Notes under the pieces: generated by a model
The model's input: only the letters and a program-made list of their open reading frames with translations
The model's database searches: none
What the model was told of the DNA's origin: nothing
Position numbers and translations under genes: made by a program
Part shown: in pieces, positions 1-64,000 of the stretch
Layout of the letters: every line of letters begins with the position of its first letter
Position numbering within the stretch: the first letter of the stretch is position 1
Origin: Escarpia spicata
Taxonomy: Eukaryota; Annelida; Polychaeta; Sabellida; Siboglinidae
Reading direction: 5' to 3'
Length of the DNA: 64,000 nucleotides
Assembly (NCBI GenBank): GCA_963995525.1
Contig: OZ023205.1
Location: 60,264,609-60,328,608 of the forward strand

Positions 1-506
1 GCTACTTTGTTCAGTGCTAGTCAGTCAGCAATGGAGACATGCTACTTTGTTCAGTGCCAGTCTGTCAGCAATGGAGACCTGCTTCTTTGCTTATCGACAG
101 CCTGTCAGCAATTGAGACATGTTACTTTGTTCAGTGCCAGTCTGTCAGCAATGGAGACCTGCTACTTTGCTTATTAACAGTCTGTCAGCAATGGAGACAT
201 GCTACTTTGTTCATTGACAGTCTGCCAGCAATGGAAACACACTACTTTGTTCATTGACGGTCTGCCAGCAATGGAGACACACAACTTTGTTCATTGACAG
301 TCTGTCAGCAATGGAGACGTGCTTCTTTGTTTATTGACAGTCTGTCAGCAATGGAAACATGCTACTTTGTTCAGTGGCAGTCTGTCAATAATGGAGACAC
401 AATACTTTGTACTTTGTTCAGTGACAGCCTCTCTGAAATTAAGACATGCTACTTTGTTCAGGGACAGTTTGCCAGCTAAGGAGACATGCTACTTTGTTCA
501 CTGGAT
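1..506. repeat. 40-bp minisatellite, about 12.5 copies
   Basis: Head-to-tail units of about 40 bp, each containing CAGCAATGGAGACATGC and ACTTTGTTCAG-like blocks, start at the window edge and probably continue to the left. The copies are moderately diverged, and one near 410 is longer. The array lies just downstream of the provisional GRIPAP1 exon 7. Read on the minus strand each unit contains TTGCTGACAG, which resembles a 3' splice site, so it could be another splice-site array belonging to an exon outside the window; this is only a guess. Confidence 0.9.
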
Positions 507-575
507 ACACGCTACTTTCCCAAACCTCGCTATCGCTGCGTACTACCCACTACCCACCCATGTAGGTCCACTTAC

Positions 576-665
576 TGGTCACTGTTGCTGCGAGGTCGTC
601 ACTGCTTTGTGGACAGCCATCAACGCTGTCGCTGTGTGTACCAAGATCACCTTCATCAGCGTCTC
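576..665 (-). CDS. GRIPAP1 exon 7 (provisional)
   Basis: On the minus strand, a GTTTCAG acceptor at 667-666 and a perfect GTAAGT donor after base 576 bound 90 nt that stay open in the phase left by exon 6 (phase 1 in, phase 1 out). The reading starts [17 protein letters not shown] and is acidic and Ser/Asp-rich, so it looks like a disordered linker. I have no motif match; support is splice sites and phase only. A longer plus-strand ORF covers the same bases and is probably chance. Confidence 0.5.
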
Positions 666-3600
666 CTGAAACAGGCCCTAAACATGTCACAACCAGTCTG
701 GTTCTCCCCATTCTTCTTCCCTGGCCATAAGACTGTCTGTCCCTATCCCAATGTGGCCCACCTCCACCCTGGCACTCTACTCCCAGTTAAAGATCATTAT
801 TAAAACAGTCTAACTAAATGTGACATTTGGCAAAAATCACAAATAAACATACATGACCTGCCACAGCGAAGTGGGTATTATGTTGCAAAATTGTGAAGAG
901 GGATTTTGTACCTTTTGGATTCCACAGATCGCATGCTTTAAAATGAGACCTCTGTTGTTTAAATATCGTCAGTAGTTTTTTATTTATTGCTAATTGAATC
1001 AAAATGTTATGGTGTTTTGAGAAACTAGGTAATTTGGACTCATATTGCCTATTGTTTTTTAATCTATGGGTTCATAAAGGCATATGTTATTAGTTTTGGG
1101 TTGTTTGTTGGGGAAAATACACTGGACATCGAAAGATGAAATGATAAGGTGTGCATTTCTGTCAAAATCACCAAACTGACTGAACACGACCTAGACAGCT
1201 ATTTTTAGGTGCATGTCCAGAATAGGCCTGTGCCACTTAATGCCCACTTCGCCGTGGCAGATCACATCACTCACATGTGACGAATGGTTTTATTAAAACG
1301 TTGTTTTAGTGGATAAAAAGCACTCTGAGTAGGTGCTAGCCCATAATGTAGTGAAACTGTTTTCTGCTAGGTGCGCATGAAAAACTTGTATGGGGACATT
1401 TCATACAGAATGTACAAAATAAATTAAACGTATGTCTGTATAATAATAGCACATACACTGAGCATTGAGAACAATGATGTGTAACTTAGGTAAAGTTCCG
1501 CCATATGAAAGTCCTTACGTTCTTATCGCTGGACTGAAAACTCACAAACTGTTCTTTCTAAACACTGTACAATTCAAAGTCCTTTTTAGGATAAAACCAA
1601 CTGCAGATATTTAAAACAAACAATTACCTAAGTTTCACTATCACGAGTACGAATAATTGTTTAAAAAATGGCTTCCTTTGACCTTTAAAACAAACTAACA
1701 AAACTGAGGTCATAAACACCCTTGTTACATATTTGGTGCCCACAAAAACATTACAGCGTTCAGTTGGGAACCTCAAATATGTGTCAACAACAAATGCTGT
1801 ATCTTTATGAAGCAGCCATACTTCGATCTAAATCATGTGTTTGTTTTCTTTTTATTAAAAATTTTGAAATTTGCTAAATAAAGTAATCTCTAAAGTCAGT
1901 AATTAACATACGTAAACTACTTGTATTCAATATTGTAACCATACGATTTATATGTATACAATATTTAACTGAATCCATAACCAAAATGTATTAATTAGAA
2001 TATGAATTATGTTACGACATACCTGATTGGTCGGTATCATTGACCAATGGACTGACAGCGGAGGCAGCCAATGAGATGTTCTTCTGTAGCGCTGCGTTCT
2101 CGGCCTGGAGTCGACGGATCTCGTCCTGCCAGTGACGAGAACTGTCAGTACTACTGGCGCCCTCTTTCAAGCTCTCGTTTTTTGTCTCTAGTCTCTCGTT
2201 ACTCTCGATCAGCTACAAGAAATAGGGAACATTATAGCAGTGCAACTCATTTAGCCTGTCACAAATCAAATTCATCAATGATCAAATTATTATCGTTAAA
2301 TCGGGTAATTTTCACGAGAGAGTGTGAATTGCTATATTTAGTACCTGATCAATGGAGTGACCACATTTGTGTTTCTTGCCGTGTTTCAACGGGCATAGTA
2401 ACACTAATTTATTAGTTTGTCAACAAGACTGAGTAAGACATTTGCAATTGCACAAATGAACTAGCATGTTGTCATGGATAATGTACCCATTACGTGTAGA
2501 AGTAGGGCCAACTAGAAAAAGCACAGCTTATTCCAAGAATGTATGTAAACAACTCTAAATTGACTGTCGTTGTTTGTCTAAATACATCGTCATTTGGCAG
2601 ATCAGAGGCTTGTGGTCCAAGAAAGTGAATTAACATAGAAAGCAGAGACTGACCCTTGGCACCTGGGAGGAGATGTCATCATAATGCCCCAGAGTTAGCA
2701 TATTCATATACAAGATGGCGGAACACACTTAGGTGTTTTGTCATGTTTCTCATAAAATAGAATTTTGTTGATTAGGCACACCACATACAATACGAAACAC
2801 AGACCATCAAGGAATATTGTGGACATGTCCATTGCAACAACTGTTGGCACAGAAACCAGTAAACCCAAGATCAACGGTTTCACCATGATGAAATTTGAAC
2901 CGAGATGAATGACCTTAAACTGTTTTACTACAGTGAAAAATGAAGTGTTAACTATAATTGCAATAATATTTTATAATATATAATATTCAGTAATTTGTCA
3001 TAAAGTAACTATACAAATTACTGAATAATAAAGTGAATCGCAGACATGGCACAGCTGCACTAATTATGTCATAATATAAAAGATGCCAAACGCAAAATGC
3101 GAGCACACAATCAAAATTAGTGCAGCATAAATGCGCGGCATTCCTAGTACCTATATCGTACAATAGAAAGAAACACCCACATTGGAATGGCATTTATCGT
3201 TAGTTATTGTAAGACAAGGAAACCATTTACGCTACATACCCCTATGATTGCTCACCACATAGACAACAAAAACAATTCATTCCAAAGAAAGGCATTAAAG
3301 CCATTATTGTAACACTGTGGCGATACAGACGTGTATCAATGGCCGATGATAGCATCTCAGACAATCCCATCAAAAACTCTAAATACCTTGAAAGGTTTGC
3401 GTATAAACACCCTATAAATTTGACATCATCGTGAAGCTGGCATTTGTGCGATTCCAACGATAGGCGTTAGGCGTTGCTATTTTTAATGTTCTTTTCTGCA
3501 GTTAGGGAATAATCCGCTGTGTCAGAATCCCCTGCTGTAGCAGGTTGTTGTATTCAAGCGTCATAATACGGCAACCCCCTGTAGCGGAGTGTTACACTGA

Positions 3601-6600
3601 ATTGGTTAAAAGTTACTTTACTTCTACATATGTCTTCTACATATTTGATAACTGCCACAGTGAACTGGGTATGAAGTCGCACAGGTCTATTCTGTACATG
3701 AGCCAAAAATAGCTGTCTAGGTCATGTGACCCGCCACAGTGAACTGGGTATGAAGTCGCACAGGTCTATTCTGCACAAGAGCCAAAAATAACTGTCTAGG
3801 TCATGTGACCTGCCACAGTGAACTGGGTACGAAGTCGCACAGGTCTATTCTGTACATGAGCCAAAAATAGTGGTCTAGGTCATGTGACCTGCCACAGTGA
3901 ACTGGGTATGAAGTTGCACAGGTTTATTCTGCACAAGAGCCTAAAGTAGCTGTCTAGGTCATGTGACCCCCACGGTGAACTGGGTATGAAGTTCCACAGG
4001 TCTATTCTGCATATGAGCCAAAAATAGCCGTCTAGGTCATGTGACCTGCCACAGTGAACTGGGTATGAAATCCCACAGGTCTATTCTGCACATGAGCCAA
4101 AAATAGCTGTCTAGGTCATGTGACCCCTACAGTGAACTGGGTATGAAGTCGCACAGGTTTATTCTGCACAAGAGCCAAAAATAGCTGTCCAGGTCATGAG
4201 ACCTGCCACAGTGAACTGGGAATGAAGTCCCACAGGTCTACTCTGCCCATGAGCCAAAAATAGTGGTCTAGGTCATGTGACCCGCCACAGTGAACTGGGT
4301 ATGAAGTTGCACAGGTTTATTCTGCACAAGAGACAAAAATAGCTGTCTAGGTCATGTGACCCCCACGGTGAACTGGGAATGAAGTCCCACAGGTCTATTC
4401 TGCATATGATCCAAAAATAGCTGTCTAGCTCATGTGACCTGCCACAGTGAACTGGGTATGAAATCCCACAGGTCTATTTTGCACGAGCCAAAAATAGCTG
4501 TCTAGGTCATGTGACCCCTACAGTGAACTGGGTATGAAATCCCACAGGTCTATTCTGCCCATGAACCAAAAATAGTGGTCTAGGTCATGTGACCCGCCAC
4601 AGTGAACTGGGTATGAAGTTGCACAGGTTTATTCTGCACAAGAGACAAAAATAGCTGTCTAGGTCATGTGACCCCCCACGGTGAACTGGGAATGAAGTCC
4701 CACAGGTCTATTCTGCATATGAGCCAAAAATAGCTGTCTAGCTCATGTGACCTGCCACAGTGAACTGGGTATGAAATCCCACAGGTCTATTTTGCACGAG
4801 CCAAAAATAGCTGTCTAGGTCATGTGACCCCTACAGTGAACTGGGTATGAAGTCACACAGGTTTATTCTGCACAAGAGCCAAAAATAGCTGTCCAGGTCA
4901 TGTGACCTGCCACAGTGAACTGGTTATGAAGTCGCACAGGTCTATTCTGCACATGAGCCAAAAATAGTGGTCTAGGTCATGTGACCCGCCACAGTGAACT
5001 GGGTATGAAGTTGCACAGGTTTATTCTGCACAAGAGACAAAAATAGCTGTCTAGGTCATGTGACCCCCCCACGGTGAACTGGGAATGAAGTCCCACAGGT
5101 CTATTCTGCATATGAGCCAAAAATAGCTGTCTAGTTCATGTGACCTGCCACAGTGAACTGGGTATAAAATCCCACAGGTCTATTCTGCACATGAGCCAAA
5201 AATAGTTGTCTAGGTCATGTGACCTGCCACAGTGAACTGAGTATGAAGTCCCACAGGTCTATTCTGCACAAGAGCCAAAAATAGTGGTCAAGGTCATGTG
5301 ACCCGCCACAGTGAACTGAGTATGAAGTCCCACAGGTTTATTCTGCACAAGGGCCAAAAATAGTGGTCAAGGTCATATGACCTGCCACAGTGAACTGAGT
5401 ATGAAGTCGCACAGCTCTATTCTACACATGAGCCAAATATAGCTGTCTAGGTCATGTGACCCCTACAGTGAACTGGGTATGAAGTCGCACAGGTCTATTC
5501 TGCACATGAGCCAAAAATAGCTGTCTAAGTCATGTGACCCCCACAGTGAACTGGGTATGAAGTCGCACAGGTCTATTCTGCACATGGAGCCAAAATTAGC
5601 TCGCGTCCCATCAATTTTGTGATTTTTGCACACCTTATAATCTCCTATTCCAATGCCCAGTTGATTTTTCTTGACAAGGAATCCCAAACTAATAAAATAC
5701 CTGCATTTACGAACCAACATACAAAGAAACAATACATAATATGAGTCAAAATTACATGATTTCTCAACATGTTGCTTTTTAGACGTTTGCTTCAATTTTA
5801 GCAATAAACACAAAAACTACTGAAGATATTTTGGCAAATGAGGCATTGTTTTAAAGCTTGTGATCTGTGGAATCCAAAATGATACAAAACTCCAATTCAC
5901 TATTTTGAAACTTAATACCGGGTACACACTTAGTTGTGGCAGGTGATAGGTATTCTCACGAGTAGTCTAGTGTGTGAACAGTGTTTTAAGTAATCTATTA
6001 TTTATTTATTTTAATCTACTATCATTTAACTAACTTATTTTTGTCATATTATGTCACATTTTAATTAATGTTACCTCCATTTTTTTTTATTTGCCTATGC
6101 ACTATGCACCATGGTTTTAGCAATGCATTGTCATTTATTTAATTGGTTTGTTTTAGCATTCGTGTATTACTGTATTTTAGCACCTCTGAATGGACCTTTG
6201 TCTAGATTTATGGTGCTTTACAAGTTGGCTTATTATTATTATTACTACTATTCTCGACCCACCTGTCCGAGCTCCTTCATGAGAGTTTCGTTCTGCAGGC
6301 GAAAGTCATCTTCCTGACTGAGCAGCTTTCTCTGGAGACCATCATTTTCTTCAAGTAGCATCTCAACCTCCTGTAAATGACAACAAAAACAATCAGTGTT
6401 ACGTAGCTTACATTGTCAACAACCAACTAATGTATCTAGTACATTGCGGTTTGCATATGTCACAATCATAATTTTGCGCATGACATCTGTCAAGCTTTAT
6501 CTTTGCCACCGGTACATATAAATGACAATACTATTGCTGCATAACATCTCATAAATCAAACATTCCTGTACACAGTTGTCAAGTTAAAAATGTTGCCTTA

Positions 6601-9600
6601 TGTTTTTGTTATAAAGAAACACTTTTGTTCAGAATTTCAACAAAATATACAAATGAATGCACAAAAGAACCATGCGTACTGCATCCATTTTTTGTGGCTT
6701 GACTGAGCTTTTGCTGGGCAACAGGTTACATGATGGATAGGCCAATTGTATCAGGTTCAAAAATATATGTTTGTGAACATTGTATACACTGCTAGAAAGT
6801 ATAGTAGAGGTTCACTGTTAAGGCCACCCTGTGAACATTGTCTGTACTGCTAGAAAGTACAGTAAAGGTTCACTTTTAAGGTCACCACACTGTGAACATT
6901 GTCTGTACAGCTAGATAGTACAGTAGAGGTTCACTATTAAGGTCACCCTGTGAACACTGTCTGTACTGCTAGAAAGTACAGTAGAGGTTCACTATTAAGG
7001 TCACCCTGTGAACATTGTCTGCACTGCTAGAAAGTACAGTAGAGGTTCACTATTAAGGTCACCCTGTGAACATTGTCTGTACTTCTAAAAAGTATAGTAG
7101 AGGTTCACTATTAAGGTCACCCTGTGAACATTGTCTGTACTGTTAGAAAGGTCACCCAGTGAACATTGTCTGTACTGCTAGAAAGTATGGTAGACTATTA
7201 AGGTCACCCTGCCAAAATTTACTTGAATAACAAGGTAACCATATTCACTGGATTAATTTTCAATAATTTACTGTTATGTGAATAATTTGGGACTATCCTG
7301 GGTTGACCCTAAATGAGAAGTGGCTGTATTACTGAGGTGAACATAAAGCGGGGTTCCACTGCGTTCCATATGGGGTGCTTTGGTGCTTTAAAGCTTATGT
7401 AGCTTAATTTGCACCACTCTGCCTGTTTTTGGGGAAGAGACACTGAAAAATGTCCCTTTCACCTTTTGTCCATTTTATGTGCCTGGTGCTGTATACTGTA
7501 CATACACCAGGCTGAATACCCAGTATGACAATGAGTGATCACAGCCCTACACGACAGCAATATTTCAGAACTTAGCTTGCACCTCCCTGGATCATTCACA
7601 TTCTGCACACAAACATGCTAACTGTTACGCGACTGTACATGATCTAATCAAAGCGTCTCTCTTTTTTCTTTCTCCGCGCTTCCTGCGGAAGATTTCATTC
7701 CACTGGGAGTCTTCCCTCCATATGAATACAGCTGGTGATTCCATTGCTGCAAGACCACAGGGAATGTGGCTGAATTCTTGCTGATCGGTTGAGGGAGCCC
7801 TGCTCAGATAGACCACCTGCTCCGTTTTCTTTCACAGCACAAACACCCAAGACCACAACAACAAAATCATGTCTTTGATTACACCTACAGAAAATGGGCC
7901 AAGAGGCCCTGAAGTCCACTGGACTATTATTGTTAGTTTGTAATTATTAATTAAATGGTTTTTGGTGAATCACAGTTACAGATCATAGTTCGAATGATTC
8001 AATCAATTAGAGATTTCTTGTGTATAGTGGCACTACCACATGGAATGTGTATGCAATGTTAGAGAAAAAGTTACTGCAGTTTTTTTTTTAAATAGACAAA
8101 AATATGAAAATTTTTCATTTTTGGGGGCCTTCAGAATGATTGAAGCAAATACAAATTTCTTGTGTATAGTGGCACTACACAGTGAATGTCAATACCAAAT
8201 TAGAGAAAAAGGTACTGCAGAGTTTTTGAGAAAATAGGCAATATGTTAAAAATTTGCATTTTGGGGGCCATGAGGTGCCCTTAGAATGATTCAATCAACT
8301 ACAGATTTTGTGTGTATAGTGGCAAAACCATATGAAATGTCTATGCAAAATCTGAGAAAAAGTTACTGAAGGTTTTGAAAAAATAGGCAAAATGAGACAA
8401 TTTACCAGTTTGGGGGACCATGTAGGGTTAGAATTATTCAATCAAATACAGATTTCTCGTGCATAGTGGCAGCACCCTAAGATATGTCTATGCAAAATTA
8501 GAGAAAAAGTTGCTGAACAGTTTCTGAGATGTGGCAGTTAACGGCAGACGGTGGACGCAGAGTGAGGGCATAAGTCTGTTGGACCTTTGGCCCAAAGGAC
8601 TGAAAATTAGGACAGTGTGATTCAAACACCGTAGATTTTTTATCAGTACACTGTATTTTTCATTACGCAGATTTTTATAATTACACTGTTTTTGAATTAT
8701 TATACTGTTTAAAATGTGATGTTCATCGATTTCAGAATTTGTGTAAATCCAGTGTCTTACTAGAAGTGTATAGCTTTAATTGGAACTACCGGTAGTTGGC
8801 TGCTTAGGTATTATGCCACGCTCCTAACAAATATTTTATTATCACTAAATTGGGTATATATTGTAATAAAAGCAAATTTTTTAATTAACTATACTTGACA
8901 TAACCTATATAATTTCTGATTGCCACGAAAGCATTTGAAGCTGATCATCACATAAACTGGAAGTTAGGTTAAATTAACATGTGTAAGCAGTATTACTTAT
9001 TTGGTAAAAAATAATTTGTATTTTATTAATCAGTAACTTCTACTGCCCCAAAACAAAACAAAATCAAGTTTCACACCAGTGGTACTTTTGATTTTTTTCA
9101 CTGATGTGCACAATTTATTTTCGACACAGCAGTGTCTGTGAGGAACGTGTTAAATGTTTAGTGCAGCATGTTGAATAGGTGGACCTGTTATATAAAACAG
9201 AAACATGTCGCTGGTGAATAATGTATGTGATTACTGTAGTAATCACATTTGGAACACCTGCTGTCTGCTTCCAACAGGCAGAGTGTAAAGGGCAACACTC
9301 TAATCTAACTAACGGTTACAGAATCCTTGGCAGTTACTTGCTCTAACAATGACCCTTGTGCATCCCTAATCATGAGTTTGCCCTGATTTTGTTAGAACTT
9401 GGGGTCTTGAGAATATAGCTGCAACAGAAGTCCATTATTATTATTATTTAAAATAATTGCTTGTCTGGGTGTTCAGACACCAAAACGATCCCATGTTGTG
9501 GTTAGGGGAACACTGGAAAAAAAACAACCTATACACAATGACAACGCAGTTTAAACTTCCTCCACCACTACAGAGTAGCTGTTACTTGTTCCTTTTTTTT

Positions 9601-12600
9601 TCTTGTCATAAAAACTACAAAAAAAAGCACATCCACCAGATGGCACTACTTACACACACAGGTACAGATGGTTTTCTGGAGTATTTATAAATTATGTTTG
9701 TTACAGTGTAATTTGTAAAGTGAGTTACCCACAACATGCTCAGCTGATTGGTGGACCACTGGTATTGCTCATAACCATTCGTACATCAGTAACAACTGAT
9801 TTATGTGTAATGTGCGGTACAAACCCTAATATCATTACAATTGGGAATTTCAAAAAAACTAAGTTGTTACTTTTTTCGAGAGGCCATAGATTAATCCATG
9901 AAATCCCCAGGCGCAAGCCGTCTGGGAGGAAAACACTAAGAAATACTGTATCTGTACATACGCGAGCTATGTTAGTTACACTTAATCATGTGATTCTTAA
10001 TTTGTTCACCTAGCTGAAAATGACATTGCTCAACCTAATACTAGCCAAATAAGCAGGCAATAATCATGTAAACCAAGAAAATGTAGATTAGTGTAGTGCA
10101 TTACACTAACAAGCTACATGTCATGCACATCACACGTATGGAAAACAACCATTGCTTTTTGTAATGAAAGGACACCCTGTCGGTCTGTCTTACTGCCTCA
10201 TTGTGTTACCTATTTACTCCACAGAACTACTCAACACACCTACCTTTGCCTTTTTGCTTTTATTCAAGGCCTACAAATAGAATAGAAGGAACACAAATAA
10301 ACCATGTCAGTAAATAAAGTGTATAAATAATATTACTATTAAGAATTAGTTTATATAAACGTACACACCGCGGAACCTCATTATTAATGTCTCCCTTGGC
10401 ACTGCTCAAAAGTGAGCTGAATCTCGAGGCGACCGCATTAGTGATTGACTTATTTCCCATATTTTACTTTTACAGAAATAATTGGTGACTATCGTAGGTG
10501 ACTTTAATTGTCAGATGGCTGTATTACGGAGATGACCGTAAAGCGAATTTTGATTACGTGTGTGGAAATATGAACCAGGTTAATAACACATTCTACCTGA
10601 AGACTGAGCTTTAACAGAACACCAAATAGCTGTTTTAAAATATTGAGAAGACATTGATAAAAAGGATTGTGTTCACATTGAAGGAAGGTAGTAGAGGCAG
10701 AGGGCAAAGTGTGACTTGATACAAGAACAGTGTAGACGGGATAAGAGAAAGTACTCATTCTGATGACGACAATAAATTAACTATTTAGCAGTGTGTGTAT
10801 TCCGTTCATATTTTTTTTAATCTGACAGATATCTGATCGAAGTAGGTATTAATCAGAGAGGGTACTTATAGATGAGAAAATATGTTTCTTCAAAGGCCAA
10901 TGGCCTCTCATCAATTTACCAATCAACAACTTATTGCTGTGGATGACAATCTTGTTAAAATGTGCTATTAATGTGTATGATAGTTACCTTGTTAGCCTTC
11001 TGCAGGTCTCTTGTTAAGGTCTCTACATGTCCATTCAGGGTGGCCAGTTCTACAAGAAAGTCATCAATACACTTTTAATGCGTTAACCATAAATATGTTT
11101 ACCTGGTAAAGCATTTTTTATTCACTTAAATGTTTAACTGTTCCAGGAGTCTGTAAATACCAGCATAATTCCCAACCTTTGGAAAACCAGCACTGTCATT
11201 CCTGTGCCTAGAATATCCTCCCCTCAAGAACTCAACCAATATAGGCCAGTTGCTCTCACTTTGAGATTCACCTACAAGTGTGGGCATGGCACCGGTGATG
11301 CTGTGGCCTCCCTGCTACACTATGTCACCTAACATCTAGAGAAGGCAGGCAATTACATCCATATCATCTTCATAGATTTTATTTCGGCCTTTAATATTAT
11401 ACAGCACCACAAGATGATTGAAAAGCTTCTCGCCTTGCAAATACCCCCGGCCTTCATTCACTGGATACATAACTTTCTCAGCAACAGACCCCAACACGTG
11501 AAGGTTGGCAGCAACATCTCCCCCAACACGTGAAGGTTGGCAGCAACATCTCCCCCAACACGTGAAGGTTGGCAGCAACACCTCCCCCAACACGTGAAGG
11601 TTGGCAGCAACATCTCCCCCAACACTTGAAGGTTGGCAGCAACATCTCCCCCAACACTTGAAGGTTGGCAGCAACATCTCCCCCAACACGTGAAGGTTGG
11701 CAGCAACATCTCCCCCAACACGTGAAGGTTGGCAGCAACATCTCCCCCAACACTTGAAGGTTGGCAGCAACATCTTCCCCAAAACTTGAAGGTTGGCAGC
11801 AACATCTCCCCCAACACGTGAAGGTTGGCAGCAACATCTCCCCCAACACTTGAAGGTTGGCAGCAACATCTTCCCCAACACGTGAAGGTTGGCAGCAACA
11901 TCTCCCCCAACACGTGGAGGTTGGCAGCAACATCTCCCCCAACACGTGAAGGTTGGCAGCAACATCTCCCCCAACACGTGAAGGTTGGCAGCAACATCTC
12001 CCCAACACGTGAAGGTTGGCAGCAACATCTCCCCCAACACGTGAAGGTTGGCAGCAACATCTCCCCCAACACTTGAAGGTTGGCAGCAACATCTCCCCCA
12101 ACACTTGAAGGTTGGCAGCAACTTCTCCCCCAACACGTGAAGGTTGGCAGCAACATCTCCCCCAACACGTGAAGGTTGGCAGCAACATCTCCCCCAACAC
12201 TTGAAGGTTGGCAGCAACATCTTCCCCAACACTTGAAGGTTGGCAGCAACATCTCCCCCAACACGTGAAGGTTGGCAGCAACATCTCCCCCAACACTTGA
12301 AGGTTGGCAGCAACATCTTCCCCAACATGTGAAGGTTGGCAGCAACATCTCCCCCAACACGTGGAGGTTGACAGCAACATCTCCCCAACACGTGAAGGTT
12401 GGCAGCAACATCTCCCCCAACACGTGAAGGTTGGCAGCAACATCTCCCCAACACGTGAAGGTTGGCAGCAACATCTCCCCCAACACGTGAAGGTTGGCAG
12501 CAACATCTCCCCCAACACGTGGAGGTTGGCAGCAACATCTCCCCCAACACGTGAAGGTTGGCAGCAACATCTCCCCCAACACGTGAAGGTTGGCAGCACT

Positions 12601-15600
12601 ATCTCCCCCAACACGTGAAGGTTGGCAGCAACATCTCCCCCAACACGTGAAGGTTGGCAGCAACATCTCCCCCAACACGTGAAGGTTGGCAGCAACATCT
12701 CCCCCAACACGTGAAGGTTGGCAGCAACATCTCCCCAACACGTGAAGGTTGGCAGCAACATCTCCCCCAACACGTGAAGGTTGGCAGCAACATCTCCCCC
12801 AACACGTGGAGGTTGGCAGCAACATCTCCCCCAACACGTGAAGGTTGGCAGCAACATCTCCCCCAACACGTGAAGGTTGGCAACATCTCCCCAACACGTG
12901 AAGGTTGGCAGCAACATCTCCCCCAACACGTGAAGGTTGGCAGCAACATCTTCCCCAACACGTGAAGGTAGGCAGCAACATCTCCCCCAACACGTGAAGG
13001 TTGGCAGCAACATCTCCCCCAACACGTGAAGGTTGGCAGCAACATCTCCCCCAACACATGGAGGTTGGCAGCAACATCTTCCCCAACACGTGAAGGTTGG
13101 CAGCAACATCTCCCCCAACACGTGAAGGTTGGCAGCAACATCTCCCCCAACACGTGAAGGTTGGCAGCAACATCTCCCCAACACGTGAAGGTTGGCAGCA
13201 ACATCTCCCCCAACACATGAATGTTGACAGCAACATCTCCCCCAACACGTGGAGGTTGGCAGCAACATCTCCCCCAACATGTGGAGGTTGGCAGCAACAT
13301 CTCCCCCAACACGTGGAGGTTGGCAGCAACATCTCCCCCAACACGTGAAGGTTGGCAGCAACATCTCCCCCAATACGTGAAGGTTGGCAGCAACATCTCC
13401 CCCAACATCATCACAACTACCGGGGCACCTCAAGGATGTGTTGGGAGCTCCAGTCTATACTCACTGTACACCAATGACTTAAGGAGCGAATGTGACTCTA
13501 ATGTCTTGATTATATACTCAGATGACGCAGCAGTAGTGGCGTGCCTGAACAGATCAGATTTGTTCCACGCATATGAGAACACTGTGTCCGTGATCTCAAT
13601 GTGGTGCAAGAACAACTTTATAGAACTAAATCAGTAAATGTGCGCAAGGCAAAGGAACTCTGCTTTGAATTCCGCACCAGTGGCCAGTTTGATGGACCGC
13701 TCCTTATTGATGGTGAGGCAGTGGAGGTAATGGACACCTTTAAGTATCTTGGTGTAACACTTGACAACAAACTGACGTTTGGCCCTCATGCTAAAGGTGT
13801 GCAAAAAAGTACCAGTCTTAGTCTTACAACTTAACTTTACCTTGTCTCTTAGTTTTACTATTTATCCTTATCTCTTGCAACTTACCCGTGCCTTGCCTCT
13901 TGTAACTTACCCCTGCCTAGCCTCTTGTAACTTACCCCTGCCTTGCCTCTTGTAACTTACCCCTATCTTACCTCTTGTAACTTACCCCTGCCTTGTCTCT
14001 AGTAACTTACCCCTGCCTTGTCTATTGTAACTTACCCCTGCCTTGCCTCTTGTAACTTACCCCTGCCTTGTCTCTTGTAACTTACCCATGCCTTGCCTCT
14101 TGTAACTTACCCCTGCCTTGTCTCTAGTAACTTACCCCTGCCTTGTCTCTTGTAACTTACCCCTGCCTTGTCTATTGTAACTTACCCCTGCCTTGCCTCT
14201 TGTAACTTACCCCTGCCTTGTCTATTGTAACTTACCCGTGCCTTGTCTTTTGTAACTTACCCGTGCCTTGTCTTTTTGTAACTTACCCCTGCCTTTTCTC
14301 TTGTAACTTACCCATGCCTTGCCGCTTGTAACTTACCCCTGCCGTGCCTCTTGTAACTTACCCCTGCCTTGCCTCTTGTAACTTACCCCTGCCTTACCTC
14401 TTGTAACTTACCCCTGCCTTGTCTCTAGTAACTTACCCCTGCCTTGTCTATTGTAACTTACCCCTGCCTTGCCTCTTGTAACTTACCCCTGCCTTGTCTC
14501 TAGTAACTTACCCCTGCCTTGTCTCTTGTAACTTACCCCTGCCTTGTCTATTGTAACTTACCCCTGCCTTGCCTCTTGTAACTTACCCCTGCCTTGTCTA
14601 TTGTAACTTACCCGTGCCTTGTCTTTTGTAACTTACCCCTGCCTAGCCTCTTGTAACTTACCCCTGCCTTGTCTATTGTAATTTACCCCTGCCTTGCCTC
14701 TTGTAACTTACCCCTGCCTTGTCTATTGTAACTTACCCCTGCCTTTTCTCTTGTAACTTACCCCTGACTAGCCTCTTGTAACTTACCCCTGCCGTGTATC
14801 TTGTAACATATCCCTGCCTTGCCTCTTGTAACTTACCCCTGCCTTGCCTCTTGTAACTTACCCCTGCCTTGTCTCTAATAACTTACCCCTGCCTTGCTTC
14901 TTGTAACATACCCCTGCTTTGCCTCTTGTAAATTACCCCTGCCTTGCCTCTTGTAATTTACCCCTGCCTTGTCTCTAGTAACTTACCCCTGCCTTGCCTC
15001 TTGTAACTTACCCCTGCCTTGCCTCTTGTAACTTACCCATGCTTTGTCTCTAGTACCTTACCCCTGCCTTGTCTCTTGTAACTTACCCCTGTCCTGTCTA
15101 TTGTAATTTACCCCAGCCTTGCCTCTTGTAACTTACCCCTGCCTTGTCTCTTGTAACTTACCCCTGCCTTGCCTCTTATAAAGTACCCCTGCCTTGTCTG
15201 TTGTAACTTACCCCTGCCTAGCCTCTTGTAACTTACCCCTGCCTTGCCTCTTGTAAGTTGAATTGTAACTTACCCCTGCCTTGTCTGTTGTAACTTACCC
15301 CTGCCTTGCCTCTTATAAATTACCCCTGCCTTGCCTCTTGTAACTTACCCCTGCCTTGCCGCTTGCACTGGTCATCGAGCTGGTAGTTGGCGGTACGCAG
15401 CTCATGGAGCTGGTTCTACAAACAAAGAAGAATAATCTAAAACAGATTGTTCACAATAATAATAAGCTTCTATAGCATCTATGTCCAGAGCAAGGGACCG
15501 CCGAAAGTTGGGGTTGGAAAGTGATTTCAAATAAATCAGTCTTTAGTTTTTTTTTTACAAAAAGTAGAGCTCTATAGCTCTATGAGATGATAATAAAGTG

Positions 15601-18600
15601 ATAGGGAGTTGATTCCAGATTGTTGGTGCAGCTACAGAGAAAGCACATCTGCCAAAGTTGTTGTGAAACAGATGATCTGAGGTTCCTGGGAACATCAAAC
15701 CAGATGTTTACTCTAGAAAAAGAAAAGTGTCAACAACCATTGAGCACAAGTTGGCGATAACAGACCATGCTGACAGAAACAACTGTGTGGTAGACTGGGA
15801 GGGTGTCAGAGTGGCCGACAGATGTGTACTGTGCGGTAGACTGGGAGGGTGTCAGAGTGGCCGACAGATGTGTACTGTGCGGTAGACTGGGAGGGTGTCA
15901 GAGTGGCCGACAGATGTGTACTGTGCGGTAGACTGGGAGGGTGTCAGAGTGGCTGACAGATGTGTACTGTGCGGTAGACTGGGAGGGTGTCAGAGTGGCC
16001 GACAGATCTGTACTGTGTGGTAGACTGGGAGGGTGTCAGAGTGGCCGACAGATGTGTACACTGGATAAGGGAGGCCATCTTGATCCGAAAGACAAACCCA
16101 ACTATGAATTAGATGAATGGGGGTACCGATTGTGTCATGTATGGGACAGCCTGCTTGCCACATCTTCTGACGATCAGAGGAAGAACAGTTCCTGCTGAAG
16201 TAAAGACTGCCAACTGTTGTCTTTTTTGATTATCGTAATGTCAATAATGCTTAAATATTTACATGCATGTAACAGCGAAAATCGTAACCAAACACAAAAT
16301 AGGTGTTTATCCTGCAAAACATGTTGGAAAACAGTCAAAACACATGTTATTCAAACTGAGTTATGTTTGGTTTGTCATCTGATTTTGACTGTTAATTTTG
16401 GATTTAGAAAATTGTCTGTGCTTTCAGGAAATGTATCATTTACTTGGTAAAATGTGCACACAAAACTAAAAAATACAAAATTGGCATGGTATTTATTGTA
16501 CATGAGCACAATTTTAGCTGGGGGTGAAACAGTTAATAAAAACTACTGCCTGGGGTTCTGGGCCTAAACTTTGATTTCTGAAATCTGCCATGTTTTGGAA
16601 AAAATCCTCATGGGTGAATTGTGATGGACGTTCCCATTAATTTGTTAATGTGCTTGTGCCCTTTTCCTCTTCGTGACATTACTATTGAAGTTTACTTTTA
16701 AATTTAAAAGCACAACAAATCATTGAAAGTAGTACGATAATACTACCATTACCACATTTAAATCACTGCCATTGGTCTCATTTGTTTACTACCAACACAG
16801 AAGACAAACAATAGCATGTCCCACTGGCCACCATCTAGGGTGATGGGAAGGCAAAAGACAAACAGCCTAGACAAGGGGGCTGACTGACCCGCACAGTAGT
16901 GCTCACTGTCACTGACACTGATGGTACTGCATCAGAGACTGCTTGCAAAATTAAATGGATATGGAATCAAAGGAAAACTACTGAAATGGATAGAACCATT
17001 CCTCACCTGTCGCAAGCAAAGGGTGTTACTGTTAGTTACTGATTTACCATCTTCTGGTCAGATGTTCTGAGTGGATACCACAGGGAAGTGTTCTTGGTCC
17101 TATTCTTTTTATATTGTGTATCAATGATATAACAAATGTAGTAGAATGTGGCATGAAGATTTTTGTGGATGATACAAAAATATACCACAAAATTTCCACA
17201 AGACAAGATTGCTTAGATATACATAAAAACCTGGAGTCCTAGGCCAATTACAGAAATGGGCTGAGACATGGCAGTTACACTTTCACCTGGTTATGAAAAT
17301 TTGACATGGGCACCCAGAATTTAACTACACCTTGACCTCAGCAGCAGGTACTAATCCTCTGGAGTGTAGCTGTGCTGAGAAACACCTAGACTTCCAGGTT
17401 GATGACCAGCTGAGATTCACACAACATGTCCAACAGGCTGTATCCAGTGCTTCATGTTTGAAAAAACCAGGCGAACGACTTATCACTCGCCTAAATGTGC
17501 CAAATAATTTAGCACGAGCGACTTATTAGTTTAATTTTATTATCTAAGTGGTGTTCCTGTTTGTCCGTCTGGTGACGCCACTGGCCAGTCGTGCCAAAAT
17601 GCAATCGAGGCTAGCCACACCATAGCAGTATCTATTACGCAAGATTAATTCGATCGGGTCATTTCGGGACATCAAGTGTTGGCACAAATTGAAAAGTTGC
17701 ATGCTGATAAAACATTTGAGACAGGAAGTACGCTGATGATATTGGATGAATTATTTCAACTTTTCGAAATAAAAAAATTCTTCACCACCTATGTTATGAT
17801 GTTGTATCCAACTGACCATACACAGAAAACATATATGAAATAAATATTTATTTACACTAACTTAATATGACAGCACTGATTTTGCATTGATTATAGGTTT
17901 TTTCAAAAATGGCAATAGACCAAGCAAAAAGTATAAAACTGGTATGTTGCCTCAGGGCAACAATAAAGGGTTAAGTTGTTTTGTTTATGGGACGGACACT
18001 AGCTATCGGCACTGCAACCTCTGCAGCTGCAGCCACAATGCGGTTTCGATTTCACCGCTACCCAGTGCGGAAAATATAAGCTGTTTAATGATCTATGACT
18101 GTCAAAGGACGGCCGGCCAACAAGAATCCCATTGAGCAATAAGCAAACTTGAAGTCATGGCTCTGGAAACATCGGCAACTGCACGCCAACGCTAATTTAC
18201 GTGACAAGAACAGACTTTCTTTCAAACAAATGGGTGTGTATTTGCCACTAGAGGGCACCACACGCAACAGGTCTGGTGACGTGAGCGATAAGGGCAATTA
18301 GCACAAGCGGTAAGGAGGGAGAGTGATTACTCGCCTCAAAAATAATGCACTGTATATCTAATACAAACAAGTTGCTGGGTGTAATCCATCATTCATATCA
18401 ATATCTAGGCAAGACAACCTTTCTCCATCTCTATAAGGGACTTGTCCGTCCTTCTTTGGAGTAAGGTGTAGCAATCTGATCTCCACAGTATCAGTACGAT
18501 ATCATATTGATGCTGTGGAGGCTGTCCAAAGAAGAGCGACACGAATGCCAGAATTTTGAACATTACATGATTATGAAACGAGACAAAAGGTCTTAAACTT

Positions 18601-19630
18601 ACCAACGTTGAGTTGACGTATCGTAGATTACGAGGAGACATTATCAATGTTTATAAATACTTGTATGGCATATTTACTTACACGCACACTATGTTTAATC
18701 TGGACTTGTACATAGGAACAAACGGGCATTCTTTAAAATTGTATAAAAAAGGAGTAAACGAGAACTAAGCCTAGACTACGGAAACACTTCTTTAGCGAGA
18801 GAGTAACTGGTCCTCATAAAACAAAAAACAATGAAAACCCATGACATCGGGTATGACCTTCCCTACTACCGTACACAGTACAGGAAGATGTCATTTTTCC
18901 TGTGCACAATAGCTGAATGAAACAGCCTGCCCCAAGAAGTGGAATCTGCGACCACACTGGATTCTTTTGAGTCCAGGCCCCAGCACCACCTGTGAATCTT
19001 ATATAATATAAACCTCCCATCCCCTTCCCCCCTTCTACATCCCCAACCCCCACTAAATCGCACCACCGCATTTCTTCTCTCTTTCCTGATACCAATGATT
19101 ACCCCCACCCCCAAAATCTTCAACCTAAATGAAGGTGGTCATAACAAAAAAGAAGAAGATATATGGAACACCTTACCCGAAGCCATTGCCAATCCCAATG
19201 GCATTGGCATTGATTGAAATTGTGACTGTCATAGCTCCAACTGTCAATGCACTGAAGAACCGACGTGATATATTATGGATGCACCAACCTGTCAAATTCG
19301 ATTACAAAGACCGAAGAGGATGTATGTATATGGGATACCCATGTTGGCATGTACATCACTATATGTCATACAGCGTCAGGCTCAAACACCTTACACTACA
19401 CTGCAGTTCTGATAAATTTATACAACTCCCAAGGCACAGCGAAGGCCATTCCATTTTTAGCGTGACACACGACGATTTTTGAAGACGGAACACTATCGTT
19501 TCTCATCACTACCTTTATACCACGTTACATTAGTAATTAAGCGCGTATATATCTACAACAACTGATGCAGCTAACTGTTTTAGATTACCTGCATCCGAAG
19601 AAACTCCTCATCTGACAGAGACGACGCCAT
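576..19630 (-). CDS. GRIPAP1 (GRASP-1), 5' part of gene, seven exons, continues beyond left edge
   Basis: GRIP1-associated protein 1 is a long cytoplasmic coiled-coil protein. In vertebrates it is a Rab4 effector that couples early and recycling endosomes and helps AMPA-receptor recycling. Exons 1-6, joined through GT-AG introns with matching phases, follow the N-terminus of that family: [22 protein letters not shown], then [53 protein letters not shown] and [16 protein letters not shown]. Charged heptad-like residues fit a coiled coil. The coding exons present total about 586 nt (roughly 195 residues); the family is usually 800 residues or more, so most of the gene lies to the left. Start: the ATG at 19630 opens the exon with the conserved LSDEEF motif. 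It is head to head with ALG12. Its introns carry LINEs, MITEs and minisatellites. Confidence 0.9.
854..1264. mobile_element. MITE-like element with terminal inverted repeats
   Basis: The ends form an imperfect inverted repeat of about 27 bp: TGACCTGCCACAGCGAAGTG at 854 faces its reverse complement ending at 1264. The inner part next to the right end is one inverted copy of the 79-bp unit amplified at 3650-5590, and 854-1010 matches the reverse complement of about 5800-5946. It therefore belongs to the same family as the 3646-5946 element but lies in the opposite orientation. No coding capacity seen. Confidence 0.7.
1265..2022. other. GRIPAP1 intron 6, no recognised feature
   Basis: AT-rich, mostly unique-looking sequence between the MITE and exon 6. 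I see no gene, RNA or clear repeat. Confidence 0.6.
2023..2212 (-). CDS. GRIPAP1 exon 6
   Basis: 190 nt, TTGTAG acceptor and ATCAG|GTATGT donor. Reads [20 protein letters not shown], then [16 protein letters not shown] in phase, and exits in phase 1. The coiled-coil LQAENxALQKN motif agrees with GRIPAP1. Confidence 0.88.
2213..3645. other. GRIPAP1 intron 5 (left part), no recognised feature
   Basis: AT-rich intronic DNA. Short open frames on the minus strand (for example 2704-2886 and 3242-3457) have no recognisable motifs and are probably chance. Confidence 0.6.
3646..5946. mobile_element. Large MITE-like element whose interior is a 79-bp tandem array
   Basis: Left end starts ACTGCCACAGTGAACTGGG (3651) and right end finishes as an imperfect inverted copy, ACTTAGTTGTGGCAGGTGA (5928-5946). 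The right 120 bp match, inverted, the left part of the 854-1264 element. In the small element the internal unit occurs once; here it occurs about 25 times, which accounts for the size difference. Probably a non-autonomous DNA transposon; superfamily not identified. Confidence 0.65.
3650..5590. repeat. 79-bp minisatellite, about 24-25 copies
   Basis: Each unit carries GCCACAGTGAACTGGGTATG, CACAGGTCTATTCTGCACA and GAGCCAAAAATAGCTGTCTA, followed by GGTCATGTGACC. Copies differ by point changes and shared variant pairs (CTGTCTAG versus GTGGTCTAG, GTCGCAC versus TCCCAC) that recur in blocks, as expected from unequal exchange. Confidence 0.93.
6263..6370 (-). CDS. GRIPAP1 exon 5
   Basis: 108 nt, 36 residues, phase 0 on both sides, TTTACAG acceptor and GGACAG|GTGGG donor. 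It encodes [20 protein letters not shown] and continues [10 protein letters not shown], the most strongly conserved stretch of the fragment. Confidence 0.92.
6771..7215. repeat. 58-bp minisatellite, about 7 copies
   Basis: Repeats of a CTGTGAACATTGTCTGTACT block followed by GCTAGAAAGTACAGTAGAGG and TTCACTATTAAGGTCACC. The last copies are truncated. Lies in GRIPAP1 intron 4. Confidence 0.9.
7216..7989. other. GRIPAP1 intron 4, nothing recognised
   Basis: Two overlapping minus-strand open frames at 7625-7919 have no recognisable domain. No other structure seen. Confidence 0.5.
7990..8535. repeat. Four diverged tandem copies of a roughly 140-bp unit
   Basis: Each copy has GATTxAATCAAxTACAGATT, TTGTGTATAGTGGCA, then GAGAAAAAGTTACTG and TTTTGGGGGCC. 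The copies differ by small indels and are older-looking than the other arrays. Possibly the body of an unrecognised mobile element. Confidence 0.75.
8536..10243. other. GRIPAP1 intron 4 (right part), no gene seen
   Basis: AT-rich intronic sequence up to micro-exon 4. Open frames near 9457-10013 lack motifs. Nothing further supported. Confidence 0.5.
10244..10270 (-). CDS. GRIPAP1 exon 4 (27-nt micro-exon)
   Basis: ALNKSKKAK, flanked by ATTTGTAG and AAAG|GTAGG. Phase 0 on both sides. The residues match the conserved A-L-S-K-S-K-K segment of the family, directly between exons 3 and 5. Confidence 0.85.
10988..11049 (-). CDS. GRIPAP1 exon 3
   Basis: 62-nt exon, CTTGTAG acceptor and AACAAG|GTAACT donor. 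With the phase-1 G from exon 2 it encodes [17 protein letters not shown] followed by KANK, and ends in phase 0. Confidence 0.88.
11140..13835 (+). mobile_element. Non-LTR retrotransposon fragment (RT domain) split by a minisatellite
   Basis: Plus-strand remnants of a LINE reverse transcriptase, antisense to GRIPAP1. Left of the array: [13 protein letters not shown] and [19 protein letters not shown], then a [15 protein letters not shown] segment (11170-11495). Right of the array: [31 protein letters not shown] (the YxDD catalytic box as YSDD) and [10 protein letters not shown] (13410-13790). Stop codons and frame changes are present, and both LINE ends are missing, so it is dead. The order of motifs is that of the non-LTR RT fingers, palm and thumb. 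Confidence 0.88.
11493..13408. repeat. 32-bp minisatellite inside the LINE RT coding region, about 60 copies
   Basis: Unit reads ACACGTGAAGGTTGGCAGCA then ACATCTCCCCCA, with rare 31-bp copies (one C fewer) and a G/T variant in ACGTG/ACTTG. The unit corresponds to the codons [11 protein letters not shown] of the RT, between the FLSNRPQ and TGAPQG motifs. At 32 bp it shifts frame in each copy, which creates very long open frames on both strands that are not genes. Confidence 0.95.
13815..15348 (-). repeat. 25-bp minisatellite made of the GRIPAP1 exon 2 donor site, about 61 copies
   Basis: On the minus (gene) strand each unit is AGGCAAGGCAGGG|GTAAGT followed by TACAAG-type bases: the last 12-13 bases of exon 2 plus the first 12 of the intron. 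The unit next to the exon is the real junction at 15349. Most copies keep GTAAGT intact; scattered variants change one or two bases. The intron therefore contains dozens of near-perfect U1-type donor sequences in tandem. Confidence 0.95.
15349..15415 (-). CDS. GRIPAP1 exon 2, its donor is the source of a minisatellite
   Basis: 67-nt exon between a TTTGTAG acceptor and an AGGG|GTAAGT donor. It encodes [17 protein letters not shown] and then KRQGR, leaving phase 1, which matches exon 3. Its last 12 bases and the first 12 bases of the following intron form the 25-bp unit repeated through 13815-15348, so the exon runs directly into the array. Confidence 0.9.
15416..16924. other. GRIPAP1 intron 1, right of exon 2
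   Basis: Contains the 46-bp array at 15785-16060 and otherwise no gene. A minus-strand poly-purine/pyrimidine stretch and short open frames (16217-16450) carry no recognised motif. Confidence 0.5.
15785..16060. repeat. 46-bp minisatellite, about 6 copies
   Basis: Nearly identical copies of TGTGTACTGTGCGGTAGACT, GGGAGGGTGTCAGAGTGGCC and GACAGA. The low divergence suggests recent expansion. Confidence 0.92.
16925..19140 (+). mobile_element. Second non-LTR retrotransposon remnant (RT C-terminal half and 3' end)
   Basis: Plus-strand, antisense to GRIPAP1. It reads [19 protein letters not shown] then FVDDTKIY (catalytic box as VDD) and [20 protein letters not shown] residues up to 17462. After an insertion it continues with [26 protein letters not shown] and an [14 protein letters not shown] tail to about 18990. 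This motif order is that of CR1/L2-type LINEs. Many frameshifts and stops, so it is a fossil. A second fragment of the same 3' region lies inverted at 44325-44425. Confidence 0.8.
17466..18341. mobile_element. Roughly 0.87-kb insertion into the LINE, probable DNA transposon
   Basis: The LINE reading stops at 17462 and resumes at about 18342, so the bases between were inserted. The ends are imperfectly inverted: AGGCGAACGACTTATCACTC at the left and, on the other strand, AGGCGAGTAATCACTC at the right, flanked by A-rich bases on both sides (possible target duplication). Inner sequences near both ends share TTAGCACxAGCG. No transposase recognised. Confidence 0.5.
19589..19630 (-). CDS. GRIPAP1 exon 1
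   Basis: ATG at 19630-19628 encodes [14 protein letters not shown] and ends at a CAG|GTAATC donor, phase 0. The [10 protein letters not shown] motif is typical of the GRIPAP1 N-terminus. Confidence 0.9.
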
Positions 19631-20154
19631 GTTTGTTTTTGTTTGAGAACGAGGCTTTCATGTTGGCTTGGAACAGTTGCGTGTTCTAAAAGCATATTTT
19701 ATATGTTTAACTAGTTAATAGTTAATACATTTCCTTGCTGCAGTACATGTGATTAAGCGTAAGCTAACTATGGGTTGATTCTTCGATGATTGTTTTCAAC
19801 TAGATTTTAATTTGTTTTAGGAAGTAACATAAATGTCTTATTATCGCCCAAGCCGGGGGAAGGCACATCTTCACCGTCACGTCAGCCTAAGCCTTAGGCT
19901 TAGCCTAGCCTAGGCCGCCAGATCACTATTTCCCTTCCGCGACCAGGGATTTTATATAATTGTAGTCGACGAGTGTAGACGTCTAAGCATAAATCGGATT
20001 GTCAATTATACCGTCATTAAAAGTAGAACGTTTCGCTTTTGAAAAGTTTGTGTTTGGCATTGGTTCCAGTTGTAGATGTAGTCTGTAGTCAAAGCCACAT
20101 AGGACCATGCCCATGCCATGGCATGTTCATGGTTTGTTTCGTGTTGCTTTCAGC
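19631..20154. promoter_or_regulatory. Shared intergenic region between GRIPAP1 and ALG12, likely bidirectional promoter
   Basis: The start codons at 19630 (minus) and 20155 (plus) are about 525 bp apart in divergent orientation, so both 5' UTRs and promoters must fit here unless a further 5' exon lies elsewhere. A GCTTTCAG just before the ALG12 ATG could be an acceptor for a 5' UTR exon. A near-palindrome around 19887-19915 (CTAAGCCTTAGGCTTAG) sits in the middle. Function inferred from position only. Confidence 0.6.
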
Positions 20155-20289
20155 ATGGCATTGCTGGACAACTGTATGTACCTCGTCATGTTGAGCCATC
20201 TCTTTGTCTGTCCATACACCAAAGTAGAAGAAAGCTTCAACTTACAAGCAATGCATGACATCTTGTACCATCGATTCAACATTTCACAG
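20155..20289 (+). CDS. ALG12 exon 1
   Basis: 45 codons from [22 protein letters not shown] (membrane anchor) then [13 protein letters not shown], ending NISQ at a CACAG|GTTTGT donor, phase 0. Confidence 0.9.
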
Positions 20290-23200
20290 GTTTGTCTATG
20301 TAGCTTCATAGTTCTTCCATGCAGATCTACATTGATTCCTTACTTGTTCCATGTAAAGCTAGGCTGAATATTTCACTCGTGCATTCATCACATACCCTTG
20401 CCATATGTACCTGATGTAGGTGGTTCATTTTTATTTTATAATCTGTTTTTACAGGAAATGTGCACATCTGACTGATCTGAGGAACCTGGTTAGGCCATCA
20501 TGTGACATAAATTGATTTATTGTGCTGTTTGGCACAATACATTGACCACTAATTATACAGCAGGATATTTAGTGTACAAGATCTTGCTAAAAAAATTCAA
20601 AACATTTGGTAAAACTAGGATTTTATCAGAATTCTGCATTCAATACATTTCCCAATGTATATAATACCACAAAGCTGCAATGGAAAATCTGCCATATTGT
20701 TACTAATTTGCGACTGAAATGGTTTCATGTGTGAATCATGAGACCCATGACATGACTTGAACTATGAGTCATGAGACACATGACTTGAATCATGAGAGCT
20801 GTGACATGACTTGAACCATGAGATCCATGACATGACTTGAACCATGACTATGAGATCGATGACATGACTTGAATCATAAGATACATGACCTGACTTGAAC
20901 CATGGGACCCATGACTTGAACTGTGAGATCCATGATATGACATGACTAGAACCATGAAACACATGACAGCTTGAACTATGAGACCTGTGACATGAACTGG
21001 CCATGGTACCCATGGCATGACTTGAACCATTAGTCACATGAGATAACTTGAACCGTGAGACCCATGACATTTCTTAAAACATGAGATACATGCCATGACT
21101 TGTGTATGTTGTTGACATGAAGACGTCATCATCTGCTTTTGTCTGTTATATGTCCGTTTTATTTTCAGTATGATCACCTAGTGTTTCCAGGAGTAGTGCC
21201 GAGAACTTTCATAGGTCCATTACTGGTTTCGGCCATTGCGTCTCCCTTCGTTTCTTTAGCTAACATGGCTAATCTGACTAAATTTGTCAGCCAATACATA
21301 GGTACGTATACCATAATAATATTCTGAATCTATTCTTGTGCTATACATTTGCCTTTAATTATCAAATATTTGTATTGACATGACTGAAAGGAAGAATTCT
21401 GAGCTTCAGTTCCTTGCAACAAAAAGTTCATGCCAGCTTACTAATAGTATTAAAATATAATAATATGTGATCCAATCACTGATTCATGTTGACATGTTGA
21501 CATGTAGCCCGTTATATTTTCATATTAATGCAATTTATTTATTTTGTATTTTCGTAGTAACAAACGCTTTTCAAAACGTTTAGTATTCTGATCAATTTAC
21601 AAGAACCACTTTGTATTGCAATAATAAAATTAAACGTGAAGTTATTGTTTCAGTGTGCATGCTGTGATGGGTTGCATGGTATTGTGGACATTGTTTCAGT
21701 GTTTGCTGTGATGGGTTGCATGGTATTGTGGACATTGTTTCAGTGTTTGCAGTGATGGATTGTGTGGTATTGTGGACATTGTTTCAGTGTTTGCTGTGAT
21801 GGATTGTGTGGTATTGTGGACATTGTTTCAGTGTTTGCTGTGATGGATTGTGTGGTATTGTGGACATTGTTTCAGTGTTTGCTGTTATGGATTGTGTGGT
21901 ATTGTGGACATTGTTTCAGTGTTTGCTGTGATGGATTGTGTGGTATTGTGGACATTGTTTCAGTGTTTGCTGTGATGGATTGTGTGGTCTTGTGGACATT
22001 GTTTCAGTGTTTGCTGTGATGGATTGTGTGGTCTTGTGGACATTGTTTCAGTGTTTGCTGTGATGGATTGTGTGGTATTGTGGACATTGTTTCAGTGTTT
22101 GCTGTGATGGATTGTGTGGTATTGTGGACATTGTTTCAGTGTTTGCTGTGATGGATTGTGTGGTATTGTGGACATTGTTTCAGTGTTTGCTGTGATGGAT
22201 TGTGTGGTCTTGTGGACATTGTTTCAGTGTTTGCTGTGATGGATTGTGTGGTCTTGTGGACATTGTTTCAGTGTTTGCTGTGATGGATTGTGTGGTCTTG
22301 TGGACATTGTTTCAGTGCATGCTGTGATGGATTGTGTGGTCTTGTGGACATTGTTTTAGTGCATGCTGTGATGGGTTGCGTGGTGTCATGGACATTGTTT
22401 CAGTGCATGCTGTGATGGGTTGTGTAGTGTCGTGGACATTGTTTCAGTGTGCGTGCTGTGATGGGTTGCATGGTGTTCTGGACATTGTTTCAGTGTTTGC
22501 TGTGATGGGTTGCGTGGTGTCATCGTCATTGTTTCAGTGCGTGTTGTGATGGGTTGCGTGGTGTCATGGTCATTGTTTCAATGTGTGCTGTGATGGGTTG
22601 TGTAGTGTCGTGGACATTGTTTCAGTGTGCGTGCTGTGATGGGTTGCATGATGTTGTGGACATTGTTTCAGTGCGTGCTGTGATGGGTTGCGTGGTGTCA
22701 TGGACATTGTTTCAGTGCGTGCTATGATGGGTTGTGTGATGTCATGGACATTGTTTCAGTGCATGCTGTGATGGGTTGTGTGATGTCATGGACATTGTTT
22801 CGGTGCGTGCTGTGATGGGTTGCATGGTGTTGTGGACATTGTTTCAGTGCGTGCTGTGATGGGTTGCGTGGTGTCATGGTCATTGTTTCAGTGCATGCTG
22901 TGATGGGTTGCGTGGTGTCATGGACATTGTTTCAGTGCGTGCTGTGATGGGTTGCATGGTGTTCTGGACATTGTTTCAGTGTTTGCTGTGATGGGTTGCG
23001 TGGTGTCATCGTCATTGTTTCAGTGCGTGTTGTGATGGGTTGCGTGGTGTCATGGTCATTGTTTCAATGTGTGCTGTGATGGGTTGTGTGATGTCATGGA
23101 CATTGTTTCGGTGCGTGCTGTGATGGGTTGCGTGGTGTTGTGGACATTGTTTCAGTGCATGCTGTGATGGGTTGCATGATGTTGTGGACATTGTTTCAGT

Positions 23201-26200
23201 GCTTGCTGTGATGGGTTGTGTGATGTCATGGACATTATTTCAGTGCATGCTATGATGGGTTGTGTGATGTCATGGACATTATTTCAGTGCATGCTGATGG
23301 GTTGTGTGATGTCATGGACATTATTTCAGTGCATGCTATGATGGGTTGTGTGATGTCATGGACATTGTTTCAGTGCGTGCTGTGATGGGTTGCGTGGTGT
23401 TGTGGACATTGTTTCAGTGCATGCTGTGATGGGTTGCATGATGTTGTGGACATTGTTTCAGTGCTTGCTGTGATGGGTTGTGTGATGTCATGGACATTAT
23501 TTCAGTGCATGCTATGATGGGTTGTGTGATGTCATGGACATTATTTCAGTGCATGCTGATGGGTTGTGTGATGTCATGGACATTATTTCAGTGCATGCTA
23601 TGATGGGTTGTGTGATGTCATGGACATTGTTTCGGTGCGTGCTGTGATGGGTTGTGTGATGTCATGGACGTTGTTTCAGTGCGTGCTGTGATGGATTGTG
23701 TGATGTCATGGACATTGTTTCAATGTGTGCTGTGATGGGTTGTGTGATGTCATGGACGTTGTTTCAGTGCGTGCTGTGATGGATTGTGTGATGTCATGGA
23801 CATTGTTTCAGTGCGTGCTGTGATGGGTTGTGTGATGTCATGGACATTGTTTCAGTGCATGCTGTGATGGGTTGTGTGATGTCGTGGACGTTGTTTCAGT
23901 GCGTGCTGTGATGGATTGTGTGATGTCATGGACATTGTTTCAGTGCGTGCTGTGAAGGGTTCTGTGTTGTCATGGACATTGTTTCAGTGTGTCCTGTGAT
24001 GGGTTGTGTGATGTCATGGACATTGTTTCAGTGCGTGCTGTGTGCTGTGAAGGGTTGTGTGATGTCATGGACATTGTTTCAGTGCGTGCTGTGAAGGGTT
24101 CTGTGATGTCATGGACATTGTTTCAGTGCGTGCTGTGTGCTGTGAAGGGTTGTGTGATGTCATGGACATTGTTTCAGTGCGTGCTGTGAAGGGTTCTGTG
24201 ATGTCATGGACATTGTTTCAGTGCGTGCTGTGAAGGGTTCTGTGATGTCATGGACATTGTTTCAGTGCGTGCTGTGTGCTGTGTGCTGTGAAGGGTTGTG
24301 TGATGTCATGGACATTGTTTCAGTGCGTGCTGTGTGCTGTGAAGGGTTGTGTGATGTCATGGACATTGTTTCAATGTGTGCTGTGATGGGTTGCGTGGTG
24401 TCATGGACATTGTTTCGGTGCGTGCTGTGATGGGTTGCGTGGTGTCATGGACATTGTTTCAGTGCATGCTGTGATGGGTTGTGTGGTGTCGTGGACATTG
24501 TTTCAGTGTGCGTGCTGTGATGGGTTGCATGGTGTTCTGGACATTGTATCAGTGCATGCTGTGATGGGTTGTGTGATGTTATGGACATTGTTTCAATGTG
24601 TGCTGTGATGGATTGTGTGATGTCATGGACGTTTCAATGTGTGCTGTGATGGGTTGTGTGATGTCATGTACGTTGTTTCAATGTGTGCTGTGATGGGTTG
24701 TGTGATGTCATGGACATTGTTTCAGTGCGTGCTGTGATGGGTTGTGTGATGTCATGGACATTGTTTCAGTGCGTGCTGTGATGGGTTGTGTGATGTTATG
24801 GACATTATTTCAATGTGTGCTGTGATGGGTTGTGTGATGTCATGGACATTGTTTCAGTGCGTGCTGTGATGGATTGTGTGATGTTATGGACATTGTTTCA
24901 GTGCGTGCTGTGATGGGTTGTGTGATGTCGTGGACATTGTTTCAGTGCGTGCTGTGACGGGTTGTGTGATGTTATGGACATTGTTTCAATGTGTGCTGTG
25001 ATGGGTTGTGTGATGTCATGGACATTGTTTCAGTGCGTGCTGTGATGGATTGTGTGATGTCGTGGACATTGTTTCAGTGCGTGCTGTGATGGGTTGTGTG
25101 ATGTCATGGACATTGTTTCAGTGCGTGCTGTGATGGGTTATGTGATGTCATGGACATTATTTCAATGTGTGCTGTGATGGATTGTGTGATGTCATGGACG
25201 TTGTTTCAATGTGTGCTGTGATGGGTTGTGTGATGTCATGGACATTGTTTCAGTGCATGCTGTGATGGGTTGTGTGGTGTGTGTCGTGGACATTGTTTCA
25301 GTGCGTGCTGTGATGGGTTGCGTGGTGTCATGGACATTGTTTCAGTGCATGCTGTGATGGGTTGTGTAGTGTCGTGGACATTGTTTCAGTGTGCGTGCTG
25401 TGATGGGTTGCATGGTGTTCTGGACATTGTTTCAGTGTTTGCTGTGATGGGTTGCGTGGTGTCATCGTCATTGTTTCAGTGCGTGTTGTGATGGGTTGCG
25501 TGGTGTCATGGTCATTGTTTCAATGTGTGCTGTGATGGGTTGTGTAGTGTCGTGGACATTGTTTCAGTGTGCGTGCTGTGATGGGTTGCATGATGTTGTG
25601 GACATTGTTTCAGTGCGTGCTGTGATGGGTTGCGTGGTGTCATGGACATTGTTTCAGTGCGTGCTATGATGGGTTGTGTGATGTCATGGACATTGTTTCA
25701 GTGCATGCTGTGATGGGTTGTGTGATGTCATGGACATTGTTTAGGTGCGTGCTGTGATGGGTTGCATGGTGTTGTGGACATTGTTTCAGTGCGTGCTGTG
25801 ATGGGTTGCGTGGTGTCATGGACATTGTTTCAGTGCATGCTGTGATGGGTTGTGTGGTGTCGTGGACATTGTTTCAGTGTGCGTGCTGTGATGGGTTACA
25901 TGGTGTTGTGGACATTGTTTCAGTGCGTGTTGTGATGGGTTGCGTGGTGTCATGGTCATTGTTTCAGTGCATGCTGTGATGGGTTGCGTGGTGTCATGGA
26001 CATTGTTTCAGTGCGTGCTGTGATGGGTTGCGTGGTGTCATGGACATTGTTTCAGTGCGTGCTGTGATGGGTTGCGTGGTGTTCTGGACATTGTTTCAGT
26101 GTTTGCTGTGATGGATTGTGTGATGTCATGGACATTGTTTCGGTGCGTGCTGTGATGGGTTGCGTGGTGTCATGGACATTGTTTCGGTGCGTGCTGTGAT

Positions 26201-29200
26201 GGGTTGCATGGTGTTGTGGACATTGTTTCAGTGCGTGCTGTGATGGGTTGCATGGTGTCATGGACATTGTTTCAGTGCATGCTGTGATGGGTTGTGTGAT
26301 GTCATGGACATTGTTTCAGTGCATGCTGTGATGGGTTGCGTGGTGTCATGGACATTGTTTCAGTGCATGCTGTGATGGGTTGCGTGGTGTCGTGGACATT
26401 GTTTCAGTGTGCGTGCTGTGATGGGTTGCATGGTGTTCTGGACATTGTTTCAGTGCATGCTGTGATGGTTTGCGTGGTGTCATCGTCATTGTTTCAATGT
26501 GTGCTGTGATGGGTTGCGTGGTGTCATGGTCATTGTTTCAGTGCGTGCTGTGATGGGTTGCGTGGTGTCATGGTCATTGTTTCATTGTTTGCTGTGATGG
26601 GTTGCGTGGTATCATGGACATTGTTTCAGTGCATGCTGTGATGGGTTGTGTGGTCTTGTGGACATTGTTTCAGTGCGTGCTGTGATGGGTTGCGTGGTGT
26701 TGTGGACATTGTTTCAGTGCATGCTGTGATGGGTTGCATGGTGTTGTGGACATTGTTTCAGTGCGTGCTGTGATGGGTTGCGTGGTGTTGTGGACATTGT
26801 TTCAGTGCATGCTGTGATGGGTTGCATGGTGTTGTGGACATTGTTTCAGTGCTTGCTGTGATGGGTTGTGTGATGTCATGGACATTATTTCAGTGCATGC
26901 TATGATGGGTTGTGTGATGTCATGGACATTATTTCAGTGCATGCTGATGGGTTGTGTGATGTCATGGACATTATTTCAGTGCATGCTATGATGGGTTGTG
27001 TGATGTCATGGACATTGTTTCGGTGCGTGCTGTGATGGGTTGTGTGATGTCATGGACGTTGTTTCAGTGCGTGCTGTGATGGATTGTGTGATGTCATGGA
27101 CATTGTTTCAGTGCAAGCTGTGATGGGTTGTGTGATGTCATGGACATTGTTTCAGTGCGTGCTGTGATGGATTGTGTGATGTCATGGACATTGTTTCAGT
27201 GCATGCTGTGATGGTTTGTGTGATGTCGTGGACGTTGTTTCAGTGCGTGCTGTGATGGATTGTGTGATGTCATGGACATTGTTTTAGTGCGTGCTGTGAA
27301 GGGTTCTGTGATGTCATGGACATTGTTTCAGTGTGTGCTGTGATGGGTTGTGTGATGTCATGGACATTGTTTCAGTGCATGCTGTGTGCTGTGAAGGGTT
27401 GTGTGATGTCATGGACATTGTTTCAATGTGTGCTGTGATGGGTTGCATGGTGTCATGGACATTGTTTCGGTGGTGCTGTGATGGGTTGCGTGGTGTCATG
27501 GACATTGTTTCAGTGCATGCTGTGATGGGTTGCATGGTGTTGTGGACATTGTTTCAGTGCGTGCTGTGATGGGTTGTGTGGTGTTCTGGACATTGTTTCA
27601 GTGCATGCTGTGATGGGTTGCGTGGTGTCATCGTCATTGTTTCAATGTGTGCTGTGATGGGTTGTGTGATGTTACGGACATTGTTTCAATGTGTGCTGTG
27701 ATGGGTTGTGTGATGTCATGGACGTTGTTTCAATGTGTGCTGTGATGGGTTGTGTGATGTCATGGACGTTGTTTCAATGTGTGCTGTGATGGATTGTGTG
27801 ATGTCATGGACATTGTTTCAGTGCGTGCTGTGATGGATTGTGTGATGTCATGGACATTGTTTCAGTGCGTGCTGTGATGGGTTGTGTGATGTCATGGACA
27901 TTGTTTCAGTTCGTGCTGTGATGGGTTGTGTGATGTCATGGACATTGTTTCAATGTGTGCTGTGATGGGTTGTGTGATGTCATGGACATTGTTTCAGTGC
28001 GTGCTGTGATGGGTTGTGTGATGTTATGGACATTGTTTCAGTGCGTGCTGTGATGGGTTGTGTGATGTTATGGACATTGTTTCAGTGCGTGCTGTGATGG
28101 TATGTGTGATGTTATGGACGTTGTTTCAATGTGTGCTGTGATGGGTTGTGTGATGTCATGGATGTTGTTTCAGTGCGTGCTGTGATGGGTTGTGTGATGT
28201 TATGGACATTGTTTCAGTGCGTGCTGTGATGGGTTGTGTGATGTCATGGACATTGTTTCAATGTGTGCTGTGATGGGCTGTGTGATGTCATGGACATTGT
28301 TTCAGTGCGTGCTGTGATGGGTTGTGTGATGTTATGGACGTTGTTTCAATGTGTGCTGTGATGGGTTGTGTGATGTCATGGACATTGTTTCAGTGCGTGC
28401 TGTGATGGGTTGTGTGATGTCATGGACATTGTTTCAGTGCGTGCTGTGATGGGTTGTGTGATGTTATGGACATTGTTTCAGTGCGTGCTGTGATGGGTTG
28501 TGTGATGTCATGGACATTGTTTCAATGTGTGATGTGATGGGTTGTGTGATGTCATGGACATTGTTTCAGTGCGTGCTGTGATGGGTTGTGTGATGTCATG
28601 GACATTGTTTCAGTGTGTGCTGTGATGGGTTGTGTGATGTTATGGACATTGTTTCAATGTGTGCTGTGATGGGTTGTGTGATGTCATGGACATTGTTTCA
28701 GTGCGTGCTGTGATGGATTGTGTGATGTCGTGGACATTGTTTCAGTGCGTGCTGTGATGATGGGTTGTGTGATGTCATGGACATTGTTTCAGTGCGTGCT
28801 GTTATGGGTTGTGTGATGTCATGGACGTTGTTTCAATGTGTGCTGTGATGGGTTGTGTGATGTCATGGACATTGTTTCAGTGCGTGCTGTGATGGGTTGT
28901 GTGATGTTATGGACATTGTTTCAGTGCGTGCTGTGATGGGTTGTGTGATGTCATGGACGTTGTTTCAATGTGTGCTGTGATGGGTTGTGTGATGTCATGG
29001 ACATTGTTTCAGTGCGTGCTGTGATGGGTTGTGTGATGTCATGGACATTGTTTCAGTGCGTTCTGTGATGGATTGTGTGATGTCATGGACATTGTTTCAG
29101 TGCGTGCTGTGATGGATTGTGTGATGTCGTGGACATTGTTTCAGTGCGTGCTGTGATGGGTTGTGTGATGTCATGGACATTGTTTCAGTGCGTGCTGTGA

Positions 29201-32200
29201 TGGGTTGTGTGATGTCATGGATGTTGTTTCAGTGCATGCTGTGATGGTTTGTGTGATGTCATGGACATTGTTTCAGTGCGTGCTGTGATGGGTTGTGTGA
29301 TGTTATGGACATTGTTTCAGTGCATGCTGTGATGGGTTGTGTGATGTTATGGACATTGTTTCAATGTGTGCTGTGATGGGTTGTGTTATGTTATGGACGT
29401 TGTTTCAATGTGTGCTGTGATGGGTTGTGTGATGTCATGGACATTGTTTCAGTGCATGCTGTGATGGGTTGTGTTATGTTATGGACGTTGTTTCAGTGCG
29501 TGCTGTGATGGGTTGTGTGATGTCATGGACATTGTTTCAGTGCATGCTGTGATGGGTTGTGTGATGTCATGGACATTGTTTCAGTGCGTGCTGTGATGGA
29601 TTGTGTGATGTCATGGACATTGTTTCAGTGCGTGCCATGATGGGTTGTGTGATGTCATGGACATTGTTTCAGTGCATGCTGTGATGGGTTGTGTGATGTC
29701 ATGGACATTGTTTCAGTGCGTGCTGTGATGGATTGTGTGATGTCATGGACATTGTTTCAGTGCGTGCCATGATGGGTTGTGTGATGTCATGGACATTGTT
29801 TCAGTGCATGCTGTGATGGGTTGTGTTATGTTATGGACATTGTTTCAGTGCGTGCTGTGATGGGTTGTGTGATGTCATGGACGTTGTTTCAGTGCGTGCT
29901 GTGATGGGTTGCGTGGTGTTGTGGACCTTCCTGCAGTACAAGAAGACTGTGTCCCGTGTCTTCAGACCTAGTGTCGGCCGCTGGCTGTTGTTGATCACTG
30001 CTTCGCAATTCCATTTCTTCTTCTACATGAGTCGGCCATTACCAAACATCTTTGCCTTGGCCCTAGGTTAGTTCACTTTGTGTTAATTCTCTCTTTGAAT
30101 CAATCATTTTCAAACATTTGTGTTGGCTCTAGGTAGTTAACTGTGTATTAATTTTGTAATTGAGGAAGCCACTGCCAAACATATTTGCCTTGGCTGTAGG
30201 TCGCTTCACTTTGTTTTCATTCTCACATTGAGTGAGCCACTGCCAAACATATTTGCCTTGGATCTAGGTCACGTCACTTTGTATTAATTCTCTCATTGAG
30301 CGAGCCACTGCCAACCATATTTGCCTTGCCTTAGGTCACTTTCTTTTGTATTAATTCTCTCATTGAGCGAGCCACTGTCAAACATATTTGCCTTGCCTTA
30401 GGTCACTTTATTTTGTATAATTCTCACATTGAGTGAGCCACTGCCAAACAGATCTGCCTTGGTCCCTGGATAGTTCTCGTTGTATTACCGTATTATCGCC
30501 TATAGACACGCACTGCCTAATAGACACACACACCCCTTTTACACAAGTTAAACCACCCATGAAAACTGATTTTTAGTAATCAATGTGCACTTTGAAAATG
30601 CAAAATATGGTAATAATACCGTTGCTGGCACCACCTTGTGGATACCGTCTAGATAACAATTCATTGCATTTTTTTCTATAAGGTATCACCACATTTATAA
30701 TTTTAGTGACTTGTTTTATTCGCGACGTCAGGCATGTTGTAATAATCACGAAAACCTTCCTAACAGTGCAGAAGAAGAGTTGAAATTACGTGATATTCAC
30801 AATCGCATAGCCATCTGTAGGCATGAGGAAGGGTCAAAACAACGAAGCGCGCTCCGATGTCTAACTTGACACTTTCGAGAATCGCCCCACTCACAGTAGC
30901 CGGGTTGGCCTTGCCCCGTTGCATCACAAAGCACCCGGGTTTGGATTATTTGATTCAGTACAGACAGAGTTTTATCCTGCAACGTTCAATGATGTCTTCT
31001 GGCTAGCGTGATGATTGACAGTTTTGTACTGCTCAATGATGTCTTCTGGCCAGCATGATGATTGACAGTTTAGTACTGCTCAATGATGTCTCCTGGCCAT
31101 CTTGATGATTGACAGTTTAGTACTGCTCAATGATGTCTCCTGGCCAGCGTGATGATTGACAGTTTTGTACTGCTCAATGGTGTCTTCTGGCCAGCATGAT
31201 GATTGACAGTTTAGTACTGCTCAATGATGTCTCCTGGCCAGCGTGATGATTGACAGTTTTGTACTGCTCAATGATGTCTCCTGGTCAGCGTGATGATTGA
31301 CAGTTTAGTACTGCTCAATGATGTCTTCTGGCCAGCATGATGATTGACAGTTTAGTACTGCTCAATGATGTCTCCTGGCCAGCGTGATGATTGACAGTTT
31401 AGTACTGCTCAATGATGTCTCCTGGCCAGCGTGATGATTGACAGTTTAGTACTGCTCAATGATGTCTCCTGGCCAGCGTGATGATTGACAGTTTTATACT
31501 GCTCAATGGTGTCTTCTGGCCAGTATGATGATTGACAGTTTAGTACTGCTCAATGATGTCTCCTGGCCAGCGTGATGATTGACAGTTTTGTACTGCTCAA
31601 TGATGTCTCCTGGCCAGCGTGATGATTGACAGTTTAGTACTGCTCAATGATGTCTCCTGGCCAGCGTGATGATTGACAGTTTAGTACTGCTCAATGGTGT
31701 CTTCTGGCCAGCGTGATGATTGACAGTTTAGTACTGCTCAATGATGTCTTCTGGCCAGCGTTATGATTGACAGTTTAGTACTGCTCAATGTGTCGATCTG
31801 GCGTTTGTCCGAACTCCGGAGTTATAAAACCGCAAGTATTGCTGTCAGTAGCTGTCTGTCATGAGTGGCGCGTCGAGTACCATCTTCTGTCGACCGAGCG
31901 CTAGATGTTTTCGTGGATGTGCTTGTTCTGTCTTTACTACGTGTTGCCTATAGTTTCACATGCGTGACGTGTATGCAATTTGTGCAATCGTCCACCGCTG
32001 ACAGCTTGTGCTATGCATGTCTTATCTTAAATCAATAGACGCGCACTCAAGCCCTTGCACTAACGCAGCGCCCATTTTTGGGGATAATAAGGTAATTCTC
32101 ACACTTTCGGCTGCCTTATTCCATGTAGTTGATGGTCATGATCATTCATTAAATTTTTTGATTGGTACTTGTTAGCAATATGACGTTACATAGCATCTTG

Positions 32201-35200
32201 AAGGAGAACAGGAGACTGTTGTTTGCAGTGATGCTGGCCATGCGAAGTTACCTGGCTGGACAGTACCGGGCGTTCATCTGGTGGTCAGCCGGTTCCATCT
32301 TGCTCTTCCGTGCCGAGCTGGCTCTCCTAATGGGTTTGCTCCTGCTGATAGCACTTGGCACGCACCGACTCTCTCTCCTCTCCAGTCTCACTGCGGCGGT
32401 ACCGGCTGGCATCGTCTGTCTGGGTAGGTCACATGGTCTCACTGGTAGGGATGGGGGCCAGATCATATTTGTTTAGCCCAGGTTGTTCATATTCATTATG
32501 TGTATGCTTGTTTGACTGAGATTCAGATTTCCAAATATTTGTTTTAATTTAGATTTACATACGATGTGTTTATCCAATTTGAACTGCTTTTTTTCCAATT
32601 CTGTGGCTGTAGTGACTTTAATAATATCTACTGATTTTTATTTCTCTTAATTCAGTTCACATTTGAACAGTAATAATTCTTTTCCAGGTTTTAATACTAA
32701 CTTTAATCTGAATACTAAGTACGTAGAACTAAACCCATAGCTGTAATATTGGCATAACATTAACATCATATTTCAAAAAGTAGCTTCACTGTGCTGGTTG
32801 TTTTGTATATTATGCAGGCGTCACTGTGCTGATTGTTGTGTATTTGCAGGTGTCACTGTGCTGATTGTTGTGTATTTGCAGGTGTCACTGTGCTGATTGT
32901 TGTGTATTTGCAGGCGTCACTGTGCTGATTGTTGTGTATTTGCAGGTGTCACTGTGCTGGTTGTGTATTTGCAAGCGTCACTGTGCTGATTGTTGTGTAT
33001 TTGCAGGTGTCACTGTGCTGATTGTTGTATATTTGCAGATGTCACTGTGCTGATTGTTGTGTATTTGCAGGTGTCACTGTGCTGATTGTTGTGTATTTGC
33101 AGGTGTCACTGTGCTGGTTGTGTATTTGCAGGCGTCACTGTGCTGATTGTTGTGTATTTGCAGGTGTCACTGTGCTGGTTGTGTATTGGCAAGCGTCACT
33201 GTGCTGATTGTTGTATATTTGCAGGTGTCACTGCTGATTGTTGTGTATTTGCAGGTATCACTGTGCTGATTGTTGTGTATTTGCAGGCGTCACTGTGCTG
33301 ATTGTTGTGTATTTGCAGGTGTCACTGTGCTGGTTGTGTATTTGCAGGCGTCACTGTGCTGATTGTTGTATATTTGCAGGTGTCACTGTGCTGATTGCTG
33401 TGTATTTGCAGGTGTCACTGTGCTGATTGTTGTGTATTTGCAGGCGTCACTGTGCTGATTGTTGTGTATTTGCAGGCGTCACTGTGCTGATTGTTGTGTA
33501 TTTGCAGGCATCACTGTGCTGATTGTTGTGTATTTGCAGACGTTACTGTGCTGATTGTTGTGTATTTGCAGGCGTCACTGTGCTGATTGTTGTGTATTTG
33601 CAGGTGTCACTGTGCTGATTATTGTATATTTGCAGGCGTCACTGTGCTGATTGTTGTGTATTTGCAGGTGTCACTGTGCTGGTTGTGTATTTGCAGGCAT
33701 CACTGTGCTGATTGTTGTATATTTGCAGGTGTCACTGTGCTGATTGTTGTGTATTTGCAGGCGTCACTGTGCTGATTGTTGTATATTTGCAGGTGTCACT
33801 GTGGTGATTGTTGTGTATTTGCAGGTGTCACTGTGCTGATTGTTGTGTATTTGCAGGCGTCACTGTGCTGGTTGTTGTGTATTTGCAGGCGTCACTGTGC
33901 TGGTTGTGTATTTGCAGGCGTCACTGTGCTGATTGTTGTGTATGTGCAGGTGTCACTGTGCTGGTTGTGTATTTGCAGGCGTCACTGTGCTGATTGTTGT
34001 GTATTTGCAGGCATCACTGTGCTGGTTGTGGTTTTGCAGTTGTCACTGTGCTGATTGTTGTGTATTTGCAGAAGTCACTGTGCTGGTTGTTGTGTATTTG
34101 CAGGTGTCACTGTGCTGGTTGTGTATTTGCAGGTGTCACTGTGCTGATTGTTGTGTATTTGCAGGTGTCACTGTGCTGGTTGTTGTGTATTTGCAGGTGT
34201 CACTGTGCTGGTTGTGTATTTGCAGGCGTCACTGTGCTGGTTGTTGTGTATTTGCAGGTGTCACTGTGCTGGTTGTGTATTTGCAGGCATCACTGTGCTG
34301 GTTGTTGTGTATTTGCAGGTGTCACTGTGCTGGTTATGTATTTGCAGGTGTCACTGTGCTGGTTGTGTATTTGCAGGTGTCACTGTGCTGGTTGTGTATT
34401 TGCAGATGTCACTGTGCTGGTTGTGTATTTGCAGGTGTCACTGTGCTGGTTGTGTATTTGCAGGTGTCACTGTGCTGGTTGTGTATTTGCAGGCGTCACT
34501 GTGCTGATTGTTGTGTATTTGCAGAAGTCACTGTGCTGGTTGTTGTGTATTTGCAGGTGTCACTGTGCTGGTTGTGTATTTGCAGGTGTCACTGTGCTGG
34601 TTATATATTTGCAGGTGTCACTGTGCTGGTTGTGTATTTGCAGGTGTCACTGTGCTGGTTGTTGTGTATTTGCAGGTGTCACTGTGCTGGTTGTGTATTT
34701 GCAGGCGTCACTGTGCTGGTTGTGTATTTGCAGGCGTCATTGTGCTGGTTGTGTATTTGCAGGTGTCACTGTGCTGGTTGTGTATTTGCAGGTGTCACTG
34801 TGCTGGTTGTGTATTTGCAGGCGTCATTGTGTTGGTTGTGTATTTGCAGGTGTCACTGTGCTGGTTGTGTATTTGCAGGTGTCATTGTGCTGGTTGTGTA
34901 TTTGCAGGTGTCACTGTGCTGGTTGTGTATTTGCAGGTGTCACTGTGCTGGTTGTGTATTTGCAGGTGTCACCGTGCTGGTTGTGTATTTGCAGGTGTCA
35001 CCGTGCTGGTTGTGTATTTGCAGGTGTCACTGTGCTGATTGTGTATTTGCAGGTGTCACTGTGCTGGTTGTGTATTTGCAGGTGTCACTGTGCTGGTTGT
35101 ATATTTGCAGGTGTCACTGTGCTGGTTGTTGTGTATTTGCAGGTGTCATTGTGCTGGTTGTGTATTTGCAGGCGTCACTGTGCTGGTTGTGTATTTGCAG

Positions 35201-38200
35201 GCGTCACTGTGCTGATTGTTGTGTATGTGCAGGTGTCACTGTGCTGGTTGTGGTTTTGCAGTTGTCACTGTGCTGATTGTTGTGTATTTGCAGAAGTCAC
35301 TGCTGGTTGTTGTGTATTTGCAGGTGTCACTGTGCTGGTTGTGTATTTGCAGGTGTCACTGTGCTGGTTGTTGTGTATTTGCAGGTGTCACTGTGCTGGT
35401 TGTGTATTTGCAGGCGTCACTGTGCTGGTTGTGTATTTGCAGGCATCACTGTGCTGGTTGTTGTGTATTTGCAGGTGTCACTGTGCTGGTTATGTATTTG
35501 CAGGTGTCACTGTGCTGGTTGTGTATTTGCAGGTGTCACTGTGCTGGTTGTGTATTTGCAGATGTCACTATGCTGGTTGTGTATTTGCAGGTGTCACTGT
35601 GCTGGTTGTGTATTTGCAGGCGTCACTGCGCTGATTGTTGTGTATTTGCAGAAGTCACTGTGCTGGTTGTTGTGTATTTGCAGGTGCCACTGTGCTGGTT
35701 GTGTATTTGCAGGTGCCACTGTGCTGATTGTTGTGTATTTGCAGGTGTCACTGTGCTGGTTGTTGTGTATTTGCAGGTGTCAGTGTGCTGGTTGTGTATT
35801 TGCAGGCATCACTGTGCTGGTTGTTGTGTATTTGCAGGTGTTACTGTGCTGGTTATGTATTTGCAGGTGTCACTGTGCTGGTTGTGTATTTGCAGGTGTC
35901 ACTGTGCTGGTTGTGTATTTGCAGATGTCACTGTGCTGATTGTGTATTTGCAGGTGTCACTGTGCTGGTTGTGTATTTGCAGGCGTCACTGTGCTGGTTG
36001 TGTATTTGCAGGTGTCACTGTGCTGGTTATATATTTGCAGGTGTCACTGTGCTGGTTGTGTATTTGCAGGTGTCACTGTGCTGGTTGTTGTGTATTTGCA
36101 GGTGTCACTGTGCTGGTTGTGTATTTGCAGGCGTCACTGTGCTGGTTGTGTATTTGCAGGCGTCATTGTGCTGGTTGTGTATTTGCAGGTGTCACTGTGC
36201 TGGTTGTGTATTTGCAGGTGTCACTGTGCTGGTTGTGTATTTGCAGGTGTCACTGTGCTGGTTGTGTATTTGCAGGTGTCACTGTGCTGGTTGTGTATTT
36301 GCAGGTGTCACTGTGCTGGTTGTGTATTTGCAGGTGTCACTGTGCTGGTTGTGTATTTGCAGGTGTCACTGTGCTGGTTGTGTATTTGCAGGTGTCACTG
36401 TGCTGGTTGTGTATTTGCAGGTGTCACTGTGCTGGTTGTGTATTTGCAGGTGTCACTCTGCTGGTTGTGTATTTGCAGGTGTCACTGTGCTGGTTGTGTA
36501 TTTGCAGGTGTCACTGTGCTGGTTGTGTATTTGCAGGTGTCACTGTGCTGGTTGTGTATTTGCAGGTGTCACTGTGCTGGTTGTGTATTTGCAGGTGTCA
36601 CTGTGCTGGTTGTGTATTTGCAGGTGTCACTGTGCTGGTTGTGTATTTGCAGGTGTCACTGTGCTGGTTGTGTATTTGCAGGTGTCACTGTGCTGGTAGA
36701 CTCCTACTTCTGGAGGGTGTGGCTGTGGCCTGAGGGTCAGGTGCTATGGTACAACACGGTCCTCAACAAGAGCTCTAACTGGGGAATATCCTTGCGCAGA
36801 GGAAGACCACAACTACTAATGACAACTGCCAGAAAGACATTATTTATTAAAATGCCTGAAATGATTGATAACCATTCCACGATAATGTATCCTCTGTGGA
36901 CATCTTCAGTCAGAGTCTACATCATGTATGGCATCATGAGAGGCAGTTAAGAAAACGTAGCTTCAGCGTTGCTCTTGTGAGGAACGAGTTGTCATTTCAA
37001 TATTTTAACTTACTTTTAGCTATCCATCTTGTTTTAGTCAGTCAATTTATCATTGGTTGTGACGCCAGCTTCTTCTGGTAGTGCCGTTGTATTTTTGTTG
37101 AATCTGCATATTTGTGTTGATGTACATTTACAATACTCTAATCTACAATTGCACTTTCTGAAGCTTGAACAAAGATGAACTAAGAACCTTAACAGTTCGA
37201 CAAACAGCTCCGTTCTCATGGTACTTCACCTCCGTGATACCGCGAGCACTCGCGTCAAGTGTTGTGTTTGTGCCGTTCGCCGTACATGTGGACGGCAGGT
37301 GTGGCGCCCTCACCCTTGCAGCCCTCGGATTCGCAGGGCTCTACTCCTTCCTCCCTCACAAGGAGCTTCGGTTCATCATCTACATCTTCCCTGTCCTCAA
37401 CACTGCCGCTGCCCTTGTCTGCTCCCACATGTAAGTAGTCTGTCTCAACACTGCTCTGTGGTGGGTGTAAGCTTGTATAGAGAGGCGTCTATAAGTCTCC
37501 GTGGTGTGTGTAAGCTTGTATAGAGAGGCATCTATAAGTCTCTGTGGTGGGTGTAAGCTTGTATAGAGAAGCATCTGTAAATCTCTGTGGTGGGTGTAAG
37601 CTTGTATAGAGAAGCATCTGTAAATCTCTGTGGTGGGTGTAAGCTTGTATAGAGAAGCATCTGTAAATCTCTGTGGTGGGTGTAAGCTTGTATAGAGAGG
37701 CGTCTGTAAATCTCTGTGGTGGGTGTAAGCTTGTATAGAGAAGCGTCTGTAAATCTCTGTGGTGGGTGTAAGCTTGTATAGAGAGGCGTCTGTAAATCTC
37801 TGTGGTGGGTGTAAGCTTGTATAGAAAGGCGTCTGTAAATCTCTGTTGTGGGTGTAAGCTTGTCTAGAGAGGCTTCTGTAAATCTCCGTGGGTGGGTGTA
37901 AGCTTGTATAGAGAGGCGTCTGTAAATCTCTGTGGTGGGTGTAAGCTTGTATAGAGAGGCATCTGTAAATCTCTGTGGTGGGTGTAAGCTTGTATAGAGA
38001 GGCTTCTGTAAATCTCTGTGAGTGGGTGTAAGCTTGTATAGAGAGGCATCTGTAAATCTCTGTGGTGGGTGTAAGCTTGTATAGAGAGGTGTCTGTAAAT
38101 CTCCGTGGTGGATGTAAGCTTATATAGAGAGGTGTCTGTTAATCTCCGATTCTCCATGCTGTGTGTCTTAGGTGGACAATGAGAAGGAAGTCATGGGTTC

Positions 38201-41200
38201 GGGGAGTTCTCGCACTAGTCGCTGTTGGTCACCTGTTTGTGAACATCGCTGTAACCGGCGGTCTACTCTACGTGTCCCAACACAATTACCCTGGTGGCCA
38301 CGCACTGAACCAGCTACACCAGGCTGAACGCACAACACCAGGTACGGGGGCCATTCAAACCTTGTGTTATGCCACAGGGGGTGGGAGGTTTATATGTGTA
38401 ATTGTTAAGGAATGTTATCAAGTATGTATGTATGTATTTCGCCTAACAAGTTATGTTGGTACAGAAATTTTCATTATTGGAGTTAAATTTCATAATTTAC
38501 TAACTTATTAACCACTGAGAACAATGATAATTTGTGACAACTTGTATGCAGTGTGCGGTGACATTGTGAGCCAGTCCATTGATCATGGAGGACTCTCTGG
38601 ACTGGTGGTGGCTATTTTCTACCCATCAACATACAACTGCATGTAAACACCTGATGTTTCTAGTTGTTTCCAGCGCTTGGCAACATTCTCTTAACTGTAT
38701 ATCTAAATATTGTGGTAACAATGTAACGGTCATATGAGGTCTCATTCAACTAGTCAGCCTTTTTCAGAACATTATCGCCAAACAGACCTTTCTATGCTGG
38801 CACTGAGGGTGGTCACTGCCAGGGTGCTTGTCGTCCTCAGTGGTTCTTTTACATCCCAAATTGAGACGGGACCGACATTAACGTGATCTCCGAGTCACGA
38901 AGAATAAACAGTCGAAACAGTTGAGAGACAAGTTTTTTTAATCTACCATGCCTGCCCGGTCCAGGTTTTGAACTGACACCGCTGGCTAGCCAGGCAGGTG
39001 TGTTATAATCACAGCACTACCACGCTTTCTTCATGTAAATCTTGTCAAAAGTACCTTCAACCTAATCCAAACCTTAACCCTTTTTGCACATCAGACCAAC
39101 CATAAAAGGACATTTGTACATGGAAGGGTACCAAGAAGCTCCCTCCAAAAGTCACTGTCATGTCCTACGCTTTAGAATATGTTTTAGAATAAGTAATGTG
39201 TATGCATGTATTATCTGCTGTTTTTATCAAATGGTTATATGTACATATTGCAGTCATGTCTGTTCTCACCTGAGACAAATTTCTCAACTCCATAGTTGAA
39301 ACAATAAAGCATTATCTGATCTTATGCTGCCATCTATTGGCAGTGTACATGCTAATGTTGCAATGCATTGTGCTGCCCTCTAGTGGTTATCTGATTTATA
39401 AACATGTTTGGTGCTGCTACTTGGTGTCTCTCTTCTCTGCTTTTGTTTACATTGTGCCAGACTTTTATTTAAGTTGCCAAGAAAAGGAACAAAAATGCCA
39501 TTATGTAACATGTCCCCCGAATCTATGACTACCGGGTGCTTGCATTTCTAACTGCTGCCTGAGTACTTGGTGTATGTCCAATTTATTTTGCCATTTTTTT
39601 ATATGCTCTTTTTATATGCCTACTCACACCCAGGCAAGACTGCAGCCAACTGTTCTGGCATGTTTTCTGTGTTTGCCAGACATGTCAGTGCACATAGATG
39701 TGGCCTCGGCTCAGACGGGCGTGTCAAGGTTTGGTCAACTTCATCCTTCGTGGAGGTGAGCCAGTCACATTGTTACCACATTTTTGTCAGGAGTTTATGG
39801 GATGCAAGATCCTTCGTCCTATCTATATAGAAACAGTACCAAGACGCATGCAAAATAATCGTTGCGTCCCATAGGGCGTGTGCGTATCAATGACATAAAA
39901 AAAAATTATATTGAATATGAATGACTAAGTTTAACTTGGTAGTTTATTACTGAATCAGTTCATTTGGTAATTCTTTTCACGAATCCATCCAAACAACAAT
40001 TCCCATAGGCACATGTTTCCCGATTCTGAAGGGTGCCTAATCCTCTGTGTGGTGCCGCACCACGCATAGGTTTGCGGAGCGTCTCTAGGGACTGATTCGC
40101 AAACCAGAATACCATTCCAATTCGTGCACATGTCCATTCAGGCTTCAGCGTTTGAGCGCAGTCACTGTGCATTTTAAGACTTCCTAATTTATTAGAGCTG
40201 TAACGATGATAAACAAAGCGACTAACGAACAGTCTTTTGTATCTAACCGCTTGTTATCATGAAAGAAATGATGGACCGTACGGTGACAGTGATAAGAACA
40301 CAGAGTGCAAGCACACCAATCACAACTCCCATCCCGGGGCCGATCGTACCAGTCGCTCGTCCAACAATCGAACAATTTGATACCCTGTTTATGCCACCAT
40401 TCCACATTGTTTCAGATATACAGTATATTGTTATAAACTATTGATTTGAGGGAACTTTTGAGGCCTAAATAGCACTCTGGTTTGCGTCAAAGGAATTTTT
40501 TAATATCGCTGTTTTAAGTGTGACATGCAGTAACCCACGACCACAGTGGCGCACACTGATTCAAGCCTGAACGAGCTCTATTTGGGACATTATATTCCTG
40601 AAACGATGTGGAATGAAAGAATAAACGCATTGAGGTATAACCTTTAGGCACAACTGTCATAATGCTGTAATCGGGGTGGGCCCGGATTCTACACGTCACA
40701 ATTAAAGGAAATAAAAACAAGGCATTAGCTAAAATCCTTTTTCAATGTGTACACAAAGTTTAATATTGTATGTAACATTTAAGAACATTAACAAAATACA
40801 GAAAACTTAAATTTAGAAACATCTTTATATATAATTGCTATATTTAAATTTTGTGGTGAATAAATAACTACTACAAATTTTTTTAAATATTTATAAACAG
40901 TGCATCATGGTACAAAAATGATTTGGTTTATATTACTTCGTGAAAACATAAACAAAAAATGTGTCAAGAAAATCAATGGTTTGGTGTCTGACTTGAACCA
41001 GCGTCGCCCGATTATAAAATTATTGACAAAAACCAGTGCATCTACCAATTGAGCTACCGAGATTGACAGATATTCACTAACTGATTCAAGTTATGATAAA
41101 ATAGGATAAATTGTACAACTCCTCATTCATATATTGATATTCTAGTAATATTATGAAATTATACAACATTACTTTCTGTAGTTGGATACAATATATGTTT

Positions 41201-43477
41201 CCTATGTGTGTTTATTGGTGTAGATTATCTCTGGTGGGTTGCAATCGATATAATTATTCTGAAAACGAACCAAAGCTCAGCGAAACCTGGTCGACTTGTA
41301 CTAGTTGTAGGCCCATTCACATTTATTGTTTATTTTGTTTTCAATAAAATTGGATTCACGTGAAAACGTAAGATAACTGCTTGTTCTTCTATGATAACTA
41401 GTGTTTGTATTACCGGGTACATCAGAATATCGCATAATAACTCATTCTGATGCTCGTTTCGACCCAAAAGCTATCCTTGTAAACATGCTCTAAATGCATG
41501 GAAAGGGTCGGCCTGATGCGAGTATAGGTCATATGTGACGTCACATCTCAGCATCCCAAAAAGCATGCCAAAAATATGTGTATTCGAAGATGTTCGGATG
41601 CACAGCATAAAATGTCATTGAATTTTGTTGAATTGTTTGGCTTGTCGGACATTGAAATATATAGCAGGATGTAATATAATATGAATTCAAGCAATATAGG
41701 TGTTTTATTCCCATTTTTAAGTGTCCACAAAATAATGCAAAGTTCCATCTGCTGCCTATTGCCATATTCCAATGCTACTGTCATCACCACGGTCAGGTTT
41801 CCTGCCATCAAATTAAATTCAGGAACCTTCCAAAGTGAATCATAGCTTCCTTGATATATTTAGCTTAGCTTTAGGAGATCTCCCAGTGTGACATTTACAT
41901 GCAAGCCAAGGCATCTAGCAGACTAGCACGCCCTCTCATAAGTGAGGAAGGCTGCTCTAACTTCCAAAACTAGGGAAAACATCAACAAATAAAACAGTAT
42001 ATTGTAATAAGGCATGTTATTTTGTGAAATTCTTGTTAGTATCAAACTGATAATAATTATAACTGGGTTTACATGGGTGGTATAAGTTGTGATATTTAGA
42101 AAACAATACTTACAATTAAAAAAGAGCAATAAGTGGGACCCTCGCTACAGGCTTAGGACCTTTGAACACAAACATCCAGGTAAACCTCTGATATGTCATA
42201 TCCCGTTTTAATAAGGTTTGTTTCATATATAAAAATTTGCGATAAAGTAAGTATTTTGTTGTATTCTTGACACAAGAATAAATTGTTATGAAAAACTGAT
42301 TGGCCATAATAGACGACAAGGAAATAAGTTTTATGCTGGGCAGGTCTCTGATGAAACAATGGATTTTTTTATGTATGTACATTTTAAATATTACTAAGTT
42401 GGTTAACCAATAAAAAAATAATACGGATTTATATAGAATTTCAAGTAAAAAATACAGATTTTAGCCAAGAAAATGTGGCATATCTGTAGATTTTGTGCTG
42501 GTGATATTCCGACAGTGCTGACACAATATAAGTGTACAGGATTGAATCATGTGTTTTCCTGTGTCTTATATTCCATAGGGTTGTCCGAGGCTCTTGCTAT
42601 TGCACCACTGCGCTCCAATTACCCGAGTTTAAAAATGGCAGCGTATGGATTTGTATCATGATAACAGTGTGGGGCTCTAATCAGCGGACCACTGTGACCT
42701 CAGTATATTAATAGTACAAGGCACCATCCACCACTCAGTCAGGATTGTCCACCACTCAGTCAGCATTGTCCACCACTCAGTCAGCATTATTCACTGTATG
42801 CTGGTCATCCTTTATTTATCAGGGTTTTGTAGTATCCTTGTTAGCTCATGTAAATGTTCCCTGTATAATTACAAAATCAGAGTTGACAGCCTTTATCACA
42901 GAATCAGAGTTGACAGCCTTTGTCACAGCAAACAGAGATAGCCATTTATTGCACTTGTTCCTGAACCCTCTTAAGTCCAAAGCCACACATTGATATTACA
43001 CAATATAGACAATAAAGCATTATCTTATCTTACCTTAGATACCCATTTATTGCAGTAGCATGTGACCTTTTATGTACCATAACAAGTTCACATGCTGCTA
43101 CATCAAAGACTATATGGGGCTACCAGGCAAATTGTGTATTTGGATTTTTAAAAATTAGCATTGTTTAATCTAGTGGCTTGCGAATTATTGTGGACGCATT
43201 TGAACAGTGGCATTATTCACTGTGTTTTTATTTTTGCAGATACAATAAGACAGAGGAGCTGCCACCTGGTGGAAAGGAGATGAATCGGTTCAGCCATCTG
43301 CTTGTGGGTGTTTCAAACCCAGAAGCAGAAGAGATTGTTCCATATAAGGCAACACACACCATCATCTCAATAGTTGAAGGATTCTCTCGAATTCAGCTGC
43401 ATTGGACACAATTTCCTCCAGTCTCAGTTGTGACTGAACCAAAAATATATATTCTTAAGAAAATACAAGAGAAATAA
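20155..43477 (+). CDS. ALG12, Dol-P-Man-dependent alpha-1,6-mannosyltransferase, nine exons
   Basis: ALG12 is a polytopic ER enzyme of family GT22. It adds the eighth mannose, in alpha-1,6 linkage, to the dolichol-linked GlcNAc2Man7 precursor in the ER lumen, using dolichyl-phosphate-mannose. Nine exons total about 1450 nt (roughly 483 residues, close to the usual 480-490). Diagnostic motifs in order: [13 protein letters not shown] (about residues 20-32), [24 protein letters not shown]...[27 protein letters not shown] (GT22 HKELRF, about 298-303), SQHNYPGG and [14 protein letters not shown]. Most of the protein is hydrophobic membrane segments. All phases agree except at the exon 5/6 junction, where the U12-type intron leaves a one-base mismatch. 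Introns 2, 3, 4 and 6 are filled with minisatellites. A first-exon start at 20155 follows a possible splice acceptor; an upstream in-frame ATG at 20107 is less likely. Confidence 0.95.
20690..21115. repeat. Degenerate 24-27-bp repeats in ALG12 intron 1
   Basis: About 16 imperfect copies built from CATGACATGACTTGAACCATG and GAGACCC-type blocks. Highly diverged and of variable length. Confidence 0.8.
21169..21301 (+). CDS. ALG12 exon 2
   Basis: 133 nt, ATTTTCAG acceptor and ATAG|GTACGT donor. Reads [20 protein letters not shown] and ends KFVSQYI, phase 1 out. Confidence 0.95.
21648..29892 (+). repeat. 44-bp minisatellite made of the ALG12 exon 3 acceptor and exon start, about 188 copies
   Basis: Each unit is TTGTTTCAG followed by a variant of TGCGTGCTGTGATGGGTTGC and GTGGTGTTGTGGACA. 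These are the real acceptor and the first 34 bases of exon 3. It fills almost all of the 8.6-kb intron 2. The left third (21650-22330) is homogeneous with TGTTTGCTG and ATTGTGTGG variants; further right CGTGCTG and TGATGTCATGG variants dominate. A few units have inserts of GCTGTGT. Long blocks are repeated in the same variant order. Confidence 0.97.
29893..30066 (+). CDS. ALG12 exon 3, both ends seeded repeat arrays
   Basis: 174 nt, phase 1 in and out. Reads [20 protein letters not shown], then [20 protein letters not shown]. Its first 34 bases plus the TTGTTTCAG acceptor make the 44-bp unit of the array to its left; its last roughly 35 bases plus the donor make the roughly 66-bp unit to its right. 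Splice acceptor used in this model is the last one of the array (AG at 29891-29892). Confidence 0.9.
30067..30487 (+). repeat. Six degenerate copies of the exon 3 end and donor (about 66-bp unit)
   Basis: After the real donor (CCCTAG|GTTAGT), six copies follow of GAGCCACTGCCAAACATATT, TGCCTTGG, xxTAGGT and CACTTTGTATTAATTCTC. The GCCACTGCCAAACATATTTG block corresponds to exon codons for [13 protein letters not shown] is kept in most copies but the +3 to +6 donor bases differ from the consensus. Confidence 0.88.
30488..32100. mobile_element. Putative TIR element with an internal 47-bp satellite
   Basis: Left end ATTACCGTATTATC near 30484-30500 is matched by an inverted ATTACCTTATTATC at about 32078-32094, and both subterminal regions contain ATAGACxCGCACT. 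The interior is the 47-bp array plus roughly 0.5 kb on the left and 0.3 kb on the right. No clear target duplication and no transposase, so it is a suggestion. Confidence 0.45.
30985..31795. repeat. 47-bp minisatellite, about 17 copies
   Basis: Unit GCGTGATGATTGACAGTTTA, GTACTGCTCAATGATGTCTC, CTGGCCA. Very similar copies with an A/T and C/T variant at fixed places. In ALG12 intron 3. Confidence 0.93.
32229..32423 (+). CDS. ALG12 exon 4
   Basis: 195 nt, TTGTTTGCAG acceptor and CTGG|GTAGGT donor, phase 1 in and out. Reads [19 protein letters not shown] and ends [12 protein letters not shown]. Aligned by motif [18 protein letters not shown]. Confidence 0.93.
32785..36681 (+). repeat. 29/32-bp minisatellite made of the ALG12 exon 5 acceptor and exon start, about 125 copies
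   Basis: Each unit is GTGTCACTGTGCTGGT (the first 16 bases of exon 5) plus TGTGTATTTGCAG (the acceptor). Two length classes differ by a TTG: 32 bp with GTTGTTGTG and 29 bp with GTTGTG. The left part is mostly 32-bp units with GATTG, the middle is mixed, and 36180-36681 is almost pure 29-bp. Because units keep TTTGCAG, open frames of 300-550 codons arise that encode only Cys/Val-rich repeats; they are not genes. Confidence 0.97.
36682..36785 (+). CDS. ALG12 exon 5, follows acceptor array, ends at a U12-type donor
   Basis: Begins GTGTCACTGTGCTGGT directly after the last TATTTGCAG of the 29-bp array and reads [20 protein letters not shown], then [12 protein letters not shown]. It ends ...TGGGGA before ATATCCTT, the U12 AT-AC donor consensus; no GT donor is nearby. 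The exon end is uncertain by a base because of the frame mismatch with exon 6. Confidence 0.88.
36786..37205 (+). other. ALG12 intron 5, U12-type AT-AC intron
   Basis: Starts ATATCCTT (36786-36793), exactly the U12 donor consensus. A branch site CCTTAAC lies at 37187-37193, and the branch adenosine is 13 nt before the terminal AC at 37204-37205. No GT or AG sites restore the ALG12 reading better. The exon 5/6 join at these sites is off by one base. Confidence 0.75.
37206..37430 (+). CDS. ALG12 exon 6
   Basis: Reads [20 protein letters not shown], later [18 protein letters not shown], and ends CSHM split at CACAT|GTAAGT (phase 2). HKELRF is the GT22 signature. The start at 37206 follows AC of a U12-type acceptor, 13 nt after the branch-site adenosine; with exon 5 ending at 36785 the frame is off by one. 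Confidence 0.88.
37452..38150. repeat. 43-bp minisatellite in ALG12 intron 6, about 16 copies
   Basis: Unit GTGGTGGGTGTAAGCTTGTA, TAGAGAGGCGTCTGTAAATC, TCT. It begins about 20 bp after the exon 6 donor and fills most of the intron. Each unit contains GTAAGC, a donor-like sequence, but no exon bases are included. Confidence 0.93.
38172..38341 (+). CDS. ALG12 exon 7
   Basis: 170 nt, GTGTCTTAG acceptor and CACCAG|GTACGG donor, phase 2 in, phase 1 out. Reads [20 protein letters not shown] and [19 protein letters not shown]; the N-Y-P-G-G motif is conserved in ALG12. Confidence 0.92.
38770..39025 (-). mobile_element. tRNA-derived SINE in ALG12 intron 7
   Basis: On the minus strand, a box A-like TGGTAGTGCTGTGATT (39024-39009) is followed by a box B-like GGTGTCAGTTCAAAACC (38980-38963), then roughly 180 bp of body. 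The wide loop and missing stem pairing rule out a working tRNA. Confidence 0.6.
39680..39755 (+). CDS. ALG12 exon 8
   Basis: 76 nt, TTTGCCAG acceptor and GGAG|GTGAGC donor, phase 1 in, phase 2 out. Reads [20 protein letters not shown] then LHPSW; [14 protein letters not shown] is a strongly conserved ALG12 motif. Confidence 0.93.
39756..43239. other. ALG12 intron 8
   Basis: A 3.5-kb AT-rich intron holding the SINE at 40985-41075 and short local duplications such as three copies of CCACCACTCAGTCAGCATT (about 42729-42790) and two of AATCAGAGTTGACAGCCTTT (42874-42925). Minus-strand open frames at 39955-40172, 41541-41811 and 42116-42382 have no recognised motif. Confidence 0.6.
40985..41075 (-). 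mobile_element. tRNA-like SINE head
   Basis: Minus strand: box A TAGCTCAATTGG (41056-41045) and box B GGTTCAAGTC (40999-40990), separated by about 45 nt. The acceptor ends do not pair, so this is a SINE or tRNA pseudogene rather than a tRNA gene. Confidence 0.55.
43240..43477 (+). CDS. ALG12 exon 9 (terminal)
   Basis: 238 nt after a TTTTTGCAG acceptor. Opens with [15 protein letters not shown], includes FSHLLVG and [20 protein letters not shown] and ends KKIQEK-stop at 43477. Length and ending fit the ALG12 C-terminus. Confidence 0.9.
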
Positions 43478-43579
43478 TTATGTGGATATTATAATTGCAT
43501 TTACCCTTTTATTAGGACTGCGTCGGGATAAAATGATTATTAAACATGGAACTTTTAGATTGTAAGGGTGTTGAGGCAC

Positions 43580-43585
43580 AATAAA
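43580..43585 (+). terminator. ALG12 poly(A) signal
   Basis: AATAAA about 100 nt after the ALG12 stop codon, in an otherwise AT-rich 3' region; the first canonical signal on this strand after the stop. Confidence 0.7.
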
Positions 43586-43699
43586 TGTACATATCTTAAA
43601 GAACTCTTGTGTAATAGAGATTGGATTCTACATGTTTCTGTTCTATTAATGATCACCATCTTTGGTTGAAGATTTTTGGGTTAGTCTCTGGCAACAGGA

Positions 43700-44300
43700 A
43701 AGAGGAGAAGTATGGCACCAGTAGTGTGATTTACTGGGGCGAGGTGACATAGAAAAGGGAGGGAAGGGAGATGTTTAGATTTAGTGGGATGAGGTGACAT
43801 AGAAAAGGGAGGGAAGGGAGATGTTTAGATTTAGTGGGATGAGGTGACATAGAAAAGGGAGGGAAGGGAGATGTTTAGATTTAGTGGGATGAGGTGACAT
43901 AGAAAAGGGAGGGAAGGGAGATGTTTAGATTTAGTGGGGTGAGGTGACATAGAACAGGGAAGGAAGGGAGATGTTTAGATTTAGTGGGGTGAGGTGACAT
44001 AGAAAAGGGAGGGAAGGGAGATGTTTAGATTTAGTAGGGCGAGGTGACATAGAAAAGGGAGGGAAGGGAGATGTTTAGATTTAGTGGGGTCAGGTGACAT
44101 AGAAAAGGGAGATGTTTAGATTTAATGGGGGGAAGTGACATAGAAAAGGGAGATATTTAGTGCGGTGAGGTGACATATAAAAAGGGAGGGAAGGGAGATG
44201 TTTAAATTTAGTGGAGTGAGGTGTCACAGAAAAGTGAGGGAAGGGAGATGTTTAGATTTAGTAGGGTTAGGTGTCACAGAAAAGGGAAGGAGGGGAAAGG
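43700..44300. repeat. 50-bp purine-rich minisatellite, about 11 copies
   Basis: Unit TTAGTGGGATGAGGTGACAT, AGAAAAGGGAGGGAAGGGAG, ATGTTTAGAT. The plus strand is nearly all purine over roughly 25 bases per unit. Five copies in the left half are almost identical; the right copies are shortened. Confidence 0.93.
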
Positions 44301-44324
44301 AGATGTTTATTGAATTCTGAGGTG

Positions 44325-44425
44325 TTGCTGGAGGCTGATCTCAACAGTCGAGGGTGGTTACAGATACCAATTCTTGGGGCAGGCTATTCCACTCAGCTAT
44401 TTTGCATGGGAAAAATGACAGCTTC
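44325..44425 (-). mobile_element. LINE 3'-end fragment, inverted
   Basis: AATTCTTGGGGCAGGCTATT and CAGCTATTTTGCATGGG, then AAAAATGACAGCTTCCTGT, match the reverse complement of the LINE tail at about 18890-18960. This is a second, short copy of the same non-LTR family. Confidence 0.6.
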
Positions 44426-44774
44426 CTGTCAACTAACTTCCACTTGTGAGTGGCCCAGTACATGTTTACACATACAGCAACAAGTGCAGTACAAATAGTA
44501 GATATTGATTTATGCATCATGGTGTAATCACCACCATCACACCTTGCCCTAAGGACAGCTCACAGATACTTTACCACATAACACAGGAGTAGGTCCTTGT
44601 GCTCGCAAGGACCGTCATCAACAGCACCTGCCTCCTTGACCTTGCGACCCCGTAAATTGTGCTGCTGTACCGTTTAAATATTTCTTTTTGTTGTTTTTGC
44701 AATGTTTTTCCTTGAAATAATTATGTTATTACATTTATGTCAATGCTATTATATAGTCAAACGATTAAAATTAG

Positions 44775-45105
44775 ACAATTAAAAGGTAAAAAAGGTAAGT
44801 TGTTATATAGCGCAGTATCCAGTCCTCAGGACTGCTCAAAGTACTTTACCTCCTGGCAGACCTGTTCATTCGAACTCCATCTCAACTTCTCTCGGAAGCA
44901 TCCAGCCATGCTGCAATTAATGCACAAAGACTATTCGTACACAAATATCCACCAGTGTCTATAGCCAAGTACTCATTCATACAGCTGAGTGAACTGGAAC
45001 AACACAGAGTGAACGAACTTGCTCAAACTTCGATACCGCACCACAGGATTCGAACCCAGGTTCTCTCGGTCGAGAGTCCAAAGCTCTAGCCACTGTGCTC
45101 CACTA
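44775..45105 (-). mobile_element. tRNA-derived SINE
   Basis: Minus strand: box A TGGCTAGAGCTTTGG (45092-45078) and box B GGGTTCGAATCC (45058-45047), an excellent promoter pair, followed by roughly 270 bp of body ending in TATATAGCGCAGTATCC-like sequence on the opposite strand. The clean boxes suggest a fairly young copy. Confidence 0.75.
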
Positions 45106-45489
45106 AATTTTGAATGCAAACCGCCTTAGAAGCAACACCTAATTCTTGCGGGAGACTACTTTCAGCCTGTTATACTATCCTACCTAACCAAAAAAGGCTG
45201 TTCTGTGTGCTTTTGTGGTTGTCGGAATATTTCTACAAGATCATAAACCAACCTTTGGTCCAAACTGTGTTGTCAAGGAATAATTTGTTAGTTGAAGGCC
45301 ACTCCATAAATTAATGCAGCACCAGAAATATGGCTATTGGGGGATGTCTGCAAATCCTGTAAATGTGTTGGTGTGATTTGTGTATATGAAATAAAAATAT
45401 GCACAGGCACCCTTTCCACTTCCTTCATGACCAAGTGTCAAATGCACTAGTATTACCTCTTCCAGTCAAGTGCTGTTATAGAGCCAAGT

Positions 45490-46860
45490 TATGTTATAAT
45501 ATATATAGTTTATACTGTATAACATTAACACATGTTTGGGCGGTCAGTGTGTTATAATATATATAGTTTATACTGTATAACATTAACACATGTTTGGGCG
45601 GTCAGTATGTTATAATATATATAGTTTATACTGTATAACATTAACACATGTTTGGGCAGTCAGTATGTTATAATATATATAGTTTATACTGTATAACATT
45701 AACACATGTTTGGGCGGTCAGTATGTTATAATATATATAGTTTATACTGTCTAACATTAACACATGTTTGGGCAGTCAGTATGTTATAATATATATAGTT
45801 TATACTGTATAACATTAACACATGTTTGGGCGGTCAGTATGTTATAATATATATAGTTTATACTGTCTAACATTAACACATGTTTGGGCGGTCAGTGTGT
45901 TATAATATATATAGTTTATACTGTATAACATTAACACATGTTTGGGCAGTCAGTATGTTATAATATATATAGTTTATACTGTATAACATTAACACATGTT
46001 TGGGCGGTCAGTATGTTATAATATATATAGTTTATACTGTATAACATTAACACATGTTTGGGCAGTCAGTATGTTATAATATATATAGTTTATACTGTAT
46101 AACATTAACACATGTTTGGGCGGTCAGTATGTTATAATATATATAGTTTATACTGTCTAACATTAACACATGTTTGGGCAGTCAGTATGTTATAATATAT
46201 ATAGTTTATACTGTATAACATTAACACATGTTTGGGCGGTCAGTATGTTATAATATATATAGTTTATACTGTCTAACATTAACACATGTTTGGGCAGTCA
46301 GTATGTTATAATATATATAGTTTATACTGTATAACATTAACACATGTTTGGGCAGTCAGTATGTTATAATATATATAGTTTATACTGTATAACATTAACA
46401 CATGTTTGGGCGGTCAGTATGTTATAATATATATAGTTTATACTGTCTAACATTAACACATGTTTGGGCAGTCAGTATGTTATAATATATATAGTTTATA
46501 CTGTATAACATTAACACATGTTTGGGCGGTCAGTATGTTATAATATATATAGTTTATACTGTCTAACATTAACACATGTTTGGGCAGTCAGTATGTTGTA
46601 ATGTATATAGTTTAAACTGTATAACATTAACACGTTTGGGCAGTCAGTATGTCATAATATATATAGTTTATACTTTCTAACATTAACACATGGTTGGGCA
46701 GTCAGTAGGTTATAATATATATAGTTTATACTGTCTAACATTAACACATGTTTGGGCGGTCAGTATGTTATAATATATATAGTTTATACTGTCTAACATT
46801 AACACATGTTTGGGCGGTCAGTATGTTGTAATGTATATAGTTTATACTGTATAACATGAT
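45490..46860. repeat. 58-bp AT-rich hairpin minisatellite, about 23.5 copies
   Basis: Unit GTTATAATATATATAGTTTA, TACTGTATAACATTAACACA, TGTTTGGGCGGTCAGTAT. The GTTATA...TATAAC ends of the first 31 bases are inverted, so each unit can form a small hairpin. Two variants (TGTATAAC/TGTCTAAC and GGGCGG/GGGCAG) alternate in a dimer-like pattern. The last copies are more diverged. Confidence 0.95.
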
Positions 46861-47687
46861 TTTACTATAAAAACAAATGGGCAACCTTCCTTTAAACTCT
46901 TTCTTACTAAGGTGTTGTTATATAAGTCCAAATAACAAACTGCAGTAACTGACCTGCACCCCCTTGAGGCTATCAAAAACCTCTAACTGCATTCCCCATT
47001 CGCATCCAAGCTCCAAAAAACCTCCAACTGCATCCCCCTCGAGCGGATCTCTTGCCGGGCCTGGCTTGAGATATTTTTCGGGCCTGGATGCTAACTTCTA
47101 AGTGCAGGCCGGGCTTGTGCTAAAATTCTAGACCCATGCAGGACATTAAGTGTACACATCTATCACACCCCGCCTGACTACGTATTTGTGAGAGATCATC
47201 ACCATATATGATATACATGGGTGTCAAATAAATCACTGTTGAGTAGAACAGATATTAATGCACGTTGATGCTACTTTGGATATCAGAACCAGTGATGGTG
47301 ATGTTTTGGCTGTCATGTCAGTAGAATCTGGTGCATACCGACTTTTTTGTTGTTTTGAAGACATTTTGGATTGCTCCCACCCATACCATCTATTGGTGGT
47401 TTGAACCGTTACAGATTACTGTTTTTTTTATTTATGACACCTCCCCTAAGTTTCTGTGCAAGTATGTCAGATCCCTCTGGCCTTATCTTGTTATCTTTCA
47501 CACACAAAGTTTATTTACAAAGATTGTTTGAGATGGAATGACTCCCCACTTGAAAGAGACCTCACATGTAGTGGTCAGCTCAAAGGCATTTGGGTCTTCC
47601 CTGATCCAATAGGTTAACGTATGCTGTTTCAGGTAATTTATTAGTTTCATGAGTGAGAAAAAACCATATAGTAAATTGTAGTTGTGT

Positions 47688-47940
47688 GGTGATGGCTCAG
47701 TGGATAAGTTCTTTCATCCTCTCGATGCTTACTATCCTGCCCAGGCATATATCCCACGCAAAGTTGGCTGAATTGTATGTCGTCGCATTTCCTGTCATCA
47801 CTGGCCTTGTTTGTGGGAATAAGGCACATGTGCCAAATATCAATTCCAGTAAATCCCTGTAATTACCAATCCGGTCATCCTTGCAAACTAGTAGTGTTAT
47901 TATGATTGGCCCAAACTGAAAAGAGTAAATCAGAAAGGTC
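47688..47940 (+). mobile_element. Probable degenerate SINE
   Basis: GGTGATGGCTCAGTGGATAA resembles a tRNA-derived box A head. No good box B follows, and the rest is unassigned, so it is either a decayed SINE or a chance match. Confidence 0.35.
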
Positions 47941-48784
47941 ATTGTTCAGTTGGTCAATGCACCAACTCATCTTTGTGCGCCAGGAAGAACTCTGGTTTCA
48001 TCAATCTCACTAGCCCTTGCAGATCGCTTACCGAAACTCGGAATATAATGTCTGGGAAGTAGGCGTAATTTTTGGAATACACAATACCGCTAAGCGGTTC
48101 TTGCAAATGGTCGAATGGGTAATTATATTGGGATTCCTGGAAATTGGGCGCGAATCGGACGGGGGTCTGCACTGTTTTCACAAGTGGTACAACGAAGTCA
48201 ATTATGAGTTTGTTTGATTCAGCTAACTTTCATACAACGCGTAGAAGATCTGCCAGGGCTACATAGTCACACCCCTGGCTTCTGGTAAATCCGTGTTTCG
48301 TTAAAGAAATAATGTAGGGTTACTGGTGTAGTCAACCCAGCTCACAAGGGTGCTTCTGTCCCCTTATTTACTAAGATCTGGACATTTGCATAAACTAGAA
48401 CAGGTGGAGAATTGAGCATCTTGTATCTCATGACGGTTACACATCACCAGTTCAAAACACATCCAAAGAGCATCTCTTTAGTTGTGTCCAGCTGCTGAGG
48501 ACTATTTCACCGACATTCTCGTCAGCTGTGTCATGGCGGCAGCTTTTTGCATTTTGAAACAAACTTAAATTTAACAACGGATTCTGATTAATGATGGATT
48601 TTCCTTGTGAGCCTGTTGTCTCGGTGAAACAGTCCCCAGAGCAGGCAATATAAACCAGTGGCCATAACTAATCATAGGGGGTTCATTTGCGTATCTTACG
48701 GATTTCTGTTAGGAGTCTTACGGGTGTGTATTATTTAGGTGTCGCACGTAATGTAATAAGGGATGATCCCACAAGTTCACAAAG

Positions 48785-48890
48785 TCTCAAGATATGTTAA
48801 ACATTATGTAAGGGGGTTGTTTGATCATGTAATGAGGTTGTTTGGTTATGTAAGGGGGTTGTTTGGTCATGTAAGGGGGTGTTTGGTCAA
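48785..48890. repeat. Short G-rich tandem repeat
   Basis: Four to five copies of GTAAGGGGGTTGTTTGGTCAT with small changes. Confidence 0.75.
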
Positions 48891-49397
48891 CACCTTGCAT
48901 TGTGGGAAAATAAATGGCTACAATAAAACACATATGAATGTAAATGTAAACTATTAGCAATTTTGGATCGTAAATATTGCAAGTCCCCCAGCACATATTG
49001 GTAGGGTGTCAAACCAGTGCTAAATGCAAACAATCTTTCACTTTGTGAACATATATGAGACCGTTCCTAGTTGCACCTGACTGTCAAGGAGCACAGTTAA
49101 CAGAAACTATCATAATATAATTGCACAAACATTTAATAAATCAACCAAGACTAACGTAAGAAATTATTCATGTGACGGTATAACAATTGCTCTAAAACCT
49201 CAGCAACTTAAATATAAACTTTCGTGAAAATAGTTTCTTCATCAAAACTGATATATTTAAATCCTTTAGAAAGTGATCAGAGTTAAAGCTACATTGGTCA
49301 TGAAGTAGACACACTGACACTTTATAAAACAAAACACCGATACCTGATACAGTATACCCACGTGGGTATTACAAATATATAATAAAATCAGAATAAT

Positions 49398-49441
49398 CGG
49401 ATCTTTACGGAAACATTTACAGCATTATGTGTACACATGTA
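49398..49441. repeat. 44-bp direct repeat, copy 1
   Basis: CGGATCTTTACGGAAACATT then TACAGCATTATGTGTACACA and TGTA. Identical over 44 bp to 51257-51300, 1.86 kb away on the other side of the aldolase-like gene's main exon. Confidence 0.93.
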
Positions 49442-50193
49442 GGCTGTGACAATTTAGCATTGGACATTTCACCCAGTAAGCAACATGACATTTGATTGAC
49501 AAAACAAGTTATAAATAAGCCAACTATAAAAAAAAACACAATACTGATATGGCAAATGTGAGTTTATAACAATTATTGCAGTGGACTTTGCCTCTTGTAG
49601 AATTATATCCATGCCATGTCATAAAGGCATATCATAAAACAACTTAAAAGATTAAGATAATGGCTAGAACACTTCAGATTATGGGTAACTGTAAAAACTA
49701 TGACATATATCAAATGTAAATTTTGTATCACTATGATTACTGATACATATTAATCAAACACATTAAAATAAATATTGCACAGCAAATTAAGCACAGTTAT
49801 GCATTCTGGCAGTTATAACATTATGATAGTACACAAATTAAACAGTGTAGCATATCATGTGCATGTGTAATGTAATAAAGCAACATAAATTAGCCTTAGT
49901 AATGCAATGTTATTGTCAAATGTATTTTGACATGACCTCAAGATTGTATTACAAACTTATTAGCCGCAATCCTGCTTAAACAAACTACATAAATGAAGTA
50001 TTAATTAAACAATAAAAAATGAGTTTCATGCTTGTGTATCATGCAAGCTGTAAGCAATTAAGTTTACTATAGTTATTATAAAAGTAAAATACTGACTGAC
50101 GGAGGTCATGTCCAATCACACATTCTGCTTCTGGATTTAAGCATTCTTTTATGCCAAGTTGTCACCATGGACGACATTTCTGCGACACCACAT
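49442..50193. other. 3' region of the aldolase-like gene
   Basis: AT-rich, no coding signal. It presumably contains the gene's 3' UTR (minus strand), but I cannot place the poly(A) site. Confidence 0.5.
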
Positions 50194-50900
50194 TTACATA
50201 TATGGTTTAATTTCCCGCTCAAATGTCTGCATTGTTTCTGCAACATCTGAACCAAGGATAAAGAAGCCATGACCCCGTCGAATAAAAGCTTTGTACTTGG
50301 GATAAGGGTAAACAGCCAGCAGTCCAAGTAGGGCGGCCATGTCCAGCGGGGTAGAAAAAAGGGTTTCTTCATTCGAACAAGGCAGGCCAGCCTCCGCTGC
50401 CTTTTCTTCCGTTGCGAGTGCGTGTCCGTGAAGTGCAGCCATGGGCAGCTCTGACCACCCGTTGGTATCTCCCGCCATCAACGCAGCGTAGTGCAGCGTC
50501 GTGTCACTAGTCGGCAGCACCGTGTCGTCACATGACCAGTAATCGACACTCCAATCCTCCTTGCAGAAGTTGTGTACGATACATGTATCGGTGTAGGCCT
50601 GCATGCAGCACCCTGCCTGTTTCCCCGACTTGCTCACTATGAAGTACGACTGATCGTCGACCAGTAGGCGTGCCGCTCCGTTCCCGCCTACCTTCCCATC
50701 AAGCATCACTGGAGCTGCACCAGTTTGCTCTATGATGCTCAGAGCCTCAGAGAGTTTCCTGGCTGTTGCTTCAAATGTGGTCTTTGTCGAGGGTCTCCCC
50801 TGCAGGAATTCTTCAATTGTACCTCTCCACACGGCCGAGAACTTCACTCTACTTTCACCGGCAGTCATGGACTCCTCTTCGACATTTCCACCAGCGTTAC
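50194..50900 (-). CDS. Aldolase-like gene, terminal exon
   Basis: 707 nt, acceptor CGTGTAG at 50901-50907, continuing exon A's phase-1 G into GNAGGNVEEESMTAG. It holds the whole catalytic domain and ends EREIKPYM-stop. Confidence 0.78.
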
Positions 50901-52304
50901 CTACACGACAAAATGGTAAAACCAACATATTGTGTATGTTTTATATATATATATGTGTGTGTATTAAAATTAAGGAGTTTTAGATGTAAAATGTATCTAT
51001 TTATCCTCATTCACATACACCAAGAAACTGAATTAGGAAGGTTTTTATGATGATTTTATTTTCATTTATTTTAATACTTAATCAACTTTAGCATCCACTT
51101 TTTATTTAGTTATTAACTGATTATATATTTGTTCTTATCTATGTTTTGTAATGCCTATGAATGGTCAGGTCCCAGATGTGTGACTCCTTAGGCTACAAAT
51201 ATTAGCATATACCATGTGGTAATAATAAATACTTTGTAAAAAATGATGCTGGAATACGGATCTTTACGGAAACATTTACAGCATTATGTGTACACATGTA
51301 TAGTAAAGGGCCATATTTTTGTGAAAACAACATATCTTCACCAAAATTTAGATTATCATAGTTGGGTGAAAGTTGCTGAACATGTTAAAAATGGGCTAAT
51401 TTGCAAAATGCCATGGCAACAGTGATTTATGTTCCTATGGAGGTATGTCCCCATGGCAAAACATTATTTAAAGTTAGTGATAGCAAATATCATCATGCAA
51501 CTGCAATAAGATGTTTGGTGGAATGTTACTTAATGCAGTAAGGTAGTTTTGGGCCTGACTTCAACTGTTTTGTGACCACAGTGAGTTGCACTGTTCGGGA
51601 GAAGAGTTATTTAAAAGTTCCCTTCTTGGTTGACTTTTGTTTACAAACCACTAAAATAAAGCTGACATTAAAATAGCTCATTACATCTCAAACATTCAGT
51701 ATAACATATAAATTTGTTATCTTGTGTAGTTTTCCAAAATGTTTTTTGTCTGCATTACGAATGGTCAAACGTATTGTTTTGAGAAAAACAACCAAACAAA
51801 ACTAAAATATAATGCATTAAACAGTATGGGCATGTGTACATCATCTGATTATAGGTATTTGTAATCATCATAATCTAGAAAAATGCAACTTGTTTGGAAT
51901 ACACTGGAAAATGATGAAATCCCCAAAAAGCAAAAAAATCAATTTTAGGACTACTGTGGCTTTCCAAACTATTGTACTCCCAAAAAGCAGCCTTAGGAAA
52001 ATAGCAATATTTAGATATATTTTTGTTATATAATCATTTTAATGTCAATGTTTTAAAATTATTATTATAGTGTCATTATAGTTTCATCACTGTGTGACTT
52101 TTATTTAATGGAAATGTAGTCACATTTTTAAATGCTGACAATAAAAATAATTCCTTTTGGATTCTTAGAATTGCATTAGTTTAAATACAAAAACAATTAT
52201 ATTAAAAATATCACATAATTGAAGATTTCAGGTCTGCTTCAACCTTTAATGTACTAACCTGCATTTGTTCTTTTAGCATTGTTTGCTGCAGACTTTGACT
52301 CCAT
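50194..52304 (-). CDS. Class II aldolase/adducin-head-like protein, two coding exons, 250 residues
   Basis: Exon A is 52259-52304 (ATG at 52304, ending GCAG|GTTAGT, phase 1); exon B is 50194-50900 (TGTAG acceptor, stop TAA). The joined protein is 250 residues, the usual size for single-domain class II aldolases. Residues 1-30 are Asn/Ala/Glu-rich. Family motifs: GGNGAAR at 87-93 and SKSG at 105-108 (phosphate or substrate loop), PTSDTTLHYAALM at 145-157 (the usual PSSE position with Asp), HGH at 173-175 and RRGHG at 223-227. Together these give three histidines in the spacing of the zinc site. Known members include sugar-phosphate aldolases, APIP and the adducin head; substrate here cannot be named. 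Plus-strand open frames over exon B are shadows. Context: bordered by 44-bp repeats and then by transposons. Confidence 0.75.
50901..52258. other. Intron of the aldolase-like gene
   Basis: AT-rich, with an ATATAT tract near 50940 and the 44-bp repeat. No other feature seen. Confidence 0.6.
51257..51300. repeat. 44-bp direct repeat, copy 2
   Basis: Perfect copy of 49398-49441 in the same orientation, inside the intron of the aldolase-like gene. Confidence 0.93.
52259..52304 (-). CDS. Aldolase-like gene, first coding exon
   Basis: 46 nt encoding MESKSAANNAKRTNA plus one base, donor GCAG|GTTAGT. A TTTGCTAG acceptor at about 52312 suggests a 5' UTR exon further right. Another ATG lies 3 codons downstream of the exon B acceptor region, so translation could also begin at the internal Met 27. 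Confidence 0.6.
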
Positions 52305-52311
52305 GGCATTC

Positions 52312-54207
52312 CTAGCAAACATAAAGTGATGTAAAAGTAAGTATGGATTTTTCATTTGTATGCAACTGATATTACCTCTAATTCATGAATTTGGCATATA
52401 TATGATATGTACTAATGTCTGTACATTCAGCAAATTTCAGATATGTAGCTTGAACATATTTCAAGTTAGAGACACCTGTGTGAAAACATGTCTAAAAACG
52501 GGTGTGATTTGGGCACTTGCCTTTTGTTCAGGTTAGATTCTCATTACTGTAGGGGGGTACACACATAAATTGCATGCAATGCTATTTTCTTGCAGAATTT
52601 GCACAACAGTATCATTTGTGTATAGGCCCCCTACATATAGTTATATGACTTATATCCATTGGCTAAAATTGAAGTAAATTATGATATACCAACCTTTTTA
52701 ATACTCATAAAATGTGTTGATTTGACCCAGAATGACCCAATGTATGTGGCACAATTCCATGACACCTTAATTTGGTATTGTAAAGTAAAAAGATAAGTTC
52801 TTATGGTCTATATATATCATATATGTTTTGTATCAATTTTCAATTAACAATTGTAGCTGCCAGAAAAATGACACAATACCATGGTGTAATGGAATTGGAC
52901 AATGAACAAATTTAATGTGGAACATGCATCTCGCTTCACAGCAACTAGGCACCGTCTGTTCTGTAAAAAATATGCATTTTGTTGTTGTTTTGTATGGTTC
53001 ATTACATTAACTGTCAGTCACTCAGATAAGTTAGTGCACCTTAATAATCCCCCACCTATGTAAAGCTACAATTATTAGGTAGTATTTAACAAAACTCGAA
53101 ATTACAAAAAGATGCTCTGGCCAAACAGTGATACCCGAGTAAACTCCAAAATAATAATAAACAAGCTGCAAGGTAAATTTTAATCCTCCAATAAGGAAGC
53201 CATTTTGTAGAATTTTGTCACTTGTTATATTGACCTATAAATAGAATCCGGGCCGCATTTCATTTGGTTCGTCAGTCGGCTCAGTGTGTTGATTCAATCA
53301 TTCCACATCATCCCATGCATGTTTACGCTAAAACATACTGCGTCTTAGCACATTTTGAGGCCCAAATAAGTTAGCGCAACTGTTTGTTCCAGTCTGCACC
53401 GCTGCTGTTGTGCGCATTACTTTACTTTATATATTGAATGATAAACAGACAACAGTGCATATTGTCGTTGATGCAAACCATCGTCCGTCTTTAGGCCTCA
53501 AACGTGCGCTAAGATGCAATGTTTTAACGTAAATATGCCTGGGGTTATGTGGATTGATGGAATTGACGCACTGATGATGTACCACTTTTATGCAAAAAAT
53601 ATAATTATAACGGTGAAATTCAAATTGAGGTCGATCCGGATTCTGTACAAGTACAACTTCTGATAAGTACGTACCATTTTTTTTTTGGTCTGCCTTTTCC
53701 TTTCCTTGGGTTTGGCTTAACTTAAGACATTGCCTTATAGGCTTAGGCTTAGCCCTAGGGCCAGATAGGCGTATCATATCAATTACGAACATGTGTCACT
53801 GTTACTGTTAGTGTTACTGCATTAGCACAAACATATTTTGTTTAGTTATAAGTTACGCACCTTCAGGCTTCAGTTGCTCAGTCTTAATTTTGATCGCTAG
53901 ACGAGGCATCGTAACGTAAGTGCCATACTAAATAATAGCCTAAATTACCATAATTGCCCTAAATAACAATGCACACCAAAATAAAGCAGGCACTGACCTC
54001 TGCTGTTTGTGGCATTGTGCATAACACGGGTAGTCGTTGTTTGCTGACGTCCGTCAGTGCTACCGTGGACAAGTTTCATGTTCCGCATTTCAAAAACTTA
54101 TAATGTTATAATTATATATCTACTTATATAATTTCTGCCCCCGGAATTTCTCCGGGGGGGGGGGGGCAGACATAATATGGTTCTGCCCCCCATGAAATGT
54201 GAGCGTA
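52312..54207. other. Region upstream of the aldolase-like gene
   Basis: Mostly AT-rich unique sequence. Contains a possible small exon at 53861-53909 and a TAGGCTTAGGCTTAGCCCTA motif near 53738. The minus-strand frame 53427-53792 has no motif or splice support. A G-run of about 14 with flanking CCCCGG forms a palindrome near 54137-54167. Confidence 0.5.
53861..53909 (-). other. Candidate small first exon or upstream ORF
   Basis: Minus strand: ATG at 53909 opens MPRLAIKIKTEQLKPE and ends GAAG|GTGCGT, a plausible donor, phase 1. Spliced to 52311 it would not stay in frame with the aldolase-like protein and would stop soon after. It may be a uORF in a 5' leader or the start of another gene whose next exon I cannot find. 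Confidence 0.25.
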
Positions 54208-54370
54208 TGTTACGATATTTACTCGGGCGTATGGACTTTAGAACATACAGGCAGAATAGAGACGATAGTTCTGCTAAACTAAACTTTATTAAACGTGGCT
54301 GCCGCGACAAGGGAGCAGCTTATCATATCACTTTCTGGGGAGACATCATTTAAAAGTGCATATTGTTACA
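54208..54370 (-). repeat. Remaining LTR of Gypsy element 1 (163 bp)
   Basis: On the minus strand it begins TGTAACAATATGC next to the polypurine tract AAAAGGGAGGGGA (54371-54384) and ends CGTAACA, giving TG...CA termini. It includes an AATAAA signal. No partner LTR is found to the right. Confidence 0.7.
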
Positions 54371-57310
54371 TCCCCTCCCTTTTACAAGCAACATGTACTT
54401 AACCAAAACGTACTAACAAATTAAAGTAACAACTCATTACGTATATGGATCGGCATCAGTGCTTCGTAGTGATATAAATAAAATAAACTTGCTAAAATCT
54501 GAATGCTACATAACTGTATCACAAAACGTTCCCGCTAACAGTAAATACTGCATAACGCACTCTACTTCACCGCAGCAGCAACACTCCTGATGTCATGCTA
54601 AAGTCAAAATGGCATGGTCAACATGCAAACGCTCAATTATGAGAATAGCCCCAGACAACATGTCATACTCATACGAACATGGCAAACATGAACATATGGA
54701 ATAGGATGGAACACCCACAAGTCAACACACTTGCGTGTCCGCATCAATAAAGTCTGCACTCATCATGTTCATGTAAGTATCATCAACTGTTCATTTAGAT
54801 ACAATAGAGTCCTTGTATTTGTTGGATAGCTTACACTCGTTGATTCTCTCGGACCTCCTGGGTGTCATTGGACGTACCGGATAGTGCGGTTCTGTCTGGT
54901 CACTCTGGTGTTGTTGTTCAACCGGTGTGTTCGGCTGAATTTCAACCGGTGTGTTGGCACGAATTGGTTCAACTGGGGTGATTGGAGGATTATCTTGGGA
55001 CGGGATGTCCATGGACTCCTCAACCAACACATGATGTGGTGTTTTGTGTGTTCTTCTTAGGTGCATGCCCCTGTACACTTTTCATCCAGTCGTCTTACCA
55101 CATTTGCTTTCTTCCATGATTTGACTCCAAGCTTGAACGGCTTCATTCGGACAGTATCGCGTTAATACAGATGTGGGAGATCTGTAGCAGATTTGTCATA
55201 GTACTTGGCTTGACGGCGCTGTGTCCTTTTCAACACGTCTGTTTCATATTGCTGCATATGGCCGCGACTCCAGAAGACTAAGCTGTTGGAAGAATTGTTT
55301 TCGTCTGCCTTCCTAGTAGCCTCTGTGCAGGACTACTATCCATTCCTTGAGTTGGGGTGTTGCGGATATTCAGCAGCGGTAAATATTGGTCATCACCAGC
55401 GCATTGTGCTTTCTTGATCATCTTCTTTGCAGCTTTCACTGATGATTCCACCTTGCCGTTTGAGCGACTGTGGTGTGGAGATGTCGTCACATGTATGAAT
55501 CCCCATTTCTTACTGAAATGAACGAACTAGTCTGACACCAGATGTGGACCATTGACAGTAACTACTGAGTCCGGGATTCCCATCCTAGCAAAGTGAGCTT
55601 TGAGCTTTGTGATTACTGCCTTGGAGCCAGTGGTTGGTAGGTAATCTATCTCCCAGAAGTTTGATCTGTAGTCAGTGGTGACCAAGTAGTCCTTTCCTTG
55701 GTAAGAGAACAGGTCGACACCGACATTCTGCCATGGACGGTCCGGCACATCTTAGCTCTTCAGTTTCCTTAGTCTTAGAACGTTCGAACTCACGACAGGC
55801 TTCACACGTTTTGATGTATTCTTTGATTTTTGCATTCATGCCAGGCCAGAACACCAACTCCCTTGCTGTTCTTAGGCATCCTTCAATGCCAACGTGGCCT
55901 AGGTGAACATCCTTCTTAATTTGTGATCGCATGGATTGTGGAATCACAAGTCTTTCGCCGCGGAACACCAACCCATCAGTGACGGCAAACTCATCTCTGA
56001 AGTGGTAATAAAGCACAGCAGATGGCGGCACATCTGGTTTCTCGGGCCAGCCATTTTGTAGGACAGCTGTCAGCACTTGTAGATTGGCATCTTGTTCGGT
56101 GACATTACGAATGTCCTAAACAACATCTTCTCTCATGGGCAGATAATTCACAGCGTGGATAGCTTCGAATTCGGTGGTCGGTTGTACCTGTCCAGCTGGC
56201 AGGAAGGCACGTGACAGGGTGTTTGCGAGAGACATCTTCTTGTCCTCCAGGTACTTGACATCAATGTCATACGGAAGTGCACGCAGGAGCATGCCCTGTA
56301 GACGTTTGGGTGCTAACTCCAGAGGTTTCTTTGTTATTGCCTTAAGTGGCTTGTGGTCACTGTAGACAAGGACGGGGCCATTTTGTTCCAGAGTGAGACG
56401 AATTCTCCTACCAGGAAGCGAGCCAAGTTTACCGGATAGTCTTCAGTGCATGGGGTTTGAGCAACTCTACAGTCGGAGACTGAAGATGCAGTTTCAAAGT
56501 TTTCATAGTTCACCGTGGTGAGCTTCATGCATTCATCAACTTTACGGTTAAGTAGTGATGTCAGTTCGTCAAGATCCACTATGACATTGTCCAGTTTGAA
56601 CTTGTCTCCTGTAGCAGGATTTACAATGTTAGCTCGATGTCAGTCTCCACATTGTTCCACATCTTCAGAGTGATTGATTCTGAGCGGATATCTTTCTCCT
56701 TCACATACATCTTGGGTAGTATGCATCTTCACTGACTGCTTTTCGACCAGCATGTTGCACAAGATGGGACCATCTTGTGAGGGGAGTGCGTGCACATCGG
56801 CAGTGACGCCGTTGATATCACCAAAGCTAGCACCGGAGCTATCCGAGACTGACCCATCTTGTACACTGTGAACAGTCTTAGGGCAATGAAATGGTTTTGG
56901 TCCCTACACGCATCACACGTCTTGCCTCATGCAGGGCAGAGTTCTTTCTTCATGGGGTACGTTTCGCAGCATAATTTGCATTTTCGCTGACTAGCAGATT
57001 TTCTTCCATCGAATGTCGACATGGTAGTGCAGTGTCTGTATCTGTTGTCGACTCGGTTCACTGCTTCTGTTTTATACATAATTTTGCATGTTCTTCAGCC
57101 TCCTGCATGCACTGGCAGATGTCTACTGCTCTGGGTAGATCAAGTTTCGACTGTGAAATGAGTTTGTTGCGGATCGTGTCTCTCTTTACACCGAGGATTA
57201 TCCTGTCGACAATCAACTTGTCTCGCATACAGTTGCAAAACACATAGATTTTTCAACACTGAGTAGTATTGTTGAAAGGACTCGTTTTCCTGATTCCGGG
57301 TGTTAAACTT
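54208..57310 (-). mobile_element. Gypsy-type LTR retrotransposon 1, 5'-truncated and decayed
   Basis: Minus-strand pol fragments. From right to left: gag-like DRIILGVKRDTIRNKLI (about 57060-57240), a degenerate region, RNase H SDHKPLKAI and KRLQGMLL (about 56220-56390), integrase N-domain GHVGIEGCLRTAREL...FWPGM (55800-56070), the core with VDLF and then VTVNGPH where the second catalytic Asp is missing (55530-55750), SNGKVES (55280-55490), and a C-terminal tail. Stops and frameshifts separate them. There is no protease-to-RT palm segment, no gag start and no right LTR, so it is defective. Polypurine tract and left LTR are present. Confidence 0.85.
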
Positions 57311-58251
57311 ACCTTTCAAAGAATTATTTTACTTCGCCCAAGCTATGTTCCTCCCCTCCCCGTCTTACGATGTCACAGTCGGCACAACCGAGACAGCCAC
57401 AAGGTGACGGAAGATGTGAAGATTTGTGGCAGCAAAAATGTTGTAGTGCTGTTGAAGTTCAGGAAGCCCCCCAATATGCCTTTTCGTTCCCGCGTCACTA
57501 GGTATTTTAATTATGTCTACCTCTAGTAATATAGCTGTATGAATATTATTTTACAATTCTACACTCACGGGTAGGTCTGGGCTTATCGATTGAAGTGAAT
57601 TTCACATTTTCACCTTGTGAACTTTTTCTCGTCATTTTGAACAAACGATCTAGTGTCTGTGAGCACAATATTGGGTTTATGTAGCGATGTTGTGTATTTG
57701 TTAACATTTGGTAAAATTACTACCACGACTGTCATCTACCAAGGCTCCCCGTCAAGGGACGGGCTTTTTTATGATTAAAGCATTTGATAACGAATATTCG
57801 GTAGGCCTACCGTCCGACAGGCTTCGTTTACCTCCGAGTTTTATGGAGCAAGAAAACACCCAGCTGCTGTTTGCGTCATTGATTCAACAACGAAAAGAAG
57901 AAAAAATGAAAGGGACAATCTGTGGAACAAACGGAGAATGAATATAGCAGTAGCCCATGTCAGTTGGATTTAAAAGTGTACTCCACTATGCATGCGAGCA
58001 GATGTATAGTTGGGCTGCATAATTAAGCATGCACGTGGCAACAAGCTCAACAATTATTCGTATAAAGACAATTATTTATTGGATATTTTGTGCACATTAC
58101 ACCACAATTATGCATAAAATTCAAGAAATAAGTGGCAGAGAATGTACTTATGGGATAATTTTGATACAGTTGGGCTGCAACGTTGATACAATATACCTCG
58201 AATGTATTATTATCAGCTTACAAAGAATTGCTTTAATTTGATCTTCCCAGG
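57311..58251. other. Gap between the two Gypsy elements
   Basis: AT-rich sequence without a recognisable gene. Plus-strand frames at 57269-57526, 57708-57941 and 58029-58241 have no motifs. Confidence 0.5.
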
Positions 58252-58382
58252 TGCCGATCAATGTCAGTGACACATAACAGAGTTTAATTCACGCAAATAT
58301 ACCGACTGCTTCGACGGGAGCTCACAACAGCAAAAAAAGACCACACTGCAATAATGTCCCACGTAAAGTCAGTTACGTTACA
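58252..58382 (-). repeat. Left (3') LTR of Gypsy element 2
   Basis: About 131 bp. Its right end (minus-strand start) is TGTAACGTAACTG beside the polypurine tract. Shares CGACTGCTTCGACGGGAGCT and GACCACACTGCAATAATGTC with the right LTR. The left boundary is approximate. Confidence 0.78.
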
Positions 58383-58458
58383 TCCCTTTCCTTTTACAAA
58401 AAAAGTCAATTGTGTAAGAAATCAAATAACACACTAATATAAACACGACAAATGTATA

Positions 58459-59730
58459 TCAATGTTGATAGTCAGCCAAGTACGACGGTGGCTTTCTGGC
58501 CCGTGTGCCTCTGCGCACAGGTGATGTTTCGACACGAACCGGTGACGGGACGACACGAGAAGGTGACACATCATCGGACGGTGTGCCATGCATCAGCACA
58601 GGATCCTCACGCGGCGGTGAGTCCGCATCCATCGGGACGTTGTCGTCGACACGAGGCAGAGTCGCACGAGCTTCTCGTGAGAGTAGATGCATCGGAGTCT
58701 CGCACTCAGGTCGCGGAAGACACTCGTTGACGACACGTAACGCACGTCGGTTGCGTCTGTACCTATACCCATTGACAAGCACAAGGTACGAACGGTTGGA
58801 TAGCTTCTTTGAACACTCTCCAAGCGTCCAAGTGTCTTGACTGGGTAGCTTCATGCGAATAGCACTGCCTGGTGCTATCGGCTCCAACTGATGCGAAGAC
58901 TTGTTGTACTGCAGACGTTGCGCTTCCTTCATAGCCTTCCTGTCACGAGGCACGTCAACCGCAAGTTGTGGTTTCAACATCGCGCGTTGCATCGGAAGTG
59001 ACGTTCTGCATCTATGACTGAACAGTAGCTGTGCTGGTGACGCGCTGTATCCCTCACGTACTGTATTTATGAAGCTCTGCAACGCCAACTGGACGTCGCT
59101 GCCGTCTTCCAACGCCTTCTTCATCAGGTTCTTCACGGTCCCAATGGCTCGTTCAGCTTGCCCATTGCTCTGTGGATAGCGTGGGCTACTCGTAACATGC
59201 TTGATATCCCATGACTGCGTGAACGCTCTGAACTCCCCGCAGGAGAATTGGGGCCCGTTGTCTGAGACCAGCAATTCGGGCGAACCGTGACGTGCAAACT
59301 GTGAGCGCATTGCGTCGATGAGACACGTTGCACGCGTACTCGAACCAAGTCGTGCCAGCTCAAAGAAGTTAGAGTAGTAGTCGACAAGTAGAAGGTAGTG
59401 CTGACCTTGTATCTCAAACAAGTCGGCACCAACCTTCGCCCAAGGTCGATCTGGAACCGCGTGTGGCATCAACGATTCCTTGCACTGCTCAGGACGATAC
59501 GTGTTGCACACACTACACTGACTGACGGAGTCGGTGATTTGTTGGTTCATCAGTGGCCAATACACAGCATCCTTTGCGAGACGAATGCAACCCTGTATGC
59601 CCTGATGAGATCGTTGAACCGTGGCGATTATGTCTTTTCGCACGCTGGTCGGCACTACAATCCTATTGTCTTTGAAGACCAGACCATTCTGCACGGTCAA
59701 CTCGTGGCGCACGTTGTAGTATGCGCGCAC
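58459..59730 (-). pseudogene. Integrase of Gypsy element 2
   Basis: 423 residues, a continuous frame. The N-terminal zinc domain has SHQGIQGC...CSVC, with one of the two His less clear. The core has ADLFEIQGQHY, SDNGPQF and SNGQAERAI (D, D, E). The C-terminal tail is proline- and charge-rich, ending PPSYLADYQH. The best-preserved protein of the element. Confidence 0.82.
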
Positions 59731-59803
59731 GTCAAGGTCAGTGTCCGACTTTTGCGAAGGCCATCCTCTCAGGGTAGTCTGTATGAGTTTCTATAGAACA
59801 CAG

Positions 59804-60334
59804 TCACTCGCGGTGGCAGCTCGTAGCTCCTGTAGTCGTCTGGGAGACATTGACAGTCCTTCCGTCAGGTCGATCTCTGCGAACGTGACTGCATGCACAC
59901 TCGGGTCGCCTGGAATGTACGCCCGACTTAGCGTATCCGCGATGTACATCTCCGCGCATATATGTGACATCTAGACTGTACCGCTGGAGTCGCAGCAGCA
60001 TTCGCTGTAAGCGCTTAGGAGCAGTCACTAAGGGCCTCTTAAAAATCACTTCCAGTGGCTTGTGGTCGCTCTGTACGTGCACCTTATCTCTGCCGTAGAC
60101 GTACTGATCGAACTTCTCGCAGGCGAAAACTATAGCTAACAACTCTTTCTCGATCTGCGCATAGTTTTTCTCAGCGCTGGTCAGCGCACGTGATGCACAG
60201 GCGACCGGAAGCCCGTTCTGAAGCAACCCAGCGCCAAGCCCGCTGTCAGATGCGTCGCACTGTATGACTACTGGCTTCATCACATCGTAGTACTCTAGAG
60301 CTAAGTATCGGTGTATACTTGCCCTGAAGAACAT
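59804..60334 (-). pseudogene. RNase H part of pol, Gypsy element 2
   Basis: Contains IQCDASDSGLGAGLLQNGLP, NYAQIEKELLAIVF and VQSDHKPLEVIF, the catalytic carboxylates of the Gypsy RNase H. It starts straight after the RT deletion and loses frame near 59950. Confidence 0.82.
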
Positions 60335-61445
60335 TGAACACGAGTCGGTGTCTGACGCCTTTCCTGACGACAGAAAGCTTACACTGCCCCAATGCCTTCT
60401 CGCGCGTGCCTACGTACGTGACGATAGTCGTTTTGACTTGTCTCAGTTTGGCCAGCGATGCATCTCCAGTCACTCGTACACACTCATCACGTGGTAGCAC
60501 ACAGCAATCCGCTCCACTATCGATTTGGAATCTGATTGGCACGCCACTGTCGCCCAGATTTAGCGTAATCATGGCGCGGCGCTTGTTGCCTACACTGTTC
60601 ACTGTAGTGAGTGTGCCAACATTGAACTCGTTGTCCCTCACTGAACTTTGCACTTGCTTCAAGTTCTTCTGTTTGCATCTGCTTTGGAAGTGGTTTAATT
60701 TTCCGCATTTACGGCACTCCTTCCCAAATGCAGGGCAGCTCATCGGCGCATGCTCGAAGGAACAATTCTTGCATTTGCTGTACGATGGCTTCTTCAGTGT
60801 GTCGCGTGACTGACGACCTTGCTGATCCTGCTGACCTCGATGATCCTGATGACCTGGATGACCTCGCTGATGAACCGCACTGACAGTTTGCTCGCCCGAC
60901 AGCACATGCATTTGCTCTGCTGCAGCCTCAGCCGCTTGAACCATCTCATAGGCTCTGTCGAGTGTGAGGTTCTTTTCTCGCAGCAATCGCTCACGCACCT
61001 TGGCATCGCGCAGACCGTGTACAAAACGATCGCGCAGAATCTGGCTCGTCGTAATTATCCCAAAATCACAGCTGTCGGCTGCGACACGCAATTCTGTTAA
61101 ATAGCAAGACCCAGATTCACCAGCCTCCTGGTGGCGGCAATGGAATTTATAACGCTCATAGATTGTGTTTTGTCTAGGGTTACAGTGTTCCTCAAATGTG
61201 TTGAGCACGTCTTGTATTCTATCCTCGCTTTCACCATCCCCGTATTGAAAAGTGTCAAACACCTTAACTGCATCTTCTCCTATGTCGGATAGCAGTGTGC
61301 ACACCCTTTTCTTGTCGCCTGCATCATCTATCCCAGTTGCTATTTCAAACCGAGTCCATGTTTTCCTCCAGGATTTCCACAGGCTAGACGCAGATTTATA
61401 ATTTATGTTGAGGGGCTTCGGTGCTGGAATATTAACTGTTGCCAT
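60319..61445 (-). pseudogene. Gag-protease of Gypsy element 2
   Basis: Starts MATVNIPAPKPLNIN at 61445. Gag has a DRFVHGLRDAKVRERLL segment and a double zinc knuckle (CKNCSFEHAPMSC, CRKCGKLNHFQSRC). A retroviral-type protease follows with the active-site triad DSGAD. The frame continues into unrelated residues after the RT deletion point, ending at 60246. Intact up to that point but cut off from its polymerase. Confidence 0.82.
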
Positions 61446-61545
61446 GTCTTAAACTCGCGACTTTACGGTAATGCAAAATGTCAAAGCCAGCAACGGAATG
61501 TGGTTTCAAATTTGCGAGACAGGTTCGTGTTTATTTCTGACACCA

Positions 61546-61733
61546 TGTTACCGTGTCCTACTCTGTTCAGTGACACAGAACAGAGTTTAATTCACGCAAA
61601 GATACCGAATTTAATTCATGCAAAGATACAGAGTTTAATTCACGCAAAGATACCGACTGCTTCGACGGGAGCTCACAATAGCAAAAAAAGACCACACTGC
61701 AATAATGTCCCACGTAAAGTCAGTTACGTTACA
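61546..61733 (-). repeat. Right (5') LTR of Gypsy element 2
   Basis: About 188 bp with TGTAAC...GTAACA ends on the minus strand. It carries three copies of a TTTAATTCACGCAAAGATAC motif where the other LTR has one. Confidence 0.8.
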
Positions 61734-61788
61734 GTGCGGCCTGTTGTTTCAGACTGTCCATGAAATTGCAATCGTGGAATTTAGTATT

Positions 61789-62050
61789 TCTTGATATCAC
61801 CCTAAAGATAATATTCTTATCTACACGTTTGTCGCTGGATGTACACAGGAATTGTGTTAACTGCTTGAGTTATTTCCGTTTGAACGTCGCGAAAGCTCAA
61901 CCTTACATTATATGCGCTGTCGCGTAAACATTGCAGGATTAAGCATTCGCGATGTTCAAACGGAAATAACTCAAAAACTAAAAACAAATCTTGGGTACAT
62001 TCAGTAACAAACTTGTAGATAATATTATTATCTATATTGTGATATTAAGA
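61789..62050. repeat. Long inverted repeat, arms of about 105 bp
   Basis: 61789-61893 and 61947-62050 are imperfect reverse complements; the innermost 27 bases (GAGTTATTTCCGTTTGAAC, then GTCGCGAA) differ at one position. A loop of about 53 nt separates the arms. A third, diverged direct copy of the right arm is at 62050-62175. Could fold into a long hairpin or be a foldback element. Confidence 0.85.
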
Positions 62051-62279
62051 CATATTCAATCCCATTGCAAGTTTGAGCATCCGCAATGTTGAGACAGCAA
62101 TACCTCAAAAAGTAAAGAAAATTCCTGGGTTCATCCAGCAACACATTTGTATGTAAGATTATTATATTTACTTTCTTAAATTCCGCCTTTGCAATTTTAG
62201 GTACGTCCTGAAACACCAACTCGCATAGATGCGCGTCATGCTAAATCCTAGCGGTGCTACGTGCGGTGACGCCACCAGG

Positions 62280-62435
62280 GGCCGGTTTCATGAAGCGGCT
62301 AAGAACGTTCTTAACGCTAAGATGATTGTGTTAGTAAATGACGTGATGTTTTTAATATAAGCGAACATATGAGTTTACGCAAACACTTGACGCTAAGTAA
62401 TTGCGTAACTGTAAGTATGCTTCATGAAACCGGCC
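62280..62435. mobile_element. Palindromic MITE, 156 bp
   Basis: Ends GGCCGGTTTCATGAAGC (62280) and its perfect reverse complement GCTTCATGAAACCGGCC (62419-62435). The interior also contains CTAAGAACGTTCTTAACGCT and TTGACGCTAAGTAATTGCG. No ORF. A non-autonomous transposon. Confidence 0.8.
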
Positions 62436-62529
62436 GGTAGGTGTTGCAAAAACTGTACAGACAATGTACAGAACAGTGCAACCAAAAGGGGTCTTGAAAA
62501 GGGTGACGGAGAGGGGTAAAAAATGAGTT

Positions 62530-64000
62530 GACTAGGCAAGGCACTATTTTTAGATTATATTTCATTAATGACTACAAGATCAACGGAGACCCAGCGGTAC
62601 TAAATTGTCCACATACCACCAAAGAGGACGACTACCCCAATGTTCGTGAGGAAGTGGAGGCTGCAGTGAAAAAAGAACGTCAGCTGAAATTGGTAACCTA
62701 CCAGCAGAACTGGTTCACGCTGGGGGAGAAGCCTTGATCACCACCCTCACAACAATCTGCAACAAAACCTGGCAGACAGGAGAATGGCCCACCCCATGGA
62801 CCCAGTCACTGATCATCATGCTTCCCAAGAAAGGCAACCTACAGCTGTGCCAACATTATAGAACAATCAGCCTCATCAGTCACTCGAGCAAAGTCATGCT
62901 GAAGATCCTACTCAACAGACTCAAACCCCAGGTGGAAAAGATCATCGCAGCAGAACAGGCGAGTTTTCGAACAGAACGGAGCGCCAGTGAACAGACTTCG
63001 ACCTTAGAATCCTTTGCGAGAAACATCTTCTACACCAGCAAAGCCTTACCATGTTTTCATATACTTTAAGAAGGCCTTTGATAGGGTTTGGCATGCGGCC
63101 CTATGGGCGACCATGAGGAAGTACAATATTGGCTCCAATCTTGTCCGAACCATTGAACACCTATATGACAAGGCTACCAATCATGCAATCATCTTCAATG
63201 GCACCATAGGAGATGCACTATCATCCACCCTCTTCAACATCTTTCTGGAAAGGATCATGAATGATGCCTTGGAAACCATCAAGGCACTATCAGCATTGGA
63301 GACAGGACAATCATCAACCTTCGCTTCGCTGATGTCATCGACGGCCTAGCAGGAGAAGAACAAGAATTAGTCAACTTGGTGGAGTGCCTCGACAAAACCT
63401 CTACAGCATACGGCATGGAGATTAGCGCCAAAAAGCCCAAATTGATGACAAACAACACACAAGGCATCAACACAGAGGTAAAGTTAACGGACAGAGACTT
63501 GAAACAGTAACAAGTTTCAAGTACTTGGGATCAATCATCACAGGCGAGGGTTCCAAACCTGATACACTTGCCAGGATTGCACAGACAACAGATGCGCTCC
63601 CTTGTCATGCCCATCTTTCTATACGCTTGTGAAACACGGACCCTCTCAGAAGATCTAAAGAAGAGGATACATGCCATGGAAATGAAGAGCTTTCGGAAGA
63701 TCTTGCGTATATCATACAAAAACCATGTTACTAACGAAGACGTTCGCAACAAGATCAAACAAGCCATCGGACCTTACGAAGACCTCCTTACAACAGTCAA
63801 GAAGAGTCAACTGAAATGGTACAGTTACGTCTCACAATCATCTGGCCTTGCAAAGACCATCTTGCAAGGTACCGTGAGAGGGGAGAGAAGAAGGGTTAGA
63901 CAGGAAAAGAGGTGGGAAGACAACATCAAAAATGGACAGGACTGGAGTTCGCCGACTCCCAGAGGGCTGTGGAGAACAAGGAAACGTGGAGAGAGCTGGT
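62530..64000 (+). mobile_element. Non-LTR retrotransposon RT, degenerate, runs off the right edge
   Basis: Reads through several frames: TGEWPTPWTQSLIIMLPKKG, YRTISLISHSSKVMLKILLN, then HVFIYFKKAFDRVWHAALW, LFNIFLERIMNDAL, LRFADVIDGLAG, FKYLGSIITGEGSKP, LYACET and RWYSYVSQSSGLAKTILQGT-like residues. This is the order of a LINE RT and its C-terminal region. The catalytic FADD is FADV, and frameshifts at about 62735, 63040 and 63300 show that it is dead. A different family from the other two LINEs here. Confidence 0.85.

Follow-up and report, generated by a model that had tools for sequence, protein, structure and literature searches.

The window, by which I mean the whole stretch of 64,000 nucleotides analysed, holds GRIPAP1 on the reverse strand and ALG12 on the forward strand (Table 1). 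The GRIPAP1 exons were located by tblastn with human GRIPAP1, and match its N-terminus; exon 2 is in a phase compatible with the exon 3 acceptor, ttgtag/AACTGGCC, reading KRQGRELATL (joined by eye; a slash marks splice junctions throughout). The nine exons of ALG12 splice in frame, and the protein aligns with five homologues, an alignment in which no insert was found at the array junctions described below. Its identity is 88% to Ridgeia and 84% to Lamellibrachia, both siboglinid annelids, and about 56% to Branchiostoma.

Table 1. Exons of the two genes and tandem arrays, in window coordinates.
Feature	Position	Strand	Details
GRIPAP1 exon 1	19589..19630	-	tblastn
GRIPAP1 exon 2	15349..15415	-	tblastn; donor at 15349/15348, 15349 being the final exon base
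GRIPAP1 exon 3	10988..11049	-	acceptor ttgtag/AA
ALG12 coding span	20155..43477	+	nine exons
ALG12 exon 1	20155-20289	+	
ALG12 exon 2	21169-21301	+	
ALG12 exon 3	29893..30066	+	from reading frame and homologues
ALG12 exon 4	32229-32423	+	
ALG12 exon 5	36682..36785	+	peptide ends ...NWG; end placed from alignment with Ridgeia (shift of one base)
ALG12 exon 6	37204-37430	+	
ALG12 exon 7	38172-38341	+	
ALG12 exon 8	39680-39755	+	
ALG12 exon 9	43240-43477	+	
Array A1	13815..15365	-	donor-type, 25-bp unit, 61 kept units; GRIPAP1 exon 2 donor
Array A2	21644..29926	+	acceptor-type, 44-bp unit, 187 units; ALG12 exon 3 acceptor 29892/29893
Array A3	30028..30487	+	donor-type, 68-bp unit, 6 full and 1 partial; ALG12 exon 3 donor 30066/30067
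Array A4	32785..36697	+	acceptor-type, 29-bp unit, 129 units; ALG12 exon 5 acceptor 36681/36682
ALG12 intron 3 array	30986..31794	+	47-bp unit
ALG12 intron 6 array	37454..38146	+	43-bp unit, starts 24 bp past donor

Four tandem arrays in these genes carry an exon-intron junction within the repeated unit. A first-pass annotation had reported them from the letters of the DNA, and TRF and cyclic alignment over the window recovered all four at those places. The A1 unit is GCAAGGCAGGG/gtaagttacaagag (exon/intron) and that of A4 is ttgtgtatttgcag/GTGTCACTGTGCTGG, while the A2 unit reads attgtttcag/TGCGTG... and the A3 unit ...CTAG/gt.... For A1, the TRF span is 13872-15365, the units farther out being degenerate. 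Mean unit identity to the consensus is 0.87 to 0.97 across the four arrays. As the annotation had proposed, the arrays abut the real exon: in all four the copy nearest the exon holds the real junction, this being the last unit in A2 and A4 and the first in A3. Donors and acceptors, and both strands, are likewise affected, and ALG12 exon 3 has an array at each end, the acceptor-type A2 on one side and the donor-type A3 on the other.

The further claim that every unit carries its splice signal did not hold. Among the non-real copies (hereafter decoys), GT or AG is kept in 57/60 for A1, 135/186 for A2, 5/5 for A3 and 126/128 for A4, leaving 3/60, 51/186, 0/5 and 2/128 that have lost it. When adjacent base pairs of the unit are ranked by conservation, the splice dinucleotide comes 5th of 24 in A1, 1st of 67 in A3 and 6th of 28 in A4, and the AG of A2 only 32nd of 43.

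The first-pass annotation likened these arrays to the mirages of amphioxus, correctly so as regards structure, and left it as a question whether acceptor types belong among these. Mirages are minisatellites at exon-intron boundaries, described in Adh3 and the globin genes BflGb6 and BflGb9; in the globins both acceptor and donor types are reported, many but not all copies keep AG or GT, and splicing is reported to be undisturbed (PMC3087553). All these features of anatomy and signal retention are shared here: the units of the four window arrays, and of eight arrays sampled elsewhere in the genome (see below), span the boundary, and the window units are imperfect, fall within roughly 10 to 160 bp (25, 44, 68 and 29 bp) and in many copies retain the signal. 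The known range of mirages, which is no part of their structural definition, is the cephalochordates, whereas the host here is an annelid and not an amphioxus judging by ALG12 identity, and the occurrence is therefore presumably independent. These are thus mirage-type arrays in a siboglinid (vestimentiferan) annelid, a kind known from amphioxus in a phylum that is new for it. Scale also differs, since A2 extends over 8.3 kb with 187 copies and the BflGb6 haplotypes have 3 and 6 units, as does the presence of arrays at both ends of one exon; in amphioxus RNA and somatic instability were tested (PMC3087553), whereas the present comparison is made on one genome assembly.

The same anatomy is found at other genes. 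In a sample of 168 exon edges from the 1.06 Gb genome, in genes picked without regard to repeats (kinesin, TCP1, PF03901 and UCH), arrays cross 8 edges. Seven arrays from outside the window were decomposed into units, and all 52 of their decoys keep GT or AG, at a unit identity of 83 to 97%, although such copies are not independent of one another. Array size goes down to 2.1 copies in 97 bp (L052). Three other candidates were rejected as junction arrays: in L018 the homology (P 0.013) stops 8 bp before the junction, and L031 and L035 gave junction-homology P values of 0.10 and 0.99. Some arrays near edges are simple repeats. No array lay wholly within a coding exon match, among matches of at most 600 bp and excluding the UCH loci.

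With so many copies of a junction side by side, the cell apparently still has to single out one true splice site. Scored with a simple matrix, decoys equal or exceed the real site in 46/58 cases for A1, 131/184 for A2 and 119/128 for A4 (at the threshold used, A3 left no decoy context to score), and outside the window in 13/18 for L003, 5/5 for L013, 6/7 for L016, 9/10 for L075, 1/1 for L087 and 11/12 for L093. Decoys fall short of the real site in L080, where 1/7 scores as high, and in L052 (0/1). Since most scored decoys are equally strong, site strength cannot select the real site in the former arrays, and the choice must rest on position. Protein homology suggests that the exon-proximal copy is the one used, and the uninterrupted ALG12 homologues lend indirect support to regular splicing. 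One exon facing 187 similar acceptors, most decoys scoring equally, amounts to a natural experiment in which the rule of exon definition could be tested in vivo.

These are probably mirage-type arrays that arose by tandem duplication across junctions and have been tolerated. An accidental duplication across an exon-intron boundary would copy the exon end and splice signal together, and slippage or unequal exchange would expand the array. As long as a complete exon-proximal copy remained, selection would tolerate the result; the spliceosome would take that copy, which gives the shortest exon and would win under exon definition, and decoys would be mostly neutral. The first-pass annotation had offered two suggestions, and one of them, that the arrays are tolerated since the copy next to the exon remains functional, agrees with most observations. 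The lack of arrays inside coding exon matches is expected if only exon-sparing arrays survive, and the loss and low rank of AG in A2 are expected of unused sites. Array L092 apparently covers the CDS end of a ubiquitin protease gene rather than a splice site, which suggests that any array sparing the proximal copy is tolerated. Against neutral decoys, the dinucleotide is among the better-conserved pairs in A1, A3 and A4, and its retention in all 52 sampled decoys is higher than neutral decay might lead one to expect at their unit identity, with the reservation that copies are not independent. Nor does tolerance alone predict an excess of arrays at junctions.

Two alternatives turn on whether such an excess is real. 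Arrays occupy 12% of the sampled bases, and it is a real possibility, though not a probable one, that arrays this dense cross junctions by chance and that the excess in the sample is a fluctuation. Uniform founding predicts 0.89 crossings in the two genes of the window; for the sample the expectation is about 2. The statement that chance would not place four junction arrays here was to that extent overstated; four of the 16 intragenic arrays do nonetheless cross an exon edge (P 0.013, for 26 edges, some of those in GRIPAP1 approximate, in a window selected for junction arrays). Every gene-anchored null speaks against chance. Moving the edges into introns yields 2.4 to 2.5 crossings in place of the 8 in the sample (P about 0.002), and the frequency of arrays at 50-1000 bp predicts 1.2 to 1.6 (P at most 0.0002); a stricter first version of the count gave 6/158 edges (P 0.03, the weakest null), and restriction to arrays of three or more copies gave P 0.027. 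The gene-anchored excess is 2.4- to 6.5-fold depending on the null, with P from 0.03 to below 0.0001. In favour of chance, an annotation-free test of consensus-donor pairs, which number 395 genome-wide against 278 in a backwards control (one consensus donor), showed no excess when counted as distinct loci on C1-C3 (10-12 against 12-14 in the control, among the places listed). A process that amplifies junctions, the other suggestion of the first-pass annotation, is possible on the gene-anchored result and draws no support from these distinct loci.

Should the excess be real, exon-intron boundaries could in this lineage be hot spots where minisatellites arise, at about three or more times the frequency elsewhere in the intron, with a nucleosome edge, polymerase pausing, an R-loop or sequence skew as candidate features of the boundary. 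I consider this rather unlikely. Besides the sample excess over shifted edges and over the 50-1000 bp rate, it is favoured by the first 50 bp of the intron, where 4 to 8 first arrays lie and 1.5 to 2.5 are expected (P 0.004 to 0.07); two of these near-edge arrays gave clear results, L049 with homology spanning the junction and L066 with homology to within 2 bp of it. The sample is small, however, two of its P values are weaker, and the distinct consensus-donor loci are flat. An annotation-free search for splice signals covered 94 array units, those of the window among them; strong donors occur in 7.4% against 3.2% of control stretches and 4.0% of shuffles, a weak excess, while strong acceptors show none (3.2% against 7.1% of control stretches). 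Nor does the junction lie significantly near the middle of the unit, which would have pointed to a targeted process (P 0.12), and the simple repeats among near-edge arrays also weigh against a hot spot. A more inclusive statement may hold, and is put forward tentatively: that boundaries are birth hot spots in vestimentiferan tubeworms, genome-wide and independently of amphioxus, that about one in twenty exon edges of conserved genes carries an array of its own junction, and that splicing chooses by exon proximity among sites of equal strength.

It is very unlikely that the arrays are functional, with decoys that buffer, delay or regulate splicing or allow stepwise removal by recursive splicing: the 52/52 retention and the A4 unit, tttgcag/GTGTCA, with AG beside GT, would fit, but that GT is by eye a weak donor, A2 loses AG freely with below-average conservation of the pair, and unit length is a multiple of three in only 5/12 arrays, which gives no signal. 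Least credible of all is misassembly of the arrays or of their junction content, for although tandem stretches as long as 8.3 kb are difficult to assemble, and BflGb6 haplotype 1 is reported as aberrantly assembled in the amphioxus draft genome (PMC3087553), copies here carry many private variants, contigs reach 62 to 90 Mb, and unrelated genes show this anatomy too, in arrays down to the 97 bp of L052, which any read could span.

Junction arrays can be set beside several described systems. In lancelet PGBD5, imperfect tandem repeats of 60 and 108 bp include intron/exon boundaries, troponin C being cited as well, although copies are few (a 3 x 108 bp triplication) and the host is a chordate (PMC3902484). 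With an annelid and several unrelated genes added, an amphioxus oddity becomes a question about tandem duplication at animal gene boundaries. Rogers' idea that introns are gained when AG/GT proto-splice sites are duplicated in tandem (cited in PMC3087553) likewise involves a duplicated stretch that carries splice signals, whereas the copies here are decoys within an existing intron and no new intron is seen. Junction arrays thus bear on intron gain, and also on gene-prediction errors in such genomes. No array-bearing reading frame was apparent in relatives, judged by names, Pfam labels and coverage among the 120 of 143 matches listed for the array-plus-exon frame of ALG12 exon 5.

Long tandem arrays within an annelid intron are also described for earthworm metallothionein; they lie inside intron 1, and units with splice junctions form no part of the description drawn on here (PMC12783039). 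The array in ALG12 intron 6 was considered as a fifth junction array and rejected, its junction homology being not above that of shuffles (P 0.28). That in intron 3 is an ordinary intronic array and crosses no edge.

Reading of the sequence and in-frame joining of exons place ALG12 on the plus strand of the window, while the minus strand holds the 5' part of GRIPAP1; the GRIPAP1 exons were placed using the human GRIPAP1 N-terminus, and the join of exons 2 and 3 was judged by eye to be in phase. The ALG12 product matches proteins named Mannosyltransferase or ALG12, and among the 120 matches listed of 2442 the closest are from Ridgeia piscesae (Siboglinidae, Annelida; 88% identity) and Lamellibrachia satsuma (84%), with all others at or below 58%, Branchiostoma lanceolatum being at 56% (55% in the multi-protein alignment). 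In alignment with the Ridgeia, Lamellibrachia, Lingula, Branchiostoma and Owenia proteins, the array junctions fall without insert.

TRF returned 49 tandem-repeat rows in the window. Arrays were split into units by cyclic alignment, leaving out units less than 90% complete or less than 60% identical to the consensus. The first-pass annotation had described four arrays that carry an exon-intron junction and adjoin a real exon, and this is borne out by the cyclic alignment and the conserved-protein joins: in each of A1 to A4 (see table), the junction yielding the conserved protein lies in the exon-most unit. It had also placed the splice signal in every unit, which holds for most copies but not for all. 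Other than in the real copy, GT or AG is kept in 57 of 60 copies in A1, 135 of 186 in A2, all 5 in A3 and 126 of 128 in A4, and is thus lost from 3, 51, 0 and 2 copies, respectively. In A2 and A3, identity to the real unit does not fall off steadily with distance, and neither does it in A1, where the most distal tenth alone is lower (0.83); in A4 it peaks beside the exon (0.997) and is 0.92–0.98 farther out.

Arrays, exon edges and other features located in the window and in sampled gene loci (L-numbers)
Feature	Location	Strand	Units	Mean identity to consensus
A1, GRIPAP1 exon 2 donor array	window	-	61 x 25 bp	0.926
A2, ALG12 exon 3 acceptor array	window	+	187 x 44 bp	0.930
A3, ALG12 exon 3 donor array	window	+	6 x 68 bp, one partial	0.873
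A4, ALG12 exon 5 acceptor array	window	+	129 x 29 bp	0.972
ALG12 intron 5	window 36786-37203	+		
Retroelement integrase-domain frames and reverse transcriptase fragments	window 55672-56112, 58462-59790	-		
Retroelement integrase-domain frames and reverse transcriptase fragments	window 13221-13634, 62650-63066	+		
Donor edges crossed by an array	L003, L013, L016, L075			
Acceptor edges crossed by an array	L052, L080, L087, L093			
Array of a TCP1-family gene	L075, 4150-4996 of stitched block		11	
Array at a ubiquitin protease gene	L092, 1098-1513		7.9 x ~50 bp	

A duplication spanning a junction would leave one complete exon with its junction in place, the extra copies landing on the intron side, and the coding sequence would be unaltered provided that splicing holds to the exon-proximal copy. 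With simple splice matrices, the decoys (array copies of the junction other than the real, exon-most one) mostly score at least as high as the real site in 9 of 12 arrays, and therefore proximity, not strength, must decide the choice of site. Such a choice is what the established rule of exon definition would give, under which splice sites are paired across a short exon; ALG12 exon 3 measures 174 bp from its proximal acceptor and gains 44 bp with each copy upstream. I infer that exon definition is what selects the exon-proximal site.

Among pairs of adjacent bases in the unit, the splice pair ranks 5 of 24 in conservation in A1, 1 of 67 in A3 and 6 of 28 in A4, while the AG of A2 ranks 32 of 43, conserved less than most. 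Outside the window, GT or AG is kept in 52 of 52 decoys in seven decomposed arrays (L093 not among them). I read the decoys as being under no consistent selection, although the opposite case is arguable.

Exons elsewhere in the assembly (1,060,511,957 bases, 1097 contigs) were picked by domain family, not by presence of repeats: 9 of 12 PF03901 matches (the window's own included), 60 of 124 kinesin PF00225 matches, 31 of 46 TCP1 PF00118 matches, and 6 of 55 UCH matches selected by frame and length before their sequence was looked at, giving 94 loci and 296,983 bases. Exon edges were positioned by family match and splice matrix, and an edge was counted as crossed if an array extends at least 5 bp on both sides of it. 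The count excludes the locus of the window itself, six near-duplicate loci (five stitched blocks), a TCP1 match of a single frame on contig C974, matches longer than 600 bp and edges without a site scoring at least 4. Arrays cross 8 of 168 edges, the L075 donor having been hand-reset to its first copy; under a stricter rule, without this reset and the UCH loci, they cross 6 of 158. Among the exon matches checked, no array lies wholly within a coding exon.

Each null built on the sampled genes predicts fewer crossings than were counted. With the first-array rate at 50–1000 bp from an edge as the null, 1.2–1.6 are expected against the 8 found (P ≤ 0.0002), and with intron-shifted edges 2.44–2.51 (P = 0.0023), or 2.47 against 6 under the stricter rule (P = 0.03). 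Uniform founding per block gives 2.08 expected against 7 of 158 edges (P = 0.0056), 1.66 against 5 for arrays of at least 3 copies (P = 0.027) and 2.35 against 7 of 172 with near-duplicates retained (P = 0.010); the Poisson P values presuppose independence of arrays. In the window alone, which had been selected for this feature, 4 of 16 arrays cross an edge versus 0.89 expected (P = 0.013). Pairs of CAGGTAAGT donors 15–45 bases apart, searched for across the whole genome, lend no support to a junction excess: there are 395 matches versus 278 in the backwards control, totals driven mainly by a few long arrays, and among the places listed on contigs C1–C3 the distinct loci number 10–12 versus 12–14 in the control, depending on whether neighbouring copies are merged. 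This search would miss the donor arrays found here, since none of the 6 donor arrays carries the exact CAGGTAAGT consensus. In a signal scan of 94 array units, 7.4% hold donors scoring at least 9 (control stretches 3.2%, shuffles 4.0%) and 3.2% hold acceptors (control stretches 7.1%, shuffles 2.9%). It is possible that junctions are a hot spot of array birth.

This kind of array is already known from amphioxus. The first-pass annotation had pointed to the amphioxus mirages, minisatellites whose units span an exon-intron boundary, and the published text confirms them, acceptor type included: among the globins, the mirage of BflGb6 is of acceptor type, with 6 and 3 units, that of BflGb9 is of donor type, either boundary can carry mirages, and Adh3 and other amphioxus loci are cited (PMC3087553). 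PGBD5 has been added as a further case, with troponin C cited (PMC3902484). Passages of an earthworm study report minisatellites in introns and do not describe junction-containing units; those of the Ridgeia genome paper cover TRF and intron lengths, with no mention of splice junctions. Human tandem repeats (PMC2812944) and C. elegans intronic minisatellites in relation to splicing (PMC4039745) are further published subjects touching on repeats and gene structure. A limited search of the open-licence literature, by titles and abstract openings, recognised no mirage-like arrays outside cephalochordates, and novelty in print is tentative because the search was limited. As far as it goes, what is new here is that the host is an annelid, that arrays can be very long, that one exon has an array at either end and that such arrays recur at unrelated genes.

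Several sampled loci show further features. At L075, 3 of 5 units examined read acag|GTCATTGTGAGAGCCTTCAGGAAG..CACCAACCTA|gtaagt, such a copy looking like a 36-bp in-frame miniature exon. The L092 array seems to start in the C-terminal coding end of the ubiquitin protease and then runs downstream, and this appears to be another site where the proximal copy suffices. The array unit of L094, ...CTCTCTGACAG|TGGTGTAAGTTYGATGATGACA, encodes WCKFDDD, a partial fit to the prediction; I take this to be the next motif in USP7, the sampled exon (VFINPKGDG, by eye) presumably being the one preceding it. Two kinesin genes, L018 and L031, have related 50-bp arrays starting 28–30 bp past the donor, which may be older than the duplication of these genes. 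The same kinesin exon with a nearby 66-bp array occurs on four contigs (L017, L026, L027, L028), probably as haplotigs or recent copies.

Between 33776 and 36733 of the window, the A4 array is stop-free over long stretches in several frames; its open frames reach 546 codons and could misdirect gene finders. With the donor atatcctt and the branch-like motif ccttaac, ALG12 intron 5 resembles, by consensus motifs, a minor (U12-type) intron; its flanking exons join in frame at the length seen in Ridgeia only if the intron ends in AA (AT-AA). One of the retroelement fragments sits in GRIPAP1 intron 2, adjoining 32-bp and 25-bp arrays.
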